Origin: Hyphomicrobiales bacterium
Lineage (GTDB): Bacteria > Pseudomonadota > Alphaproteobacteria > Rhizobiales > Rhizobiaceae
Reading direction: 5' to 3'
Assembly (NCBI GenBank): GCA_900471815.1
Contig: UICE01000003.1
Span: 519,558-583,557 of the forward strand
DNA length: 64,000 nucleotides
Positions 1-64,000 of the stretch are shown in pieces (the first letter of the stretch is position 1; each line of letters opens with the position of its first letter). The notes under the pieces were generated by a model. The model was not told where the DNA came from, did no database searches, and saw only the letters and a list, made by a program, of their open reading frames with translations. The translations under genes and the position numbers were made by a program.

Positions 1-1539
1 GGCAGCAAGGCTACCGTCGATCACGCCATCTTCGGAAATTATTCCAGACAGATACATCTCCGCAACGACTTCAATAATGGCCGAGCCGCAAATGCCGGTA
101 ATACCGCTTGCCGCCACAGCGTCATCAAAGCCCGGCTCGTCGGACCATTGTTCTGTGCCGATCACCCGGAAGCGAGGCTCCAGAGTTACGGGATCTATGC
201 GAACCCTCTCAATGGCGCCGGGTGCTGCACGCTGACCACCAGAAATTTCTGCACCTTCAAAGGCCGGACCAGTCGGCGATGAGGCGGCAACTGTACGATG
301 ACGATTTCCCAGAACGATCTCGGCATTGGTGCCAACGTCAACCAGCAACATCATCTCTTCTTGGCGATGCGGGCCCTCCGCCAGAGTGGCGGCTGCAGCA
401 TCAGCGCCAACGTGCCCAGCGATACATGGCAGCATGTAAACACGGGTTCCGAGATTCATCGGAAGGCCAATGTCAGATGATTTGAGATGCACAGCGCCTG
501 AAACCGCCAGCGCAAATGGCGCTCCACCTAGCTCTGTCGGATCAATGCCGAGGAAAAGATGGTGCATGATCGGATTACCGACGAAAACTGCATCGAGAAT
601 ATCTTCGCGGGCAACTCCGCCTTCGGCGCAGACCCTGTCGATCAGTTCATTTATCGCCCCACGAACGGCGGTGGTCATGCCTTCGCGTCCGTCCGGATTC
701 ATCATGACATATGAGACGCGGCTCATCAGGTCTTCGCCGAAGCGGATTTGCGGATTGGACGTGCCCGCCGATGCGATGGTACGAACTGAAAGAAGCGACG
801 ACAGATGCATGGCAATCGTCGTGGAGCCTATATCACAAGCAATGCCATAGGCTTCATTCTTGAGGCCAGGCCACAAGCCGATCATGGTTGGGCGGGATGT
901 CTCTTCATCATGGTGGATAGCGGCAGTGACGCCCCATTCGCCCTTGCGAAGTATCTTCTGAACATCGGCGAGAAGATAGGTGTCGACGTCTATATTGTGA
1001 AAGCCCCATTCCTTTTCGAGCGCAGCCTTCAGTCGGTCTAGATCGCCAAGCGGTTTGTGCATGTCGGGCTCTTCAACCTCGACATAGCACATGCGGATAG
1101 CGGGATTACGCTCGATCACGCGTGTGTCGACGTCTTTGCGTACGACCTGTGCATTGACTTGAACGTCTTGCGGAACGTCGACAACAAGATCGCCAAGGAT
1201 TGTCGCCGAACAGGACAGGCGCCTGCCTTGTTTCAGGTCCCGCTTTTCCGCGTATCGTTGCTCTTTGGCGCCAAATTCCGAAATATGATCGTTGGAGGAG
1301 GTAATGCCATGTTTGGCAAAGCGGCCCTCCTGTACTTCGACCTGACAACGGCCGCAAATACCGCGACCGCCACAAACACTTTCGACATATACGCCGAGAG
1401 TACGTGCTGCATCGAGGATAGGAGTGCCAACTGCAAAGCGACCACGCTTTCCTGAAGGCATGAAAAGCACGAGTGCTTCTCTGGCGGAGCTTTCAGGTGT
1501 TTTAACGGGTGCGTTCAAGATCGGTACTCCAAAACTCAT
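1..1539 (-). CDS. RamA/RACo-type corrinoid reductive activator (2Fe-2S + ASKHA/DUF4445), 3' partial
   Basis: 513 codons are visible; the C-terminus lies beyond the left edge. The N-terminal domain is a plant-type 2Fe-2S ferredoxin with Cys56, Cys62 and Cys65 in VCGGRGICGRC and the fourth ligand at Cys110 (RLSCSAT). The rest is the ASKHA/DUF4445 domain, starting with the phosphate-binding motif DIGSTT at 236-241. Proteins of this build (RACo, RamA) use ATP to return an inactivated Co(II) corrinoid protein to Co(I), the repair step every corrinoid methyl-transfer system needs. It is the fourth gene of an operon with a pterin methyltransferase and a MetF-like reductase, and a corrinoid protein lies nearby, so that role is a strong inference. 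The ATG at 1539 is the only start upstream of the ferredoxin domain; the Shine-Dalgarno-like run before it lies inside a hairpin. Family call is firm; the exact partner is inferred. Confidence 0.88.
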   Translation of the reverse strand, partial: MSFGVPILNAPVKTPESSAREALVLFMPSGKRGRFAVGTPILDAARTLGVYVESVCGGRGICGRCQVEVQEGRFAKHGITSSNDHISEFGAKEQRYAEKRDLKQGRRLSCSATILGDLVVDVPQDVQVNAQVVRKDVDTRVIERNPAIRMCYVEVEEPDMHKPLGDLDRLKAALEKEWGFHNIDVDTYLLADVQKILRKGEWGVTAAIHHDEETSRPTMIGLWPGLKNEAYGIACDIGSTTIAMHLSSLLSVRTIASAGTSNPQIRFGEDLMSRVSYVMMNPDGREGMTTAVRGAINELIDRVCAEGGVAREDILDAVFVGNPIMHHLFLGIDPTELGGAPFALAVSGAVHLKSSDIGLPMNLGTRVYMLPCIAGHVGADAAAATLAEGPHRQEEMMLLVDVGTNAEIVLGNRHRTVAASSPTGPAFEGAEISGGQRAAPGAIERVRIDPVTLEPRFRVIGTEQWSDEPGFDDAVAASGITGICGSAIIEVVAEMYLSGIISEDGVIDGSLAA

Positions 1540-1540
1540 T

Positions 1541-1569
1541 AGGTGGAGGGCAGGGTGTAGCCTCCACCT
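1541..1569 (-). promoter_or_regulatory. Intergenic hairpin placing an anti-Shine-Dalgarno arm beside the activator start codon
   Basis: A perfect 9-bp inverted repeat lies between the stop of the pterin methyltransferase (1603) and the start of the activator (1539). In the mRNA sense the first arm is AGGTGGAGG, an excellent Shine-Dalgarno sequence, and the second arm CCTCCACCT ends one base before the ATG, with an 11-base loop. Folded, the ribosome-binding sequence is masked. No other Shine-Dalgarno sequence precedes this ATG. It could lower or regulate translation of the activator relative to the genes before it; it has no U-run to act as a terminator. The regulatory role is inference. Confidence 0.55.
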
Positions 1570-1602
1570 ATCTATGCCGGGCCGAGCGTCTGACGCAAAC
1601 GG

Positions 1603-2565
1603 CTAGCTTGCGACGCCGCGTCGCGCATCTCGTCCACCACGGCGACGACCGCCACCGGATGAATCGGCAGGGACAGAAATTCCTGCTGTTGCACCTGCCG
1701 CTGCTGGCTGATGGTCACGGTATTTTTTGATCCAATAGGTGCAATTGGCATCAGTGCCGTTGAGAACATTGGCAGCGTGCACCGCTTCCATCTCCTGTGG
1801 GCGGCAGGGATTCATAATGGCCGACGTCATCCCAGCGCCGATGACCATTGGAATGAAACCGGCATTGATGCCATGACGATGCGGTAAACCGAACGAAATG
1901 TTTGACAGGCCGCAAGTGGTATTTACCTTGAGTTCTTCCCGCAGGCGGCGAAGCAGGGCAAATACCTGACGTCCCGCATCGCCGAGGGCTCCGATGGGCA
2001 TGACCAGCGGATCGACAACAATGTCGTGGGCGGGAATGCCGAAATCAGCGGCACGTTGAACGATCTTCTTGGCAACCGCAAAGCGAACGTCCGGATCCAT
2101 GGAAATGCCGGTCTCGTCGTTCGAGATGGCAACGACCGGGACATTATATTTCTTTATAAGCGGAAGAATTGCTTCTAGTTTTTCCTCTTCACCGGTTACT
2201 GAATTCACCAATGGACGACCTTTGGCAACACGCAGTGCAGCTTCGATAGCTGCCGTAACCGAACTGTCTATGGAAAGCGGCACGTCAACCAGATTCTGTA
2301 CGATCTCAAGTGTCTTGACCAGAAGATCAGGCTCCGTAGCATTCGGATCCACCGCTGTTACCCCGGCATTCACATCCAACATGGTTGCGCCAGCGGCCAC
2401 CTGTTCCAGTGCATCCCTGATGACAGTATCGAAGTTTCCAGCCACCATCTCTGCGGCAAGCTTCTTGCGCCCGGTAGGGTTGATCCGCTCGCCGATTACG
2501 CAAAAAGGCTGATCGAAACCTATGATGATCTCTCTGGTTGCCGAGGCAACGATCGTACGGGTCAT
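1603..2565 (-). CDS. Methyltetrahydrofolate:corrinoid methyltransferase, pterin-binding (DHPS-like) domain
   Basis: This 320-residue protein has the pterin-binding TIM-barrel signatures of the AcsE/MtrH/MetH-pterin group: GERINPTGRK at 25-34, MLDVNAG at 62-68, LSIDSS at 97-102 and LVNSVTGEE at 119-127. It is not a biosynthetic dihydropteroate synthase, because the neighbours are a MetF-like reductase, a corrinoid activator and, close by, a corrinoid protein and two MttB proteins. The expected reaction is methyl exchange between the corrinoid protein and tetrahydrofolate, passing substrate methyl groups to folate. The last 24 residues (297-320) form a Gly/Arg-rich tail (GGGRRRGGRDARRG) outside the catalytic barrel; similar tails occur on both MttB proteins and the betaine-homocysteine methyltransferase. 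An AAGGA sequence six bases before the ATG supports the start. The reaction direction is inferred. Confidence 0.87.
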   Translation of the reverse strand: MTRTIVASATREIIIGFDQPFCVIGERINPTGRKKLAAEMVAGNFDTVIRDALEQVAAGATMLDVNAGVTAVDPNATEPDLLVKTLEIVQNLVDVPLSIDSSVTAAIEAALRVAKGRPLVNSVTGEEEKLEAILPLIKKYNVPVVAISNDETGISMDPDVRFAVAKKIVQRAADFGIPAHDIVVDPLVMPIGALGDAGRQVFALLRRLREELKVNTTCGLSNISFGLPHRHGINAGFIPMVIGAGMTSAIMNPCRPQEMEAVHAANVLNGTDANCTYWIKKYRDHQPAAAGATAGISVPADSSGGGRRRGGRDARRGVAS

Positions 2566-2575
2566 GCAGAAATCC

Positions 2576-3478
2576 TTAATTGGCCGCTGAGTTGACTGCT
2601 AGGTAGGGTGTAGCGTTCAAGTTCCATGAACCACGATCAACCAGCCATTCGGATGATTTCTTCAGGCCACCAAACGGAAACACGTGTATCTGCTTGATCG
2701 CGGATGCCGGATTGGCAATCGCGTGCTGCTCGATTGGGCCAACTACACCCTCCGGAGAATGGCTTGTCGCGAGCGCAGTTAGCGAAAGCGCATTCTTCTT
2801 CAAGAAGCTGATTGAATTACCTACACCACACATTGCAGCATATTTAATCAGCGTTGTGATTTTTGCGGGGCCTGCGACGCCCAGATGGACTGGCAAATCC
2901 ACGTCATGCTCGCGCAGCGATTCCGAATAACGGATAAAGCGATCAGCATCAAAACCGAACTGGGTGACTACCCGAATACGAGCACCGGTGCGTTCACCGA
3001 AATTCTTCTTGAGGCGAAGCGCCTCCAAAGCAACAGCTTCGGAAAACTCAGGGCTTCCTTCCGGATGACCGGCAACACCCATTTCCGTAATGCCATATTT
3101 ATCAAAAAAGCCGGTTTCAAGAACCTGCATTGTGGAAGAAAATTCACCGGCCTGACGCTCAAGACCACCGCCAATGACGAGGACATCTGTAACGCCAGCT
3201 TCCTGCGCAGCGCGTTGAATGCGGGTTTCCAAGGCAGCTTTTGTCGAAAGGCGACGCGAAGCGAAATGTGGAACAGGCTTATATCCAAGATCATGAACGC
3301 GCTTTGCAGCCGCTGTGAGCGTATCAACGCTATCGCTGCCCATGTCAGTGATATAAACACGCGTACCCGTCGGGAAAAGGCCCGGAAGGTCTTGGGATTC
3401 GATAGCCTGGCGCGCTGCGACTTCGATTGATGCTGCGATTTTTGTCATTGGCTTCGCTCTCAATTCATGAATTGTCAT
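2576..3478 (-). CDS. Methylenetetrahydrofolate reductase family protein (MetF-like)
   Basis: About 300 residues with the MTHFR TIM-barrel pattern: VLVIGGG near residue 101 and GVAGHPEGSP near 134-143, matching the AG(Y/H)PEGHP loop of MetF. Length fits bacterial MetF. Sitting in an operon with a pterin methyltransferase and a corrinoid activator, it probably oxidises methyl-THF to methylene-THF so that demethylated carbon can enter C1 metabolism, rather than making methyl-THF for methionine. The longest frame begins at a GTG at 3484; I prefer the ATG at 3478, behind AGGCAGGTGG. Either start overlaps the end of the preceding small gene, which suggests translational coupling. Next to housekeeping MetF the similarity looks moderate, so this may be a dedicated paralogue. 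Confidence 0.85.
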   Translation of the reverse strand: MTIHELRAKPMTKIAASIEVAARQAIESQDLPGLFPTGTRVYITDMGSDSVDTLTAAAKRVHDLGYKPVPHFASRRLSTKAALETRIQRAAQEAGVTDVLVIGGGLERQAGEFSSTMQVLETGFFDKYGITEMGVAGHPEGSPEFSEAVALEALRLKKNFGERTGARIRVVTQFGFDADRFIRYSESLREHDVDLPVHLGVAGPAKITTLIKYAAMCGVGNSISFLKKNALSLTALATSHSPEGVVGPIEQHAIANPASAIKQIHVFPFGGLKKSSEWLVDRGSWNLNATPYLAVNSAAN

Positions 3479-3767
3479 GTCCACCTGCCTTTACAAGCGC
3501 CACAAGGCGTTCCCGGTCATAATCATTGTCAATACGGGCGAGGGCCGTATCAGCCTCAGTTTCAAGATCGTCACTGACAGGCACCGGCGTGCCGCGACGC
3601 CATTCGGCCAGATAAGCGTCAGAATCTTTGGCACCTATGCGCATCGCGCACATGTCGATAGCTTCAGTAAAACGAATGGGGAGTTCACGCTTTGCTGCCT
3701 GGCGGCCTTTTTTGACGGTCACTTGGGCGGGTATATCCCGCCAATAAACGACAATGAGATCAGCCAT
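3465..3767 (-). CDS. Small conserved protein of the alphaproteobacterial 'virulence factor' family
   Basis: A 100-residue soluble protein without signal peptide or membrane segment, beginning MADLIVVYWRDIPAQV. The opening and length match a small conserved alphaproteobacterial family usually annotated only as 'virulence factor'. That name says nothing about biochemistry. It is the first gene of the operon that continues with the MetF-like reductase, the pterin methyltransferase and the activator, overlapping the next gene by about 14-20 bases. That position argues for a role in corrinoid or folate methyl transfer. A GGAGGACC sequence eight bases before the ATG supports the start. Function unknown; the family call is from memory. 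Confidence 0.75.
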   Translation of the reverse strand: MADLIVVYWRDIPAQVTVKKGRQAAKRELPIRFTEAIDMCAMRIGAKDSDAYLAEWRRGTPVPVSDDLETEADTALARIDNDYDRERLVALVKAGGHDNS

Positions 3768-3845
3768 GCAAAAGGTCCTCCGACAACGTTCCTTGTGCCG
3801 GAAAATATTGGGCTAAGCTAGCTATCTCACGACGCACGGGCACTC

Positions 3846-3880
3846 AAATGCGACGTACCGTGGTGCTATTTTTGCGACAA
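3846..3880 (-). promoter_or_regulatory. Pair of GTCGCA half-sites upstream of the folate/corrinoid operon
   Basis: Two copies of TGCGAC (3849-3854 and 3873-3878), GTCGCA in the direction of the minus-strand operon, lie 24 bp apart about 80-110 bases before the first gene. The same core recurs before mttC/mttB (6989), bmt (10577) and proX (20931 as CGCGAC, 21272). TGTCGC is also the half-site core described for ArgR-type AraC regulators in Pseudomonas, relatives of the betaine regulator GbdR. Its use here is inference; no AraC regulator is encoded in the window. Confidence 0.45.
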
Positions 3881-3886
3881 CTTATT

Positions 3887-4609
3887 TTAGAAGGGCCAAA
3901 AACTTGCTGCATAGGTAATAACGCTGGCAGCGACGAAGGCAAAACCAGCGACAATCGCAATTGAGACAACACCTATTGTAAGCCCTGCAAACAATAGTCG
4001 CCCATCGCGTTCACATAAGGCAATTCCGATAATTGCAGTTGCGAGCGCTGGGAGCCAGTTTGAAAGCGGCATCGGCAATACGACTGACATGCCGAGAATG
4101 GTAGTAAAAGCACCGAGCAAGCGGTCGCCTTGTTTCCGACCGAACGGCCAGTTGCGCGGCTTTATAAAGCGCTCCAGCCATTGGAGTCTGGGCACGATCT
4201 TGTCGGAAACCTGCCTGAAACGTTCAGGCGAAATTGACTTTGTGCGCAGAAAAGAGGGCAGCCAAACGGAATCCCGTCCCATGACCATTTGAACCGACAC
4301 AAGCACAAGGGGGATACCTGTGATTATTCCAGTGCCAGGGGGCAGTGGCAGCAGGTTCAAGATGGCAAAGAACGTCAACAGCGCAGCAAAACTGCGATCT
4401 GTAAATGCATCCTCCAGTTCGGTGAATGAAACAGGAGCGGTAACGGAAAGAGATAAATCCTTGAAAACCTGAGAGAGAGGCCGCGGATCGTTGTCCGCTT
4501 GCATCTCTTCTATGTGGTCCTCAGGACTTGGTTTATGGTTTGCTTGAGTAGCAGTCATGTTCTCGTCTTGCTTGTGCTTTCGACGCATATGGCGTGAGCT
4601 TGGTGACAT
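3887..4609 (-). CDS. Exopolysaccharide synthesis ExoD family membrane protein
   Basis: A 240-residue protein with a polar N-terminus of about 60 residues followed by the ExoD domain: the hydrophobic stretch LLPLPPGTG.. near residue 100, a cytosolic charged loop, and two to three more hydrophobic segments to the C-terminus. ExoD family members are inner-membrane proteins linked to exopolysaccharide production and alkaline tolerance in rhizobia. Three starts are possible (4609, 4587, 4558); the one at 4558 has the better purine-rich leader, which would remove 17 residues. The gene follows a DUF4893 gene on the same strand with a short gap. No link to the methyl-transfer genes on either side is evident. 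Family call is good, physiological role unknown. Confidence 0.8.
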   Translation of the reverse strand: MSPSSRHMRRKHKQDENMTATQANHKPSPEDHIEEMQADNDPRPLSQVFKDLSLSVTAPVSFTELEDAFTDRSFAALLTFFAILNLLPLPPGTGIITGIPLVLVSVQMVMGRDSVWLPSFLRTKSISPERFRQVSDKIVPRLQWLERFIKPRNWPFGRKQGDRLLGAFTTILGMSVVLPMPLSNWLPALATAIIGIALCERDGRLLFAGLTIGVVSIAIVAGFAFVAASVITYAASFWPF

Positions 4610-4626
4610 TGCAATGACGAAAGGGC

Positions 4627-5202
4627 TTAACGTTTTAATTCCAGAACATCCAAAATTGACTCGAGCGCTGGTGAGGGAAACTCAATCCGGAACGAATTCG
4701 TTGACATTCGGTAGGCATAACCTACCTCGTCAGTATCAGCGCCAGAACCATATTTTTTCGGCTTTTCACCAGCAATAAAGCCACTTCCCAAATAGATCAG
4801 CCTTGTGTCACTACCAGTGAAGAAGCGACCTTTGGTACGCTGCGATCCGCTTATCTTTTCCAGCATCCAACCGGATCCATCATCGGTGACACGACATTTG
4901 AACCAGCTGTAAATTACCAGCGGCGTGGTTTTCCCAAGCTTTATTGTGCGGCATTGCCAGTTGCCGGTCATGTCAAAATTCTCACCAAATCCGAGAGTGG
5001 GCGCGGCAATAATATCGTTGAGTTTGGCTATATCTGCCGGTTCCCCGCCTTTTCTTGCTTCGCTCAACGCCTGCGCTTTGGTTGTTTCATGCGAGGCGAG
5101 ACGAACTTTGTCTGAAGCCGTGATAATTTTGTTGATGGTCCCATCCGCAAAAGCAGAATGTGCGATGCAGATCAGAAGAACTGTCAAAATGGGAAATCGC
5201 AT
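4627..5202 (-). CDS. DUF4893 domain-containing secreted protein
   Basis: A 191-residue protein with a short signal peptide (MRFPILTVLLICIAHSAFA, cleavage after residue 19 likely) and then a soluble domain containing GNWQCRTIK and a late IYLGSGFIAGEKP segment, which I recognise as the DUF4893 family of alphaproteobacteria. Members are predicted periplasmic and have no assigned function. Two cysteines in the mature part (NWQCRT and WFKCRV) could form a disulfide. It is followed on the same strand by the ExoD-family gene, with which it may be cotranscribed. Family assignment is from recognition of length and motifs, not a search. Confidence 0.72.
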   Translation of the reverse strand: MRFPILTVLLICIAHSAFADGTINKIITASDKVRLASHETTKAQALSEARKGGEPADIAKLNDIIAAPTLGFGENFDMTGNWQCRTIKLGKTTPLVIYSWFKCRVTDDGSGWMLEKISGSQRTKGRFFTGSDTRLIYLGSGFIAGEKPKKYGSGADTDEVGYAYRMSTNSFRIEFPSPALESILDVLELKR

Positions 5203-5271
5203 GGAAAATTCCTGTTGGAATCAGAAAACAAAGAGAAATTAAACTCGCTGACATTGGGGGAGGCAAGCCGT

Positions 5272-5895
5272 TCAGTGACCGGCTGCCGCCTTCAGCGCAG
5301 GTACCAGGTCGCCATAGCCGGTAAGCCGACGCTCGTAAGCCAATCCCAAGAACTCTGCGGCTTTTTCAGCTTTTACGCTCAGTTCCGGATTGTCTGTTTG
5401 TGCCATATAGACCATCTTCTTGTAGTTGCCGAAATAGATGTCCCGCAATTCCGGATGGCGATCCAATCCCAAGGGTTTGACCATGAAGGCGTCAAAATGG
5501 CGGGCAAGAAAATCTGTCATGAAAAATGATGTCATGTCATCATCCCATTGTGCGGCAAAGAGGTCGTTACCCGCATAGAATGAAAAGCAGTGAGGGCCAG
5601 CAATCCGTTCCACACCGTGCTTTTCGCATACCTGATCCAGTAAACCGCCCGTTCCGCAGTCAGCATAACCTATGAAGATGTTTGTTATACCTTCGGCCTT
5701 GGCTTTTTGAATAGCTTGGTCAACAGATGGCGCTATTCTGTCAGGGTAGTGGTGATACTCCGCCGGAAGGCATATCAACTGTAAATGATCGAGGCCAAAC
5801 TGTTCGCGAATGGCAAGCACTTCGCGTGCAATCATTCCGCAAGCAATGACCCGTACAGGCTCCGGTTGAATTGTGTGGTTTCGGCTAACATTCAT
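5272..5895 (-). CDS. DUF1638 domain-containing protein
   Basis: A 207-residue soluble protein with the DUF1638 hallmarks: an early IACGMIAREV strand, YADCGTGGLLD in the middle and GPHCFSFYAG around residues 100-110. Three conserved cysteines (in ACGM, DCGT, HCFS) could bind a metal or a thiol substrate. The biochemical role of DUF1638 is not established. The gene lies 5' of the entericidin-like gene and close to the corrinoid protein; my recollection is that DUF1638 genes often sit near corrinoid methyltransferases, which suggests a link with methyl-group or cobalt chemistry. That is guilt by association only. It is separated from the DUF4893 gene by about 70 bases. Confidence 0.8.
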   Translation of the reverse strand: MNVSRNHTIQPEPVRVIACGMIAREVLAIREQFGLDHLQLICLPAEYHHYPDRIAPSVDQAIQKAKAEGITNIFIGYADCGTGGLLDQVCEKHGVERIAGPHCFSFYAGNDLFAAQWDDDMTSFFMTDFLARHFDAFMVKPLGLDRHPELRDIYFGNYKKMVYMAQTDNPELSVKAEKAAEFLGLAYERRLTGYGDLVPALKAAAGH

Positions 5896-5963
5896 GGAAC
5901 CGATGTTGCTCCATCGCGTTATGCGAACGTTGGATTTAATTTATCAGAACGGGAGACATTTCC

Positions 5964-6119
5964 ATGAAACTATCACACTTTGCTCCGATTGCAGCTATTC
6001 TTGCTGTAGTTACACTAGCGGGCTGCGCAAATACCATTCGGGGCGTGGGTGCCGATGCCGCAAATACTGTAAATGCAACTCAGAACGCAGGCCACCGCGT
6101 TGCAAATTCTGCTCAATAA
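5964..6119 (+). CDS. Entericidin A/B family small lipoprotein
   Basis: A 51-residue ORF with a lipoprotein signal: positively charged start, hydrophobic stretch, and lipobox LAGC with the modified cysteine at residue 21, followed by CANTIRGVGADA. The mature part is about 30 small and polar residues, typical of entericidin-like lipoproteins of Rhizobiales. The leader contains GGGAGA six bases or so before the ATG, and a GC-rich hairpin follows the stop, so it forms a complete single-gene unit. Entericidins are small outer-membrane-associated lipoproteins, in Enterobacteria linked to a stationary-phase toxin-antidote pair; in Rhizobiales the role is unknown. Confidence 0.82.
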   Translation: MKLSHFAPIAAILAVVTLAGCANTIRGVGADAANTVNATQNAGHRVANSAQ

Positions 6120-6121
6120 TT

Positions 6122-6148
6122 AAAGCGCCAATATGGCGCTTTCTCCCA
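6122..6148 (+). terminator. Rho-independent terminator after the entericidin-like gene
   Basis: AAAGCGCC and GGCGCTTT form a perfect 8-bp stem around a 5-base loop, beginning three bases after the TAA, with a short mixed T-run (TTTCTCCCATTTT) afterwards. Good position, modest T tract. Confidence 0.65.
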
Positions 6149-6194
6149 TTTTACTGAGAACGAGCGGCTGCATTATCATGCGGCCGTTTCGTAA

Positions 6195-6893
6195 TTATGC
6201 GCCCGACATCTGATTATGTTTGCGCTTCATGTATGATTTCGCAGTTTCAACGGCAACGGCCGCATCGCGGCAATAGGCATCCGCGCCGACTGCTTTGCCG
6301 AACTCTTCATTAAGCGGTGCACCGCCGACGAGTATCACATAGTCGTCCCGAATGCCTTTTTCCTTCATCGTGTCGATGACGACCTTCATATACGGCATTG
6401 TCGTGGTCAAAAGCGCCGACATGCCAAGGATATCGGGTTTGTGCTCTTCAATGGCCGCCAGATAATTTTCAACGGGATTATTGATGCCCAGGTCAATCAC
6501 ATCAAACCCTGCGCCTTCCATCATCATGCCAACGAGATTCTTGCCAATGTCATGAATGTCACCCTTAACAGTGCCAATTACCAGCTTGCCCTGCTTGGGC
6601 GCGCCGGTTGCAGCAAGGAGAGGGCGGAGGATGAACATGCCTGCTTTCATCGCATTGGCTGACAGCAAAACTTCCGGCACGAAGAGGATACCATCGCGGA
6701 AATCTTCGCCGACGATACGCATTCCCTCCACCAGCGCTTCAGTTAGGACCCTATAGGGCACCCAACCGCGTTCAAGCAGAATGTTTGTGCCTTCTTCGAT
6801 CTCTTCCTTGAGGCCGTCATACAGATCATCGTGCATTTGCTCGACGAGTTCTTCGTCTGAAAGCTCCGAAAGAATGATTTCATCGTCGGCCAT
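6195..6893 (-). CDS. Corrinoid protein, MttC/MtaC-like methyl carrier
   Basis: A 232-residue two-domain protein: an N-terminal helical B12-binding cap (about 10-95) and a Rossmann-like cobalamin-binding domain with the base-off signature DIHDIG (Asp112, His114, Gly117), followed by GAGFDVIDLGIN and a C-terminal GGAPLNEEF motif. This matches MttC, MtbC, MtaC and the cobalamin module of MetH. It carries the corrinoid that takes a methyl group from an MttB enzyme and hands it to the pterin methyltransferase. It is the only corrinoid protein seen here, so it probably serves both MttB proteins. The first 35 residues are strikingly acidic, in contrast to the Arg/Gly tails of its likely partners. 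It diverges from the first mttB gene across a 245-base control region. Confidence 0.93.
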   Translation of the reverse strand: MADDEIILSELSDEELVEQMHDDLYDGLKEEIEEGTNILLERGWVPYRVLTEALVEGMRIVGEDFRDGILFVPEVLLSANAMKAGMFILRPLLAATGAPKQGKLVIGTVKGDIHDIGKNLVGMMMEGAGFDVIDLGINNPVENYLAAIEEHKPDILGMSALLTTTMPYMKVVIDTMKEKGIRDDYVILVGGAPLNEEFGKAVGADAYCRDAAVAVETAKSYMKRKHNQMSGA

Positions 6894-6985
6894 TTCTATG
6901 CTTCCTTTCGCGCCTCATGCAGATGTGAACAAGGGTTCTGGCGTTTCTCTATCATATCGGGCAAGTTGCTGAAAACACATTGCTT

Positions 6986-7015
6986 AAATGCGACCTCGTA
7001 AATGACGAAAACGAC
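6986..7015. promoter_or_regulatory. Control region between mttC-like and mttB-like genes with TGCGAC motif
   Basis: The 245-base gap 6894-7138 must contain divergent promoters for the corrinoid protein and the first MttB gene. It holds AAATGCGAC at 6986-6994, the same nonamer as at 3846, and a weaker AACGAC 21 bp further on (7010-7015), the spacing expected for a direct-repeat site of an AraC-type dimer. The rest shows no ORF or strong hairpin. The regulator is not identified. Confidence 0.42.
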
Positions 7016-7138
7016 TGTTGGTTGTCTCCGATGCGCCACCGGGTGCCGCACACGGAAACGCTCTTGCAGGCTATGCGGTTAGGATTTGGTCTGTTGAAGG
7101 AAAAGCCTGCGCTCACGAAGCGCTGAGGAGATAAGAAA

Positions 7139-8728
7139 ATGAGTGAGGATACGTCAGTTGATGCTTCCGCTGAGGCGGAAACAGGCGGTGGTGTTCGCCG
7201 CGGTCGTGGCGCAGGGGCTGGAGCTGCCGCGCGCCGTGCCGCACGGTCTGGTGGCGGGCCTGGAAAATCACTGACTTATATTACCCGCAAGATAAATACC
7301 TATGAGGTGCTGGACGAGGAAGGTTTGGCGATTATCGAAGCCAATGCCGACACAGTGCTGGAAGAGATCGGTATTGAGTTTCGCGATGACGCAGAGGCCC
7401 TCGCACTGTGGAAAGAGGCTGGCGCTGATGTCAAAGGCGAGCGGGTTCATTTTCCAAAAGGTTTGCCACGCTCACTTTTGAAAACAGCGCCTTCAGTTTA
7501 TACGCAAAATGCGCGCAATCCGGAGCGGTCGGTCCAGATTGGTGGGAAAGCGACAGTTTTTGCCCCTGTATACGGTCCGCCTTTCGTTCGCGACCTCGAT
7601 GGCAATCGTCGCTATGCGACCATTGCCGACTTTCAGAATTTCGTGAAGCTCGCCTATATGGCCCCCTCGATCCATCACTCGGGCGGTACAGTCTGTGAGC
7701 CGGTGGATGTGCCTGTAAACAAGCGCCATCTTGATATGATCTATGCTCATATCAAATATTCCGACAAACCATTTATGGGATCTGTCACTGCACCCGAGCG
7801 GGCTGAAGATACAATTTCCATGTGCAAACTTGTGTTTGGTGAAGATTATCTTGACCAGAATACAGTGCTGACCAGCCTTATCAACGCAAATTCACCGATG
7901 GTTTTCGATGAGACGATGTTGGGCGCATTGAAAGTATATGCACGCAACAATCAGGCCTGCATCGTCACGCCATTCATTCTTGCGGGCGCAATGAGCCCGG
8001 TTACCGTGGCTGGGACGCTGACGCAGGTTCTGGCCGAGGTTCTGGCGGGGGCGTCGTTTACTCAGTTGATTCGTCCAGGCGCTCCGGTCATTTTCGGTAC
8101 TTTTGCTTCATCTATCTCCATGCAATCGGGAGCACCGACATTTGGCACTCCTGAGCCATCGCTTGTGTCATACGGCGCTGCGCAACTTGCACGCCGGCTC
8201 GGATTGCCGTTCCGCACGGGTGGTTCGCTTTGCGCATCAAAGGTTTCCGATGCTCAGGCGGCCTATGAAAGTGCAAACACTTTGAATTCGACGCTGCTGG
8301 CGGGTACAAACTTTGTGCTGCACGCCGCTGGTTGGCTCGAAGGCGGATTAGTATCCTCTTACGAGAAGTTTATGATGGATATTGACCAGCTCGGCATGGC
8401 CCAGAAAATCGCCGAAGGCGTCGATCTTTCCGAAAACGGCCAAGCTATGGATGCCATCAGGCAGGTTGGGCCCGGCAGCCACTATCTCGGCTGCGACCAT
8501 ACACAGGCCAATTTCCAAACAGCCTTTTATCGTTCGAACATTGCTGACAACAATTCCTATGAGCAATGGCTTGCTGAGGGTGAAAAGCGTGCCGACCAGC
8601 GCGCCAACGAACTTGCCCGCCGTTGGCTGGAGACTTACGAGGCGCCGTATCTTGATCCGGCAATCGATGAATCGCTCAAAGAGTTTATTGCCAAGAAAAA
8701 GGCATCGATGCCCGACGCATTCACCTGA
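7139..8728 (+). CDS. MttB-family trimethylamine/betaine:corrinoid methyltransferase, non-pyrrolysine (copy 1)
   Basis: A 529-residue member of the trimethylamine methyltransferase superfamily: residues from about 50 on match the MttB barrel, with ILAGAMSPVTVAG, SGAPTFGTPEPSL and a C-terminal GPGSHYLGCDHTQ segment. The frame is uninterrupted and there is no in-frame TAG, so the pyrrolysine of methanogen MttB is absent; such members (MtgB, MtpB, MtcB) demethylate glycine betaine, proline betaine or carnitine. Residues 18-48 are a Gly/Ala/Arg-rich extension (VRRGRGAGAGAAARR) not needed for the barrel. It diverges from the corrinoid protein gene and precedes a ferredoxin-like gene. A glycine betaine-type quaternary amine is the most likely substrate because a betaine importer and a dimethylglycine dehydrogenase lie in the same region, but the substrate cannot be read from the sequence. 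Confidence 0.9.
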   Translation: MSEDTSVDASAEAETGGGVRRGRGAGAGAAARRAARSGGGPGKSLTYITRKINTYEVLDEEGLAIIEANADTVLEEIGIEFRDDAEALALWKEAGADVKGERVHFPKGLPRSLLKTAPSVYTQNARNPERSVQIGGKATVFAPVYGPPFVRDLDGNRRYATIADFQNFVKLAYMAPSIHHSGGTVCEPVDVPVNKRHLDMIYAHIKYSDKPFMGSVTAPERAEDTISMCKLVFGEDYLDQNTVLTSLINANSPMVFDETMLGALKVYARNNQACIVTPFILAGAMSPVTVAGTLTQVLAEVLAGASFTQLIRPGAPVIFGTFASSISMQSGAPTFGTPEPSLVSYGAAQLARRLGLPFRTGGSLCASKVSDAQAAYESANTLNSTLLAGTNFVLHAAGWLEGGLVSSYEKFMMDIDQLGMAQKIAEGVDLSENGQAMDAIRQVGPGSHYLGCDHTQANFQTAFYRSNIADNNSYEQWLAEGEKRADQRANELARRWLETYEAPYLDPAIDESLKEFIAKKKASMPDAFT

Positions 8729-8817
8729 AAGAAGCCCGAAGACGGCCGGGCTAAAGTGGCCGATTTTATCCATAAAGACGTCTGGGCCTCGGCAGTGAAG
8801 GGGTAGGTTGTCTGGCA

Positions 8818-9492
8818 ATGACTGCTGACATGAAGTTGGATTGGATTGCTGCGGAACTAAGGCCTTTTGGCCTTGTTCCGCGCGGTAGTTTTATGTTTGA
8901 TGCCAAGACACCGGCGCCGAGCCTTGGTGAACATACCGATTTCAAAAGTGCGGTAATGATCGGGCATTTCGGCTCGACCATATGGCCGCACTTCGGTCAA
9001 TGGCGGCAGTTGCAGTCAAATATGGCTGATCCGCTGGATAGTTGGTCAAAGGAAATACTAAACAAAGTCGCCACGCGTGTGGGGGCCTTTGCCGTTTTCC
9101 CTTCCGACCAGCCGTATCAGCCATTCCAGGAGTGGGCAAAGCGCGCTGAAGGGCTTTCCGCTTCTCCGCTCGGGTTGCTGATTCATCCCCAATATGGACT
9201 GTGGCAGGCGTTTAGAGGTGCGTTACTGTTTGATAGCGCTCTCGAGCCTTCGCAACTGTCTCCAACCATTCATCCATGTGATGTCTGTTTGAATAAACCG
9301 TGTCTATCAGCCTGTCCTGTTCAAGCTTTTGACGGGATCGGCTTTGCGGTGGATCGCTGCCGGGACCATCTTTGGACTGAGGGTTTCGAATGCATGGATA
9401 GAGGATGCAAAGCGAGGCTGGCATGCCCCGTTGGACGGGAACACGCATATGTATCCGATCAGCAGCGCTTTCACATGGCCGCGTTTGCGTAG
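8818..9492 (+). CDS. Ferredoxin-like iron-sulfur protein of the methyl-transfer locus
   Basis: A 224-residue soluble protein. The first 150 residues have no motif I recognise, although the layout recalls the QueG/RdhA-type reductases, which end in ferredoxin modules. The C-terminal third carries two cysteine groups: Cys154, 157, 162, 166 (CDVCLNKPCLSACPVQA) and Cys181, 192, 197, 203, enough for one or two [4Fe-4S] clusters. It lies 89 bases after the first MttB gene on the same strand and converges on bmt. A low-potential iron-sulfur protein here could pass electrons to the reductive activator or directly to the Co(II) corrinoid protein. That role is inference. Start at 8818 is preceded by a weak purine run; 8830 is an alternative. 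Confidence 0.78.
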   Translation: MTADMKLDWIAAELRPFGLVPRGSFMFDAKTPAPSLGEHTDFKSAVMIGHFGSTIWPHFGQWRQLQSNMADPLDSWSKEILNKVATRVGAFAVFPSDQPYQPFQEWAKRAEGLSASPLGLLIHPQYGLWQAFRGALLFDSALEPSQLSPTIHPCDVCLNKPCLSACPVQAFDGIGFAVDRCRDHLWTEGFECMDRGCKARLACPVGREHAYVSDQQRFHMAAFA

Positions 9493-9495
9493 GCT

Positions 9496-10509
9496 CTAAC
9501 CGCGCCGCCCACGACGCTCGCGTTTGGGGGTGTTGTCGGCATGGGCAGCGAGCTTGTTGCGCATCGGCCCTATGACTTCAACAATTTCTTCCACCGTTGG
9601 CCGTGGTCCATGTGTATGGCTATCGAGCGCTTTGCGCATGGCTGCCAGATGTTCGAATGACGTACCGCAGCACCCACCGATGATTTTCGCACCGCCGTTA
9701 ATTGCCATATGGGCATAGTCGGACATGAGTTCAGGTGTGCCGGAATAATAAATCTCGGCGCCGCGAAATTCCGGAATGCCGCAATTTCCCTTGATTACAA
9801 TAGTGGCTGACGGATCGGCCTCGCTCATATCGAGCAGGGATGCCAATATATCCGAGGCACCGACGCCGCAATTGGCGCCAACCGCGACTGGACGTTCTGC
9901 CAAACCGTCTACTACGCCATGAATTTCCTTGGGTGGCAGGCCCATCATAGTCTTGCCGGCCGTATCAAAGGAGCCCGTATAGACATAAGGAAGACCGACT
10001 TTGACTGCTGCCTCCGCTGCTGCGCGAATTTCACCGGGCGCAGACATTGTCTCGATCCAGGCAACATCGACGCCACCAGCCTTCAAGCCTTCCAATTGTT
10101 CTGTGAACGCAGCAACCGCATCTTCTTCGGTGAGAGCGCCAAGCGGAACCAGCAACTCACCTGTAGGGCCTACTGAGCCTGCAACAATAACTTTCCGATT
10201 TGCCTTGTCGGCAACGCCTCGAGCCAATTCGGCCGCTGCCTTATTCAACTCGAAAACGCGATCTTGAGCATGGTGCAGTTTAAGGCGGTGGCGCGTGCCG
10301 CCAAACGAGTTGGTCAAGATAATATCGGCACCCGCATCCACGAAGCCCTGGTGTAATGCGATTATTTTTTCAGGTTGCGCTTCGTTCCAAAGCTCCGGTG
10401 CTTCACCTGCTTCAAGACCTGCAGCAAAAAGATTGGTGCCGGTAGCGCCGTCAGCCAATAGCACACCCTTTTCAGCAATCAGTTCGGCAAGCGGGTTCGC
10501 ACGGTTCAT
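9496..10509 (-). CDS. bmt: Betaine-homocysteine S-methyltransferase family protein
   Basis: A 337-residue homocysteine S-methyltransferase-domain enzyme: LLADGATGTNL near residue 18 and the three zinc-binding cysteines Cys214 (GANCGVG), Cys280 and Cys281 (GGCCGTS). These ligands bind zinc, which activates homocysteine. In Rhizobiales this family (Bmt) moves a methyl group from glycine betaine to homocysteine, giving dimethylglycine and methionine. The last 12 residues (PKRERRGRRG) form an Arg/Gly tail like those on the neighbouring MttB and pterin methyltransferase proteins. The gene is transcribed alone toward the ferredoxin gene, ending three bases from it, and its promoter holds a long palindrome. 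S-methylmethionine as donor is an alternative. Confidence 0.88.
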   Translation of the reverse strand: MNRANPLAELIAEKGVLLADGATGTNLFAAGLEAGEAPELWNEAQPEKIIALHQGFVDAGADIILTNSFGGTRHRLKLHHAQDRVFELNKAAAELARGVADKANRKVIVAGSVGPTGELLVPLGALTEEDAVAAFTEQLEGLKAGGVDVAWIETMSAPGEIRAAAEAAVKVGLPYVYTGSFDTAGKTMMGLPPKEIHGVVDGLAERPVAVGANCGVGASDILASLLDMSEADPSATIVIKGNCGIPEFRGAEIYYSGTPELMSDYAHMAINGGAKIIGGCCGTSFEHLAAMRKALDSHTHGPRPTVEEIVEVIGPMRNKLAAHADNTPKRERRGRRG

Positions 10510-10540
10510 CGAAGTTGTCCTTTAATTGTATGATATGCTG

Positions 10541-10560
10541 ATATAAAGAAATCTTTATAT
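10541..10560 (-). promoter_or_regulatory. Palindromic operator upstream of bmt
   Basis: ATATAAAG and CTTTATAT are perfect 8-bp inverted arms around AAAT, 32 bases before the bmt start codon. AT-rich sites of this shape stand before methionine-cycle genes in Rhizobiales and are bound by ArsR-type regulators sensing SAM or SAH (SahR/SamR type). Assignment to that regulator is from memory and unverified; the palindrome itself is plain in the sequence. Confidence 0.55.
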
Positions 10561-10573
10561 GTGGTCAATTCCC

Positions 10574-10587
10574 ATATGCGACAAGGC
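10574..10587 (-). promoter_or_regulatory. TGCGACAAGG motif upstream of bmt
   Basis: ATATGCGACAAGG lies about 65 bases upstream of the bmt start codon and shares ATGCGACAAGG with the site at 21271. It may be the same operator seen before the other methyl-transfer genes. It lies close to the end of the XRE regulator gene. Confidence 0.38.
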
Positions 10588-10599
10588 CCGACGCTCTGG

Positions 10600-11436
10600 C
10601 TATTTTATTATCAGGGACGAAACATAGTCGGCGACTTCGTGTGCGTTGACCTTCGCTACGCGTATCAGACCGTCAAAGTGACGCTGCATCGTCAATACAG
10701 ATTCTGTTGTGTTGAGGACGAGGTACATACCGCCAACGAACAGGGCGACTCTGTAAGGCCCAAAAACCGTGTAAGGTACGGAAAATTTCTCGCGCCCATC
10801 GAACAGATAGAGACGGAAGGAGGGGTAAAGTTCTTCCAGCAACGACGACATATGTCCAAGTTGCTCAGCGCGAACGTCCTTGGTCAATTCGCTCCAGATT
10901 CCGTTGCCGGACGCAAAATCATTCAAAGTTTGGAACGGCATGCAGACTTCCATGTCTGTACCGGGTTGGCGGTTATAATCGAGACGAAAGGCCGTTTCGA
11001 TCATTTGCGCCGCCGGATCGCGATGAACCATGGATGTTTCATAGGCGATGACGGCAGGGGTACGCAGCAAATCCGGAATACGCGCTGGCACATAGCGAAT
11101 CTTGCTACCGGTTGCTTCAGCATGCCAGCGGACCAGAAGAGTGCGCTCGAAATTATCCGGCCCTTCCTCAATCTCCATGCTTGGGCGTAGCTCGCCGGTA
11201 ATCCCTTCATCTTGACTAAGGCCCAGCAGCCAATCCAGGGAAACCGAATGTCGCTCAGCAATATTGAGCAAGGTTTCAACCCTGGGGAGCCGCGTTGACT
11301 GGCCAGATAAGAGCTGTGACAGCGCAGAACGGTCAATTCCAACCGATTGAGCGAATGCCGATTGATTCTCGCCGCTACGATTGAGAAGGCTTTTTATCCG
11401 CGTTTGAAACAGGCGCGAAAGATCTCGCTTATCCAT
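10600..11436 (-). CDS. XRE-family helix-turn-helix transcriptional regulator
   Basis: A 278-residue protein with an N-terminal HTH_XRE domain (about 12-75, NQSAFAQSVGIDRSALSQLLSG) and a roughly 190-residue C-terminal part without recognisable enzyme motifs that may bind an effector or mediate dimerisation. It is divergent from the desaturase-PhnD pair across 81-108 bases, which contain an inverted repeat overlapping a TATAAT-like element, a layout typical of a regulator that controls both itself and its neighbour. It may therefore regulate the desaturase gene rather than the methyl-transfer genes. No close named homologue recognised. Confidence 0.82.
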   Translation of the reverse strand: MDKRDLSRLFQTRIKSLLNRSGENQSAFAQSVGIDRSALSQLLSGQSTRLPRVETLLNIAERHSVSLDWLLGLSQDEGITGELRPSMEIEEGPDNFERTLLVRWHAEATGSKIRYVPARIPDLLRTPAVIAYETSMVHRDPAAQMIETAFRLDYNRQPGTDMEVCMPFQTLNDFASGNGIWSELTKDVRAEQLGHMSSLLEELYPSFRLYLFDGREKFSVPYTVFGPYRVALFVGGMYLVLNTTESVLTMQRHFDGLIRVAKVNAHEVADYVSSLIIK

Positions 11437-11448
11437 CTGGCCATCACT

Positions 11449-11472
11449 ATTTGTTTATAATGTACAACAAAT
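11449..11472. promoter_or_regulatory. Candidate operator between XRE regulator and desaturase
   Basis: ATTTGTT and AACAAAT are perfect 7-bp inverted arms around a 10-base spacer that contains TATAAT. A second short palindrome, ACAATTGT, lies at 11506-11513. Placement in the divergent promoter makes this a good candidate site for the XRE protein. Confidence 0.5.
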
Positions 11473-11544
11473 GCATTATTTGGTGCGCAAAATCAACACC
11501 TAGTCACAATTGTATCATTGCTGACAGTTCCTGACAGTGAGACC

Positions 11545-12579
11545 ATGAAAAACATGGAATCAGAACGACATACCTCTCATTCATCCGCAAATCACAAACG
11601 GCACCGTATTGAATGGCCGACTATTGGTTTGATGGTGTTGTGTTACGGGCTTTGGATTTTTGCAGGGCTTTATCTTTATCCCTCAATGCCGATTTTGGCG
11701 CTTTTGCTGATGGCCCTAGCAGTCGCGTTTCATTCGTCACTGCAACATGAAGCCTTGCACGGTCATCCAACACGCAATGGGACAATTAACGAGCTGCTCG
11801 TCTCCGTACCACTTGGAATGTTCTACCCGTTCAGGCGCTATAAGCACCTGCATCTCAAACACCATGCTGATGAGCGCTTGACCGACCCTTATGATGACCC
11901 GGAAAGCTATTTTCGCGCGCTGGGTGATTGGAACAAACTGCCAAAGCCTTTGAAAATCTTGCTGAACTGGAACAATACGCTTGTCGGCCGGGTTATAATT
12001 GGCCCTGCATTAATGGTTGCCGGGTTCCTTATAAGCGAGTTCAAGCTCGTCTCTGGCGGGGAACGTAAGACACGCAATGCATGGGTTTTGCACTTGCTTG
12101 GTCTCATTCCCATGCTTGTTGTCGTCTGGGCTTTGTTTGATATTCCCCTCTGGATTTATACGCTCACCGCGGCTTATTGGGGATTATCAATCATCGCCAT
12201 CCGTACCTATTGCGAACATCAATGGTCAGAGCGCCCTGATGGGCGGACGATAATTGTCGAGAAATCTCCATTGGCGCTGCTTTTTCTCAATAATAATCTG
12301 CATTTTGTTCATCATAAGCGCCCCACCGCACCTTGGTATGATCTGCCGCAAATCTATGATGAACAACGAGATGAATGGCAGCGGATGAATGGCGGCTACG
12401 TATTTCGTAACTATTTTGAAATTCTGCGCGCCTATGCATTCCGCAAGAAGCAAGAGGTTGTCCATCCCGTGCTAAGACGTGAGCCTGCGACAGCACGGGC
12501 TTTTCGTCCCCGGCGTCATGGCATCAGTATGCAGGGCGGTTCAACTTTACCTATTCCCGCAGAGCCACCGAAAGATTAA
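11545..12579 (+). CDS. Membrane fatty acid desaturase-family di-iron enzyme
   Basis: About 344 residues with the three histidine boxes of membrane di-iron desaturases: HEALH(GH) early, HLKHH about 35 residues later, and HFVHH in the last third, interspersed with four hydrophobic stretches. These boxes bind the two irons. The family covers acyl-lipid desaturases and some hydroxylases, so the substrate is open. The longest frame starts at a TTG (11518); the ATG at 11545, behind AGTGAG, is more credible. A PhnD-like gene follows by nine bases, so the two are probably cotranscribed under the divergent XRE regulator. Position between the two halves of the betaine region raises the possibility of a quaternary-amine hydroxylase, which is speculation. 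Confidence 0.82.
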   Translation: MKNMESERHTSHSSANHKRHRIEWPTIGLMVLCYGLWIFAGLYLYPSMPILALLLMALAVAFHSSLQHEALHGHPTRNGTINELLVSVPLGMFYPFRRYKHLHLKHHADERLTDPYDDPESYFRALGDWNKLPKPLKILLNWNNTLVGRVIIGPALMVAGFLISEFKLVSGGERKTRNAWVLHLLGLIPMLVVVWALFDIPLWIYTLTAAYWGLSIIAIRTYCEHQWSERPDGRTIIVEKSPLALLFLNNNLHFVHHKRPTAPWYDLPQIYDEQRDEWQRMNGGYVFRNYFEILRAYAFRKKQEVVHPVLRREPATARAFRPRRHGISMQGGSTLPIPAEPPKD

Positions 12580-12588
12580 GTATAGCGC

Positions 12589-13356
12589 ATGACTTTGGTG
12601 GCGGCTTTGCCGATGTATGATTGGCCGGAACGACGCGTGGAAGTGGATGCGCAATGGTCCCTCTTGCGTGACATTCTTCGCGCAGAAGGCTTTGATGCAC
12701 CGGATCACCTGACAAGACGCAACGCCGACCTGCCTGCGGTTCCCGGGAGCATTAGAGATGCTGCAGGCAATATTATCGCCCCAGACCCGGCGACGTTGCC
12801 GCCAGATGAACTCGATCTTCCCACGCTTTGGCGTCATCCCGCTCTTTTATTCGCGCAGACCTGTTGGGGACCGATGGAGCTCGGGCTGCAACCACATGTC
12901 CGGCTTGTGGGACAGGACGACTACTCCGGCACAGAAGGCGGCAAGGAAGCGTTTTATTCCAGTCCGATTGTAATGAGGCGCGGTGAGGGTGTTGCCATAG
13001 CTGCTCCCCCCGACGGAAAGCCCCATCTGCCTTTGGATACAATCAGGCAAAAACGTCTCGCGTTTAACAGCCCCGATTCCATGTCTGGATATCTTTCTCT
13101 GAAGCGCGACCTTGAGGCTTTAGGCGAGACACTAGGTCTCTTCATTAGTCATTCCGAAACGGGTGGGCACCGGAAATCTATTAAGGCCGTAGCAACCGGT
13201 CGTGCGGACGTTGCTGCCATAGATTGCAAATCATGGGAGTTGGCCCAGCGCTATGACGAGGCGGCCAGTGCTCTTGTCGTTGTTGGTTGGACAGGCAGGC
13301 GCAAAGGCCTGCCTTTCATTTCATCGCGGGAATTACCCGCGCATCTTTTCACCTGA
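12589..13356 (+). CDS. PhnD/SsuA-type substrate-binding domain protein, no signal peptide
   Basis: A 255-residue protein resembling the PhnD/transferrin-like periplasmic binding fold, including RLAFNSPDSMSGYLSL and VATGRADVAAID, which match the hinge regions of PhnD family proteins. Unlike transport PhnD proteins it starts MTLVAALPMYDW with no signal peptide or lipobox, so it is probably cytosolic and may be a sensor or an orphan binding protein. It follows the desaturase gene closely. Its 3' end overlaps the convergent dimethylglycine dehydrogenase gene by 24 bases. No ABC permease is adjacent. Ligand unknown. Confidence 0.75.
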   Translation: MTLVAALPMYDWPERRVEVDAQWSLLRDILRAEGFDAPDHLTRRNADLPAVPGSIRDAAGNIIAPDPATLPPDELDLPTLWRHPALLFAQTCWGPMELGLQPHVRLVGQDDYSGTEGGKEAFYSSPIVMRRGEGVAIAAPPDGKPHLPLDTIRQKRLAFNSPDSMSGYLSLKRDLEALGETLGLFISHSETGGHRKSIKAVATGRADVAAIDCKSWELAQRYDEAASALVVVGWTGRRKGLPFISSRELPAHLFT

Positions 13357-15909
13357 TGGGTCGAATGGTGGCTCGATATTGATCCGGGCGGCTCTCCGGC
13401 GTCCAAGGATTTCCACTTCGAACAAGCCCTGGTCCTCATTTGCAGCAAGTTCTGCAGGCACATATCCCTGTGCCATGGAATGCCCTACATAGTGGGCATA
13501 GCCGCCGGATGTTACCCAGCCAACCACACGCCATTCGCCTTGTACGGCACCAATGTCTCCAGCATTGGCGACAACTTCACCTTCCTTATTGAAGCGCGGA
13601 GCACCGACGCCATGGCTGGCCTGAACGACACCGTAATCCTTGGAGACTTTTGCCCAAATGGGTTCATCGCCCATGACATCTGCTGCATCATCACTTGATG
13701 GTACATCAATGATAAGCGAGACACGGCGTAACTTCGTGCTGGTACCAGCATCGAAGTCTGCTTTTTCTCGCATTGCCATTTCCCTGCCAATGAAATCATT
13801 CTTGGAGAGCTTGACGAAGCGATCCATTGAACCCTCATAGGGACCGTAGATCGGCCGCAGTTCGCGATACCATGTCGGGAAATTCTTTTCGAGCCGCATG
13901 GAGAGCAGGGCGCGCATACCGAAATCGACAATATCATATTCAGCGCCAGCATCCTTGATCGCCTTGTAGACCAGCCTTTGATAGGCTGGTTCCATCCATA
14001 TTTCGTAGCCAAGGTCGCCCGTATAGGAAATGCGGTTTACCCTGCATGGCGCTCCCCCAACGGCCATCTCCCGATAATCCATAAAGCGAAACGCAGCATT
14101 GGACACATCTTCATCAACAAGTTTGGCGAGAACATCGCGTGCTTTCGGCCCTGCAATCGACAAGCCGACCAATGTTTGATCAAAACGATGAATAGTAACG
14201 GAACCGTCTTTTGGCTGCTGCTTTTGGAACCAGCGCATGTGATAACGCTGTGCCGCTGATGAACCCCATATAACAAAGCGCTCGTCATCTGCCTTTGCAA
14301 TCGTAAAGTCGCCGATAAGCTTGCCTTCGTGATTGAGCATCGGTGTCAGGACAAGGCGTGCCTTTTTCGGCATTGTGTTGGTCATCAACCGGGAAAGAAA
14401 GGCTTCCGCTCCGATGCCTGTAACCTCGTACTTAGCGAAGTTGGCAATTTCGGTAACGCCTACACGCTCACGCGTTGCCCGCACCTCTTTGCCAATATAC
14501 TCGAAATCGTTGGAGCGGTGGTAGGAAACGATGTCCTTCGCTTCTGTGCCTTTGGGTGCAAACCAGAGCGGTGTTTCCAGACCCCAGGAATCACCCATCA
14601 CGGCATTTTGCGAGAGCATCGTTTCATAGAGCGGTGTGGTTTGTTGAGGCCGCGCGGCTGGTAGCTCTTCGTTGGGAAATCGTATGGAAAAACGGCGAGA
14701 ATAATTCTCGCGAACCTTGGCGTTGGTATAACGCAAGGTTGCCCATTCACCGAACCGAGCGACATCCATACCCCAAACATCAAATCCGGGCTCGCCATGC
14801 ACCATCCAGTTGGAGAGTGCCAGACCAACGCCACCGCCCTGACTGAAACCGGCCATGACAGCACATGCGGTCCAATAATTGGTCAGTCCAGGGACAGGCC
14901 CCACCAGGGGATTGCCGTCTGGTGCAAAAGTGAACGGCCCATTGATAATTTGTTTTATTCCAGCCTTTTCAATGCCTGGAAAATGCTTGAACCCGACTTC
15001 CAAGGAAGGGGCGATACGATCAATATCCGGCGCAAGCAGTTCGTGACCAAAATCCCAAGGCGTATTGACCGGGGACCATGGCTTCGCGGCCTTTTCATAG
15101 GTGCCAAGCAGAATGCCATTGCGTTCCTGCCGCGTATAGATTTCACCTTTGAAATCCATGACGCCAATGAGCTCGCGACCGGTACTCTGGTTGAATTCCA
15201 TGACCTCCGGAACATCTTCGGTCAGGAGATACATATGTTCCATGGCGAGAACGGGCAGTTCCAGTCCGACCATACGACCCACTTCACGGGCCCAAAGACC
15301 GCCGCAATTAACGACATGTTCGGCTTTTACCGTTCCTTGCTCGGTAATCACGTTCCATGTGCCATCAACCTCCTGCGTTAATTCGACGACGCGATTACGC
15401 AGCGATATTTCAGCTCCGAGTTTCCGTGCAGCCTTGGCATAGGCGTGTGTTGTTCCAGATGGATCAAGATGACCCTCGACCGGATCCCACATGGCGCCGA
15501 CAAAGTTGCTTTCGTCCATTAACGGGAACATGGCTTTGGCTTCGGACGGGGTGATCAGTTCGGTATCCATGCCAAGGTAGCGACCTCGTGCATGCGCTAG
15601 CCGCAAAAAATCCATGCGTTCCGGGCTGTCGGCCATCATGACGCCGCCAGTTAAATGCAAGCCGCATGATTGACCGGAAAGCTCTTCAATTTCCTTGTAA
15701 AGGCTGACCGTATAAGCCTGCAGCTTGGCTACATTTGGATCGCCATTAAGTGTGTGAAAGCCGCCGGCAGCATGCCATGAGGAACCCGATGTCAACTCTG
15801 AGCGCTCGATCAGCAAGACATCAGTCCAGCCAGCACGAGCAAGATGGTAAAGGACGGAACATCCGACAACGCCGCCGCCGATGACAACTGCTTTAACGTG
15901 CGATTTCAT
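13333..15909 (-). CDS. Dimethylglycine dehydrogenase-like FAD and tetrahydrofolate enzyme
   Basis: An 858-residue protein with an N-terminal FAD-dependent DAO domain (VIGGGVVGCSVLYHLA at 9-24), a central linker domain and a C-terminal GcvT-type folate domain, the architecture of dimethylglycine and sarcosine dehydrogenases. His46 in SSWHAAG sits where these enzymes attach FAD covalently. The expected reaction is oxidative demethylation of dimethylglycine to sarcosine with the one-carbon unit captured as methylene-THF. It is the last gene of the minus-strand set after the second MttB, 59 bases downstream of it. It thus takes over the product of betaine demethylation. Sarcosine as substrate is the main alternative. 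Confidence 0.88.
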   Translation of the reverse strand: MKSHVKAVVIGGGVVGCSVLYHLARAGWTDVLLIERSELTSGSSWHAAGGFHTLNGDPNVAKLQAYTVSLYKEIEELSGQSCGLHLTGGVMMADSPERMDFLRLAHARGRYLGMDTELITPSEAKAMFPLMDESNFVGAMWDPVEGHLDPSGTTHAYAKAARKLGAEISLRNRVVELTQEVDGTWNVITEQGTVKAEHVVNCGGLWAREVGRMVGLELPVLAMEHMYLLTEDVPEVMEFNQSTGRELIGVMDFKGEIYTRQERNGILLGTYEKAAKPWSPVNTPWDFGHELLAPDIDRIAPSLEVGFKHFPGIEKAGIKQIINGPFTFAPDGNPLVGPVPGLTNYWTACAVMAGFSQGGGVGLALSNWMVHGEPGFDVWGMDVARFGEWATLRYTNAKVRENYSRRFSIRFPNEELPAARPQQTTPLYETMLSQNAVMGDSWGLETPLWFAPKGTEAKDIVSYHRSNDFEYIGKEVRATRERVGVTEIANFAKYEVTGIGAEAFLSRLMTNTMPKKARLVLTPMLNHEGKLIGDFTIAKADDERFVIWGSSAAQRYHMRWFQKQQPKDGSVTIHRFDQTLVGLSIAGPKARDVLAKLVDEDVSNAAFRFMDYREMAVGGAPCRVNRISYTGDLGYEIWMEPAYQRLVYKAIKDAGAEYDIVDFGMRALLSMRLEKNFPTWYRELRPIYGPYEGSMDRFVKLSKNDFIGREMAMREKADFDAGTSTKLRRVSLIIDVPSSDDAADVMGDEPIWAKVSKDYGVVQASHGVGAPRFNKEGEVVANAGDIGAVQGEWRVVGWVTSGGYAHYVGHSMAQGYVPAELAANEDQGLFEVEILGRRRAARINIEPPFDPSGEKMRG

Positions 15910-15968
15910 GCAATTAAGCCTCTTGGGTATAAATATGATTCAAGATGTTGAGAAACTGAGTCAGCCAA

Positions 15969-17549
15969 TTAGAAGTCGGTTGGAGCGCCGCCTTCAGACT
16001 TTCGTTTGGCTACGAAAGCATCAATTTCTTCTTCGATAGCCGGGTTGATCGCAGGTTTGACATAGGTTGCGAGCCGCTCTTTCCAGACCCGGTTTGCGCG
16101 CTCGATCGCTGTGGGGGATCCAGCTTCCTGCCAACTCTCGTAATTGCGCCAATCAGAGATGATTGGAGCATAGAAGGCTGTTTTGTAGCGCGATTGCGTG
16201 TGCGCCGTGCCAAAGAAATGTCCGCCGGGTCCAACATCGCGCATAGCTTCGACGCCAAGCGCATCGTCAGACAGATCAAGCGGGGTCAGAAATTCCGCCA
16301 CCATTTGCAAGAGGTCGAAATCCAGGATCATTTTTTCGTAGGAGCAGCACAACCCGCCCTCGAGCCAGCCTGCTGAATGCAGCATGAAATTCGCGCCGCC
16401 TTGAATGGCTCCCCAAAGCGAAAAAACCGACTCATAGGCTGCCTGTGCATCGACCGTATTGGCCGCGCAAACATTGGAGGTGCGATAAGGAATGCCGTAG
16501 CGGCGGGCCAGTTGGCCGCCGACCATCTGCGCTTTCATGTATTCAGGTGTACCGAAGGCAGGAGCTCCGGATTTCATATCGACATTGGAGGTAAATCCTC
16601 CATAGCCGACAGGAGCGCCCTTCTTGACCATTTGAGTGAAAGAAATTCCCGCTAATGCTTCTGCATTTTGCTGCACCAATGCGCCGGCAATGGTAACCGG
16701 AGCCATTGCTCCGGCAAGTGTGAACGGTGTTACAATAACGATCTGACCGTTACCAGACATCTGGATGATGCCTTCCATCATCGGGATATCCAGTTTAAGC
16801 GGGGAGTTGGTATTGATAATCGTGTAGCAGGAGGCTTCCTCCTGTAGTTGTTCACGGCTGATGCCACGAGCGATCCGTGCAATCTCTATTCCGTCTTCAT
16901 TGCGTTCCTTACCGAGCGAATAAATATGGAATGGTTTATCTGTGAGCGTCGCAAGATCGCGGATGCATTCCAGGTGTCGCACAGACGGATGGATATCAAT
17001 GGGTTCGACCGGATAACCACCCGTCGCATTGATGATATTATGCATCTGCGCCAGTTTGAGGAAATTGCGGAAATCCGCTTGATTGCCCGAGCGCCTGCCA
17101 CTGTCTGTATCAGAACAATTTGGTGCTGAACCCATTTGTGCAAAAATAAGGTTATTGCCGCCAAAACGGACATTATGCGCCGGATTGCGCGCGTGCAGTG
17201 TGAATTCGGATGGCGCATGTCCCACATATTCAAGGATCATATCCTTGTCGAAATGGACGCGTGCAGTGCCGGGGCGCACGTCAGCACCGGCCTTCTTCAT
17301 GATTTCCCGGGCACCATCATGCAGAACGTCAACGCCAATCTCTTGCAAGACTCTCAGCGAAGCATTGTGTATCGATTCCAGCTCATCATCGGAGACCACT
17401 TTGGTCGGTGTCAGAGGAATTCTAAGCTGACGAGGGGGCGGCTGGTCGAAAGCGCCGCTTTCAATTCTGCGTGGGCGGGATCGGCCTCCGCGTCTACCAT
17501 GATCTCGCGATGAACCAGTGTTTTCGATTTCAATCGCAGGTTCGCTCAT
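15969..17549 (-). CDS. MttB-family betaine/trimethylamine:corrinoid methyltransferase, non-pyrrolysine (copy 2)
   Basis: A 526-residue paralogue of the first MttB, with FTLAGAMAPVTIAGALVQ, MKSGAPAFGTPEYMKAQ and GPGGHFFGTAHTQ in the same order. The frame has no in-frame TAG, so it lacks pyrrolysine. Residues 14-29 form a basic extension (HGRRGGRSRPRR) before the barrel. It lies between the betaine importer genes proXWV and the dimethylglycine dehydrogenase, so glycine betaine is the most economical substrate (MtgB-like activity: betaine plus Co(I) corrinoid to dimethylglycine plus methyl-corrinoid). It has no corrinoid protein of its own; the MttC-like protein at 6195-6893 is the nearest. The two MttB copies clearly differ in sequence, so they may have different substrates. 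Confidence 0.9.
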   Translation of the reverse strand: MSEPAIEIENTGSSRDHGRRGGRSRPRRIESGAFDQPPPRQLRIPLTPTKVVSDDELESIHNASLRVLQEIGVDVLHDGAREIMKKAGADVRPGTARVHFDKDMILEYVGHAPSEFTLHARNPAHNVRFGGNNLIFAQMGSAPNCSDTDSGRRSGNQADFRNFLKLAQMHNIINATGGYPVEPIDIHPSVRHLECIRDLATLTDKPFHIYSLGKERNEDGIEIARIARGISREQLQEEASCYTIINTNSPLKLDIPMMEGIIQMSGNGQIVIVTPFTLAGAMAPVTIAGALVQQNAEALAGISFTQMVKKGAPVGYGGFTSNVDMKSGAPAFGTPEYMKAQMVGGQLARRYGIPYRTSNVCAANTVDAQAAYESVFSLWGAIQGGANFMLHSAGWLEGGLCCSYEKMILDFDLLQMVAEFLTPLDLSDDALGVEAMRDVGPGGHFFGTAHTQSRYKTAFYAPIISDWRNYESWQEAGSPTAIERANRVWKERLATYVKPAINPAIEEEIDAFVAKRKSEGGAPTDF

Positions 17550-17707
17550 AATGCATGCCCTCTATGACACCCTTGAAGGGCGATAGGATCACTATCGCCA
17601 GAGGTGAAAAAAGGATGCGTGGCGTGAGCGACTCCTTGGGCAAAGTAAACGACATTCGATGCTGATAAGGAGCGCTGTGCTTAACAGAGCGATCCTTTGT
17701 AAGCCTA

Positions 17708-18778
17708 TTATTCGGCAGCAGCGGCGGTCAGATGACTGATCGGTGTAACCATTGCCTGAATAAGACTATTCATGCTCAGAACGCCCAGCGACTTACCATT
17801 TTCGTCAACCACGGTAGCGTATTGTTGGTTTGCGTCGGTCATGGTTTTGGCGGCTTCTTCCAGGGTAGTCCCGCTGGCAACCGAGACATGGCCCGCATCT
17901 GCGGGACCGCCGGTAGTTGTCGCAATGGTGTCCACCATGATCACGCGTCCGCGATTAACTTCCTTGACGAAGCTGGAGATATATTCATCGGCAGGCTGAA
18001 GAACGATGTCCTGTCCTGTCCCTTGCTGAATAACCTCGCCATCTCTCAAAATGGCAATACGGTCACCCAGGCGAAGCGCTTCATCAAGATCATGCGTGAT
18101 GAAAACGATGGTCTTCTTGATCTCCTTTTGGAGATCCAGAAGGACAGACTGCATGTCCATGCGGATCAGCGGATCAAGTGCTGAAAATGCTTCGTCCATA
18201 AGCAGGATTGGCGCATCGTTTGTCAGCGCACGTGCAAGCCCGACACGTTGCTGCATACCACCGGAAAGTTGGTTCGGGTAGTTGTCCTCAAAGCCTTTGA
18301 GGCCGACCCGTTCAATCCAACGGCGCGCCTGTTCTTCCTGCTTATCGCGGGAAATACCTTGGATTTCCAAGCCGTAGACGGTGTTGTCAAGAACTGTGCG
18401 GTGGGGCAGCAGTGCAAACTTCTGAAAAACCATCGCAGTCTTGTGCCGGCGAAATTGGCGCAAATCGCTTTCGTTCATCTGGCAGACGTCCGTACCATCG
18501 ATGATAACTTCACCGGCAGTTGGATCAATCAGGCGGTTGATGTGGCGAATGAGAGTGGATTTGCCAGAGCCGGATAGACCCATAACGACCTGAATTCCAC
18601 CCGCGGGCATATCGATATTGATATCGCGGAGGCCAAGCACGTGGTGATGCTTCTCGTTGAGCTCTGTTTTGGTCATGCCGTTTTTTACGGCCTCGACATA
18701 TGCAGATCCGCGCGAGCCAAAAATCTTGTAAAGATTCTTGATCTTAATTCCCGCGCCTTGAATTGTTTGATCAGCCAT
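17708..18778 (-). CDS. proV: Glycine betaine/proline ABC transporter ATP-binding protein
   Basis: About 356 residues from the ATG at 18778; the frame extends 54 codons upstream but this would run through the permease gene. Walker A is MGLSGSGKST, the signature LSGGMQQRVGLARAL, Walker B ILLMDEAFSALD. The C-terminal 80 residues look like a CBS domain, as in ProV/OpuAA, where it senses ionic strength. It overlaps the permease stop by eight bases (18771-18778), so translation is coupled. It energises uptake of betaine or a related quaternary amine for the MttB enzyme 158 bases further on. Choline is a possible alternative substrate. Confidence 0.93.
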   Translation of the reverse strand: MADQTIQGAGIKIKNLYKIFGSRGSAYVEAVKNGMTKTELNEKHHHVLGLRDINIDMPAGGIQVVMGLSGSGKSTLIRHINRLIDPTAGEVIIDGTDVCQMNESDLRQFRRHKTAMVFQKFALLPHRTVLDNTVYGLEIQGISRDKQEEQARRWIERVGLKGFEDNYPNQLSGGMQQRVGLARALTNDAPILLMDEAFSALDPLIRMDMQSVLLDLQKEIKKTIVFITHDLDEALRLGDRIAILRDGEVIQQGTGQDIVLQPADEYISSFVKEVNRGRVIMVDTIATTTGGPADAGHVSVASGTTLEEAAKTMTDANQQYATVVDENGKSLGVLSMNSLIQAMVTPISHLTAAAAE

Positions 18779-19658
18779 GGACGACCTCCTGATGTTTTTG
18801 AAGACGCTTGCCATAGGCCTGACTAACGCGGTCGAAGATGATGGCAATGCCGACAATGGCAAGGCCGTTGAAAAGACCAAGGGAGAAGAATTGTCCATTG
18901 ACAGAACGCAGCACCGGTTGCCCAAGTCCCTGCACGCCAATCATTGAAGCAATGACCACCATGGCGAGCGCCATCATGATCGTTTGATTAATGCCAGCCA
19001 TGATGGTTGGAAGGGCGAGGGGGATCTGTACGTTTTTCAGGCGCTGCCAGCTCGATGAACCAAATGCATCGGCAGCTTCCAACACGTCCTTATCCACAAG
19101 CCGGATACCCAGATTAGTCAGGCGGATCATTGGCGGAATGGCGTAAATCACCACCGCGATAAGTCCGGGAACTTTGCCAATACCGAGCAGCATGACCACC
19201 GGTATCAGGTATACGAAGCTCGGCATTGTCTGCATCACGTCAAGTATTGGATTAACGATTCTCTGGAAACTGTCGGATCGCGCCATGATAATGCCGATAG
19301 GGATGCCAACGACGATGGATACGACTGTTCCAACAAAGATCATTGCGATGGTTTTCATCGCATCGCTCCACATATCGAAATAGCCGATCAGAAGCAGTGT
19401 AAGGATTGTTCCGGCCACGATCTTCCAGTTGCGGCTGGCAAGCCAGGCTATGCCTGCAATGAGCAGTACCATGATGGGCCAAGGCGTGCCTGTCATGAAA
19501 CGTTCTGCTTGAATCAGAAAGTACTGCAGGGGCTCAAAGAATGATTCAATGATGTCGCCATATTCGCGCGTGAAAGCCTTAAAGCCCTCATCCATCGTTT
19601 TTTTCAAATTACGCAGCGTCTCATCATTCATGTTCGGGAATGAGTAGAACCAATCCAT
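18771..19658 (-). CDS. proW: Glycine betaine/proline ABC transporter permease
   Basis: A 295-residue integral membrane protein with an N-terminal cytosolic stretch of about 60 residues, then six or so hydrophobic helices and the EAA-type loop around LVDKDVLEAADAFGSSSWQ that contacts the ATPase. This matches ProW/OpuAB. It forms the membrane channel of the importer, between the binding protein gene proX (125 bases upstream, with a strong hairpin between) and proV. The first line of the protein, MDWFYSFPNMNDETLR, is typical of this family in Rhizobiales. Confidence 0.93.
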   Translation of the reverse strand: MDWFYSFPNMNDETLRNLKKTMDEGFKAFTREYGDIIESFFEPLQYFLIQAERFMTGTPWPIMVLLIAGIAWLASRNWKIVAGTILTLLLIGYFDMWSDAMKTIAMIFVGTVVSIVVGIPIGIIMARSDSFQRIVNPILDVMQTMPSFVYLIPVVMLLGIGKVPGLIAVVIYAIPPMIRLTNLGIRLVDKDVLEAADAFGSSSWQRLKNVQIPLALPTIMAGINQTIMMALAMVVIASMIGVQGLGQPVLRSVNGQFFSLGLFNGLAIVGIAIIFDRVSQAYGKRLQKHQEVVHG

Positions 19659-19751
19659 GCGTTGGTACCCCTTCTAAAGTCAAAAAAAGCCTGGCTTTTT
19701 CATACGACCTTGCTGGCTGAATGCTGAGGCATCCAACCTGATTAAGATTGC

Positions 19752-19777
19752 TTGCGGCGGAGCTTGCTCCGCCGCAA
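19752..19777 (-). other. Intergenic hairpin between proX and proW
   Basis: TTGCGGCGGA and TCCGCCGCAA are perfect 10-bp arms; the six bases between (GCTTGC) can extend the stem to 12 bp. It starts six bases after the proX stop codon and has no U-run. Such hairpins after a binding-protein gene usually protect its mRNA so that it is made in excess over the permease. Confidence 0.7.
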
Positions 19778-19782
19778 TTCAA

Positions 19783-20787
19783 CTATTTAACTGCAGCCTT
19801 GATTTTCTCGGCAGCTTCAGGGGAAACCCACTTCGTCCAGGTTGCCTCGTTGTTCTGCAGGTAATATTTAGCACCGTCTTCGCCAGTGGCCTGATTGTCG
19901 ACCATCCACGCGAGAAGCTTGTTTGTTTCTTCGGTCGAAATCTGACGCTTTTTCAGGTACTCAAAGGCTGGTCCAGCACGTTCAGAGAATTTTTTGGTGA
20001 CGATCGTGTAAATGTCAGCAATCGGCCAACCATTTGGTTTTGGATCCGGGCAATCTGCGATGGAATTGCAGCGGTTCCATTCCTTTTCATCCCATGGAAC
20101 GCCATTGTCCAACTTTACCATCGGATATTTGCCGAGAATGGCTGTCGGACCCCAGTAGTAGCCAAGCCAAGGCTCTTTGCGTTCGTAAGCTTTCGCTATC
20201 GAGCCATCAAGACCGGCTGCTGAGCCTGTGTCGACAAGTGTGAAACCATTCTTGTCGCCCTCATAAGCCTTATAAAAGTTAGCGGTCGTGATCTGGCATG
20301 CCCAGCCTGATGGGCAATTATAGACGGCTCCCTTTTTAGGATCTTCAGGCGAGGGGAACAATTCCGGATGCTTCATCGCGTCGGCGATGGTCTTGATATC
20401 CGGATGAGCATCAGCAAAATATTTGGGTACCCACCAGCTTTCAGTGCCGCCTTCAGTGATGGCTGGCGCTGCATAGACCAGCTTGTTCTCTTTGACAGCT
20501 TTTTCAAGCGGCTCGCGAACAGCATTCAACCAGCCTTCCGGTGCGATATCAGGCTGCCCTTTTTCGATCATGGAGGTAAAGGTCGGCACAGTGTCGCCTG
20601 CAACAAGCTCTGCATCGCAGCCATAGCCTTCGGTCAAGATTATCTTGTCGAGGTTGGCCAAGGCTTCGGCTGACTGCCAGTTCATGTTTGCGATTGTAAC
20701 CGTACCGCAATCTTCGGCTGCTGAAGCTGATCCGGCATAACCGAATAATCCAGCTGCCAATATAGTTGAAGCAAGTAGCTTCTTCAT
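19783..20787 (-). CDS. proX: Glycine betaine ABC transporter substrate-binding protein
   Basis: A 334-residue OpuAC-type periplasmic binding protein with a signal peptide (cleavage after SASA, near residue 23). Aromatic residues expected in a quaternary-amine cage are present (NMNWQSAEA, TESWWVPKYF, YYWGPTAILG). Two Cys-rich segments (NCPSGWAC, RCNSIADC) suggest disulfides. It is the first gene of the proX-proW-proV-MttB-dimethylglycine dehydrogenase set, so transport and catabolism of the same compound are probably coregulated. The 573-base upstream region holds two GCGACAAGG motifs. Betaine is the likely ligand, with choline or proline betaine possible. Confidence 0.92.
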   Translation of the reverse strand: MKKLLASTILAAGLFGYAGSASAAEDCGTVTIANMNWQSAEALANLDKIILTEGYGCDAELVAGDTVPTFTSMIEKGQPDIAPEGWLNAVREPLEKAVKENKLVYAAPAITEGGTESWWVPKYFADAHPDIKTIADAMKHPELFPSPEDPKKGAVYNCPSGWACQITTANFYKAYEGDKNGFTLVDTGSAAGLDGSIAKAYERKEPWLGYYWGPTAILGKYPMVKLDNGVPWDEKEWNRCNSIADCPDPKPNGWPIADIYTIVTKKFSERAGPAFEYLKKRQISTEETNKLLAWMVDNQATGEDGAKYYLQNNEATWTKWVSPEAAEKIKAAVK

Positions 20788-20930
20788 GTTCTTAGTCTCC
20801 CACTCTTTTTTGACAGTTCACCCGAATGCGAATTTACCCGGTACTGCCATTACCAGTCATTCGCTTATGTGCCATTTGGCATCGTTATCCCGACAGAATG
20901 CAATGCTTTGATTGAATAAATGCGGTGTAT

Positions 20931-20940
20931 CGCGACAAGG
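20931..20940 (-). promoter_or_regulatory. CGCGACAAGG motif 145 bases upstream of proX
   Basis: Matches the site at 21272 and the one before bmt (10577) in GCGACAAGG. On the proX strand it reads CCTTGTCGCG. A CCCGAC sequence lies 42 bases away (20889-20894), twice a 21-bp repeat. Position fits an activator site; the regulator is unknown. Confidence 0.4.
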
Positions 20941-21268
20941 CCTATCGATAAAACGACGCCGGAAAAATGAATGAGGTGCCAAAACAACAATGCTCATAAT
21001 GGCATCGTAACAAACCAATAGATGAAAGATCAACGCTTTCAGTGATTTTCTTTCAAAAGTTGATGTCGGTACGTGCCGATATCATCCCGTTACGGTTTTT
21101 TAGCTGCAACGACATGGCGCGCTAAATGCAGACACTGTGGGCAGTTCTCGACTTTCCTGTTAGCGCCATGCGCCGTCCGGAGGTTTTTCTGTTGAAAACG
21201 CCCGCAGGGGAGCGCAGTTAACGCGAACTTTCATGGGTGCCATGCATTTTTGACGTGGCTACTAACGT

Positions 21269-21281
21269 AAATGCGACAAGG
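21269..21281. promoter_or_regulatory. AAATGCGACAAGG motif upstream of a small ORF
   Basis: The longest version of the recurring motif. It shares ATGCGACAAGG with the bmt site and AAATGCGAC with those at 3846 and 6986. It lies 80 bases before the ATG of the 45-residue ORF and 480 bases from proX, so it may serve the small gene. Confidence 0.4.
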
Positions 21282-21360
21282 TATGACGAATTACCGTGAT
21301 CAAACTTTAAGCAATAAGCGCATTTGGAGTGCAACAACAGTTTCTCTTCGAGGTGCAGAA

Positions 21361-21498
21361 ATGCTTTACATTTTCAATCGGAATAACGGCGTCCACATAG
21401 CGTGGAATGCAACTGAAAAGCGCGATACACCACGCACCAATGCCAAGAGCGGCGTTGCGTCAGCTCTGTCGTTCATCTGGACACGTTCGGCAGGCTAA
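21361..21498 (+). CDS. Small hypothetical protein (45 residues)
   Basis: A short ORF beginning MLYIFNRNNGVHIAWN, with GAGGTG six bases before its ATG and a strong Rho-independent terminator 20 bases after its TAA. These signals and the candidate regulatory motif upstream make it look like a real small gene. The frame can be extended upstream to 21271, without a better start. The protein is soluble, has no cysteine and no recognisable domain. It could instead be the coding-like part of a small RNA. Function unknown. Confidence 0.5.
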   Translation: MLYIFNRNNGVHIAWNATEKRDTPRTNAKSGVASALSFIWTRSAG

Positions 21499-21517
21499 TT
21501 GTCATTGGCTTGCATGA

Positions 21518-21547
21518 AGCCGTTGCCTCGCCAGGTGACGGCTTTTT
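21518..21547 (+). terminator. Rho-independent terminator after the small ORF
   Basis: AGCCGTTGCCT and AGGTGACGGCT form an 11-bp stem (two G-T pairs) with a CGCC tetraloop, then TTTTT. A textbook plus-strand terminator 20 bases after the ORF at 21361-21498. Confidence 0.85.
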
Positions 21548-21576
21548 GTCATTCGAATTAGACTTTGGTGCGAATA

Positions 21577-21617
21577 ACAAAAAACCGCTCTGCTCATTAC
21601 AAAGCAGCGCGGTTTTT
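21577..21617. terminator. Bidirectional Rho-independent terminator
   Basis: AAAACCGC..CTGCT pairs with AGCAG..GCGGTTTT in a 14-bp stem with one mismatch; T-runs follow on both strands. It can end the plus-strand small transcript and the minus-strand mmsB transcript, whose stop lies about 190 bases upstream. Confidence 0.75.
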
Positions 21618-21809
21618 GCCAAAATAGATGTGGTATCTGTCGATTGATAAATTCGGCAGGAGATCCAACCCCGGTACGCAATACCTGATCCGGAGCGGTG
21701 AGCAGGGTCTTGATCTACTCACCCCTAAAGTTTTAACCGGACATCCTTACCGCGAGGTTATCGAGAACTTAATTAAACCTAAATTTTGCGAATTTCCGCA
21801 TATGTGAGG

Positions 21810-22700
21810 TCAATCTTTGCGCTGAGTTGTGCGAAGATGATTGATGATGGCTGAAAAGTCCGAGCCTTCATTTCCCGCGGCACCAAATTCCGCATAGATG
21901 GCTTCAGCATGCGAGCCAAGTGGTGTCGCAGCGCCTACACTTTTCGCAGCGTCCTGTGCAAGCTTCAAATCCTTTAGCATCAGCGCAGCGGCAAATCCCG
22001 GTTTGTAATCATTATTGGCGGGGGATGTGGCAACCGGCCCTGGAACGGGACAGTAGGTCGTTAGCGACCAGCATTGACCGGAGGAGGTGGAGGCGACATC
22101 GAAAAGCGCCTGATGGGAAAGTCCCAGCTTTTCCGCCAATGTGAAAGCCTCGCTAACGCCGATCATGGAAATGCCGAGGATCATGTTGTTACAGATTTTT
22201 GCCGCTTGACCGTTCCCGGCATCACCGCAATGGACAATTTTTGCGCCCATGTGTTTCAAGACTGACTCGGCTTTGGAAAATGCTTCGGCACTACCTCCAA
22301 CCATAAAAGTCAAAGTGCCAGCCGCCGCGCCGCCGATACCGCCGGAAACAGGCGCGTCAACGGAAAGCAGCCCATTCTTGTGGGCGATCTCATGTGCTTT
22401 GCGCGCAGAATCGACGTCAATCGTCGATGAATCGATAAACAGCGCATTCTGTTTTGCTGCTTTTGTCACGGATTCGTAGACTGAGAGAACGTGTTTCCCG
22501 GCTGGCAGCATGGTGATGACCACATCTGCATCAGCAACAGCGAACTCTGCGCTTGAGGCTACTGTCACGCCGTTGGCCGTGGCAACAGCCAAATTGTCTG
22601 GCAAAAGATCAAAACCGAGAACTGTATGTCCAGCTTTGACCAGATTGGCGGCCATGGGGTTGCCCATATGTCCTAGGCCGATAAAGGCGATTATTGTCAT
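21810..22700 (-). CDS. mmsB: 3-hydroxyisobutyrate dehydrogenase
   Basis: A 296-residue beta-hydroxyacid dehydrogenase: NAD-binding FIGLGHMGNPMAANL at 6-20, substrate-binding DAPVSGG at 115-121 and catalytic Lys168 in GNGQAAKICNN. It oxidises 3-hydroxyisobutyrate to methylmalonate semialdehyde in valine degradation. It lies 27 bases downstream of the isobutyryl-CoA dehydrogenase-like gene, the earlier step of the same pathway, so the two form an operon. Related tartronate-semialdehyde reductases share the fold, but the neighbour makes the valine role likely. Confidence 0.9.
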   Translation of the reverse strand: MTIIAFIGLGHMGNPMAANLVKAGHTVLGFDLLPDNLAVATANGVTVASSAEFAVADADVVITMLPAGKHVLSVYESVTKAAKQNALFIDSSTIDVDSARKAHEIAHKNGLLSVDAPVSGGIGGAAAGTLTFMVGGSAEAFSKAESVLKHMGAKIVHCGDAGNGQAAKICNNMILGISMIGVSEAFTLAEKLGLSHQALFDVASTSSGQCWSLTTYCPVPGPVATSPANNDYKPGFAAALMLKDLKLAQDAAKSVGAATPLGSHAEAIYAEFGAAGNEGSDFSAIINHLRTTQRKD

Positions 22701-22727
22701 CGCAGCACTCTCCCTGAATATCTTGTT

Positions 22728-23894
22728 TTAGTTTTTGATCATATGCCGCGCGATGATCACCCGCATAATCTCATTGGTGCCTTCCAATATCTGATGGACG
22801 CGCAGGTCACGAACGATTTTTTCAACGCCGTAATCATGCAAATAGCCGTAGCCACCATGGATTTGAAGCGCGTCATTGGCGATATCAAAGCCTTTATCGG
22901 TTACAAAACGCTTTGCCATGGCTGACCACTTGGACGCGTCATGGGCCTTCGCATCGAGTTTTGAGGCAGCTGTGTAGAGCAGCATTCGCGCGGCTGAAAG
23001 ATCCGTCTCCATGTCAGCAAGCTTGAACTGCAATGCCTGAAACTGATTGATGGCCTTACCGAATGCTTTGCGCTCGGAAGCATAAGCAACCGCTTTGTCG
23101 AGTGCCGATTGAGCTCCACCCAAGGAGCATGCCGCGATATTCAGACGGCCACCATCAAGCCCTCCCATGGCTATTTTAAATCCATCACCCTCAGCACCAA
23201 GCCGATTTGCTACAGGAACCCGGCAATTATCGAATAAAACTGTGCGGGTGGACTGGGCGTTCCAACCCATCTTGAATTCATTTGCGCCAAATGACAGGCC
23301 CGGAGCATCCTTGGGAATGATCAGTGCAGAAATGCCCTTTGGTCCGGATTCGCCGGTGCGCACCATGGTGACATAAATATCGCTATCGCCTGCGCCGGAT
23401 ATGAATTGTTTAGCACCATTTAAAACGTAATGATCGCCATCCAGAACAGCTGTAGTTTTCAACGCCGCCGCATCGGAACCGGAGTTCGGTTCCGTCAGGC
23501 AATAGCTGCCCAGCCACTCCATAGACGTCAATTTGGGCACAAATTCTTGTCGTTGAGCTTGTGTTCCGAACAGGTCGATCATCCATGTCGACATATTGTG
23601 AATTGATATAAATGCTGAGAAGGCAGGGCAGGCCATTGAAAGAGCTTCAAATATCAGCACGGCATCAAGCCGTTTCAAACCCGATCCGCCAACATCCTCG
23701 CGCACATAAATGCCACCCATGCCCAGCGGACCTGTCTCGCGAATGACATCGGCGGGAAAATGCTTGTCGCGGTCCCAAGCGAGTGCCTTCGGTGCTACCC
23801 GATCAGCCGCAAAAGCGCGTGCCATATCCTGAATTGCCAGTTGATCATCATTGAGTTCAAATTGACCGGCCGCCGCATCAACGACTGCATCCAT
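22728..23894 (-). CDS. Acyl-CoA dehydrogenase, probably isobutyryl-CoA dehydrogenase
   Basis: A 388-residue acyl-CoA dehydrogenase with the FAD-contact sequence YCLTEPNSGSDA, KQFISGAG, and the C-terminal HGGYGYLHDYGVE and LEGTNEIMR blocks; Glu371 in LEGTNEI is the likely catalytic base. FAD-linked oxidation of a short branched acyl-CoA is expected. Adjacent mmsB points to isobutyryl-CoA of valine breakdown (ACAD8-like). No enoyl-CoA hydratase or hydroxyisobutyryl-CoA hydrolase is present here, so the pathway is only partly encoded. The gene is divergent from cobQ with a 108-base gap. Exact substrate inferred from context. Confidence 0.86.
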   Translation of the reverse strand: MDAVVDAAAGQFELNDDQLAIQDMARAFAADRVAPKALAWDRDKHFPADVIRETGPLGMGGIYVREDVGGSGLKRLDAVLIFEALSMACPAFSAFISIHNMSTWMIDLFGTQAQRQEFVPKLTSMEWLGSYCLTEPNSGSDAAALKTTAVLDGDHYVLNGAKQFISGAGDSDIYVTMVRTGESGPKGISALIIPKDAPGLSFGANEFKMGWNAQSTRTVLFDNCRVPVANRLGAEGDGFKIAMGGLDGGRLNIAACSLGGAQSALDKAVAYASERKAFGKAINQFQALQFKLADMETDLSAARMLLYTAASKLDAKAHDASKWSAMAKRFVTDKGFDIANDALQIHGGYGYLHDYGVEKIVRDLRVHQILEGTNEIMRVIIARHMIKN

Positions 23895-24002
23895 TATAGT
23901 TCCTCCCGAATATTACTGCCGGTCACTCTATCGGATGCGCGTAAGCGCGCAACGGCTTGCATGGGACTAGGAAGAGAAAGACATATCCGCTACTCAAAGC
24001 CC

Positions 24003-25460
24003 ATGACACACGCAATCATGTTGCAAGGAACTGGCTCTGACGTTGGCAAATCCGTTTTGGTGGCGGGATTGTGCCGTCTGGCGCGCAATCGCGGTTTGAG
24101 GGTTTTTCCATTTAAGCCGCAAAACATGTCGAACAATGCTGCTGTTAGCGATGATGGTGGTGAGATTGGCCGGGCGCAATGGTTGCAAGCGCTGGCTTGT
24201 GGCGTGCCCTCGTCGGTTCACATGAATCCGGTATTGCTGAAGCCTCAGTCAGAAACGGGCAGCCAAATCATTGTCCAGGGCAAAGTTTGGGGACAGGCGA
24301 AGGGCAGAGATTATCAGCAATACAAGGCGGGATTGCTGAATGCGGTTATGGAGTCGTGGGATATCGTTCGTGCCGATGCGGACATAGTCATCGTTGAAGG
24401 AGCTGGATCGCCCGCAGAAATCAATCTGCGACCAGGGGACATCGCCAATATGGGCTTTGCCGTCAAAGCCAATGTGCCTGTGGTTCTGGTTGGCGATATT
24501 GATCGAGGCGGGGTGATAGCGTCGATTGTCGGCACGCACGCAATTCTTTCTCCTGAAGATCGGGATATGATTTCCGGTTATCTGATCAACAAGTTTCGCG
24601 GCGACATTTCGCTTTTCGATGACGGTTTGAAATCTATCACACAATTTACGGGCTGGCCGTCCTTCGGGGTTGTCCCTTGGTTGAAAGATGCCTCCCGTCT
24701 TCCGGCGGAAGACTCGGTTGTATTGGAACGGCTGGTCAAAGGTGATGGGCGGGCGTTGAAAATTGCCGTTCCAGTGCTTGATCGCATTGCCAATTTTGAT
24801 GATTTCGATCCGCTGATAGCTGAACCGCAAGTCGAGGTCGTCATGATCAAAAGTGGCGAGCGAATCCCTGCAGATGCAGGTTTGGTCATTATTCCGGGCT
24901 CCAAATCCACCATTGGTGACCTTCAACGGTTCCGTGAAAATGGCTGGGACCACGATCTTGATCAGCACAGGCGCAGAGGTGGTCATATTATCGGCATTTG
25001 TGGCGGCTTCCAGATGCTGGGTAAAACAGTATCTGACCCCCAAGGGATTGAAGGAAATATCAGGGAAATTAGAGGTCTTGGTTATCTCGATATTGATACA
25101 GTTATGGAGCCGGAGAAGACCGTGCGCAATGTCCAAGCCCATTCATTGCAGTTTGACATACCGTTGAAGGGCTATGAGATTCACCTTGGTCGAACGACTG
25201 GCCCCGATTGCATCCGGCCAGCCGTGAATATTGATGGCATAGCGGATGGTGCAATATCCGCTGACGGCAAAGTATTCGGTACCTATATGCACGGGCTTTT
25301 CAACGCGGACGCATTCCGGGCAGCATTTTTAAAGTCCATGGGAATATCTGCTGGCGCTCTCGATTATCACGCTGGTGTAGATGCGGCGCTCGACTCCATT
25401 GCAGCGCAATTGGAGTCAGTTCTGGATATCGAGGCATTGTTTGCGCTTAAACGTGTCTGA
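24003..25460 (+). CDS. cobQ: Cobyric acid synthase (glutamine-hydrolysing)
   Basis: 485 residues from the ATG at 24003 (MTHAIMLQGTGSDVGKS). The frame extends 81 codons upstream over the divergent gene, which is not credible. It has the DRTGS/BioD-type ATPase (GTGSDVGKS at 9-17, FKPQNMSNNAA at 37-47) and a class I-like glutaminase domain with Cys333 in GICGGFQMLG. It amidates four side chains of adenosylcobyrinate a,c-diamide to cobyric acid. Length equals the family norm. It stands alone, upstream of the cobalamin riboswitch, so it is not itself controlled by that element. Confidence 0.96.
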   Translation: MTHAIMLQGTGSDVGKSVLVAGLCRLARNRGLRVFPFKPQNMSNNAAVSDDGGEIGRAQWLQALACGVPSSVHMNPVLLKPQSETGSQIIVQGKVWGQAKGRDYQQYKAGLLNAVMESWDIVRADADIVIVEGAGSPAEINLRPGDIANMGFAVKANVPVVLVGDIDRGGVIASIVGTHAILSPEDRDMISGYLINKFRGDISLFDDGLKSITQFTGWPSFGVVPWLKDASRLPAEDSVVLERLVKGDGRALKIAVPVLDRIANFDDFDPLIAEPQVEVVMIKSGERIPADAGLVIIPGSKSTIGDLQRFRENGWDHDLDQHRRRGGHIIGICGGFQMLGKTVSDPQGIEGNIREIRGLGYLDIDTVMEPEKTVRNVQAHSLQFDIPLKGYEIHLGRTTGPDCIRPAVNIDGIADGAISADGKVFGTYMHGLFNADAFRAAFLKSMGISAGALDYHAGVDAALDSIAAQLESVLDIEALFALKRV

Positions 25461-25530
25461 CGGCGTAGGCAGCGATCAAGGTGTCGCAGATTCGTTTGAC
25501 TTTTAGAGCGCTTGGTGAATAACGTTCAGC

Positions 25531-25740
25531 AGATGATTGGTTCCCGCATTGGCCAAAGGCCAGGGATCAAAAGGGAATGCGACGGTCGTACCCATTAGGG
25601 CGATCCCACCGCAGCCGACCCCGCGACTGTAGAGCGGTTAGGATATATGCCATGCTGAACGCGAAAGCGGACGGCAGTCACTGGGAAACCGGGAAGGCGG
25701 CATTTATCTTGCGACCCGCGAGCCAGGAGACCTGCCAATC
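25531..25740 (+). promoter_or_regulatory. Cobalamin (AdoCbl) riboswitch
   Basis: The segment carries the standard cobalamin riboswitch landmarks in order: GGTTCCC with AAAAGGGAA, then GACCCCGCGACTGTAG in the core, and the B12 box GCCAGGAGACCTGCC at 25722-25736. It lies in the 342-base gap after cobQ and precedes cbtB, cbtA, cobU, cobW, cobN and cobO, all in the same direction and tightly spaced. Binding of adenosylcobalamin should repress this cobalt-uptake and corrin-synthesis operon. Between the B12 box and the cbtB Shine-Dalgarno sequence, complementary CAGGG and CCCTG stretches may form the expression platform; I cannot tell whether control is transcriptional or translational. Ends are approximate. 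Confidence 0.93.
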
Positions 25741-25802
25741 ACAGGGTAATAGTGCCCAAAACCGAGGGGGATTTTCCCTTCTGGCCCTGCACGGAGGTTG
25801 TT

Positions 25803-25982
25803 ATGGCTACTGTTCGTACTTCTAATACGATTTCTCTCCCACTCGCATCGCGTCTGACGACGGCTGTTGTGTCATTGCTTCTCGGCGTGTTTATTATTTA
25901 TGGCGTCGGTCTTTCACATTCTGAAACGCTGCATGACACAGCACACGACACCCGCCATTCATATGGATTTCCTTGCCATTGA
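25803..25982 (+). CDS. cbtB: CbtB cobalt transporter small subunit
   Basis: 59 residues starting at the ATG behind GGAGG. One transmembrane helix (about residues 20-40) is followed by a His-rich tail, HSETLHDTAHDTRHSYGFPCH, typical of CbtB, where the histidines are thought to bind cobalt. It directly follows the cobalamin riboswitch and precedes cbtA; this pair is the predicted B12-regulated cobalt uptake system of alphaproteobacteria. The frame can be opened 17 codons earlier at a GTG, without a better start. Confidence 0.9.
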   Translation: MATVRTSNTISLPLASRLTTAVVSLLLGVFIIYGVGLSHSETLHDTAHDTRHSYGFPCH

Positions 25983-26107
25983 GTCTTTGAAAGCTGAAAT
26001 GCTGATTCAGCTATCGACCCTTAAGCATTGAAATAATGATGGTTTGTTTGGTCCGGGGCCTTTGCAGGTGCCCGGCGTCTCGCTTTTGGAATTGGGGAGT
26101 GGACTCC

Positions 26108-26827
26108 ATGTTGGTCAAATATTTGCTGGCTACAATCATAGCCGGTCTGTTTGCCGGAATAATTCTAACACCGGCCATGTATGTAAAAAATGTACCGCTG
26201 ATATTGCATGCGGAAGAGTATGAAAGTGCGGGCGGCGGAGGTCATTCTCATGATACGCCTGCCTCTGCGAGCGAATCTGCGGCGGTTACTCCGCACGAAC
26301 ATGCGGAAGAGGCGGGTCCCGAGCTGCCATTTGGACGTCTCGGTAATACGTTGTTGATCAATCTGGTGGCTGGAGCAGGCTTTGCGTTGATCACTGGTGC
26401 TGCGGCGCTTTTCCTCGGTCATCGCATTACCCTTCAGAACGGAATCTATTGGGGGCTTGCAGGGTTTTTCATCTTCAATTTTGCACCGGCGTTCAGCCTT
26501 GCCCCTGAATTGCCTGCTATGCCTGCAGCCGATCTGGCCATGCGGCAGACCTGGTGGCTGATAACTGTCATTCTGACGGCGGGCGGCGTCTATCTGATCG
26601 TACTGCGTGAGCAGATTTGGGCTAAGCTTCTTGGTGTTATATTGATTGTCGCTCCCCATATTTATGGCGCACCGGAAGCAGAAGATCTGACATCAGCGGT
26701 GCCTCCGACACTTGCCTCAGAGTTTGCCGTCTCAGCACTGGCAACCAATCTCTTCTTCTGGGTTGTACTTGGTACTGCACTGGGCTGGGCAATTCAGAAT
26801 TATGCTTCATCGGAGCTTGAGCAGTAA
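26108..26827 (+). CDS. cbtA: CbtA cobalt transporter subunit
   Basis: 239 residues from the ATG at 26108, the preferred start because it sits behind GGGGAG and begins directly with a membrane helix ([17 protein letters not shown]). Five or six hydrophobic helices alternate with a histidine-rich periplasmic loop ([16 protein letters not shown]) likely to bind cobalt. It ends in a TAATG overlap with cobU. Together with CbtB it should import cobalt for corrin synthesis. A longer frame to 26036 exists but is unsupported. Confidence 0.9.
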
Positions 26828-27351
26828 TGCAACCGCTGGAACGCGAAATTACCTTTATTCTTGGAGGCGCGCGTTCCGGCAAATCGTCCTTTGCCGAAGG
26901 TCTGATCGAATCATCCGGGTGGGATGCTATTTATCTTGCCACCGGCAGAGCGTGGGATGATGAAATGTCCGAGCGAATTGGGCATCATAGAGCGCGGCGC
27001 GGATCCCGATGGATTACAGTTGAAGAACCAATTGATCTGGCTGGAAAACTGGAAAGTCTTGCTGGTGTCGAAAAGGCAATCCTGGTCGATTGCCTAACAC
27101 TGTGGCTGACCAATTTAATGATGGCCGAACGTGATATCGACGCCGAAATAGCACGTCTGATAAACACACTGAGCCATCTCGCCGGTGCCATTGTTCTGGT
27201 TTCCAATGAGGTTGGTCTTGGAATCGTACCGGAAAATCGCATGGCACGTGAGTTTCGTGATCACGCAGGCCGATTGCATCAAGCCGTGGCTGCCGCTGCG
27301 GCAAAAGTCTATTTCGTGGCAGCAGGGCTGCCGCTCAAAATGAAGGGATAA
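26827..27351 (+). CDS. cobU: Adenosylcobinamide kinase / adenosylcobinamide-phosphate guanylyltransferase
   Basis: 174 residues, the usual CobU/CobP length. The P-loop [12 protein letters not shown] lies at 10-21 and a [11 protein letters not shown] segment is typical of the family. It phosphorylates adenosylcobinamide and converts it to the GDP derivative before lower-ligand attachment. It overlaps the cbtA stop by one base and is followed four bases later by cobW, so it sits fully inside the riboswitch-controlled operon. In Pseudomonas denitrificans naming this is cobP. Confidence 0.94.
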
Positions 27352-27355
27352 CAAA

Positions 27356-28408
27356 ATGCAGGGTCACAAGATTCCGGCAACGGTCATCACTGGCTTTCTC
27401 GGTTCGGGCAAGACTACAATGATCCGAAATCTGCTCGAAAATGCCAATGGCAAGCGCATCGCGCTGATCATCAACGAATTTGGTGATCTTGGCGTTGACG
27501 GGAATTTGCTCAAAGGCTGCGGCATCGAAGCGTGCCGCGACGAAGATATGATCGAACTTAACAATGGCTGCATTTGCTGCACCGTGGCCGATGATTTCAT
27601 TCCCACCATGACCAAGCTTCTGGATCGACCTGATCGCTTTGATCATATTGTCATTGAAACGTCCGGTCTTGCTCTTCCACAGCCGCTGGTTGCCGCTTTT
27701 AACTGGCCGGAAATCAAGACACAGGTAACCGTTGATGGCGTTGTTACCGTTATTGATGCTGCCGCCGTGTCGGAAGGCCGTTTTGCAGATGATCACGATA
27801 AGGTTGATGCTCAGCGCGAGCAGGACGAGTCACTTGATCACGACAGCCCGCTGGAAGAGCTGTTCGAGGATCAAATTCGCGCCGCCGATCTTATTGTTCT
27901 GAATAAGACCGATCTTATTGACGAAGCTCAACTTGCCGGGGTCAAGAGTGACGTGCAGAGCCGCTCATCGCGTTCACTTAACATGGTTTCGGCTAGCTTT
28001 GGCAAGCTTAGCAATCAACTCCTACTTGGACTTGGTATTGGCACCGAAGAGGATATTGCGAACCGCAAGTCCCATCACGAGATGGAACATGAGGCAGGCG
28101 AAGAGCACGATCACGATGAATTTGAAAGCTTTGTCGTTGGGCTTGGGCCGGTTGCAGAGCCCAAATCATTTGTTGAGAAGTTGAAGCATGTGATCGTCGA
28201 TCATGATGTCCTGCGGCTCAAAGGTTTCGTTGATGTACCCGGCAAGCCTATGCGCCTGGTCATTCAAGCCGTCGGATCACGCATCGAGCATTATTTTGAT
28301 CGTAGCTGGAATCCGGGCGAAGAACGCCAGACAAGGCTCGTTGTTATTGGTCTGCACGATATTGATTCAGCAGCCATTACATCAGCTGTTAATGCTGCTG
28401 CAGCCTGA
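27356..28408 (+). CDS. cobW: CobW GTPase, metal chaperone for cobaltochelatase
   Basis: A 350-residue COG0523 G3E GTPase: Walker A GFLGSGKTT at 13-21, the metal-binding CxCC motif with Cys72, Cys74 and Cys75 (NGCICC), NKTD near 183-186, and a C-terminal CobW domain. Residues 239-253 add a His/Glu/Asp-rich stretch (SHHEMEHEAGEEHDHD) that could hold extra metal. CobW is needed in the aerobic pathway and probably delivers cobalt to CobNST. Here it lies directly before cobN. Confidence 0.95.
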   Translation: MQGHKIPATVITGFLGSGKTTMIRNLLENANGKRIALIINEFGDLGVDGNLLKGCGIEACRDEDMIELNNGCICCTVADDFIPTMTKLLDRPDRFDHIVIETSGLALPQPLVAAFNWPEIKTQVTVDGVVTVIDAAAVSEGRFADDHDKVDAQREQDESLDHDSPLEELFEDQIRAADLIVLNKTDLIDEAQLAGVKSDVQSRSSRSLNMVSASFGKLSNQLLLGLGIGTEEDIANRKSHHEMEHEAGEEHDHDEFESFVVGLGPVAEPKSFVEKLKHVIVDHDVLRLKGFVDVPGKPMRLVIQAVGSRIEHYFDRSWNPGEERQTRLVVIGLHDIDSAAITSAVNAAAA

Positions 28409-28419
28409 TCGGAAATTGA

Positions 28420-31400
28420 ATGCATCTTCTGCTGGCTCAAAAAGGAACGATTGCTGAAGGCACCGAGGCAATTGATCTCGGCCAGACACCGGGAGATGTG
28501 CTGTTTCTTTCTGCTGCCGATACAGAACTTGCGAGCCTTGGTATGGCCCAACGGCAAGCTGGTAATGGCTTGTCGTTACGCTTGGCAAATATGATGGCGC
28601 TTGCGCATCCCATGTCCGTCGATGCCTATATCGAGCGGACAGCCCAATATTCCAAACTTATCGTTGTCAGGATTATCGGCGGCGAAAGCTATTGGCCTTA
28701 CGGGTTGGAAGCGCTCCACGCCTGCGCTGTAAATCATAAGGTTCATTTGGCGGTTCTGCCGGGTGATGACAAGCCCGACCCGGGTCTGGACCGATTTTCG
28801 ACGGTTACGCGTCAGGATCGCGACGCTCTTTGGCATTACTTGCTGGAAGGTGGAGCGCAGAACGCGCAATACTTCCTCGACTATTGTGCGGCCATGATCC
28901 ATGGTGGTGACAAGCCGCAAGAGGCTGCACCATTATTAAAGGCGGGCCTTTGGTGGCCGGGGAGCTCGGCTCCATCGCTAACCGAATTGCGCAAACACTG
29001 GGTGGCGGATGCTCCAATTGTTGCTATCTGCTTTTACAGGGCACTGGTGCAAAGCGGACAAATGCAACCCGTGGAAGCACTGGTTAGTGCGCTGAAGGCA
29101 AAGGGCCTTAACGCCTTGCCGGTTTTCGTTTCCAGCCTGAAAGATCCCGTCTCAGTTGCAACACTGACGGGTATTTTTAATGAAGCCGCGCCAGCAGTGG
29201 TCCTGAATGCAACCGGATTTGCGGTTTCGGTGCCCGGCGCGTCGCGTAAGCCCACCGTGCTTGAGCATGACGATGCTATGGTGCTGCAAGTCATCTTCTC
29301 AGGCTCAAGTGTCGATCAATGGCGCAATTCTGATCAGGGCCTTTCAGCGCGCGATCTGGCGATGAATGTTGCACTGCCCGAGATAGATGGCCGGGTTTTA
29401 TCGCGCGCGGTGTCGTTCAAATCCGCACGCCATTATGATGAGGCGGTTCAGGCAAATATTGTTACGCATGAGCCTTTGGCCGATCGGGTTGAGTTCGTTG
29501 CAGCATTGGCTGCTGGCTGGGCTCGTCTTCGCGTCACAAAACCTGCCAAGCGTTTGACGGCATTGATCATGGCGAACTATCCAAATCGCGATGGCCGCCT
29601 TGGCAATGGCGTTGGCTTGGATACGCCAGCTGCAACGCGGCATATACTCGATAAAATGCGCGAGCAGGGCTATCCGGTCGCCGATATTCCTGCCGATGGC
29701 GATGCTCTGATTAATCATTTGATGGCGGGACCAACCAATTCCGCGAATGATGGGCGCGAGGTGCGCGAAACGATTTCTCTGCGAGAATACAAGGACTTCT
29801 TCGATACTCTTCCTCAATTGATTCAGGCCGCAGTAGTCGAGCGTTGGGGCAAACCAGAAGCCGACCCGTATTTCATTGCAGGCGATAGCCTATTTGCGCT
29901 GCCTTTGGCGAGATACGGCGAAACTCTTGTCGGCATTCAGCCAGCTCGTGGTTATAATATTGACCCGAAAGAGACTTACCATTCGCCTGATCTTGTGCCG
30001 CCGCATGGTTATATCGCATTCTATGCCTATCTGCGGAGCGTGTATGGTGCCCATGCCATTGTACATGTCGGCAAGCATGGCAATCTGGAGTGGCTGCCGG
30101 GCAAATCCCTCGCGCTATCCGAAGCATGCTATCCAGAGGCGGTTTTAGGCCCTGTTCCCCATATCTATCCTTTTATCGTCAATGACCCAGGTGAGGGTAC
30201 GCAGGCTAAACGCCGTTCATCGGCAGTTATTATCGATCATCTGACGCCGCCACTGACCCGTGCTGAAAGCTATGGGCCGTTAAAGGATCTCGAGGCGCTT
30301 GTTGACGAATATTACGAAGCCTCGGGCGTTGATCCGCGTCGTCTTGTGCGTCTAAAGGGACAAATTCTCGATCTCGTGCGCGATATTGGCCTCGACACGG
30401 ATGCCGGCATTCATGACCATGATCCAGATGATCTCGCTCTGCAAAAACTTGATGCCTATCTCTGTGATCTCAAGGAAATGCAGATTCGCGATGGATTACA
30501 TATTTTCGGGCAATCCCCCAAAGGCAGCCTGTTAACCGATTTGGTTGTGGCTTTGGCGCGTGTACCCCGCGGTTCGGGGCATGGATCTGATCAAAGTCTG
30601 CAACGTGCGATTGCTTTGGATCTCAAACTCGATGGCTTTGACCCGCTTGATTGTGACATGGCCGCGCCATGGGAAGGTTTGCGCCCGCGAGGCCTGAGAA
30701 CTCTTTCCGATGCGTCTTGGCGTATCGCCGGAGACACGGTCGAGCGCATTGAAATCCTCGCGGCCAAGCTGGTGGCGGGTGAAATTGAATGCCCCGAAGA
30801 TTGGGTTGCGACTACGGCGGTGCTGGAAGGTATCCGCGACAATCTGCATCCGGCTGTTTCAGCATGTGGCGATGCAGAAATTAATGCACTTTTGACGGCA
30901 CTTGACGGACGTTTTGTAGCACCGGGACCCTCGGGAGCACCAACACGCGGACGGCCGGACGTTTTGCCAACAGGCCGCAACTTTTTTTCCATTGATACGC
31001 GCGCTGTGCCGACACCCGCCGCATGGGAATTGGGACAAAAATCTGCCGAGCTTTTGATCCGCCGATATACGCAAGATCATGGCGAATGGCCGACATCATT
31101 TGGTCTAACCGCTTGGGGCACGTCGAATATGCGCACCGGCGGAGATGATATTGCGCAGGCACTGGCGCTGATTGGAGTCAAACCCGTATGGGACATGGCA
31201 TCCCGCCGGGTTACTGGATATGAAATCATTACGATTGCTTTGCTGGGGCGTCCGCGCGTGGATATAACCTTGCGTATTTCCGGCTTTTTCCGGGATGCTT
31301 TCCCTGATCAAATTGCATTATTTGATACTGCCGTTCGTGCGGTGGGAGCATTGGACGAAGACGAGCAGGACAATCCTATTGCTGCGCGCATGCATAGTGA

Positions 31401-32151
31401 ACAGGCGCGGTTGATTGCCGAAGGTGCCGACGAAAAGCTTGCCAAACAACGCGCGGGATTCCGTGTTTTTGGCTCAAAGCCGGGTGCCTATGGCGCGGGG
31501 CTGCAAGCGCTTATGGATGAGAATGATTGGGCGAAGCGCGATGATTTGGCCGAAGCGTGGCTGGTCTGGGGCGGCTACGCCTATGGTGCAGGCGAAGAGG
31601 GCAAGCCAGAGCGTGGCCTTCTCGAAGAACGATTGCGGACGGTAAATGCCGTTGTTCAAAATCAGGACAATCGGGAACATGATTTGCTTGATTCAGACGA
31701 GTATTACCAGTTTGAAGGTGGTATGTCGGCTGCGGTGGAGCTTGTGTCGGGCGAGCGGACCACGATCTACCACAATGATCATTCGCGCCCTGAAAAACCA
31801 GTCATCCGTACACTGGAAGAAGAGATTGCACGCACTGTGCGTGGGCGCGTGACAAACCCCAAATGGATTGCGGGTGTCATGCGTCACGGCTACAAGGGCG
31901 CTTTTGAAATGGCTGCCACAGTTGATTACCTGTTTGCTTTTGCCGCTACGACAGGGGCTGTGGGCGATCACCATTTTGAGGCAGTCTATCAGGCATTTCT
32001 GGTGGATGACGATGTGAGGGCTTTTCTTGCTGAAAAAAACCCCCATGCGCTGCGTGATATGGCCGAGAAACTGGAAGCTGCCGTGGATCGTGGTTTCTGG
32101 TCGCCACGTTCCAATTCGGCACGATTTGAACTGAGTAAGCTTGCTGCTTGA
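28420..32151 (+). CDS. cobN: Cobaltochelatase subunit CobN
   Basis: A 1243-residue large chelatase subunit, close to the family's typical length. Family hallmarks include YGPLKDLEALVDEYYEA, RPRVDITLRISGFFRDAFP, FRVFGSKPGAYGAGLQ and HGYKGAFEMAATVDYLFAFAA. It binds hydrogenobyrinate a,c-diamide and inserts cobalt with CobS and CobT at the cost of ATP, which marks the aerobic, late-cobalt pathway. Its cobS/cobT partners are not in this window, as is usual in Rhizobiales, where they lie elsewhere. It follows cobW by 11 bases under the riboswitch. Confidence 0.96.
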   Translation: MHLLLAQKGTIAEGTEAIDLGQTPGDVLFLSAADTELASLGMAQRQAGNGLSLRLANMMALAHPMSVDAYIERTAQYSKLIVVRIIGGESYWPYGLEALHACAVNHKVHLAVLPGDDKPDPGLDRFSTVTRQDRDALWHYLLEGGAQNAQYFLDYCAAMIHGGDKPQEAAPLLKAGLWWPGSSAPSLTELRKHWVADAPIVAICFYRALVQSGQMQPVEALVSALKAKGLNALPVFVSSLKDPVSVATLTGIFNEAAPAVVLNATGFAVSVPGASRKPTVLEHDDAMVLQVIFSGSSVDQWRNSDQGLSARDLAMNVALPEIDGRVLSRAVSFKSARHYDEAVQANIVTHEPLADRVEFVAALAAGWARLRVTKPAKRLTALIMANYPNRDGRLGNGVGLDTPAATRHILDKMREQGYPVADIPADGDALINHLMAGPTNSANDGREVRETISLREYKDFFDTLPQLIQAAVVERWGKPEADPYFIAGDSLFALPLARYGETLVGIQPARGYNIDPKETYHSPDLVPPHGYIAFYAYLRSVYGAHAIVHVGKHGNLEWLPGKSLALSEACYPEAVLGPVPHIYPFIVNDPGEGTQAKRRSSAVIIDHLTPPLTRAESYGPLKDLEALVDEYYEASGVDPRRLVRLKGQILDLVRDIGLDTDAGIHDHDPDDLALQKLDAYLCDLKEMQIRDGLHIFGQSPKGSLLTDLVVALARVPRGSGHGSDQSLQRAIALDLKLDGFDPLDCDMAAPWEGLRPRGLRTLSDASWRIAGDTVERIEILAAKLVAGEIECPEDWVATTAVLEGIRDNLHPAVSACGDAEINALLTALDGRFVAPGPSGAPTRGRPDVLPTGRNFFSIDTRAVPTPAAWELGQKSAELLIRRYTQDHGEWPTSFGLTAWGTSNMRTGGDDIAQALALIGVKPVWDMASRRVTGYEIITIALLGRPRVDITLRISGFFRDAFPDQIALFDTAVRAVGALDEDEQDNPIAARMHSEQARLIAEGADEKLAKQRAGFRVFGSKPGAYGAGLQALMDENDWAKRDDLAEAWLVWGGYAYGAGEEGKPERGLLEERLRTVNAVVQNQDNREHDLLDSDEYYQFEGGMSAAVELVSGERTTIYHNDHSRPEKPVIRTLEEEIARTVRGRVTNPKWIAGVMRHGYKGAFEMAATVDYLFAFAATTGAVGDHHFEAVYQAFLVDDDVRAFLAEKNPHALRDMAEKLEAAVDRGFWSPRSNSARFELSKLAA

Positions 32152-32177
32152 GATTATGATTCGGAAGGACACGCCAA

Positions 32178-32816
32178 ATGGCTGAAAAATCACAAAAATT
32201 ACAGAACCTGACCGAAGAGGAAATCAACGAACGGCACGCAGACAAGATGCGTAAGAAAAAGGCCGTTCGCGACAAGATACAGGCCACGAAAACGGACGAG
32301 AAGGGCTTGGTCATTGTCAATACGGGCAAAGGCAAAGGCAAGTCCACCGCCGGTTTCGGTGTTGTCTTCCGCGCATTGGGGCACGGAATGAAAGTCGGCG
32401 TCATTCAGTTCGTGAAAGGCTCGTGGGATACGGGTGAGCGCTGGGTTCTCGAAAAGTTTCCGGAGCAAGTGACGATTTCTGCCATGGGCGAGGGGTTTAC
32501 CTGGGAAACGCAGGACCGTGCACGTGACATTGCGATGGCGCGCAATGCGTGGGAGCAGGCAAAGGCGATGATATTGGATGACGAAACTGAGTTGGTGCTT
32601 TGTGACGAACTGAATATTGCGCTTCGATATGATTATCTGCCCGTCGATGAAATCATTGACGTCTTGAAACAGAAGCCGCACATGAAACATGTCATTATCA
32701 CAGGTCGTAATGCCAAGGATGAGCTAATCGAGTTTGCCGACCTTGTGACGGAAATGGAAATGATCAAACATCCTTTCCGTGCGGGCATCAAAGCACAGAA
32801 GGGTATCGAGTTCTGA
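32178..32816 (+). CDS. cobO: Cob(I)yrinic acid a,c-diamide adenosyltransferase
   Basis: 212 residues with a charged N-terminal extension of about 40 residues and the P-loop NTGKGKGKSTAGFG at 48-61 of the CobA/CobO/BtuR family. It adds the 5'-deoxyadenosyl upper ligand to cobalt. Last gene of the riboswitch-controlled run; a hairpin follows 32 bases after the stop. Confidence 0.95.
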   Translation: MAEKSQKLQNLTEEEINERHADKMRKKKAVRDKIQATKTDEKGLVIVNTGKGKGKSTAGFGVVFRALGHGMKVGVIQFVKGSWDTGERWVLEKFPEQVTISAMGEGFTWETQDRARDIAMARNAWEQAKAMILDDETELVLCDELNIALRYDYLPVDEIIDVLKQKPHMKHVIITGRNAKDELIEFADLVTEMEMIKHPFRAGIKAQKGIEF

Positions 32817-32848
32817 TGATGTAAGACTGGCTGGTATTGCCGCTTGAA

Positions 32849-32872
32849 GTCGGACTTTAGAACAAGTCCGAC
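32849..32872. terminator. Hairpin between convergent cobO and TSUP genes
   Basis: GTCGGACTT and AAGTCCGAC are perfect 9-bp arms around TAGAAC. The left arm reaches the stop codon of the convergent gene at 32857. No long T-run, so termination in either direction is likely but not certain. Confidence 0.55.
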
Positions 32873-33648
32873 AGCCACACGCGGACTGGATTGTCGCCGT
32901 CAAGCAGAAGCTTGGTTGCCAAGGCCAGACATACGATGATGAGAAGCGGCTTGATGATTTTCGCGCCATTTTTCATAGCCATGCCAGCGCCAATGCGTGC
33001 ACCAATGAATTGCGCCACTCCCATCAATAAACCGATTTTCCAGTTGATTGCGCCAAGAAATGCAAATGTTATGAACCCGCCAAGATTTGACGAGAAGTTC
33101 AGCAGTTTCGTGTGAGCTGTGGCTTTCAACAGGCCAAAACCTGCAAGGGAAACAAAAGAAAGCATGAAGAACGAGCCCGTGCCGGGCCCGAAAAGCCCAT
33201 CATAGAAGCCGATCAAGGGAACGATGCAAAGGCCAAAAATAAAGGGTGTAAGGCGTTGCGCCCTGTCCACATCGCCCATATTGGGTTTGACAGCAAAGTA
33301 AAGCGCGATTGCTATTAGCAACAATGGCAAAAACGCGCGCAGCACGTCTCCGGGCAAGAACCCGGCCAGCAGAGCACCCCCAACCGCTCCAAGCGCTGCC
33401 ATCAAGGCTGACGGCAGCTGCTTTTTCAAATCGACATGGCCCTTTTGCGCGTATGCCACGGTTGCGGAGGCCGAACCAAAAAGCGATTGCAACTTGTTGG
33501 TCCCAAGCGATTCTATTGGTGACATACCGGCCAGCAATAGCGCAGGTACTGTCACCAATCCGCCTCCTCCCGCAATCGAGTCTATGAAGCCTGCCGCAAA
33601 GGCGGCAGCGATCAAAATCAAATGAACATTGTCGAAAAAGGCGGACAT
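32857..33648 (-). CDS. TSUP-family (TauE/SafE) sulfite/anion exporter
   Basis: A 263-residue membrane protein with about eight hydrophobic helices and the family's glycine-rich repeats (FIDSIAGGGGLVTVPALL near the start, GFYDGLFGPGTGSFF in the middle). TSUP proteins move sulfite, sulfoacetate or similar anions. It lies inside the cobalamin region but on the opposite strand, so it is probably an unrelated insertion of gene order. The sulfite dehydrogenase-like genes at 46-51 kb are a possible functional partner, which is conjecture. Confidence 0.85.
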   Translation of the reverse strand: MSAFFDNVHLILIAAAFAAGFIDSIAGGGGLVTVPALLLAGMSPIESLGTNKLQSLFGSASATVAYAQKGHVDLKKQLPSALMAALGAVGGALLAGFLPGDVLRAFLPLLLIAIALYFAVKPNMGDVDRAQRLTPFIFGLCIVPLIGFYDGLFGPGTGSFFMLSFVSLAGFGLLKATAHTKLLNFSSNLGGFITFAFLGAINWKIGLLMGVAQFIGARIGAGMAMKNGAKIIKPLLIIVCLALATKLLLDGDNPVRVWLSDLF

Positions 33649-33821
33649 GGCGGGAGACTCGTTTGAACGAGGCGGACAATAGTTGGATTTTCGCGTTTGG
33701 CGAGCGGTTTTGCGGGACAGTTATATGGCTTGATGCGATTAGGCGCCCGCTGTGTTGTTTACGCACTTGAATTTGCTGGGTTGCGCTGCAATCAATTACG
33801 TCAAATCATTTCGGGGGTATA

Positions 33822-34250
33822 ATGAGCGAGAGCATTTTTGATCGGATCACAGCGTTTCTGGGGACGAAGAGCGCGGTCCAGAAGGTAGCGGATGATCCGG
33901 TGCTCACAGCCGAACTTTTGCTGCTTTTGCATGTGGCGTTGGCGGATGGAAAAACTGAAAAGGCTGAGTATGCTGCGATCATGCGGATAGCATCGACCGA
34001 TTTTGGTATTTCGCCCGACGAATTCGGAGAAGTTGCTGAATACCTCAAGGACTTTGGTTATGAGACCACCAGCAGCCAAGCGGCGCTGGCCTTTGCGGAT
34101 GTTCCTTTTGAACGCAAAGTGCAACTGCTGCGCCATCTTCTTACGATCGCAAATGCGGATAATGAGCTTGATCCCAAAGAAGCCAATCTTATCCGCAAGA
34201 CTGCGGAAATGTTGGGCGTAACTCCGGAAGAGCTGCATAAGTCTCATTAA
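33822..34250 (+). CDS. TerB-family protein
   Basis: 142 residues, all helical by appearance, with the TerB pattern (LLLLLHVALADGKTEKAEY and LLTIANADNELDPKEANLI), the acidic repeats that bind metal in TerB/DjlA-like domains. No signal peptide. It ends in a TAATG overlap with cobE, so the two are translationally coupled, an unexpected partner for cobalamin genes. Tellurite resistance is not implied; such domains occur as metal-binding or membrane-associated modules. Function unknown. Confidence 0.85.
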   Translation: MSESIFDRITAFLGTKSAVQKVADDPVLTAELLLLLHVALADGKTEKAEYAAIMRIASTDFGISPDEFGEVAEYLKDFGYETTSSQAALAFADVPFERKVQLLRHLLTIANADNELDPKEANLIRKTAEMLGVTPEELHKSH

Positions 34251-34642
34251 TGGAAACCTATACTCTTGGGCTTGGGTGTGAGCGCGGTTGTGATCCTGCC
34301 GAGCTGCTTGCTCTAGCAGAACACGTTATAACCACCGCCGGACGCGATATTTCGCGGCTAGCCGGTCTATTCACTATCGATCAGCGGATGAACGAGCCAG
34401 CGATTGTCTATGTCGCCACCCGCCTAGCAGTTCCTTTATACGCATTTGATGCCGCCAGGTTGGAAGTGGAAACGCCGCGCTTGCTCAATCCGTCTGCGCA
34501 GGTTTTCGCGCTTGTGGGTTGTCACGGCGTCGCTGAAGCTGCCGCGCTGGCGGGTGCGGGATCTAAAGCGCAGCTAATAGTTGGCAAGACAAAATCAGCT
34601 CACGCCACCGCGGCACTTGCAGTTTACAACGCAATCCCATAG
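34250..34642 (+). CDS. cobE: CobE (CbiG C-terminal domain-like) corrin biosynthesis protein
   Basis: 130 residues matching the CobE/CbiG C-terminal family: a GLGCERG opening near residue 7, IDQRMNEPA in the middle and KTKSAHATAALAVY at the end. CobE belongs to the aerobic pathway genes of alphaproteobacteria; a direct catalytic role is not settled. It starts at an ATG overlapping the TerB-like stop and is followed nine bases later by cobM. Confidence 0.9.
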   Translation: METYTLGLGCERGCDPAELLALAEHVITTAGRDISRLAGLFTIDQRMNEPAIVYVATRLAVPLYAFDAARLEVETPRLLNPSAQVFALVGCHGVAEAAALAGAGSKAQLIVGKTKSAHATAALAVYNAIP

Positions 34643-34651
34643 CGAATTATC

Positions 34652-35413
34652 ATGATTGTTCATTTTATTGGAGCGGGCCCCGGTGCCCCGGACCTTATCA
34701 CAGTGCGGGGATTGAAGCTGATTCAATCTTGCCCTGTTTGTCTATATGCAGGCTCACTCGTCCCGCCGGAAATGGTTGCGGAGGTGCCGGAAGGCGCGCG
34801 CGTGGTCGACACGTCTTCGCTCAATCTCGATGAAATTATTGCAGAGTTTGAGTTGGCGCATGCGGAGGGCAAGGACGTAGCGCGTGTCCATTCCGGCGAC
34901 CCGTCGATTTATGGAGCGGTTGCCGAGCAAATGCGACGGCTGGATGCGCTGGGTATTGAGTATGACGTAACGCCGGGCGTGCCTGCCTTTGCTGCAGCAG
35001 CTGCCGCGCTTAAAAAGGAACTTACCGTTCCTGAGGTGTGTCAAACCATTATCCTCACCCGGACTTCGATGAAATCGTCCGCCATGCCAGCAGGAGAGGA
35101 GCTTGCGACTTTAGGCAAATCCGGTGCCACCATGGTGATCCATTTGTCGATCCGTAATTTGAAACGCATTGAGGAAGAGCTTTCCCCGCTTTATGGCGAT
35201 GATTGTCCCGTCATTATCGCCTATCGTGTGGGTTGGCCGGATGAACAATTTCTTCACGGAACACTTGCAGATATCGCCAAAAAGGTTGCCGATTCTGGTT
35301 TGATGCGCTCCGCGATGATCTTTGTCGGGCGGGGATTATCCGCCGACGGCTTCAGGGATTCAGCGCTTTATCATAAGAGCCACAGCCACACATTGCGTTC
35401 AGGTTCCAAGTAA
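34652..35413 (+). CDS. cobM: Precorrin-4 C11-methyltransferase
   Basis: A 253-residue class III SAM methyltransferase with GAGPGAPDLITVRG at 5-18 and HSGDPSIYGAVAEQM at 90-104, both typical of CobM/CbiF. It methylates C11 of precorrin-4 using SAM. It ends with a 15-base overlap with the convergent cobK. Upstream partners cobI/cobJ are not in the window. Confidence 0.95.
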   Translation: MIVHFIGAGPGAPDLITVRGLKLIQSCPVCLYAGSLVPPEMVAEVPEGARVVDTSSLNLDEIIAEFELAHAEGKDVARVHSGDPSIYGAVAEQMRRLDALGIEYDVTPGVPAFAAAAAALKKELTVPEVCQTIILTRTSMKSSAMPAGEELATLGKSGATMVIHLSIRNLKRIEEELSPLYGDDCPVIIAYRVGWPDEQFLHGTLADIAKKVADSGLMRSAMIFVGRGLSADGFRDSALYHKSHSHTLRSGSK

Positions 35414-36154
35414 ATTCAATGTCTGCCCGACAAAACCAATAACGCTCTCCACGTCGGGGAATGTGCGGATTTCTGGACGACGCGGTCGTTCAAGCATGAT
35501 GACAGGAATACCCAGATCGCGGGCCGCCGTGATTTTGGCATAGGAGGCCTTGCCGCCCGAATTGCGGCAGACGATGTGGGTGATCCGCTTGGCGATAAGA
35601 AGGCTGGCCTCGCTTTCAACGGTCCCCGGTTTAGACAATTCCAGCTCGAAGTCGACAAGATCAAGCGGTGCTTCAGGCGGATCGATCATGCGAACCACGA
35701 AGTGCACGCTGTTTCGCTTGGAGAATGTTGCGATATGTTGTTTGCCAAGCGCCAGCAGCACCCGTGCCTTTGATGGAATAGCATCTGCCGCCTGCGCCAA
35801 TGTATCGACCACAATCCACTTGTCGCCAGGTTTCTTAAGCCATGCAGGACGTTCCAGTCTTACAAATGCGATCGAATTTACAGTTGTGCTGGCAAAAATA
35901 GCATTATCCGATATTTGCGTGGCAAAAGGGTGGGTCGCGTCAATTAACAGCTTGACGTTTTCGGCCTTGAGATAGTCTGCCAACCCTTGAGGTCCGCCAA
36001 AGCCGCCAACGCGGATTTCGCCCGCAATTTTTGCAGGCGCGAGGGTCCGACCGGCTAGTGATGAAATCACGCGCAGATGCGGTGCTTGCAAACGTGATGC
36101 GAGTTTAACTGCTTCCGCCGTGCCACCCAGAATGAGAATTGTTGTTTCAGACAC
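35399..36154 (-). CDS. cobK: Precorrin-6A reductase
   Basis: 251 residues of the CobK/CbiJ family: ILILGGTAEA near the N-terminus and LLIDATHPFATQIS near 85-100, the conserved NADPH-binding block. It reduces precorrin-6A to 6B. It starts at a GTG (36152-36154) and overlaps the cbiD stop by eight bases on the same strand, so cbiD-cobK form a two-gene minus-strand operon facing cobM. Confidence 0.94.
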   Translation of the reverse strand: MSETTILILGGTAEAVKLASRLQAPHLRVISSLAGRTLAPAKIAGEIRVGGFGGPQGLADYLKAENVKLLIDATHPFATQISDNAIFASTTVNSIAFVRLERPAWLKKPGDKWIVVDTLAQAADAIPSKARVLLALGKQHIATFSKRNSVHFVVRMIDPPEAPLDLVDFELELSKPGTVESEASLLIAKRITHIVCRNSGGKASYAKITAARDLGIPVIMLERPRRPEIRTFPDVESVIGFVGQTLNLLGT

Positions 36155-37262
36155 GGGCGAGTACAGTCCCTTTGCGGTCAGTCACAATAACCTCCACGTC
36201 GACAGGGGCACCCTTCAGTGTGTCAATTGCGGTCTGTTTCGCCTTGATGGCAATTGCGTGTGCAAGGTCAAACCCAAGCTCTTGAGTTATTTCAAGCACT
36301 TCCTGGGCCGTATTCGCATTTAGAATCCGGTTTCTCTCGGCTGGGTCTAGCCCGAGGTTTTCCGCCTCGTCTGCCAGAAAGGTCATATCAACCTGGCTGC
36401 GGCCTGAATGAAGATCGAGAGCGCCTTGCGCAAGCTTGGTCAGTTTCGCAAATCCGCCCGCAATTGTGAGCCTGTCAATTGGGTGCACACGCAGATATTT
36501 GAGCAATCCTCCGGCAAAATCCCCCATATCGAGAAGTGCAATCTCAGGCAGATTGTATATTGCCTGAGCAGCGTCCTCTGACGTGGATCCTGTTGCGGCA
36601 AGAACGTGTTTCAGTCCTGCTGCACGAGAAACATCAATGCCACGATGAATGGAATGTATCCAGGCAGCGCAAGAAAACGGGTGAACAATTCCGGTTGTCC
36701 CCAAGATGGAAATGCCGCCAACAATTCCGAGGCGGGGGTTCCATGTCTGCTTGGCCAGTTCTTCGCCGTCCGGAACCGATATTGCGATTAGCAGATCCGC
36801 TGGCAAAGCATATTCTGCGCATATTTCTTCGCATATCTTTGTCATCATCTCGCGGGGCACCGGATTTATAGCGGCTTGCCCGGGAGGAATGGGAAGGCCG
36901 GGCAGTGTAACTGTGCCAACACCTTCGCCAGCGGCAAACTGAATGCCGCTTCCCGGCGGTGCCGGGAACACCGTGGAGATTATGGTTGCACCATGTGTAA
37001 CGTCAGGGTCGTCTCCCGCATCTTTTACAATTCCAGCCATTGCGTAGCCTTCACCAATCGATTCTATGGCAAGCTGGAAGTGTGGAACTTCGCCTTTAGG
37101 CAAAATGATTGCCACCGGATCAGGAAATTCACCCGTGATCAGCGCGAGCAATGCTGCTTTGGTTGCTGCAGTTGCGCATGCCCCGGTTGTCCAGCCGCGG
37201 CGCAAGGGGCCCCCGCCGGGTTCGTGTGGTTTGCGCAAGGCGGTCTCAGGCTCGTTATTCAT
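36147..37262 (-). CDS. cbiD: Cobalt-precorrin-5B C1-methyltransferase CbiD
   Basis: 371 residues from the ATG at 37262, behind AAGG; the longer frame to 37298 adds 12 residues. The N-terminal LRRGWTTGACATAATKAAL is the CbiD hallmark, and GGFAKLTKLAQGALDLHS lies late in the chain. CbiD methylates C1 in the anaerobic pathway; many Rhizobiales use it in the aerobic pathway in place of CobF. No cobF is seen here. It is divergent from cobA across about 100 bases. Confidence 0.93.
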   Translation of the reverse strand: MNNEPETALRKPHEPGGGPLRRGWTTGACATAATKAALLALITGEFPDPVAIILPKGEVPHFQLAIESIGEGYAMAGIVKDAGDDPDVTHGATIISTVFPAPPGSGIQFAAGEGVGTVTLPGLPIPPGQAAINPVPREMMTKICEEICAEYALPADLLIAISVPDGEELAKQTWNPRLGIVGGISILGTTGIVHPFSCAAWIHSIHRGIDVSRAAGLKHVLAATGSTSEDAAQAIYNLPEIALLDMGDFAGGLLKYLRVHPIDRLTIAGGFAKLTKLAQGALDLHSGRSQVDMTFLADEAENLGLDPAERNRILNANTAQEVLEITQELGFDLAHAIAIKAKQTAIDTLKGAPVDVEVIVTDRKGTVLARV

Positions 37263-37364
37263 TCCAACCTTATAGACCAGCTTGTGCAATCGTTGCATGA
37301 TTTTTCCGACAGGTGCATTCTTGCAGACAGAAAAATTGTGCTATGCGCAGATGAACGAGGTTAA

Positions 37365-38207
37365 ATGATGCGCGCAAAGCGGAATAAGCTGCCGAAATTT
37401 GAGATTGGACATGTCTGGCTTGTTGGAGCCGGACCCGGTGATCCAGGACTTTTGACGTTGCATGCAGTCAATGCTCTGGAGCAGGCCGACGTGATTGTCT
37501 ATGACGCGCTGGTGAACGAAGAATGTCTCTCATTTGCTGGCCCGTCCGCTGTTTTGGAATATGCCGGCAAGCGCGGTGGTAAACCTTCACCGCAGCAACG
37601 GGATATCTCTCTTCGGCTCGTTGAGCTCGCCCGTGCGGGCAAGCGGGTGCTCCGCCTGAAGGGTGGCGATCCATTTGTATTCGGCAGAGGCGGCGAGGAG
37701 GCACTTACCCTTGTCGAACATGACGTGCCGTTCCGGATTGTTCCCGGCATAACTGCTGGCATTGGCGGACTGGCCTATGCCGGGATTCCCGTTACCCATC
37801 GCGAAACCAATCAAAGCGTTACCTTTTTGACAGGGCACGATGCCACTGGCCTTGTTCCGGATTCGATGGACTGGAAGAGCATTGCACAGGGCTCTGCCGT
37901 TATCGTCATGTACATGGCGATGAAACATATTGGTCTTATAGCTTCGCGCTTGATGGAGGCGGGCCGCCCCTTTGACGAACCTGTCGCATTCGTCTGCAAT
38001 GCCACTACCGCTCATCAGCAGGTGCTTGAAACAACGCTGGAGAAAGCAGAGTCTGATGTGGAGGCTGCTGATCTCAAGCCTCCCGCCATAGTGGTCGTTG
38101 GGCAGGTCGTTCGACTGCGTGGTGCGTTGGACTGGCTAGGCGCGCTTGAAGGTCGCGTCCTGACAAATGACCCGCTCGGTACGCGGCGCGCGAAGGATGC
38201 CGGATGA
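37365..38207 (+). CDS. cobA: Uroporphyrinogen-III C-methyltransferase
   Basis: 280 residues with the SUMT motifs: LVGAGPGDPGLLTLHA at 20-35, VYDALVNEECL, and RLKGGDPFVFGRGGEEA at 99-115. It uses two SAM to make precorrin-2, the entry to corrins and siroheme. No fused reductase/chelatase (CysG) domain. Starts at either of two adjacent ATGs behind a GAGG sequence. It opens the plus-strand cobA-cobB-cobC-cbiB run and overlaps cobB by four bases (ATGA). Confidence 0.95.
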   Translation: MMRAKRNKLPKFEIGHVWLVGAGPGDPGLLTLHAVNALEQADVIVYDALVNEECLSFAGPSAVLEYAGKRGGKPSPQQRDISLRLVELARAGKRVLRLKGGDPFVFGRGGEEALTLVEHDVPFRIVPGITAGIGGLAYAGIPVTHRETNQSVTFLTGHDATGLVPDSMDWKSIAQGSAVIVMYMAMKHIGLIASRLMEAGRPFDEPVAFVCNATTAHQQVLETTLEKAESDVEAADLKPPAIVVVGQVVRLRGALDWLGALEGRVLTNDPLGTRRAKDAG

Positions 38208-39502
38208 AAGGTTTCCTGATTGCCGCGCCCTCATCAGGTAGCGGAAAGACAACGGTTACGCTTGGCCTTTTGCGGGCATTGCGCAATTTGGGCGTTAATA
38301 TTGCTCCCGCAAAAGCAGGTCCGGATTATATTGACCCTGCCTATCATGCGGTTGCCGGTGGCGCGCCTTGTGTCAATCTTGATCCTTGGGCCATGCGGCC
38401 CGACCTCATCAGTGCGCTAGCCTCCAGGCACGCAGAAGGCGACAAGACGTTGATCGTTGAGGGCATGATGGGGCTGTTTGACGGCGCTTCGGATGGCAAG
38501 GGCTCTGCCGCTGATCTGGCCAAACATTTATCCCTGCCCATTATTCTGGTTGTCGATTGTGCCCGCCAATCGCATTCAATTGCCGCACTTGTCAGTGGGT
38601 TTCGTGATTTCCGGCGAGATATCATGATTGCAGGACTTATTCTTAACCGCGTTGGCAGTGCGCGTCATGAAATGATGCTGCGTTCTGCATTGCAGCCGGT
38701 CGGGATTGCCGTATTGGGATCATTACCCAAAAGCGAACAATTGCAGCTGCCGGAAAGACATCTTGGCTTAGTGCAAGCAGGCGAGCACCGTGATCTCGAC
38801 AATTTCCTTGAAAATGCTGGTTTGATGGTCTCCGAACGAATTGATATCCACAGCATTCTCGACATTGCAGGACGATATGGCTCATTGGAATCGATGGCTA
38901 ACATCAAGCGCGTTCCTCCGCTGGGGCAGAGGATAGCGGTGGCGCACGACAATGCTTTTGCGTTCTCCTATTTTCATTTGCTGGATGGTTGGCGCAGGCG
39001 TGGTGCTGAAATCAGCTTCTTTTCTCCGCTTGCCGATGAGGTCCCTGCCGCGAACAGTGATGCGATTTATTTGCCTGGCGGCTATCCCGAGCTTTATGCG
39101 GGTAAGTTAGCCGCAGCCAGCCACTTTGCCGAAGGGATGAAGCAGGCAGCGGCCAAAACAATCCCAATCTATGGTGAGTGCGGTGGCTATATGGTGCTTG
39201 GCGAAAGCATCGAAGATGCTGCGGGAGTTTCACATAGAATGCTCGGTTTATTGCCTGTTGAAACAAGCTTTGCAAAGCGCAAACTGCATCTGGGCTATCG
39301 ACGACTGACGCCCGTCGAAGGGTCGCCTTTCCACACGCCCTTGACCGGACATGAATTTCACTACGCGAGCATTGTGCGAGAAGGAAAGGCACACCGCTTG
39401 TTTCATGTTAGCGATGCTTTGGACAATGATCTGGGCGATGCTGGTTTGCGCGTCGGTTCGGTCAGTGGTTCCTATATGCATGTAATTGATTTGGTTGGAT
39501 GA
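38204..39502 (+). CDS. cobB: Hydrogenobyrinate/cobyrinate a,c-diamide synthase
   Basis: 432 residues: ATPase P-loop APSSGSGKTT at 8-17 and a glutaminase domain with Cys326 in YGECGGYMVLG and a late GHEFHYAS motif. It amidates the a and c side chains. It overlaps cobA and cobC by four bases each (ATGA), indicating translational coupling. Its reaction precedes CobNST cobalt insertion in the aerobic pathway. Confidence 0.95.
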   Translation: MKGFLIAAPSSGSGKTTVTLGLLRALRNLGVNIAPAKAGPDYIDPAYHAVAGGAPCVNLDPWAMRPDLISALASRHAEGDKTLIVEGMMGLFDGASDGKGSAADLAKHLSLPIILVVDCARQSHSIAALVSGFRDFRRDIMIAGLILNRVGSARHEMMLRSALQPVGIAVLGSLPKSEQLQLPERHLGLVQAGEHRDLDNFLENAGLMVSERIDIHSILDIAGRYGSLESMANIKRVPPLGQRIAVAHDNAFAFSYFHLLDGWRRRGAEISFFSPLADEVPAANSDAIYLPGGYPELYAGKLAAASHFAEGMKQAAAKTIPIYGECGGYMVLGESIEDAAGVSHRMLGLLPVETSFAKRKLHLGYRRLTPVEGSPFHTPLTGHEFHYASIVREGKAHRLFHVSDALDNDLGDAGLRVGSVSGSYMHVIDLVG

Positions 39503-40512
39503 TGCAGATTGAACATGGAGGCGCCCTTGATGGCGCTGTAGCGCGGTTTGGCGGTGCGCCGTCGGATTGGATTGACCTTTCGACTGGCATTAATCCGGAA
39601 TTGTTTCCATTGCCCGAGATTGGGCCGGAAATCTGGAACAGATTGCCGGATCAGAAGCTGTTAGTCACGGCAATTGCCGCAGCACGGCGCTACTACGGTA
39701 CCCGCGCTGAGGCTGGTATTGTCGCTGCGCCCGGCACTCAAGCTCTGATACAAATATTGCCGGAATTGATGCAAGTTGGTGAAGTCACGATCATTGGCCC
39801 CACATATCAAGAGCACGAATTTTCATTCAAACAGGCTGGATGGCATGTTTCCCATCAGACCCAAATTGGCGAAATTCCTCGATCTGCAAAGATTGTGGTG
39901 ATGGTCAATCCTAACAATCCCGACGGACGGATTGTGCCTGCGGAAATCTTGATTAATCTTGCCAAGGAAATGCATGGCAGAGGTGGATATCTCATCGTGG
40001 ATGAAGCCTTTGCTGACCCTCATCCAGAATGCAGCGTCGCTGCATATGCAGGCATGGATGGGTTGATTATTCTCAAATCATTTGGCAAGTTCTTCGGCCT
40101 TGGCGGACTACGTCTCGGTTTTGCTTTGACCACCCATGCATATGCTGAGCGATTGAAACTGAGGCTTGGACCATGGGCCGTATCCGGGCCAGCGCTTGCC
40201 ATAGCAGCTCATGCGTTTTCTGATGCGAAGCTTTTGAGCGAGTACACCTCGAGATTAAAAATTCGCCGCAAATTGCTCGCAGATGTTCTTTCAGAAGTTC
40301 AACTAATCGAGATTGGCGGAACGATGCTGTTTTCTCTAGTCAAGTTCGATGAGGCGCATCGGCTTCATGACACATTATGCGAGCAGCGTGTCTTTACCCG
40401 GAAATTTAATAATGCGCCGCAGCACTTACGGTTCGGACTCCCGCTCGATGAGTTGGCAGCGAGCCGGTTGCATAAGCGACTTGCCTTGGCACTGAGTGCA
40501 ATCCAGAACTGA
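39499..40512 (+). CDS. cobC: Threonine-phosphate decarboxylase (CobC/CobD)
   Basis: A 337-residue class I PLP enzyme with VMVNPNNPDGR at 134-144, LIVDEAFADP at 165-174 and the PLP lysine Lys197 in KSFGKFFGLGGLRLG. It makes (R)-1-aminopropan-2-ol phosphate from threonine phosphate for the nucleotide loop. Overlaps cobB by four bases and precedes cbiB, its partner in attaching the aminopropanol arm. Databases use cobC or cobD for this enzyme. Confidence 0.93.
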   Translation: MMQIEHGGALDGAVARFGGAPSDWIDLSTGINPELFPLPEIGPEIWNRLPDQKLLVTAIAAARRYYGTRAEAGIVAAPGTQALIQILPELMQVGEVTIIGPTYQEHEFSFKQAGWHVSHQTQIGEIPRSAKIVVMVNPNNPDGRIVPAEILINLAKEMHGRGGYLIVDEAFADPHPECSVAAYAGMDGLIILKSFGKFFGLGGLRLGFALTTHAYAERLKLRLGPWAVSGPALAIAAHAFSDAKLLSEYTSRLKIRRKLLADVLSEVQLIEIGGTMLFSLVKFDEAHRLHDTLCEQRVFTRKFNNAPQHLRFGLPLDELAASRLHKRLALALSAIQN

Positions 40513-40541
40513 TATTTTGATTCAACAGGATAGAATCTATA

Positions 40542-41522
40542 ATGGAAATCAACCTCTTGATCCTGTTTCTTGCCCTGCTGGCAGATCGTTATTTTGGCGA
40601 CCCCGAATGGTTGTGGAAAAAAATACCGCATCCGGTTGTTATGTTTGGCAGAGCTATTTCCTATGTGGACAAGCGCTTTAATGTGCCGGGCAATTCCGAC
40701 CAGCGGCGTCGGCGCGATGGTTTTCTTGCTGTGCTGGGACTTTTATTGCTTTCCGCGGCCATTGGCTTCTTTGTGCATCTGGCATTACGGACAATTCCGC
40801 CTTTTGGTGGTTTGATTGAAGCTATTATCGTCGCTGTTTTCTTGGCGCAGAAGAGTCTTGGCGATCATGTTGAGAGGGTCGCAATAGCATTGCGCGAAGA
40901 AGGGCTGATTGGCGCACGGCATGCTGTTTCAATGATTGTGGGTCGCGATCCGGACGTTCTGGATGAGCCCGCGATCAGTCGGGCTGCCATTGAAAGTCTC
41001 GCGGAAAACACCTCGGACGGCATTATTGCTCCGGCGTTCTGGTTTGTACTGCTCGGGCTGCCTGGTCTATTCGCTTACAAAATGCTGAACACGGCTGACT
41101 CCATGATCGGACATTTGAATGATCGTCATCGCGATTTTGGCCGCTTTGCCGCAAAGCTGGACGATGCTGCCAATTGGGTGCCGGCGCGTTTAACTGGTTT
41201 GTTGATCGCTTGTGCAGCTTGGGTCGTTTACGGTTACCGCGCCGCCAAACAGTCTTTCGATGTCATGATGCGGGACGCTCGCTTGCATAGATCGCCCAAT
41301 GCTGGCTGGCCTGAAGCGGCAATGGCGGGGGCAATCGACGTAGCGCTGGCGGGCCCGCGCATTTATGGCGGCGTCATCGCAAATGAGCCAATGTTGAATG
41401 GTGCTGGGCGGCGGGACGCGGGGTTGGAGAATATCGAGGATGCTTTACATGTTTTCAGCACAACAACAGCGATCTTCGCGATAGCAGTCCTTACCCTTTT
41501 TATTGTTGGCCTGTTTTTCTAG
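40542..41522 (+). CDS. cbiB: Adenosylcobinamide-phosphate synthase
   Basis: A 326-residue membrane protein of the CbiB/CobD family: LADRYFGDPEWLWKKIPHPV near the start, SLAENTSDGIIAPAFW in the middle and SPNAGWPEAAMAGA late. It has about five hydrophobic segments. It joins adenosylcobyric acid to aminopropanol phosphate. Starts 29 bases after cobC; the last cobalamin gene of the region, converging on an ABC transporter operon 13 bases away. Confidence 0.94.
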   Translation: MEINLLILFLALLADRYFGDPEWLWKKIPHPVVMFGRAISYVDKRFNVPGNSDQRRRRDGFLAVLGLLLLSAAIGFFVHLALRTIPPFGGLIEAIIVAVFLAQKSLGDHVERVAIALREEGLIGARHAVSMIVGRDPDVLDEPAISRAAIESLAENTSDGIIAPAFWFVLLGLPGLFAYKMLNTADSMIGHLNDRHRDFGRFAAKLDDAANWVPARLTGLLIACAAWVVYGYRAAKQSFDVMMRDARLHRSPNAGWPEAAMAGAIDVALAGPRIYGGVIANEPMLNGAGRRDAGLENIEDALHVFSTTTAIFAIAVLTLFIVGLFF

Positions 41523-41535
41523 AGCAAGCGCACTA

Positions 41536-42384
41536 TCAGCGCATATAGCGCAATTTGGGATCGAGAAAGTCTCTAAGCCCGTCGCCAAGCAAATTGAGCC
41601 CGAGCACTGTCACCATGATGGCCAGTCCTGGAAAAAGGGCCATGTGCGGCGCGAGGCTGATCATGGTTTGTGCCTCAAACAGCATTCGGCCCCAGCTTGG
41701 CATTGGCGGTTGAGCGCCGAGTCCGACATAGGACAGCCCAGCTTCAGCAAGAATGCCGAGGGAAAACTGGATTGTGCCCTGTATAATCAAGATATTGGCC
41801 AAGTTCGGCAGGATGTGATCGAGGGTGATACGGCCTTCACCTTTGCCGATGGCGCGAGCGGCAAGAACAAATTCCCGAACCCAAAGCGCTAGCGCCGCTC
41901 CTCGCGCGACACGCGCGAACACTGGAATGTTGAAGATGCCGATGGCAATGATAGCGTTAACGGCTCCAGGGCCAAAAATGGCGGTGATCATGACGGCCGA
42001 CAGAAGGGCAGGGAAAGCAAAAATGAGGTCGTTGAATCGCATAAGCATCTCGTCGACAATGCCGCCGCGGGCAGCAGCCCAAAGTCCCAATGGGACACCG
42101 ATACCAGCGCCAATCGCAACCGAAACAAACGCGACGAAAATCGAAGCGCGGCTGCCGACCATGATCATAGACAGGATATCTCGACCGAAATGGTCTGTAC
42201 CCAGCCAGTGCGAAATGGATGGCGGCTTTAACTTCGCGACTATATCAAGCGCTGAGACGCTGTAGGGCGTCCACAAGAACGATAGACCAGCCATCAATGC
42301 CACGATAAGCGTGATGATCGTTCCAATCAGAAATGACCTGTTGCCGATCAGACTTTCGAATTTGCGGCTCACTTGCGGCTCCAC
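41536..42384 (-). CDS. Peptide/nickel-type ABC transporter permease, DppC-like
   Basis: 282 residues with five to six hydrophobic helices and the family signature around ARAIGKGEGRITLDHILPN that contacts the ATPase. The conserved LGTDHFGRDILS block at about 60-71 is diagnostic for DppC/OppC permeases. It is the last gene of the M20 hydrolase-binding protein-permease-permease set and overlaps the DppB-like gene by 16 bases. No ATPase gene is present. Confidence 0.9.
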   Translation of the reverse strand: MEPQVSRKFESLIGNRSFLIGTIITLIVALMAGLSFLWTPYSVSALDIVAKLKPPSISHWLGTDHFGRDILSMIMVGSRASIFVAFVSVAIGAGIGVPLGLWAAARGGIVDEMLMRFNDLIFAFPALLSAVMITAIFGPGAVNAIIAIGIFNIPVFARVARGAALALWVREFVLAARAIGKGEGRITLDHILPNLANILIIQGTIQFSLGILAEAGLSYVGLGAQPPMPSWGRMLFEAQTMISLAPHMALFPGLAIMVTVLGLNLLGDGLRDFLDPKLRYMR

Positions 42385-43316
42385 AAACGCGGGTCGACAA
42401 TGGCGTAGGACAGATCAACGAGGACATTAACTGCAATCACAGTAGCCACGAGAATCATGACGACACCCTCTACCACTATCAGGTCGCGTTGAGTGATTGC
42501 TTGGAATACCAAGCGCCCCAGACCCGGCAGGTAGAATACATTCTCCACGATGATTGTACCGGCGAGGAGAAATGAAAATTGCATGCCAAGTATAGTCAAG
42601 ACGGGTATTAGCGCGTTACGCAACGCATGATGATAAAGCACTTTGCGCCGTGACAGCCCTTTGGCACGGGCAGTGCGTATATAATCTTCGCCGAGAACAT
42701 CTAGCAAAGAAGATCGGGTTACCCGAGCAAGAATGGAAGCTTGAGGCAGGGCCAAGGCAACCGATGGCAATATCAGTGACTTTATGCTCGGCCAAAAGCC
42801 GTTTTCCCATCCAGCGAACCCGCCAGCTGGCAAAAGACGTAACACAACTGCAAATATATAGACGAGGAGCAGAGCAAACCAGAAATTCGGGATTGCTACG
42901 CCAACTTGCGCAATTCCCATCGCAGTCGTGTCTGCTGTGCTGCCGCGCCTTGATGCTGCGAATATTCCAATCGGAATGGCTATTATTGTCGAAAGAGCGA
43001 GCGAAATCAGCGCCAAAGGTAGGGAAACCGCAATCCGCTCTTTAATGAGATCAATTACCGGAACCGAATAGGTGTAAGACTTGCCAAAATCTCCGGTCAG
43101 CAAATCGCCCAGCCAACTGAAATATCGTAAAATCAGGGGTTGGTTAAATCCCATCTGATCTTGCAGGGCTCGAACGGCGTCTTCGGTAGCATTCATGCCG
43201 AGCATTAGTCGCGCCGGATCGCCCGGCACAACTTCCAACACGGCAAATACAATGATTGATGCCGCCAGCAACGTAAGGATGCCAATAACCACGCGTTTTG
43301 ACGCGTAGCTCAGCAT
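42369..43316 (-). CDS. Peptide/nickel-type ABC transporter permease, DppB-like
   Basis: 315 residues beginning MLSYASKRVVIGILTLLAA and carrying RTARAKGLSRRKVLYHHALRN, the EAA loop typical of DppB/OppB. GLGRLVFQAITQRD near the end is also characteristic. Works as a heterodimer with the DppC-like protein. It follows the binding-protein gene by 31 bases on the same strand. Confidence 0.9.
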   Translation of the reverse strand: MLSYASKRVVIGILTLLAASIIVFAVLEVVPGDPARLMLGMNATEDAVRALQDQMGFNQPLILRYFSWLGDLLTGDFGKSYTYSVPVIDLIKERIAVSLPLALISLALSTIIAIPIGIFAASRRGSTADTTAMGIAQVGVAIPNFWFALLLVYIFAVVLRLLPAGGFAGWENGFWPSIKSLILPSVALALPQASILARVTRSSLLDVLGEDYIRTARAKGLSRRKVLYHHALRNALIPVLTILGMQFSFLLAGTIIVENVFYLPGLGRLVFQAITQRDLIVVEGVVMILVATVIAVNVLVDLSYAIVDPRLWSRK

Positions 43317-43347
43317 GCCATCCCTTTTTGAAAGCCAGGAGTCATCT

Positions 43348-44829
43348 TTAATCGGCCCATTTTACTGCGGTCAAATCATTTGCCTGAATTGGTCCGTTCT
43401 CCCAAAGGCCCTCGATTTTTGCGTCCCATATGCCGGTTTTTGGCAATTGAAACAAAAATGCTGCGGGTTCGTCGGCTGCGAGCAGCTTTTGCGCCTGCTG
43501 ATAAAGCTCAATGCGCTTTGGTCCATCGGAAGTTGCATCTATCTGCTTGATCAATTCCTTAAACGGAGCGCTGTCATAATTGAAATAGTAATCATCGCGC
43601 GCAAAAATGTTGAGATCGTTTGGCTCGGTGTGAGAAACGATTGTCATCTCATAGTTTTTATTCTTGAAGACTTGGTCGAGCCATTGCGCCCATTCTACCG
43701 GGATAATTTCGGCTTCTATCCCAATCTCACGCAGTTGAGCGGCAATAATCTCGCCGCCACGCCGTGCATAGGTCGGGGGTGGCAATTTGAGCGTTGTCTT
43801 GAAGCCGTCGGCATAACCTGCTTCAGCCAAAAGCTTCTTGGCAAGTTCGGGATCATAGGCGGCTTCTGCCGTCAAATCCAAATAGGCCGGATGATGTGGT
43901 GGAAAGAATGAACCAATCGGAGTTCCAAATCCAAACATGGTTCCATCGATAACCGTCTTGCGGTCAATTGCATGTGCAATTGCCTGACGCACTTTGACGT
44001 TGTCGAAGGGGGGCTTCTTATTGTTCATGCCCATCACTGTTTCGCCTTCGGTCGTGCCGATCACGACCTTGAAGCGCGGATCTGCCTGAAATTGAGCAAT
44101 GGTTTCATAGCTGGGGAAAACCGGAAATGCCTGCACATCACCCGCCAAAAGAGCCGCTGTTGCTGCCGCTGGATCGGGGATAATGCGAAACGTGGCTTTT
44201 TCGAGCGTTGCTGGCGTTCCCCAATAGTCCGGATTTTTCGCGATGACGATCTGCGATCCCTTTGCCCAGTTTTCCAATTTGAAAGGGCCGGTGCCGATTG
44301 GCTTGTCCTTATTGGTATCGGCGCTTTCCGGCGCAACAATAACCGCATCGCCCCAAGCCATATTATAGAGAAAATCACCGCTCGGTTGTTTCAAAGCCAC
44401 TTTGACAGTCAGCGGATCGACGCTTTCGACCGTATCTATCGCAGCAAAGAGACCCTTCTGGGCATTGGTTGACGTGTCGCCTCGAGCTCTGTCGAGGGAG
44501 AACTTCACATCGTCCGCATCAAATGTCGTGCCATCGTGAAATTTAACGCCCTTATGCAGCTTGAACGTATAGACCTTGCCGTCTTCTGATTTGGTCCAGC
44601 TTTCGGCCAAAGCGGGCAGGACATCACCTTTCGGGCCAATACGCGTCAAACCCTCAAATATATTGGCATATACGATCTCATCGATCGCCGCTGCGGCGCC
44701 GGCTGTCGGATCAAGATGCGGCGGCTCCAATACAATGCCGAGCACGAGATCCGTCTTCGCTGCAAATGAAGCGGTTGCCGGGAGCAGGGCGACTGCCGTG
44801 CCGAACAAAAATGCTTTCCAGATATTCAT
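43348..44829 (-). CDS. Peptide/nickel-type ABC transporter substrate-binding protein
   Basis: A 493-residue SBP family 5 protein with a signal peptide (cleavage after ATASFA near residue 23). The early GLTRIGPKGDVLPALAESW and KGVKFHDGTTFDADDV blocks are family signatures. Binds a peptide, amino acid derivative or other small molecule in the periplasm. Next to it is an M20 hydrolase, so an N-acylated amino acid or dipeptide is a plausible ligand. The ligand cannot be read from the sequence. Confidence 0.9.
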   Translation of the reverse strand: MNIWKAFLFGTAVALLPATASFAAKTDLVLGIVLEPPHLDPTAGAAAAIDEIVYANIFEGLTRIGPKGDVLPALAESWTKSEDGKVYTFKLHKGVKFHDGTTFDADDVKFSLDRARGDTSTNAQKGLFAAIDTVESVDPLTVKVALKQPSGDFLYNMAWGDAVIVAPESADTNKDKPIGTGPFKLENWAKGSQIVIAKNPDYWGTPATLEKATFRIIPDPAAATAALLAGDVQAFPVFPSYETIAQFQADPRFKVVIGTTEGETVMGMNNKKPPFDNVKVRQAIAHAIDRKTVIDGTMFGFGTPIGSFFPPHHPAYLDLTAEAAYDPELAKKLLAEAGYADGFKTTLKLPPPTYARRGGEIIAAQLREIGIEAEIIPVEWAQWLDQVFKNKNYEMTIVSHTEPNDLNIFARDDYYFNYDSAPFKELIKQIDATSDGPKRIELYQQAQKLLAADEPAAFLFQLPKTGIWDAKIEGLWENGPIQANDLTAVKWAD

Positions 44830-44842
44830 TCAGCGTCTCCCA

Positions 44843-46114
44843 TTAAATCGAACCGGACAGTAGCACTTTCAGGCCAAGTGCCATCACTTTGGCTGACTCG
44901 ATCATATCTTCAATACCGACATATTCATCCGGCCGGTGGGCAAGATCGAGAATGCCCGGACCATAGGCGATGCAATCGTGCAAAAGCCCGATGCGTGCAA
45001 TATGTTTCTGATCATATGTTCCGGGCGAAATCACATATTCCGGTTCTTTGCCGAAAACAGAGCGAATCGCCTGTGCTACTGCCGTTACGACAGGAGCGTC
45101 GCGCTCGGTCATCAAGGGCTGAACTTCCATGATGTCGCGAATTTTGTAATGGAACTTTGGCCGTTCCCATTGAAGGCGGTCCAGGATTGATGTGACCTCG
45201 CGCTTGACCTCGTCAATATCCTCCTCAAGCAGGAAGCGCCGATCGATTGTAAGCCGGCATGAATCTGGAACATTGGGCGAGGGTAGCCCCGAAAAATCAT
45301 CGGTTTGTCCGCCATGAACCGAGTTGATATTCATCGTCGATCGCCGCGCGCCCTCGGGAACCACCGGCATCCGGGTTTCTTTCCGATCGAGGGCGGGAAA
45401 AAGTTCTTTCTCAAATGCATCAAGAACTGCACCCATATGCCTGACTGCGCAATCACCAAGAAATGGCATCGAGCCATGCGCGATCTCGCCCTTGGTTTCG
45501 ATCTCCGCCCACCACACGCCGCGATGACCAAGGCAAATACGATCCTTGTTCAGTGGTTCGGGAATGATCACGTGATCAACCCGAGGTTTGGAAAAGAACC
45601 CCTTGCTAGCAAGATAGGCTACGCCGCCAAAGCCGCCGGACTCCTCGTCCACTGTGCCTGAAATCTCTATGGCGCCAGCAAAATCAGGGTAGACTTCGAG
45701 AAAAGCTTCTGCAGCTATAATTGAAGCGGCGAGACCGCCTTTCATGTCGCATGCGCCACGACCGTAGATTTTGCCATCCTTGACGACACCTCCAAAAGGG
45801 TCGACGGTCCAGCCTTTGCCAGTATCTACGACATCAATATGCGAATTGAAATGAACGGTCTGGCCAGGAGTGCGACCATCGAAGCGCGCAAGGACATTTG
45901 TCCGTGGATATCGGTCCGTATCGCCAGGGGTTCCTTCAGCGCGAATCAATTGCGTTTCAAAACCACTCTTCTGCAATCGTTGTGCGATGTACTCTGCGCA
46001 GGGGGCGTAGGCTTCGCCCGGTGGATTAATCGTCGGAAAGCGTATCAACTCTTGCGTGAGTGCGATCAGATCGTCACGTCGTTTATCAATCGCGCGGGAA
46101 AGCTTTTCGTCCAT
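44843..46114 (-). CDS. ArgE/DapE-family M20 metallohydrolase
   Basis: 423 residues of M20 peptidase type: His92 and Asp94 in NSHIDVV, Asp123 in ACDMKGGL, and the Glu157-Glu158 pair in DEESGG are the expected di-zinc ligands and catalytic base. The C-terminal half holds the dimerisation domain. Family members deacylate N-acetylornithine, succinyl-diaminopimelate and related amides. As first gene of an operon with a peptide-type ABC importer it probably hydrolyses the imported compound. ArgE proper is one option; catabolic use is more likely. Confidence 0.88.
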   Translation of the reverse strand: MDEKLSRAIDKRRDDLIALTQELIRFPTINPPGEAYAPCAEYIAQRLQKSGFETQLIRAEGTPGDTDRYPRTNVLARFDGRTPGQTVHFNSHIDVVDTGKGWTVDPFGGVVKDGKIYGRGACDMKGGLAASIIAAEAFLEVYPDFAGAIEISGTVDEESGGFGGVAYLASKGFFSKPRVDHVIIPEPLNKDRICLGHRGVWWAEIETKGEIAHGSMPFLGDCAVRHMGAVLDAFEKELFPALDRKETRMPVVPEGARRSTMNINSVHGGQTDDFSGLPSPNVPDSCRLTIDRRFLLEEDIDEVKREVTSILDRLQWERPKFHYKIRDIMEVQPLMTERDAPVVTAVAQAIRSVFGKEPEYVISPGTYDQKHIARIGLLHDCIAYGPGILDLAHRPDEYVGIEDMIESAKVMALGLKVLLSGSI

Positions 46115-46275
46115 TCGCCTATCAAATCAGGCGGTATCCCGATTTGGCAAGAGGCAAGTTTCGCAACGATGGCAAATTGCCGCTTTCCTGGTGAGATGTC
46201 GTTTGAGTGTTTGGTAGATTGGAATTGTTCTTATAAAACAGCATGCGAAGCTGATGATGATCGGGGCAACACGAC

Positions 46276-49128
46276 ATGAATTCCGAACCACGCCTTGCCC
46301 TGTCCGAGCCGGTTGGTGACGAGATTGCCAAAACGACTTGTTATATGTGTGCCTGCCGCTGCGGCATTGATGTCCATTTGAAGGATGGAAAAGTTCGCTA
46401 CATCGAGGGCAATCGCGATCACCCGATTAACAAGGGTGTGCTTTGCGCCAAGGGCTCAGCGGGAATCATGCAGCATTATTCGCCCGCGCGATTGCGTGCG
46501 CCGTTGCTCCGCACGGGACCGCGCGGATCGGGTGAATTTAGGGAAATCAGTTGGGACGAAGCGCTTAAGCTGGCGGTCGATTGGCTGCAACCAATCCGCG
46601 ATACAGCACCGCAGAAACTCGCTTTTTTTACGGGCCGGGATCAAAGCCAGGCATTGACGAGCTTTTGGGCTCAAAATTTCGGGACGCCTAATTATGCGGC
46701 CCATGGCGGGTTCTGCTCAGTCAACATGGCAGCCGCTGGCATTTATACAATCGGCGGGGCATTTTGGGAGTTCGGTGCGCCGGATTGGGACAAAACGAAG
46801 CTGTTCGTGCTCTTCGGTGTGGCGGAAGATCATGACTCCAATCCCATCAAGATTGGCATTTCAAAACTTAAGAAGCGGGGCGCACGCTTTGTTTCGGTCA
46901 ATCCGGTTCGCACCGGATATTCCGCTATCGCCGATAATTGGATTGGCATCCGGCCGGGCACAGACGGTCTGCTTGTCCTGAGCATTATCCATGAGCTGTT
47001 CCGGACGGGTAAGATCGATCTGGATTATCTTTCCCGGTATACCAATGCGCCTTGGCTGGTAATCGACAATGAGGGCCATGAGGATCATGGGCTATTTCTG
47101 CGCGATGATCTTGGAAAAGCGCTGGTAAGAGACCGAAAGACCGGTGCTGTCGTGCGCTTTGATGAGCCGGGCCATATTGCCGATCTTAACGCTGAATTTA
47201 CGACAGCAGATGGACTCAAGGTGCGCAGCGTTCTGCGGTTAATGGCGGAGAAATATCTCGATCCGAAATATGCTCCCGAAGCTGTTGCAGCTGAAACCGG
47301 GGTTTCAGCGACAACAATTAGCGGGCTTGCTTCAGAGATTGCGCGCGTAGCCTTCGAAGAAGAAATTATCGTCGAGCAGCCCTGGATCGATATGAAGGGC
47401 GAGCAGCACGAGGTCATGATTGGGCGACCGGTCAGCTTCCACGCCATGCGTGGCATTTCTGCTCATTCCAATGGCTTTCAATCGGCCCGCGCCTTGCATG
47501 TGTTGCAGACGATCATTGGTTCCATCGATTGTCCTGGCGGCTATCGTTACAAGCCGCCCTATCCAAAACCTGCCACGGCGCACCCCCGACCTCATGGTCG
47601 TTCGGAACATGTGACGCCGGGAAAACCTCTGGCTGGCCCACATCTCGGATATCCATTGGGTCCGGAAGATCTGCTTGTTGATGCTGAGGGCAAGCCGCAG
47701 CGGATAGACAAGGCGTTTTCATGGGAAGCACCGCTTTCGGCCCACGGCATGATGCACATGGTAATCGCCAATGCACATGCAGGCGATCCTTACCCGATTG
47801 ACGTGCTGTTTCTGTACATGGCGAATATGGCCTGGAACTCGTCGATGAACACGCGTGGCACGATCAAGATGCTGGAGGAGCGTGACGAGGCAACCGGCGA
47901 ATATAAGATTCCGAAAATTATCTACTCCGATGCCTATTCATCGGAAATGGTTGCTTATGCCGATCTTGTCTTGCCCGATACGACTTATCTCGAACGGCAT
48001 GACTGTATCTCACTACTGGACAGACCTATTTCTGAACCGGGGGCCGTATGTGATGCAATTCGCTGGCCTGTCATCAAGCCTGACCGGGATGTACGCGGTT
48101 TCCAATCGGTATTGATAGACCTTGGTGCTCGGTTGAAGCTGCCGGGCTTTGTGAACGAGGATGGTGAGGCGCTCTACAAGGATTATGCCGATTATATCGC
48201 CAATCATCAGCGCAAGCCGGGTATTGGTCCATTGTCAGGTTGGCGCGGCGCTCAAGCCGATAGCGAGGGCAGGGGCGCTCCCAATCAGGATCAAATTCAA
48301 AATTATATTGATAATGGAGCCTTCTGGACAAAACACATTCCGCAGGAGGCATTGTATTTCAAACATCACAATGCCGCGTATCAGCAATTCGCAATCGATA
48401 TGGGTTTCTTCGATACTCCCCAGCCGGTGACGATTCAGCTCTATGTGGAGACGTTGCAGAAGTTCCGCCTTTCCGCAGAAGGCATTCGAAAACCCTTTGC
48501 GCCATCGCAATACAAGCAGCGCCTGCTGGAATGTTTCGACCCACTGCCGGATTGGTACCGCCCGTTTGAAGAACAGGGTGTTGATACGACGGAATTTCCG
48601 TACCATGCGATTACCCAGCGCCCGATGGCCATGTACCATTCATGGGGTTCGCAAAATGCCTGGTTGCGCCAGATCCACACGAAAAACCCGCTATATGTGC
48701 CAGGTGTCATCTGCGATGAGATCGGGTTGAGTGATGGAGACTGGGCTTGGATTATCTCCCATCATGGCCGGATCAAATGTGAAGTTGCCCGTACTGATGC
48801 CGTGAATGGCAAAACCATGTGGACATGGAACGCAATTGGCAAGCGTGGCGGAGCCTGGGCGCTTGAGCCAAATTCGCCCGAGGCCACCAAGGGATTCTTG
48901 CTGAACCATCTTATTCACGAGTTGCTACCACCGAAATCCGATGGCATGCGCTGGTCAAACTCTGATCCCATTACCGGACAGGCGGCATGGTATGATCTGC
49001 GCGTACGGATTGAGAAAGCTGAAATTGGCGAAGGGTTTAGCGAGCCGCACTTCAAGGCGATAAAGCGTCCTGGAAGCCAAAAGGAGCCGCCGGAAGAAGT
49101 GCGTTATGGGCAGGAGTGGGCGAAATGA
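46276..49128 (+). CDS. soeA: Molybdopterin oxidoreductase catalytic subunit, SoeA-like
   Basis: 950 residues of the DMSO reductase superfamily (polysulfide/thiosulfate reductase branch). The N-terminal [4Fe-4S] ligands are Cys22, Cys25, Cys29 and Cys57; Cys147 in GGFCSVNMAAAG is the likely molybdenum ligand. No Tat signal is visible, so the enzyme is probably cytoplasmic, as in SoeABC sulfite dehydrogenase. Length, absence of a Tat signal and the SoeB/SoeC neighbours match the Roseobacter and Allochromatium SoeABC, which oxidises sulfite to sulfate in the cytoplasm. The assignment to sulfite is by recognition; thiosulfate or polysulfide are alternatives. Stop overlaps the soeB ATG by four bases (ATGA). 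Confidence 0.82.
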   Translation: MNSEPRLALSEPVGDEIAKTTCYMCACRCGIDVHLKDGKVRYIEGNRDHPINKGVLCAKGSAGIMQHYSPARLRAPLLRTGPRGSGEFREISWDEALKLAVDWLQPIRDTAPQKLAFFTGRDQSQALTSFWAQNFGTPNYAAHGGFCSVNMAAAGIYTIGGAFWEFGAPDWDKTKLFVLFGVAEDHDSNPIKIGISKLKKRGARFVSVNPVRTGYSAIADNWIGIRPGTDGLLVLSIIHELFRTGKIDLDYLSRYTNAPWLVIDNEGHEDHGLFLRDDLGKALVRDRKTGAVVRFDEPGHIADLNAEFTTADGLKVRSVLRLMAEKYLDPKYAPEAVAAETGVSATTISGLASEIARVAFEEEIIVEQPWIDMKGEQHEVMIGRPVSFHAMRGISAHSNGFQSARALHVLQTIIGSIDCPGGYRYKPPYPKPATAHPRPHGRSEHVTPGKPLAGPHLGYPLGPEDLLVDAEGKPQRIDKAFSWEAPLSAHGMMHMVIANAHAGDPYPIDVLFLYMANMAWNSSMNTRGTIKMLEERDEATGEYKIPKIIYSDAYSSEMVAYADLVLPDTTYLERHDCISLLDRPISEPGAVCDAIRWPVIKPDRDVRGFQSVLIDLGARLKLPGFVNEDGEALYKDYADYIANHQRKPGIGPLSGWRGAQADSEGRGAPNQDQIQNYIDNGAFWTKHIPQEALYFKHHNAAYQQFAIDMGFFDTPQPVTIQLYVETLQKFRLSAEGIRKPFAPSQYKQRLLECFDPLPDWYRPFEEQGVDTTEFPYHAITQRPMAMYHSWGSQNAWLRQIHTKNPLYVPGVICDEIGLSDGDWAWIISHHGRIKCEVARTDAVNGKTMWTWNAIGKRGGAWALEPNSPEATKGFLLNHLIHELLPPKSDGMRWSNSDPITGQAAWYDLRVRIEKAEIGEGFSEPHFKAIKRPGSQKEPPEEVRYGQEWAK

Positions 49129-49892
49129 CGAGTCTGCCACACAGCCCTGCCTCAAAAAAACTGGGTCTGGTTATCGACCTTGATGTTTGCGTTGGTTGTC
49201 ATGCCTGTGTCATCAGTTGCAAGGAGTGGAACACGGGTGGTTATGGCAGCGCCTTGTCTGACCAACATGCCTATGGCGCAGATGTATCTGGCACATTTCT
49301 CAATCGCATTCACAGCTTTGAAGTTGTTCCGGAAGGTGGCCTGATCATCGGCGAAGCGGGTGAAGCCCGTGTGGTACATTTTCCCAAGTCCTGCTTGCAC
49401 TGCGAAGATGCACCTTGCGTAACGGTGTGCCCAACGGGAGCCTCATACAAGCGTGCAGAAGACGGTATAGTGCTGGTGGACGAGGATAAGTGTATTGGCT
49501 GCGGGCTTTGCGCCTGGTCATGCGCCTATGGTGCCCGGGAAATGGATCTGGCTGCCGGCGTGATGAAGAAATGCACGCTCTGCGTTGACCGTATCTATAA
49601 TGAGACATTGAAGCAGGAGGATCGTGTTCCTTCCTGCGTCAGAACCTGTCCGGTCAATGCTCGGCACTTTGGTGATCTTGGTGACCCGAATTCCGATGTT
49701 TCCATGATGGTTGCTGAGCGGGGTGGTTTTGATCTGATGCCGGAACAGGATACAAGGCCGACGAATAAATATTTGCCCCCACGTCCTCGTAGTTCATTGA
49801 GTGATGTTGCACCGATTATTCCGCTTGCGGAAAATACCGAAGGTGCGCGTGGCTTCTTTGCATGGCTCGACAAAACGTTGGATAGAATCTGA
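49125..49892 (+). CDS. soeB: Iron-sulfur subunit, SoeB-like
   Basis: 255 residues from the ATG at 49125, with GGAG eight bases before; the longer frame opens at a GTG. Four cysteine clusters, starting CVGCHACVISC, CLHCEDAPCVTVCP, CIGCGLCAWSC and CTLC with a late CVRTCP, give four [4Fe-4S] centres of the DmsB/PsrB/SoeB type. It transfers electrons from the molybdenum subunit to the membrane anchor. Joined to soeA by ATGA and to soeC by TGATG. Confidence 0.88.
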   Translation: MTSLPHSPASKKLGLVIDLDVCVGCHACVISCKEWNTGGYGSALSDQHAYGADVSGTFLNRIHSFEVVPEGGLIIGEAGEARVVHFPKSCLHCEDAPCVTVCPTGASYKRAEDGIVLVDEDKCIGCGLCAWSCAYGAREMDLAAGVMKKCTLCVDRIYNETLKQEDRVPSCVRTCPVNARHFGDLGDPNSDVSMMVAERGGFDLMPEQDTRPTNKYLPPRPRSSLSDVAPIIPLAENTEGARGFFAWLDKTLDRI

Positions 49893-50791
49893 TGCATCCA
49901 GCGTTTTCGATGATCATTTTCACGACCTTATCGGGATTGGGCTATGGCCTAGCCATTGTGCTCGGCCTTGGCTTTTTCGATCCTGCCATGGTTGCAACAA
50001 AGCTAGCCTACCTGACCTCGCTAACTCTCATTGCAACAGGCTTGATCGCGTCGCTTTTCCATTTAGGAAATCCACAACGCGCTTGGCGGGCGCTGAGCCA
50101 ATGGCGTTCCAGTTGGTTGTCGCGTGAAGGTGTCATGGCAATCGCTACCTTTGTTCCCTTTACGTTGAGCGCCGGTTTGGCAATTTTTGCCAATCGGTAT
50201 GATGCGACTCTGGGTTTGATCAGCGTGCTCGGTTCGCTATTGACGGTCTATTGCACGTCAATGATTTATGGGTCGCTGAAGACTGTAGACTCTTGGCACA
50301 CAAGGCTTACGCCCCTCTGTTTTATATCGTTTTCACTGGCTGGCGGCTTTCTGCTGGCAAGCACCTTCTCCGGTATGCTTATACTCGAGCTGTTGGCCGT
50401 GCTGTTATTATTGACAGCGCTCGTCGCCAAGATGGTATGGCGCAATCGCATCGCGACACTCGTGCCACGTTCAACACCGGAAAGCGCAACCGGGCTCGGT
50501 TTTATCGGTAAGGTGCGCCTGTTTGAGAGGCCACATTCACTCGATAATTATCTGACTCGTGAGATGGGTTTTCGCGTTGCCCGCAAACACGCTGCCAAGC
50601 TATGGATCATTTCATGGTTGAGCGGCGTGGTATTGCCTATAGCGGCTTTACTATCTGCCATGGCGTTGGGAACCGGCCTGCCAGCGCAATTAATACTCGC
50701 GATCGCTGCTGTCAGCCACTTATTGGGGATATTTGTGGAACGCTGGTTGTTTTTTGCCGAGGCAAAACACGCCGTGACCAATTACTACTAA
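49892..50791 (+). CDS. soeC: Membrane anchor subunit, SoeC/DmsC-like
   Basis: 299 residues with eight or so hydrophobic helices, DmsC type, starting MHPAFSMIIFTTLSG. It anchors the complex and passes electrons to quinone. Its ATG shares one base with the soeB stop, so the three subunits are made in one coupled unit. It ends five bases before the convergent lpxXL gene. Confidence 0.86.
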   Translation: MHPAFSMIIFTTLSGLGYGLAIVLGLGFFDPAMVATKLAYLTSLTLIATGLIASLFHLGNPQRAWRALSQWRSSWLSREGVMAIATFVPFTLSAGLAIFANRYDATLGLISVLGSLLTVYCTSMIYGSLKTVDSWHTRLTPLCFISFSLAGGFLLASTFSGMLILELLAVLLLLTALVAKMVWRNRIATLVPRSTPESATGLGFIGKVRLFERPHSLDNYLTREMGFRVARKHAAKLWIISWLSGVVLPIAALLSAMALGTGLPAQLILAIAAVSHLLGIFVERWLFFAEAKHAVTNYY

Positions 50792-50796
50792 AGGCG

Positions 50797-51729
50797 CTAT
50801 TTGTTCCAGCGTTTGTGGAACCACATCCATTGGCCGGGATATTCACGAACCCAGCTTTCAACCTTGTCGTTCAGTGCCTGTGCAGTGGCGGCAAGGTCAA
50901 CGGCGCCTTTTTCATCGCGCGGCAGTTGCATCTTCTCTTCCAATTCCAGACGGAAGCGTCCCCCCGGCAGGCGAATGCAGCGTGCGGGATAGACATCACA
51001 CTCATATTGACGCGCAAGTTTTGCCAATAGAGGATTGGTTTTACAGGGGCGATCAAAGAAAGTCGTGGGAATGCCGCGATGGAACTTTTGATCTACCAGC
51101 ATACCCACATTGCCATCGGCATTCAAAACACTGGCAAGTGACCACGCTGCGCCCGCTTTTGATGGAACGAGGTGGCCCATATTCGTACGGCGAGCGCCCA
51201 GAATTTTCCTTGCAACATAGGGATTATTCGGTGGACGGAACAAGGCAGTCACGTTCAGTTCAAACGTTGCGGCACAGATCGGGAGCAATTCAAAATTACC
51301 CGTGTGACCGGTGAAGAAAATATGAGGCCGGTCTTTTTCGTCGCGGATGCGCTCAAAGATTTCGCGGCCCTGTACCTCGATCAATCCCGGCTTGTCACTG
51401 TGCGGATCGTAATCGAAGATTGCATCAAGGAAGACATATTCTGCCGTCAACCGCGCCATATTTCCCCACATGTCGCGCGCGATCTTCTGTAGTTCTTCTT
51501 CCGGTCTGTCCGGATAGGCTTTGCGCAGATTGGTCATTGCAACACGGTGGCGGCCCATCAACGGGCCGATTTTGCGCGCAGAAGCATCGATGAAATCCAT
51601 CGCAGCCTTGGCGGGCAACTGACGCAAAAGCCAAAGTATGCCGAATATAATATTCGCGGAAAGCCAGTAGTTGACCGATTTCAACTTCTGGCTCCACCGA
51701 TACAGAGCTAGCTTTCTATCAAGTTTCAT
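50797..51729 (-). CDS. lpxXL: Lipid A very-long-chain acyltransferase LpxXL (LpxL/HtrB family)
   Basis: 310 residues of the LpxL/HtrB acyltransferase family with an N-terminal hydrophobic helix and the HX4E catalytic motif His142/Glu147 in GHTGNFE. As the last gene of the cluster acpXL-fabF2XL-fabF1XL-adh2XL it should transfer the C28 hydroxy acid from AcpXL to lipid A, a trait of Rhizobiales. It follows adh2XL by six bases. A standard lauroyl transferase is the fallback call. Confidence 0.9.
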   Translation of the reverse strand: MKLDRKLALYRWSQKLKSVNYWLSANIIFGILWLLRQLPAKAAMDFIDASARKIGPLMGRHRVAMTNLRKAYPDRPEEELQKIARDMWGNMARLTAEYVFLDAIFDYDPHSDKPGLIEVQGREIFERIRDEKDRPHIFFTGHTGNFELLPICAATFELNVTALFRPPNNPYVARKILGARRTNMGHLVPSKAGAAWSLASVLNADGNVGMLVDQKFHRGIPTTFFDRPCKTNPLLAKLARQYECDVYPARCIRLPGGRFRLELEEKMQLPRDEKGAVDLAATAQALNDKVESWVREYPGQWMWFHKRWNK

Positions 51730-51735
51730 AAGGGA

Positions 51736-52764
51736 TCAGTTGACGCGCAGAATGATCTTGCCAAAAACATCCCGGCCTTCCATTCGCTTCAGGGCCGTAT
51801 CAATGTCATCAAAGCCGACTTCAGTATCGATGACAGGATGAACCAGACCTCGCGCCATCTTCTGCATGGCATCAGCCATGTTTTCCATGCGGCAACCGAA
51901 TGAACCGAGCAGCTTCAATTGTTGCTGAAACAACATCATCAAATTCATGCTGGTAGAGACACCGGATGTCGAGCCGCAGGTCACGAGCCGTCCACCGCGT
52001 CGTAGCGATAGCATGGATCCCGCCCAGGTATCGGCCCCGACATGCTCGAAAACAACGTCTACGCCCTTCTTCTTGGTCAGTTTGCGGACAACGCCTTCAA
52101 AGCGGTCTTCGCGGTAATTTATGACATGATCCGCGCCAAGCGCCTTGGCTTTTTCAATCTTGTTGTCAGAACCTACGGTGGTGATGACAGTACAGCCCAT
52201 CTTTTTGGCAAGCTGGATTGCAGCCGAACCAATGCCGGATCCGCCTGCATGGACCAGAATGGTTTCGCCGGACTCAAGCTTCGCGTTGTCGAAGAGCATA
52301 TGCTCGACGGTCCCAAATGTGACCGGAGCAACTGCGGCGCCAATCTCGTCAACACCGGGAGGTGCAGGGACCAGTAGCCGGGCCTTCAGATTCACCTTCT
52401 CTTGAGCAAAGCCATCAAGATGGAAGCCGTGCACGCCGGAGACATGCTCGCAAAGATTATCGCGACCTTCGCGGCATGGGCGGCATAGACCGCAGGTTTG
52501 TGCGCCATAGATCGAAACCAGTTGTCCTGGAAGCAGATTGCTGACGCCCGGGCCGATAGCATCCACGATGCCGGATGCTTCCGCACCAATTGTCAAAGGC
52601 ATTTTGCGCTTGGCAAAGGCCATGCCGCGCCAACCCCAGACATCAATATGGTTGAGCGCAACCGCTTTGATGTTAACAGTGACTTCGCCGGGGCCAGGGG
52701 GAGGCGGAGGAGCGACGTCGACGATTTCAAGTTTGCGATCTTCGATCAGCTGTAGTGCACGCAT
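51736..52764 (-). CDS. adh2XL: Zinc-type alcohol dehydrogenase/quinone reductase of the VLCFA cluster
   Basis: 342 residues from the ATG at 52764; the frame extends 20 codons upstream without support. MDR superfamily with GAEASGIVDAIG, structural-zinc cysteines in TCGLCRPCREGRDNLC, and the NAD(P)-binding ILVHAGGSGIGSAAIQLAK. In Rhizobium the homologue adh2XL is part of the very-long-chain fatty acid cluster and may act as an enoyl reductase-like enzyme. Six bases before lpxXL. Confidence 0.85.
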   Translation of the reverse strand: MRALQLIEDRKLEIVDVAPPPPPGPGEVTVNIKAVALNHIDVWGWRGMAFAKRKMPLTIGAEASGIVDAIGPGVSNLLPGQLVSIYGAQTCGLCRPCREGRDNLCEHVSGVHGFHLDGFAQEKVNLKARLLVPAPPGVDEIGAAVAPVTFGTVEHMLFDNAKLESGETILVHAGGSGIGSAAIQLAKKMGCTVITTVGSDNKIEKAKALGADHVINYREDRFEGVVRKLTKKKGVDVVFEHVGADTWAGSMLSLRRGGRLVTCGSTSGVSTSMNLMMLFQQQLKLLGSFGCRMENMADAMQKMARGLVHPVIDTEVGFDDIDTALKRMEGRDVFGKIILRVN

Positions 52765-52880
52765 ATCCGTTTCCTTGAGTGGCGCCGCTAAAGGCAGGTA
52801 GCCGCTCATTTGTGGGTTGCGCAATTCCGGACGGGAAAACCGGATCCCGCATTTGAAATTGCTCTAATTCAGGTTCCGGA

Positions 52881-54158
52881 TTAGTTCGGTTCTGCCGTCA
52901 TGACAAGACACGTATTTTGTCCGCCAAATCCGAAGGAGCTTGAAAGCACCGCTGAAACCTTTGCCTCACGCTTCACGTTGGGAACGACGTCGAGCACGAT
53001 TGCAGGGTCGGGATTGTCATAGTTGATTGTTGGCGGAATAGTGCCGGTCTGAATTGTCAGAACTGAAAAAACGGCTTCGATAGCGCCCGCAGCAGTCAGC
53101 GTATGGCCGATCATCGACTTGTTGGAAGAAACCGGTAACGAGGATATGCGGTCACCAAAAACCGTCGAGAGGGCCAAATACTCCATCTTGTCGTTTTCCG
53201 GAGTTGAAGTGCCGTGGGCATTGACATAGTCGATGGCATCTTCCTTGATCCCCGCATCGTCCAAGGCTGCGCGCACGGCACCAATCGCCGGAGAGCCATC
53301 GGGCTTTGAGCGTGTGCGATGGAAATCATCTGCCTTTTCGCCGCAACCACGCATGATTCCGAGAATATTGGCGCCGCGGCCGACAGCAGATTCCAGCGAT
53401 TCCATAACAAGCGCGCCGGAACCTTCGGCCATGACAAAACCGTCACGGTCCTTTGAGAAAGGCTTGGCGGCCTTATGGGCAGGTTCATTGTGGGTTGAAA
53501 GTGCCGATAGCAGCGAGAAGCGGATAAGCGCTTCTGCCGACACGGAGCCATCAGTTCCGATTGACAGGACGCGGTCGCTTTCGCCACGCCGGATAGCCTC
53601 GACACCAAGTTGGATTGCAGTTGCGCCTGATGCACATGCGGTCGACAGCGTGATGGGCAGTCCGCGCGTTCCGAACTTGTCGGCGATGCATTCTGCTATA
53701 AAGCCAAATTCGGCCGTGTTGAACATCGCGCTTTGCGGTGCCTTTCGGCACGCTGCCAGCAATAGATCGTAACCGGGTTCGCCTTCGGACTTTACCAGTG
53801 CATCAAGCGCGAAGCGGTTGCGCCATTCGAGTTCCACGGGTGGCGCTGCGAGAAACAAAGGCCCGCCGAAATCATCGATTGGAAAACCGGCTTGCGCTAT
53901 GGCCTCTTCAGCGGCAAGGGAAGCCAGTTTCTGCGAAAGTGCTGACGCTCCCTGACTGCTCTCTTCAAGAAAATCCACAGTCCCGGCTATTTGCGTGCGC
54001 AAATTGTCGAGCGCAAAACGCGTTATGGTGTGAATGCCGGAAGTTCCCGAGGTCAGAGCTGTCCAGTTTTCTTCCTTGCCTTGTCCAAGCGAGGAGACGA
54101 CACCAAGACCAGTAATCGCAACCAGGGGGCGACCTAGATGATCAGTATATTTGGACAT
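52881..54158 (-). CDS. fabF1XL: Beta-ketoacyl-ACP synthase FabF1XL with intact Cys-His-His triad
   Basis: 425 residues of the KAS II type. Catalytic triad is complete: Cys175 in STACASGAT, His315 in NAHGTSTP and His352 in MIGHTLTAAG. It should condense malonyl units on AcpXL to extend the lipid A acyl chain. It follows fabF2XL by 11 bases and precedes adh2XL by 116. The neighbouring paralogue lacks the cysteine, so this is probably the working half of a pair. Confidence 0.93.
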   Translation of the reverse strand: MSKYTDHLGRPLVAITGLGVVSSLGQGKEENWTALTSGTSGIHTITRFALDNLRTQIAGTVDFLEESSQGASALSQKLASLAAEEAIAQAGFPIDDFGGPLFLAAPPVELEWRNRFALDALVKSEGEPGYDLLLAACRKAPQSAMFNTAEFGFIAECIADKFGTRGLPITLSTACASGATAIQLGVEAIRRGESDRVLSIGTDGSVSAEALIRFSLLSALSTHNEPAHKAAKPFSKDRDGFVMAEGSGALVMESLESAVGRGANILGIMRGCGEKADDFHRTRSKPDGSPAIGAVRAALDDAGIKEDAIDYVNAHGTSTPENDKMEYLALSTVFGDRISSLPVSSNKSMIGHTLTAAGAIEAVFSVLTIQTGTIPPTINYDNPDPAIVLDVVPNVKREAKVSAVLSSSFGFGGQNTCLVMTAEPN

Positions 54159-54169
54159 TGGAATATCCT

Positions 54170-55354
54170 TTAAACCTTGCTCAGGCGGGCAACGCCTTCA
54201 CTGCGCGTGGCACCGATGGAAGTCGCGAGTGCACTGGAAATATTAGCCGGACCAGTTGCCTCGTTTTCACTATCAAGCGGGAGAAAGGCTGTCCCATGAA
54301 AAACGCTCAATGCGGCGATGGCAACAGCGAGAGGGAATTGTGCCTCGCGCAGATGGCCCGTTTTACTGGAAAGTCCACGAACTGTTGAACTGGAGAAAGC
54401 CTCCAGCGCTGCTTTTTCTGCAGACGTGACTTTCTTTGCCCCGGTTGCACCGGAAACAATAAGATCAGCTGCCTTATCCGCACTTGCGGCACCCAGAAGC
54501 TTGGAAATCGTTTCGCCAAGGTTTTCGCGGTTGCGGCGAATCTGTGAGCTGTAAATAGCGTCAATGGCAGCGTAAGCGCGAACACCGCGCTTCTTGGCAT
54601 GGTCTGCACTTTCGAGAACGAGAAAGGCACCGCCGGAGCCTGTGACAATGCCACCGCCCTCGGAATTTTCCCTTTGCCAAACCGGCGACCATCCATCGGT
54701 TTTCAACATCTGGTTCAGCTCGAAACCGAGCAGCATGTCGGGATGTTCAGCGTTATAGGAGCCTCCCACGAGGGCGTGGGTGCTTTGGCCGGAACGAATG
54801 CGCGAAACCGCTGTGTCTATTGCGGAAATACCCGCACCTTCTTCGCCCATGAATGTGCGTGAAGATCCTGTCACCTTGTGAACAATCGAAATATTGCCCG
54901 CAAGGAGATTGGAAAGCTGTGCCAGGAAAAGCGTCGGACGCAATTCTGTCGACAGTTTTTCGTTCAGCATCGTGCCAAGATCATTGCGTACACGTGCTTC
55001 AGCCAGAATTTGCGTGTCGACAGTCACATCGCGTTCGCCGCCGCCCGCTGCCACAACCATATCCATTGTTGCGCAGAGAGCTTCATCGTCCTTGATGCCA
55101 GCATCCTGTAGAGCAAGACCGGCAGTATATGTGCCGATGCGCTGCCAGGTTTCCATCTGCCGCTGGTCGCCGCGTTTTGGAATCTGGCTGTTCCAATCGA
55201 CTTCACCGAGCGGATGCACTGTGTATGGCTTGAATCTTTCACCATCGATGCGCGGCTTGGCTCCATCGTTGAAAGCTTGCCAATGAGCATCGGCCCCTTC
55301 GCCCAAAGAGGAAATAAGTCCGATACCTGTGATAACGACGGTGTTGTTCTGCAT
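54170..55354 (-). CDS. fabF2XL: Ketosynthase-like protein FabF2XL lacking the active-site cysteine
   Basis: 394 residues with the FabF fold. Where FabF1XL has ACASG, the aligned stretch here is GEEGAG, placing Glu172 at the catalytic cysteine position, counted from the shared R(R/S)G(E/Q)S segment. The first catalytic His block (NAHGTS) is also gone; the second survives as SSKTGHL. Proteins like this act as chain-length factors (KS-beta) beside an active ketosynthase. In the lpxXL cluster it may set the C28 length together with FabF1XL. It follows acpXL by 71 bases. Confidence 0.9.
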   Translation of the reverse strand: MQNNTVVITGIGLISSLGEGADAHWQAFNDGAKPRIDGERFKPYTVHPLGEVDWNSQIPKRGDQRQMETWQRIGTYTAGLALQDAGIKDDEALCATMDMVVAAGGGERDVTVDTQILAEARVRNDLGTMLNEKLSTELRPTLFLAQLSNLLAGNISIVHKVTGSSRTFMGEEGAGISAIDTAVSRIRSGQSTHALVGGSYNAEHPDMLLGFELNQMLKTDGWSPVWQRENSEGGGIVTGSGGAFLVLESADHAKKRGVRAYAAIDAIYSSQIRRNRENLGETISKLLGAASADKAADLIVSGATGAKKVTSAEKAALEAFSSSTVRGLSSKTGHLREAQFPLAVAIAALSVFHGTAFLPLDSENEATGPANISSALATSIGATRSEGVARLSKV

Positions 55355-55425
55355 TGTCTCGCAACACCGTTGTTACGGTGCATCCGGTTAATGGATATGT
55401 CTTAGCGCCCGCGTTGGTCTGCGGA

Positions 55426-55707
55426 TCAGGCTTTCTTGGCGGCGACCAGTTCGTCGATTTTGGCGCAAAGATTCTTCAACACGAAATATTCTTCGGTCGG
55501 AACCTTGCCGTCATTGACTTCCTGCGTCCACTGTTCAAGCGGAATCTTGATGCCGAATGCCTTGTCGATGGCGAAAACGATATCGAGGAAATCCAGACTG
55601 TCGATGCCAAGATCGTCGATTGTATGGCTTTCCGGCGTGATGCTGTCGCGGTCGATCTCGCTGGTTTCAGCAATAATATCGGCGACTTTGTCGAATGTAT
55701 CGGACAA
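55426..55707 (-). CDS. acpXL: Acyl carrier protein AcpXL
   Basis: 93 residues, acidic, with the phosphopantetheine site Ser37 in GIDSLDF. AcpXL carries the growing very-long-chain fatty acid for lipid A in Rhizobiales and is longer than housekeeping AcpP. It heads the cluster fabF2XL, fabF1XL, adh2XL, lpxXL. In Rhizobium a dehydratase gene (fabZXL) usually follows acpXL; only 71 bases separate it from fabF2XL here, so that gene is not in the expected place. Confidence 0.94.
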
Positions 55708-55813
55708 TTGATTTTCCTTTTGTTTTAGGTGTCTCGTCTAAGACCCTGCGATCTGATGAGCCGGTATCTAGCTTTTTTCGCAGGCGAGGGAAAGACCCAA
55801 GAGCATGTGGTGA

Positions 55814-56398
55814 TTAGTCGAATATGATTCTTCCAGCAACGTGAATGGTTTTTCCGTCCTCTGCGGGAGCTGCAACAACAGCCTCGCTGGGCCGGGGTGC
55901 CACTCCTGTTAGCGCTATTATATTGTTACGATCCGTGAGCAATACCAGATTTCCAGAGCCTTTGAACGAAATGATCGTGGTTCGAATTTGTTCAAGCTGC
56001 GTTTCTCTTGCTGTGTCATCGCCAGCCATTGGATCAAGCGGGGCGAATATTTCCATAGGGGATGAACCAAAGGAAAGGCGCGCTGTCTCCCGTGCATTAC
56101 AAACGGTGCTTGTCAAAACCTTGTCGATTCGCACACCGCGGGCAGCAAATCGCGCGCCTAGCTTTTGCGCCAGCTGGTGACCCCGGTCCGAGAGCGTTCG
56201 TGCGGCACAATCCGCGGAAGTATCAGATGATGGGCTGAGCGCGCCTGAAGCATCGCCGCCCTGAATGAGGATTGTATAGCCTCCGCGCTGAACTCTTGCC
56301 CAAGCGGCATCTGTCGCCTGAGCGGGCACGGATGCGAGGGCGATGCCAAACGTCAGAACCAATCCGGAGTAAAGCCAAAGACTCGATCGATATGCCAT
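55814..56398 (-). CDS. Secreted histidine phosphatase-like protein, catalytic residues lost
   Basis: 194 residues with a signal peptide (cleavage after ALASVPAQA near 28). The fold pattern of histidine-phosphatase (phosphoglycerate mutase-like) proteins is clear: RTLSDRGHQLAQKLG at 67-81 and VCNARETARLSF at 99-110. The RH pair expected near 46 reads Gln46-Gly47 (LIQGGDA), and the second catalytic His position reads Asp156 (LLTDRNN). It is therefore probably not a phosphatase. It may bind a phosphorylated or other ligand. Stands alone upstream of the acpXL cluster on the same strand, no obvious link. Confidence 0.82.
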   Translation of the reverse strand: MAYRSSLWLYSGLVLTFGIALASVPAQATDAAWARVQRGGYTILIQGGDASGALSPSSDTSADCAARTLSDRGHQLAQKLGARFAARGVRIDKVLTSTVCNARETARLSFGSSPMEIFAPLDPMAGDDTARETQLEQIRTTIISFKGSGNLVLLTDRNNIIALTGVAPRPSEAVVAAPAEDGKTIHVAGRIIFD

Positions 56399-56497
56399 TC
56401 ATTCTCCTTATCAGGCAGATGGGAATTCTGCTCGCAAAAATAAAGTGATCGTTTTCCAGGCTTGCTCCTCGAAACTTCCGGGCTTATCCCAAGGATC

Positions 56498-57454
56498 ATG
56501 AGTCTTATCCAAACAATCATCGTTGTTTTTGGCGTCATCGCTATCGCCTATGCGGCGGCGCATTTCAAATTGCTTGATGAGCGGGTCGGCGATGGTCTTT
56601 CCGATTTCGTGTTCATGATTGCAGCGCCGCTATTATTGTTCAGAACCATGGTGACGGCCGACTTTCATGGCGCAGCGCCTTGGTCGCTGTGGATCGCCTA
56701 TTTCAGCGGTGTCGTTGTGGCCTGGGCCGCGTCGGACCTCGCTATCAAATATATGTTTGGCCGAGATAATCGCGCTGGTGTCGTTGCCGGGGTTTCTGGA
56801 TCTTTCTCCAATTTGGTTTTCCTTGGAATGCCGCTTGTGCTTGGCGTATTCGGGCAAAACGGCTTTGCGATACTCTCTCTCATTGTCGCCATTCACATGC
56901 CGATCATGATGGCAGCATCAATCAGCTTGCATGAAATCGCGATGCGACGGGATGGCGTATTCAGCGGAGAAGCCCATCTGGCGGCGGTCGTGCTTTCGTT
57001 CTTCAAGAGCTTGCTGCGAAATCCGTTCGTGCTTGGAATATTAGCCGGATGGATTTGGCGGCTTGTTGGTCTGACGATGCCACAGACAGCGGATGCTCTC
57101 ATACAAACTCTGGCGAGTGTTGCCGGGCCGGTTGCGCTGTTCGCGATGGGGATGGGGCTGAAGAAATTTGGCGTGTCGGGAAATATTGCCGCAGCGCTCG
57201 TCATGTCTGTCATAAAATTATTGCTGATGCCTGCAGTTGTTTTAGGGGCTGTGTGGCTGTTGGGACTAGCGCCGTTTACCGCAAAAATTGCCGTCGTGGC
57301 AGCAGCTTTGCCTGCAGGCGTGAATTCCTATCTCATTGCCACACGCTTTGGAACAGGGCAGGCTTTGGCATCTAACTCAATGGTTATGGCGACTGCTCTG
57401 TCTGCGGTGACACTGGCATTCTGGGTTTCAGTTGTTACCTATATATTTGGCTAG
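56498..57454 (+). CDS. AEC-family (auxin efflux carrier-like) transporter
   Basis: 318 residues from the ATG at 56498; an earlier TTG opens 12 codons upstream. About ten hydrophobic helices with a central GLKKFG loop, as in AEC transporters. Related bacterial members export or import organic acids such as malate. Substrate unknown. A short hairpin terminator overlaps its stop codon. Confidence 0.85.
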   Translation: MSLIQTIIVVFGVIAIAYAAAHFKLLDERVGDGLSDFVFMIAAPLLLFRTMVTADFHGAAPWSLWIAYFSGVVVAWAASDLAIKYMFGRDNRAGVVAGVSGSFSNLVFLGMPLVLGVFGQNGFAILSLIVAIHMPIMMAASISLHEIAMRRDGVFSGEAHLAAVVLSFFKSLLRNPFVLGILAGWIWRLVGLTMPQTADALIQTLASVAGPVALFAMGMGLKKFGVSGNIAAALVMSVIKLLLMPAVVLGAVWLLGLAPFTAKIAVVAAALPAGVNSYLIATRFGTGQALASNSMVMATALSAVTLAFWVSVVTYIFG

Positions 57455-57473
57455 CTGCGCCGTTGCAGCTTTT
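57453..57473 (+). terminator. Short terminator-like hairpin after the AEC transporter
   Basis: AGCTGC and GCAGCT are perfect 6-bp arms around GCCGTT, followed by TTTT. Begins at the stop codon. Short stem, moderate support. Confidence 0.45.
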
Positions 57474-57590
57474 GCCAAAAAGGAGCAGGGTGCTTACGGA
57501 CCTTGACCCAAGGCTCGATTGCCCAGCGCAATATGGTTATCCTTCACGGAATCCACCTAAAGAGCATAACCCTTCGAACACAGGGAGAAT

Positions 57591-59051
57591 ATGATGTTGC
57601 AGAAATCCAGCCAGTTCATGAAGCAGGCCAATCTTATCAATGGCGAGTGGATCGCGGCAGATTCGGGCAAGACAATCGATGTCATCAATCCCGCGACAGG
57701 GCTCGTCATTGGCACAGTGCCCAATTCGGGTAGGGCCGAAACGAAGCGCGCCATTGACGCGGCAGCGGAAGCCTTCAAAACCTGGCGCAAGACATCGGCG
57801 CTGGAGCGCTCAAAGCTGATGCGCAAATTGCACGATGCAATCCTGGACAACCAGGATGCGCTCGCCGAATTGCTAACGCTGGAACAAGGTAAATCACTCG
57901 CCGAATCCAAGGGCGAGGTTGGCATGTCTGCCGCTTATATCCTTTGGTATGCTGAAGAGGCCCGTCGTACTTATGGTGATACCGTACCGTCACCTTGGGC
58001 TGATCGCCGGATCATGATTACCAAAGAGCCAGTTGGCGTTATCGGCGCTATCACGCCTTGGAATTTCCCCTCTTCCATGCTGGCACGCAAGATTGGCCCG
58101 GCCTTGGCTTCTGGTTGTACAGCCGTTGTAAAACCAGCCACGCAGACACCTTATTCAGGTCTTGCATGGGGACTATTATGCGAGCAGGCAGGTATTCCGA
58201 AAGGCGTCGTCAATATTCTGACAGGCTCGGCCAGCGAGATTGGCGGCGAAATTACCAGCAATCCCGTCGTGCGTAAGATAACCTTCACGGGTTCTACCGA
58301 AATCGGCAAGATTTTGATCAAACAGGCGGCCGATACTGTCAAGAAAGTATCGATGGAACTCGGCGGAAATGCGCCATTCATCGTGTTTGATGATGCGGAT
58401 GTCGACCGGGCCGTCGACGGCGCCATCATGGCAAAGTTCCGCAACTCCGGACAAACCTGCGTTTGCACAAATCGGTTTCTGGTTCAGGCTGGAATCTACG
58501 ATAGTTTCGTTGAAAAATTTGCAGCAAAGACTGCAAAGCTCAAGATCGGCAATGGGCTTGAAGCAGGCACCGAACAAGGTCCGCTCATTGATGAAAAGGC
58601 CGTCGAAAAGGTTGAGGAATTTATCGCTGACGCAAAACAGAAGGGCGGGAAGATTGTCACTGGTGGCAAGCGCCATTCGCTAGGCGGCAGCTTCTTTGAG
58701 CCAACCGTCATTGGCGATGCAAAGCCGGACATGCTTTTCACGACAGAGGAAATCTTTGGCCCCGTTGCTCCTATCTACAAGTTTGAGACGGAGCAGGAAG
58801 CAATTGATCTTGCCAACAACACGCAGTTCGGCCTTGCCAGCTATTTCTACACGCAGGATCTTGGGCGTGTGTTCCGTGTTTCGGAAGGTTTGAAATATGG
58901 CATGGTCGGCGTCAATGAGGGACTGATCACAACCGTCGAAGCTCCCTTTGGCGGCGTTAAAGAATCAGGTCTCGGCAAGGAAGGCGGGCATCAAGGCATC
59001 GAAGATTATCTCGATACCAAATATGTCTGCATTGGTGGGCTTGGTCTTTAG
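57591..59051 (+). CDS. gabD: NAD(P)-dependent succinate-semialdehyde dehydrogenase
   Basis: 486 residues of the aldehyde dehydrogenase superfamily: TPWNFPSSMLARK at 155-167, FTGSTEIGK at 232-240, catalytic Glu256 in MELGGN and Cys290 in NSGQTCVC. The second cysteine, Cys292, is typical of SSADH. It oxidises succinate semialdehyde to succinate. No gabT is adjacent. Glutarate semialdehyde is an alternative substrate. The first two codons are both ATG; the leader contains GGGAGAA. Confidence 0.9.
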   Translation: MMLQKSSQFMKQANLINGEWIAADSGKTIDVINPATGLVIGTVPNSGRAETKRAIDAAAEAFKTWRKTSALERSKLMRKLHDAILDNQDALAELLTLEQGKSLAESKGEVGMSAAYILWYAEEARRTYGDTVPSPWADRRIMITKEPVGVIGAITPWNFPSSMLARKIGPALASGCTAVVKPATQTPYSGLAWGLLCEQAGIPKGVVNILTGSASEIGGEITSNPVVRKITFTGSTEIGKILIKQAADTVKKVSMELGGNAPFIVFDDADVDRAVDGAIMAKFRNSGQTCVCTNRFLVQAGIYDSFVEKFAAKTAKLKIGNGLEAGTEQGPLIDEKAVEKVEEFIADAKQKGGKIVTGGKRHSLGGSFFEPTVIGDAKPDMLFTTEEIFGPVAPIYKFETEQEAIDLANNTQFGLASYFYTQDLGRVFRVSEGLKYGMVGVNEGLITTVEAPFGGVKESGLGKEGGHQGIEDYLDTKYVCIGGLGL

Positions 59052-59073
59052 GCTGTTTAGCTCACATCATTCA

Positions 59074-59097
59074 CCTGATGCATTCCGGTGCATCAGG
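59074..59097 (+). terminator. Hairpin between gabD and galM
   Basis: CCTGATGCA and TGCATCAGG are perfect 9-bp arms around TTCCGG, 23 bases after the gabD stop. No T-run follows, so it may be a terminator helped by other factors or an mRNA-stability element. Confidence 0.5.
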
Positions 59098-59137
59098 CTG
59101 CCTGCGCAATGAATCTTATAAAAGGTTTTAAAGTCAA

Positions 59138-60157
59138 ATGGATACGGAAGTTTTTGGGCATACTGATTCAGGTGAAGCGGTGCATTGCATTACCATTGTT
59201 GGCGGTGGCCTGACGGCGAAAGTCCTGACCTGGGGTGCCGTTATTCAGGACCTGCGCCTGAAAGGTCATGAAAGTCCGCTGGTGCTTGGCTATCAGAACT
59301 TTGCCGATTACCCCGCCTATTCGCCCTATCTCGGGGCCACGATTGGCCGTTCCATTAATCGCATTCGGGACGGCGAATTGACGATTGATGGCAAAACCTA
59401 TCAGTTGGAGAAGAATTTCCGCGGCTTGCACAATATTCATGGCGGCACGCTTGGGGCGGGAAAACGTTTGTGGCAGGTTGTGGCCGTTGGGCCGGACTAT
59501 GTGACGCTGACAATTCATCTGCCCGATGGCGAGGTGGGTTTTCCGGGTAATCTCAACATTACCTGCACCTATATGCTTGAGTCGAAGGGCACTCTGGCCA
59601 TTCGTATGGATGCAGTCACAGACAAGCCAACCCTATGCAATCTCGCGCATCACAGTTACTTCAATCTGGATGATGGTGGCGCAACTGAAGCGCTCGATCA
59701 TCAGGTACGTATGGATGCGCAGGCCTATCTGCCTACCGATGCTGATCTTCTGCCTGATGGGCGCGTTTTGCCTGTGGCAGGAACCACGCATGATTTTCGT
59801 GAATTCAGACCAGTACGGCGTGAAGAAAACGGCAAGCAGGTTATCTATGACAATAATTTCTGTCTGGCGAGCGAGCGGCGCCCGCTGTGCCCGGTCGCTT
59901 GGGCCAGAGGAGCTAAATCTGGCGTGGAAATGACTGTGTCCACCACCGAGCCGGGTGTGCAGCTTTATGCATCCAATACGCTTGGCGGAAAGCCTGCCAT
60001 TGGTTTGACCGGAAAAACATATGAAAATTATGCGGCATTGTGTTTCGAAGCGCAGATTTGGCCAGATTCAACACATTTTTCGTACTTCCCGCAGGCGATC
60101 CTGCGGCCAGACGAAACATACAGCCAAATGACAAAGTACAGTTTTAAAAAATCTTAG
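59138..60157 (+). CDS. galM: Aldose 1-epimerase
   Basis: 339 residues of the GalM family: HNIHGG near residue 95 and HHSYFNLDDGG near 172 carry the substrate-binding and catalytic histidines. It interconverts alpha and beta anomers of sugars such as glucose or galactose. The 3' end overlaps the convergent sugar-kinase gene by four bases. No sugar transporter is adjacent, so the specific sugar is unclear. Confidence 0.9.
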   Translation: MDTEVFGHTDSGEAVHCITIVGGGLTAKVLTWGAVIQDLRLKGHESPLVLGYQNFADYPAYSPYLGATIGRSINRIRDGELTIDGKTYQLEKNFRGLHNIHGGTLGAGKRLWQVVAVGPDYVTLTIHLPDGEVGFPGNLNITCTYMLESKGTLAIRMDAVTDKPTLCNLAHHSYFNLDDGGATEALDHQVRMDAQAYLPTDADLLPDGRVLPVAGTTHDFREFRPVRREENGKQVIYDNNFCLASERRPLCPVAWARGAKSGVEMTVSTTEPGVQLYASNTLGGKPAIGLTGKTYENYAALCFEAQIWPDSTHFSYFPQAILRPDETYSQMTKYSFKKS

Positions 60158-61068
60158 CCAAAGGCCGCGCGCGCTTCGCTCATGGGAGCAAGTGCGCCGT
60201 GAAATTCAACCACGCGAGCGGCAACCCTATGGGCACTGGCTGCAGCCTTGACGGGGTCAAAGCCGGCAAGGCGCGAGGCAATGTAGCCGCCATTGAAGCT
60301 GTCGCCAGCGCCGGTCGTATCAACTGCCTTGGCAATGGTTGCTGGCACGTTGGTGCGGCGACCATCAGCCACTACAAGCGCTGGCTCCGTGCCATCTTTA
60401 ACGACGATCTCGCCTACGCCAAAACCGGCTATCCGGTCAGCCGTGTGATCAGGTGTTGCGTCGCCAAAAAGTGCGTTCTCATCTGGAAATGTGGGTAAGG
60501 CAATGTCGGTGACGCGAAAGGCATCGCTGAGTACCTGCTGGGCTGTGTCGGCATTTTCCCACAGGCGAGGGCGGTAATTGGCATCGAAGACAATGAGAGA
60601 TCCCTGTTCGCGTGCGTTTTTGACAGCGTTCAAAACATTTTCACGGTTTTTGGGACTGAGAATACCCATGGTGATCCCGGAGAAATAAACAATCTCACGT
60701 CCGGCGAGGCTTTGTGCCAGCGCCTCCGTGTCATCTGCCAGCTGGCGCGCAGCCGCGTCATTGCGCCAGTAGGTGAACGAACGCTCGGCCCCGGTCAAAC
60801 TTATCGCATAAAGTCCCGGGCGCGCACCGGCGATAATCGGACTATTGGCTGTTTGAATACCGTTTTCATTCAGGAATGCGCGCTGCTTCATCGAGAAGGG
60901 ATCATCGCCGAAAGCCGTGACGTAATCTACGGGATACTCGGTTTTGGTAAGCGCCCGGACATACCAGGTGGTGTTAAGCGTATCGCCTGCGAAACCCATG
61001 CGCCATTGGTCGCCATTAGCACCGGACAGCTCAATCATACACTCGCCGATTGCCGCAAAACCACCCAT
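60154..61068 (-). CDS. kdgK: PfkB-family sugar kinase, probably 2-keto-3-deoxygluconate kinase
   Basis: 304 residues with the PfkB signatures: an IGECMIELSG start and the C-terminal DTTGAGDSFNGGY with the catalytic Asp. KdgK-like features (YWRNDAAARQL in the middle) suggest phosphorylation of 2-dehydro-3-deoxygluconate for the Entner-Doudoroff route. Convergent with galM by four bases. Other PfkB kinases remain possible. Confidence 0.85.
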   Translation of the reverse strand: MGGFAAIGECMIELSGANGDQWRMGFAGDTLNTTWYVRALTKTEYPVDYVTAFGDDPFSMKQRAFLNENGIQTANSPIIAGARPGLYAISLTGAERSFTYWRNDAAARQLADDTEALAQSLAGREIVYFSGITMGILSPKNRENVLNAVKNAREQGSLIVFDANYRPRLWENADTAQQVLSDAFRVTDIALPTFPDENALFGDATPDHTADRIAGFGVGEIVVKDGTEPALVVADGRRTNVPATIAKAVDTTGAGDSFNGGYIASRLAGFDPVKAAASAHRVAARVVEFHGALAPMSEARAAFG

Positions 61069-61199
61069 GTCATCTCTCCCGAATATTGGTCGCGCGACTG
61101 ATATACTAGTGCGGTCTGTATGTCATTTCCAAAGTGATGGCTGTCATAATCGTTTCGCCATGGCATGTTAGTCGGCGAATGCGAATGCAGGAGGAAATG

Positions 61200-61811
61200 A
61201 TGACGCGGATTACGTCGATAGAACAACTTGAAGCCATTTATAGTGGTGTAAGTGAAGCCTCGACTGCCAAAGTGGCAGATCGAATCACGCCGGATTATCG
61301 CTTGCTGATTGAAGGATCGCCATTCGTTGCTTTTGCCACGAGTGGTCCGGAAGGGCTGGATTGTTCTCCGCGTGGTGATCTAGCCGGGTTTATCCGGGTA
61401 CATGACGAGAGAACGCTAATGATGCCGGATCGGCGGGGCAACAACCGTATTGATTCGCTGCGAAATATCGTCCGTGACCCGCGTGTGGCTCTGTTGTTTC
61501 TCATTCCCGGTTTGACGACGACCTTTCGAGTCAATGGCCGTGCCTATATCGAAACGGATCAGGTAGTGCTTGAGAGTTTCAATGTGGACGGCAAGGCGCC
61601 ACGATCCGTCACCGTCATTGAGGTCGAAGAGGCCTATTTCCAATGTGCCCGCGCGCTTATTCGGTCGGAGCTTTGGAATCCATCAAAACATCGTTCTCCG
61701 AAGGAGTTTCCGACGCCGGGCCAAATCCTTGCCGCGTTGAGCGAAGCGCGCTTTGATGGTGATACCTATGACCGCGAATGGCCGGAGCGGGCCGCAAAAA
61801 CCATGTGGTAG
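61200..61811 (+). CDS. Pyridoxamine 5'-phosphate oxidase-like FMN-binding protein
   Basis: 203 residues from the ATG at 61200, six bases after AGGAGG; a longer frame to 61134 is less credible. The split-barrel flavin fold is suggested by LIEGSPFVAFATSGPEGLDCSPRG and NNRIDSLRNIVRDPRVALLF. It resembles the MSMEG_1061-type FMN proteins rather than PdxH. Function unknown; it converges on phnF, whose end lies 17 bases away. Confidence 0.8.
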   Translation: MTRITSIEQLEAIYSGVSEASTAKVADRITPDYRLLIEGSPFVAFATSGPEGLDCSPRGDLAGFIRVHDERTLMMPDRRGNNRIDSLRNIVRDPRVALLFLIPGLTTTFRVNGRAYIETDQVVLESFNVDGKAPRSVTVIEVEEAYFQCARALIRSELWNPSKHRSPKEFPTPGQILAALSEARFDGDTYDREWPERAAKTMW

Positions 61812-61828
61812 CAGGAGCAAGGTTTGCT

Positions 61829-62575
61829 CTAAAGAGATGACTGTCTGCCGATGGCAATTTCCATGCGGTCGGCAGAAAAGTGCGTTGTTGCGTATTCAAC
61901 AGGCCGTCCATCCATATCGACATTGACGGCTGTTGCGACGATAACAATGGCGCCAGGCGAAAGCTTCAAGTGTCGCAGATCCTCAGCATCAGCATGCCGG
62001 GCTCCGATAATCGTTGACTGACGCAGATAGTCATCAATTCCTGCCCGTTTAAACGCTGCGGTAACCGAACCGGTCGCACGATAATCCTCGATGATATTTG
62101 GCACACGCGCAGCATCGAACCAGGATGTGGCGCAAGAGATGGGATTGTTATCTGCTGTGTGCATCGTATCAATTCTGATGACCATGCCGGAGTGCATTCC
62201 AAGCGCAGAGGCAACTTCCGCTGTAGGCTCCTCCAGCGACGACCCAAGCAGCACACCCTTTGTCTCGCGAACCTGTGTTGAGAGAATTTCCGAAAACCTC
62301 GTGCGTTCACCAATTCGATAGGTGAGCTTTTTGGCATTGGCGACGAATGTCCCGCGCCCTTGTTCAGCTCGAAGCACGCCTTCCTTCGTTAATGCGGCTA
62401 TTGCGCTGCGGATTGTATGACGATTGACGGAAAACCGGGTTGCAAGCTCCACCTCAGGCGGCATGCGCACGCCACTGGCCATTTTGCCCGCTGAAATATC
62501 GCCCCTGATCTGATCGGCAATCTGCCGCCAGACAGCAACGCCACTATTCCTGGTTATCAAATGGCTTGAACGCAT
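61829..62575 (-). CDS. phnF: GntR/HutC-family phosphonate regulator PhnF
   Basis: 248 residues with an N-terminal winged helix (about 10-80, FSVNRHTIRSAIAALTKEG and EQGRGTF) and a UTRA effector domain. Divergent from phnG with an 84-90-base gap containing an inverted repeat. PhnF regulators repress C-P lyase genes and respond to phosphate or phosphonate supply. Confidence 0.93.
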   Translation of the reverse strand: MRSSHLITRNSGVAVWRQIADQIRGDISAGKMASGVRMPPEVELATRFSVNRHTIRSAIAALTKEGVLRAEQGRGTFVANAKKLTYRIGERTRFSEILSTQVRETKGVLLGSSLEEPTAEVASALGMHSGMVIRIDTMHTADNNPISCATSWFDAARVPNIIEDYRATGSVTAAFKRAGIDDYLRQSTIIGARHADAEDLRHLKLSPGAIVIVATAVNVDMDGRPVEYATTHFSADRMEIAIGRQSSL

Positions 62576-62620
62576 GCTTTGTCATGCTCCTGTCATTGAC
62601 GGGTATTATAACCACGCTTA

Positions 62621-62648
62621 TTGTCTAGTTGTATATATAAATAGACAA
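62621..62648. promoter_or_regulatory. Candidate PhnF operator
   Basis: TTGTCTA and TAGACAA are perfect 7-bp inverted arms with a 14-base AT-rich spacer that contains TTGTATATATAA, itself a HutC-like half palindrome. It lies in the phnF-phnG gap, ending 17 bases before the phnG start, where binding would block transcription. Confidence 0.6.
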
Positions 62649-62665
62649 ATTGCTGTGAGGTGTCA

Positions 62666-63160
62666 ATGCGCAATGCAAATTTGAAAACGGGTAAGGAACC
62701 CGATGTAACAGCTGAGATTGCAGATTCCAGCCGCAAAGCGGCTATGGCGCTTCTGGCGCAAGCAACCGTGCAGGAAATGCGGCAGTTCTGGGAGCGCTGG
62801 GAAAACAAGCCAGCAGTGGAAACTCTGCGCGGTCCTGAAACCGGCCTGGTCATGGTGCGTGGACGCATCGGCGGTGGTGGCGCAGCTTTCAATCTGGGCG
62901 AGGCGAGCGTGACGCGAGCGACCATAAGGCTCGATAATGGCGCGGTCGGTCATGCCTACGCGCTCGGGCGTTCAAGCGAGAAAGTAAAGCTCGCTGCAGT
63001 CTTTGATGCGATCTGGCAGGAGCCAGCCCATCGCCAAGCAGTTGAAGACAACGTGCTTGCTCCAATCGCGCAGCGTTTGAATGAAGGGCTTGAACTGAAG
63101 CGGGCTGAGACCGCTGCAACCAAGGTCGATTTTTTCACTATGGTGCGAGGAGATGATTGA
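62666..63160 (+). CDS. phnG: C-P lyase subunit PhnG
   Basis: 164 residues from the ATG at 62666 behind GTGAGG; a GTG six bases earlier is an alternative. The family pattern includes PETGLVMVRGRIGGGGAAFNLGE and ATIRL. PhnG is part of the PhnGHIJ core complex that transfers the alkylphosphonate to ATP. Its stop overlaps the phnH start (TGATG). Confidence 0.93.
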   Translation: MRNANLKTGKEPDVTAEIADSSRKAAMALLAQATVQEMRQFWERWENKPAVETLRGPETGLVMVRGRIGGGGAAFNLGEASVTRATIRLDNGAVGHAYALGRSSEKVKLAAVFDAIWQEPAHRQAVEDNVLAPIAQRLNEGLELKRAETAATKVDFFTMVRGDD

Positions 63161-63771
63161 TGCGCGCAGCAACTCAGGTTTTTGAAGGCGGGTTCGCCGA
63201 CACGGTTTTAAACTCGCAGGAGATTTTTCGGGCATTGATGGACGCTATGGCCAATCCGGGCCGTGTCATTTCCGTCGGTGATCTGGCTCTTGCTCCATCG
63301 CCCTTATCGCCGGCGATAGCTTCGATTGCAGCCACGTTGTTGGATCATGATGCGGTCGTCTGGTGTGACAAGCCAGTGAAAGCATCGCAGGACGCTATCG
63401 GCTGGCTGAAGTTCCATACTGGCGTTGAGCTCACGAATGATCCTTCCCAGGCCGATTTTGCTTTGGTCAGCGACATCGAAAACATGCCGTCTTTTGATTC
63501 ATTTGCCAAAGGCACGTCTGAATATCCGGATCGTTCGACCACAATCATTTTGCAGGTGACCGGTTTTGATGGTTCGCAAGAATTGACCCTCGAAGGTCCT
63601 GGAATCAAGGATAATGCGGTCTTTGCGCCGAATGAGCTTCCTAGAATGTTTATTGAACAATGGGCAGCAAATCGTGGCGTCTTTCCGCGTGGTATCGACC
63701 TGATCTTTGCTGGCAATGGCGCGCTTGCCGCTTTGCCGCGAACCACCCGCATTTCGAAGAAGGAGGCTTAG
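63160..63771 (+). CDS. phnH: C-P lyase subunit PhnH
   Basis: 203 residues from the ATG at 63160; the longer frame begins at a TTG one codon earlier. Family traits include FRALMDAMANPGRVI near residue 24 and the PRGIDLIFAG end. It is a PLP-fold-like subunit of the PhnGHIJ core without PLP. Coupled to phnG by TGATG and followed three bases later by phnI. Confidence 0.93.
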   Translation: MRAATQVFEGGFADTVLNSQEIFRALMDAMANPGRVISVGDLALAPSPLSPAIASIAATLLDHDAVVWCDKPVKASQDAIGWLKFHTGVELTNDPSQADFALVSDIENMPSFDSFAKGTSEYPDRSTTIILQVTGFDGSQELTLEGPGIKDNAVFAPNELPRMFIEQWAANRGVFPRGIDLIFAGNGALAALPRTTRISKKEA

Positions 63772-63774
63772 GCC

Positions 63775-64000
63775 ATGTATGTTGCTGTTAAAGGCGGCGA
63801 AGCCGCCATTCGCAATGCGCACAAGCTTCTGGCAGACCGCCGCCGTGGTGATCGCTCCGTTCCGGCTATCGGCCTCGATCAGATTGTTGAACAGCTGGCG
63901 CTCGCAGTTGATCGTGTGATGGCTGAAGGTTCGCTCTACGATACCGAGCTTGCTGCGCTCGCTGTGAAACAGGCTCGCGGCGATATGATTGAGGCGATTT
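63775..64000 (+). CDS. phnI: C-P lyase subunit PhnI, 3' partial
   Basis: 75 codons are visible before the right edge. The opening MYVAVKGGEAAIRNAH is the conserved N-terminus of PhnI, the nucleosidase-like subunit that releases adenine from ATP during phosphonate breakdown. An AGGAGG sequence lies nine bases before the ATG. Continuation into phnJ and phnK is expected. Confidence 0.95.
   Translation, partial: MYVAVKGGEAAIRNAHKLLADRRRGDRSVPAIGLDQIVEQLALAVDRVMAEGSLYDTELAALAVKQARGDMIEAI

What the first reader, a model, noticed from the sequence alone, without database searches (positions are those of the whole stretch)
1..20787. Aerobic corrinoid-dependent quaternary-amine demethylation locus
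Within 21 kb lie two non-pyrrolysine MttB proteins, one corrinoid protein, a methyl-THF:corrinoid methyltransferase, a MetF-like reductase, an ASKHA/2Fe-2S activator, a ferredoxin-like protein, a betaine-type importer, a dimethylglycine dehydrogenase and a betaine-homocysteine methyltransferase. The parts are those of anaerobic MtgB systems, but they are embedded in an organism with aerobic-type B12 synthesis. The logic is: import betaine, move one methyl via Co(I) corrinoid to THF, oxidise it, then process dimethylglycine oxidatively. Operation under oxygen of a Co(I) pathway would be notable.
Basis: partly seen in the sequence, partly recalled or inferred. Interest (0 to 1): 0.85.

Follow-up and report, generated by a model that had tools for sequence, protein, structure and literature searches.

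The report
Betaine-eating, methionine-making vitamin B12 locus
This soil-bacterium locus looks like a member of a recently published vitamin B12 system that strips a methyl group from the osmolyte glycine betaine and also builds methionine; the system is known, but the locus carries a few conserved partner genes whose role is unexplained.

Summary
Mausz et al. 2025 (PMC12478193) showed in aerobic Ruegeria pomeroyi that MtgC and MtgD are needed for both glycine betaine (GBT) use and methionine synthesis (MtgBCDE, with RamA and DUF1638), and reported the S. meliloti genes as colocalised with its cob operon. Price et al. 2018 (PMC5764234) had shown the methionine half. The window is a Phyllobacterium-like member.

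Corrections: the 'BHMT' is the MetH-type homocysteine module MtgE. The genome also holds full-length MetH and a GbcAB-like monooxygenase pair (below cut-off), so neither methionine synthesis nor GBT demethylation need depend on this locus. MttB1 groups with Desulfitobacterium MtgB and keeps its predicted betaine Tyr; MttB2 does not, and pairs with a DMG dehydrogenase.

Not seen in print in my searches: (a) the 'ferredoxin-like' protein has a predicted CblC/MMACHC fold plus eight invariant Cys; (b) a small PF13769 protein occurs with MtgC in 59 of its 60 genomes; (c) the methyl-THF oxidation slot alternates between MetV+MetF and a divergent MetF2; (d) in a 150-genome sample MtgC is single-copy in 66 of 67 genomes while MttB copies run from 1 to at least 9. 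Functions of (a) and (b) are inference.

The parts
1..1539 (-). RamA-like (RACo/ASKHA, 2Fe-2S) corrinoid activator; runs 566 bases past the window start, 701 aa in all
   Evidence: Pfam RACo middle, linker and C-terminal domains, Fer2; full ORF in L003
1603..2565 (-). MtgD: methyl-THF:corrinoid methyltransferase (MetH module 1 / MeTr type)
   Evidence: PF00809, PRK07535 396 bits over cut-off 259
2576..3484 (-). MetF2: divergent MTHFR-like protein, likely methyl-THF oxidation
   Evidence: PF02219 E 4.5e-8; fills the slot that holds MetV+MetF in most rhizobial relatives
3465..3767 (-). PF13769 'virulence factor' protein, 100 aa; conserved partner of unknown role
   Evidence: with MtgC in 59 of its 60 genomes; within 15 kb of mtgC in 34 of the 36 genomes with both on one contig
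5272..5895 (-). DUF1638 protein; linked to B12 reactivation by mutant fitness in P. inhibens (Price 2018)
   Evidence: PF07796; with MtgC in 60 of its 60 genomes
6195..6893 (-). MtgC: corrinoid protein, hub
   Evidence: PF02607 + PF02310; 74% identity or more in 26 of 142 genomes of the class sample
7139..8728 (+). MttB1: candidate MtgB, glycine betaine:MtgC methyltransferase, non-pyrrolysine
   Evidence: PF06253 786 bits; 4yyc 975 bits, D. hafniense MtgB 2qne 418 bits; tree and residues
8818..9492 (+). CblC/MMACHC-like fold with eight conserved Cys (predicted two [4Fe-4S]); candidate corrinoid reductase or loader
   Evidence: within 10 kb of mtgC in 64 of 69 named contexts
9496..10509 (-). 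MtgE: homocysteine methyltransferase module, filed as 'BHMT'
   Evidence: PRK07534 555 bits; nearest solved structure T. maritima MetH
13333..15909 (-). DMGDH-type flavoprotein (FAD + THF domains)
   Evidence: Pfam; human DMGDH 556 bits against 264 for the bacterial DMG oxidase 1pj5; beside MttB2 orthologues in 17 of 36 contexts
15969..17549 (-). MttB2: non-pyrrolysine MttB of another clade, substrate open
   Evidence: PF06253 665 bits; tree and residue 94
17708..18940 (-). ProV-like ATPase of the importer (start codon probably further inside, as the ORF overlaps ProW)
   Evidence: TIGR01186 365 bits over cut-off
18771..19658 (-). ProW-like permease
19783..20787 (-). ProX/OpuAC substrate-binding protein, DmpX-like
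   Evidence: PF04069; 7yle 228 bits; 8 of 8 DmpX pocket residues kept
25521..25753 (+). Cobalamin riboswitch before the cob gene cluster
   Evidence: Rfam RF00174, 88.1 bits

Best explanation
The locus encodes the aerobic MtgBCDE system: one corrinoid protein (MtgC) serves as a hub. MttB1 (MtgB) moves a methyl group from glycine betaine to Co(I) on MtgC, leaving dimethylglycine. MtgD moves it on to THF, where MetF2 oxidises methyl-THF to methylene-THF; or, when methionine is needed, MtgD runs the other way (methyl-THF to MtgC) and MtgE passes the methyl to homocysteine. RamA (ATP, 2Fe-2S), with DUF1638, restores Co(I). The importer supplies a betaine, and the DMGDH-type enzyme removes a methyl from dimethylglycine onto THF. 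MttB2 feeds a second methylated substrate into the same MtgC. Shown elsewhere: the dual role of MtgC and MtgD (mutants in R. pomeroyi) and the methionine role of MtgCDE, RamA and DUF1638 (P. inhibens). Shown here: the parts, their conserved linkage and co-occurrence. Inferred: all reactions in this organism, the substrates of MttB1, MttB2 and the importer, and the direction of MetF2.
For: Families of each part. Synteny in named relatives. In 150 genomes of the order, 63 of 64 with MttB have MtgC; the exception is a genome 67% complete. MtgC single-copy in 66 of 67 genomes, while 46 of 64 MttB genomes hold two or more MttB. DUF1638 with MtgC in 60 of 60. MttB1 clade plus D. hafniense MtgB, support 1.0; Tyr94 kept in 26 of 27 MttB1 against 0 of 28 MttB2. 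MtgE nearer MetH than BHMT. Published genetics read in PMC12478193 (parts 1-4 of 6) and PMC5764234 (passages and one section).
Against: The genome also has full-length MetH (1763 bits) and a GbcA-like plus GbcB-like gene pair (520 of 670 and 388 of 500 bits needed), so an oxygen-dependent route to DMG is possible and this locus may be redundant. MttB1 has Gly at the place of the docking-predicted aromatic Phe353 and Trp at Ile349 of D. hafniense MtgB. MtgE is within 10 kb in only 4 of 15 full contexts of the wider class sample. No expression or biochemical data here. The MttB tree is rooted at its midpoint, with one reference enzyme.
Confidence: 0.85

Rival explanations
1. MttB2, not MttB1, is the glycine betaine methyltransferase: it sits in one transcription direction with the betaine-type importer and the DMG dehydrogenase, and MttB1 acts on something else or only supports methionine synthesis.
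For: Gene order in the window; DMGDH homologue near MttB2 orthologues in 17 of 36 contexts, 26 of which are at least 19 kb. Asn199, Arg309 and His345 are kept in MttB2.
Against: D. hafniense MtgB groups with MttB1, and Tyr94 is lost in all 28 MttB2; MttB1 scores higher against MtgB (418 against 339 bits).
Confidence: 0.2
2. The locus works mainly as a second, split methionine synthase, and betaine is broken down by the GbcAB-like monooxygenase.
For: MtgC, MtgD, MtgE, RamA and DUF1638 are the P. inhibens methionine set (PMC5764234). A GbcAB-like pair is present.
Against: The genome has full-length MetH, and MttB genes occur with MtgC in 63 of 64 genomes, which a pure methionine synthase would not need. 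The GbcA-like protein is below its family cut-off and may be a stachydrine (Stc2-type) oxygenase (recalled, not tested).
Confidence: 0.15
3. One reading: a direct betaine-homocysteine methyltransferase works beside an imported anaerobic MtgB pathway.
For: NCBIfam names the protein betaine-homocysteine S-methyltransferase.
Against: Closest solved structures are MetH homocysteine domains; Mausz et al. state that the S. meliloti homologue lacks the betaine-binding residues; MtgC fails the anaerobic MtgC cut-offs.
Confidence: 0.05

Closest known systems
MtgBCDE of Ruegeria pomeroyi DSS-3 (and the S. meliloti locus named in the same paper), Mausz et al. 2025, PMC12478193
   Same: MtgB (MttB), MtgC, MtgD, MtgE, MetF2, RamA, DUF1638; dual betaine and methionine role; colocalised with cob genes as reported for S. 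meliloti.
   Different: Here the genome also has full-length MetH; an ABC importer in place of the BCCT transporter OpuD that was induced there; extra conserved genes (CblC-like Fe-S protein, PF13769) not named in the main text.
Split methionine synthase of Phaeobacter inhibens, Price et al. 2018, PMC5764234
   Same: Three split MetH modules plus RamA-like and DUF1638 proteins.
   Different: P. inhibens lacks MetH and depends on the split enzyme; this genome does not lack it. Price et al. noted this puzzle for S. meliloti.
Anaerobic glycine betaine system MtgABC of Desulfitobacterium hafniense
   Same: MttB1 is the closest clade to its MtgB.
   Different: Corrinoid protein below the NCBIfam MtgC cut-offs; methyl-THF step by a MeTr-type MtgD; aerobic setting; linked homocysteine module.
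Human MMACHC (CblC) and its fold relatives QueG and RdhA
   Different: Only 17% identity; sequence match below the Pfam cut-off (18.9 of 27 bits); adds eight Cys, which suggests two [4Fe-4S] clusters as in QueG and RdhA.
DMSP importer DmpXWV, PMC10030565
   Same: Substrate-binding protein keeps 8 of 8 RnDmpX pocket residues, Tyr200 included.
   Different: Sits with a betaine-demethylation operon in a rhizobium; ligand untested.

Membership tests
MtgBCDE (aerobic dual system) | MtgC, MtgD, MtgE, MttB, RamA and DUF1638 all encoded | tested here: met
MtgBCDE (aerobic dual system) | MtgC of the aerobic type rather than the MetH domain or the anaerobic MtgC | tested here: met
   74-85% identity block in 26 of 142 genomes of the class, next-best group 52% or less; below anaerobic MtgC cut-offs. 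No direct comparison with SPO2160 was made.
MtgBCDE (aerobic dual system) | Growth on betaine and methionine synthesis both need MtgC | not testable with these tools
   needs mutants; MetH and a GbcAB-like pair are present
Trimethylamine methyltransferase MttB (pyrrolysine) | In-frame amber codon and TIGR02369 score of 525 or more | tested here: not met
   no stop inside either frame; 284 and 303 bits
Anaerobic glycine betaine corrinoid protein MtgC (NF047996, NF047995) | Score over the curated cut-off | tested here: not met
   214.6 of 370 and 176.6 of 310 bits
Betaine-homocysteine methyltransferase (human type) | Closest to BHMT rather than to MetH homocysteine domains | tested here: not met
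   134 bits to T. maritima MetH, 52 bits to human BHMT
Dimethylglycine dehydrogenase | DAO + FAO_M + GCV_T domains and closest to DMGDH | tested here: met
   sarcosine dehydrogenase not excluded, as no solved SARDH appeared in the list
MMACHC / CblC | Pfam PF16690 over its cut-off | tested here: not met
   18.9 of 27 bits; 12 of 23 orthologues match at E <= 1, best 0.0012
MMACHC / CblC | Same fold | tested here: met
MMACHC / CblC | Binds and processes cobalamin | not testable with these tools
   needs purified protein
DmpX DMSP-binding protein | Eight pocket residues of RnDmpX | tested here: met
   7 of 8 positions show that a betaine binder could share most of them
DmpX DMSP-binding protein | Binds DMSP and not betaine | not testable with these tools
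   needs ITC
Glycine betaine monooxygenase GbcAB (elsewhere in the genome) | Scores over NF058607 and NF058606 cut-offs | tested here: not met
   520 of 670 and 388 of 500 bits

The most novel reading that the evidence does not exclude
The 'ferredoxin-like' protein is a bacterial CblC-type iron-sulfur protein that binds the corrinoid and reduces it to Co(I), or loads it, for MtgC in air. It would be a second, oxygen-era route of corrinoid activation beside RamA, and a bacterial counterpart of the MMACHC that a 2026 paper on human methionine synthase (PMC13376404, passages seen) calls eukaryote-only.
Probability: 0.3. Interest if true: 0.7.

Novelty: new member of a known kind. Interest (0 to 1): 0.42.

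Why it matters
The window confirms that the aerobic B12 betaine-methionine system is a fixed chromosomal block in rhizobia, including strains that also keep MetH. This bears on the open remark of Price et al. 2018 that bacteria such as S. meliloti carry the reactivation proteins although their MetH has its own. The near one-to-one occurrence of a single corrinoid protein with up to at least nine MttB enzymes per genome makes MtgC a common entry for many methylated compounds. Two conserved partners (CblC-like Fe-S protein, PF13769 protein) give named, testable candidates for how Co(I) is kept usable in air.

Tried and rejected
Pyrrolysine MttB: rejected, no stop codon inside either MttB frame and scores far below TIGR02369.

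Locus as the only methionine source: rejected for this genome, full-length MetH present; no MetE C-terminal domain PF01717 found in the own genome at E <= 0.001.

GbcAB absent, so the corrinoid route must be used: I had first looked only for PF00848 (two hits). On checking, one of them with its neighbour is GbcAB-like, below cut-off, so that argument fails and is not made.

Ligand of the importer from sequence: the DmpX pocket is fully kept, but 14 relatives' proteins keep most of it too, differing mainly at Ala153, so DMSP against betaine is undecided.

Context of the CblC-like protein away from mtgC: of 46 genomes with it, 43 have MtgC, but only 22 have the two within 15 kb (26 on one contig), and three lack MtgC. 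Fourteen such distant loci were fetched; no window protein other than a weak ABC-ATPase match lay beside it, and 19 neighbours from 7 of the 14 showed no B12 gene. In the wider class sample it was near mtgC in 1 of 26 contexts. This counts against a strict tie to MtgC.

Fisher tests are not corrected for relatedness of the genomes and are not used as probabilities.

Literature: nine searches in all. No paper with the term PF13769; three with DUF1638. Figures and supplements of the papers were not seen, so the extra genes may be drawn in Fig. 4 of Mausz et al.
Full report
What is there. The window is bases 519558-583557 of contig C12 of a 4.6 Mb genome, 99.98% complete. Its MtgC is 94-97% identical to those of Phyllobacterium species, so I call it Phyllobacterium-like; the strain itself is not named by any tool. 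Families of 19 ORFs in 1-20787 were read against Pfam and NCBIfam. The order on the minus strand is RamA-like activator (running out of the window), MtgD, MetF2, a PF13769 protein whose frame overlaps MetF2, ExoD, DUF4893, DUF1638 and MtgC. On the plus strand, divergent from mtgC, follow MttB1 and the ferredoxin-like protein. Then come MtgE (minus), an Xre-type regulator, a desaturase, a phosphonate-binding-like protein, and, on the minus strand, the DMGDH-type enzyme, MttB2 and ProV, ProW, ProX. A cobalamin riboswitch and a cob gene cluster follow.

It is a known system. I read parts 1-4 of 6 of Mausz et al. 2025, PMC12478193. It reports that in aerobic R. pomeroyi, mtgC and mtgD mutants are methionine auxotrophs and cannot grow on glycine betaine even with methionine, and that two MttB proteins, MetF2, RamA and DUF1638 rise on betaine. 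It states that in S. meliloti mtgBCDE, the two reactivation genes and the cob operon are colocalised, and that of 156 mtgBCD genomes 108 lack MetH. Price et al. 2018, PMC5764234 (passages; one section) showed by mutant fitness that the three split MetH parts, the RamA-like protein and DUF1638 serve methionine synthesis in P. inhibens. The window fits both descriptions.

Corrections to the reading. The protein filed as betaine-homocysteine methyltransferase matches T. maritima MetH (134 bits) much better than human BHMT (52 bits). The corrinoid protein is below both anaerobic MtgC cut-offs. The own genome also has full-length MetH, 1763 bits over the whole model, and no MetE C-terminal domain. 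It also has a GbcA-like protein (520 bits, cut-off 670) next to a GbcB-like one (388, cut-off 500), and a second GbcA-like protein (283 bits). Whether these act on glycine betaine or on another betaine such as stachydrine (recalled) is open. So betaine use and methionine synthesis may both have a second route here.

Conservation. Of 80 named mtgC loci, 69 hold at least 19 kb. With a threshold of 35% identity over 60% of the length, they show RamA in 65, MtgD 65, PF13769 66, DUF1638 67, an MttB 68, the ferredoxin-like protein 64, MtgE 51, MetF2 10. These are the nearest relatives and not independent. In a sample of 142 genomes of the class, 26 have MtgC at 74% identity or more, and 10 of the 26 also show a MetH-type hit in a long frame. 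In the 15 full contexts from that sample the counts are DUF1638 13, PF13769 10, RamA 8, MtgD 8, MttB 8, MtgE 4, ferredoxin-like 1.

Co-occurrence in 150 genomes of the order. MttB 64, MtgC 67, PF13769 60, DUF1638 60, MetH 110. MttB and MtgC share 63; the one MttB genome without MtgC is 67% complete; four have MtgC without MttB at E <= 1e-60. MtgC is single in 66 of 67. MttB counts run from 1 (18 genomes) to 9 (6 genomes; 9 is the scoring cap), 46 of 64 having two or more. PF13769 and MtgC share 59 of 60; DUF1638 and MtgC 60 of 60. MetH is found in 33 of the 67 MtgC genomes. No correction for relatedness was made.

Which MttB is MtgB. From 188 MttB stretches, 80 non-redundant ones of more than 450 aa plus both window proteins and D. 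hafniense MtgB were put in a tree (83 tips); three shorter ones were dropped. The MttB1 group (27) plus one further sequence and D. hafniense MtgB form a clade with support 1.0; the MttB2 group (28) lies elsewhere, in a clade of 32 with support 0.81. The root is the midpoint. Of residues predicted by docking to touch betaine in D. hafniense MtgB (PMC6855144, passages), Asn199, Arg309 and His345 are kept in both groups. Tyr94 is kept in 26 of 27 MttB1 and in 0 of 28 MttB2, which have Ala, Ser or Gly. Against this, Phe353 is Gly in both groups. I therefore predict glycine betaine for MttB1 and a bulkier betaine for MttB2. MttB2 orthologues have a DMGDH homologue in 17 of 36 contexts.

The methyl-THF oxidation slot. 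Between the PF13769 gene and mtgD, 52 of 69 named contexts carry MetV (PF12225) plus MetF, 10 the MetF2 type, and 7 neither; the presence was scored in the whole context, the slot by its size, and the families by hmmscan of 7 proteins. MetF2 and that MetF show no useful BLASTP match. Two unlike reductases thus alternate in one slot, which supports a role in oxidising the methyl group.

The importer. ProX keeps 8 of 8 residues of the DMSP pocket of RnDmpX (pocket from PMC10030565, passages and section 19). DmpX there bound betaine poorly. Ligand here is open.

Verdict. The remaining interest lies in the CblC-like protein, the PF13769 protein, and the retention of MetH.

Noticed in passing
window 3465-3767 (-): A 100-aa PF13769 'virulence factor' protein occurs with MtgC in 59 of its 60 genomes in the order sample; no paper in the library holds the term PF13769, and the word virulence is not in the main text of Mausz et al.
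   Followed up: partly
window 8818-9492 (+): Predicted CblC/MMACHC-fold protein with eight invariant Cys beside MttB1; also in three genomes without MtgC.
   Followed up: partly
L102:14000-15669 and similar loci: MetV+MetF pair of the acetogen kind in most rhizobia in the slot where the window has a divergent MetF2.
   Followed up: partly
order sample: Seven MtgC genomes lack DUF1638; six of them have MetH (the seventh is 61% complete). The six come from only two families, so this is a hint only that DUF1638 serves the methionine role.
   Followed up: no
L232 (C12:115155) and L233 (C12:885656): GbcAB-like pair and a second GbcA-like protein next to a ThiO/SoxB-like flavoprotein in the own genome, below family cut-offs.
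   Followed up: partly
G177, G178, G179, G184, G219, G253: Rhizobial genomes with at least nine MttB paralogues and one MtgC; substrates unknown. One S. meliloti pSymA paralogue (L211) sits with an ABC importer and an aminopeptidase P family protein.
   Followed up: no
order sample: In many genomes of the order the homocysteine domain of MetH is a separate frame of about 340-400 aa beside a MetH of about 900 aa.
   Followed up: no
window 12589-13356 (+): Soluble phosphonate-binding-like protein between a desaturase and the DMGDH gene, conserved in a few Phyllobacterium and Mesorhizobium loci.
   Followed up: no
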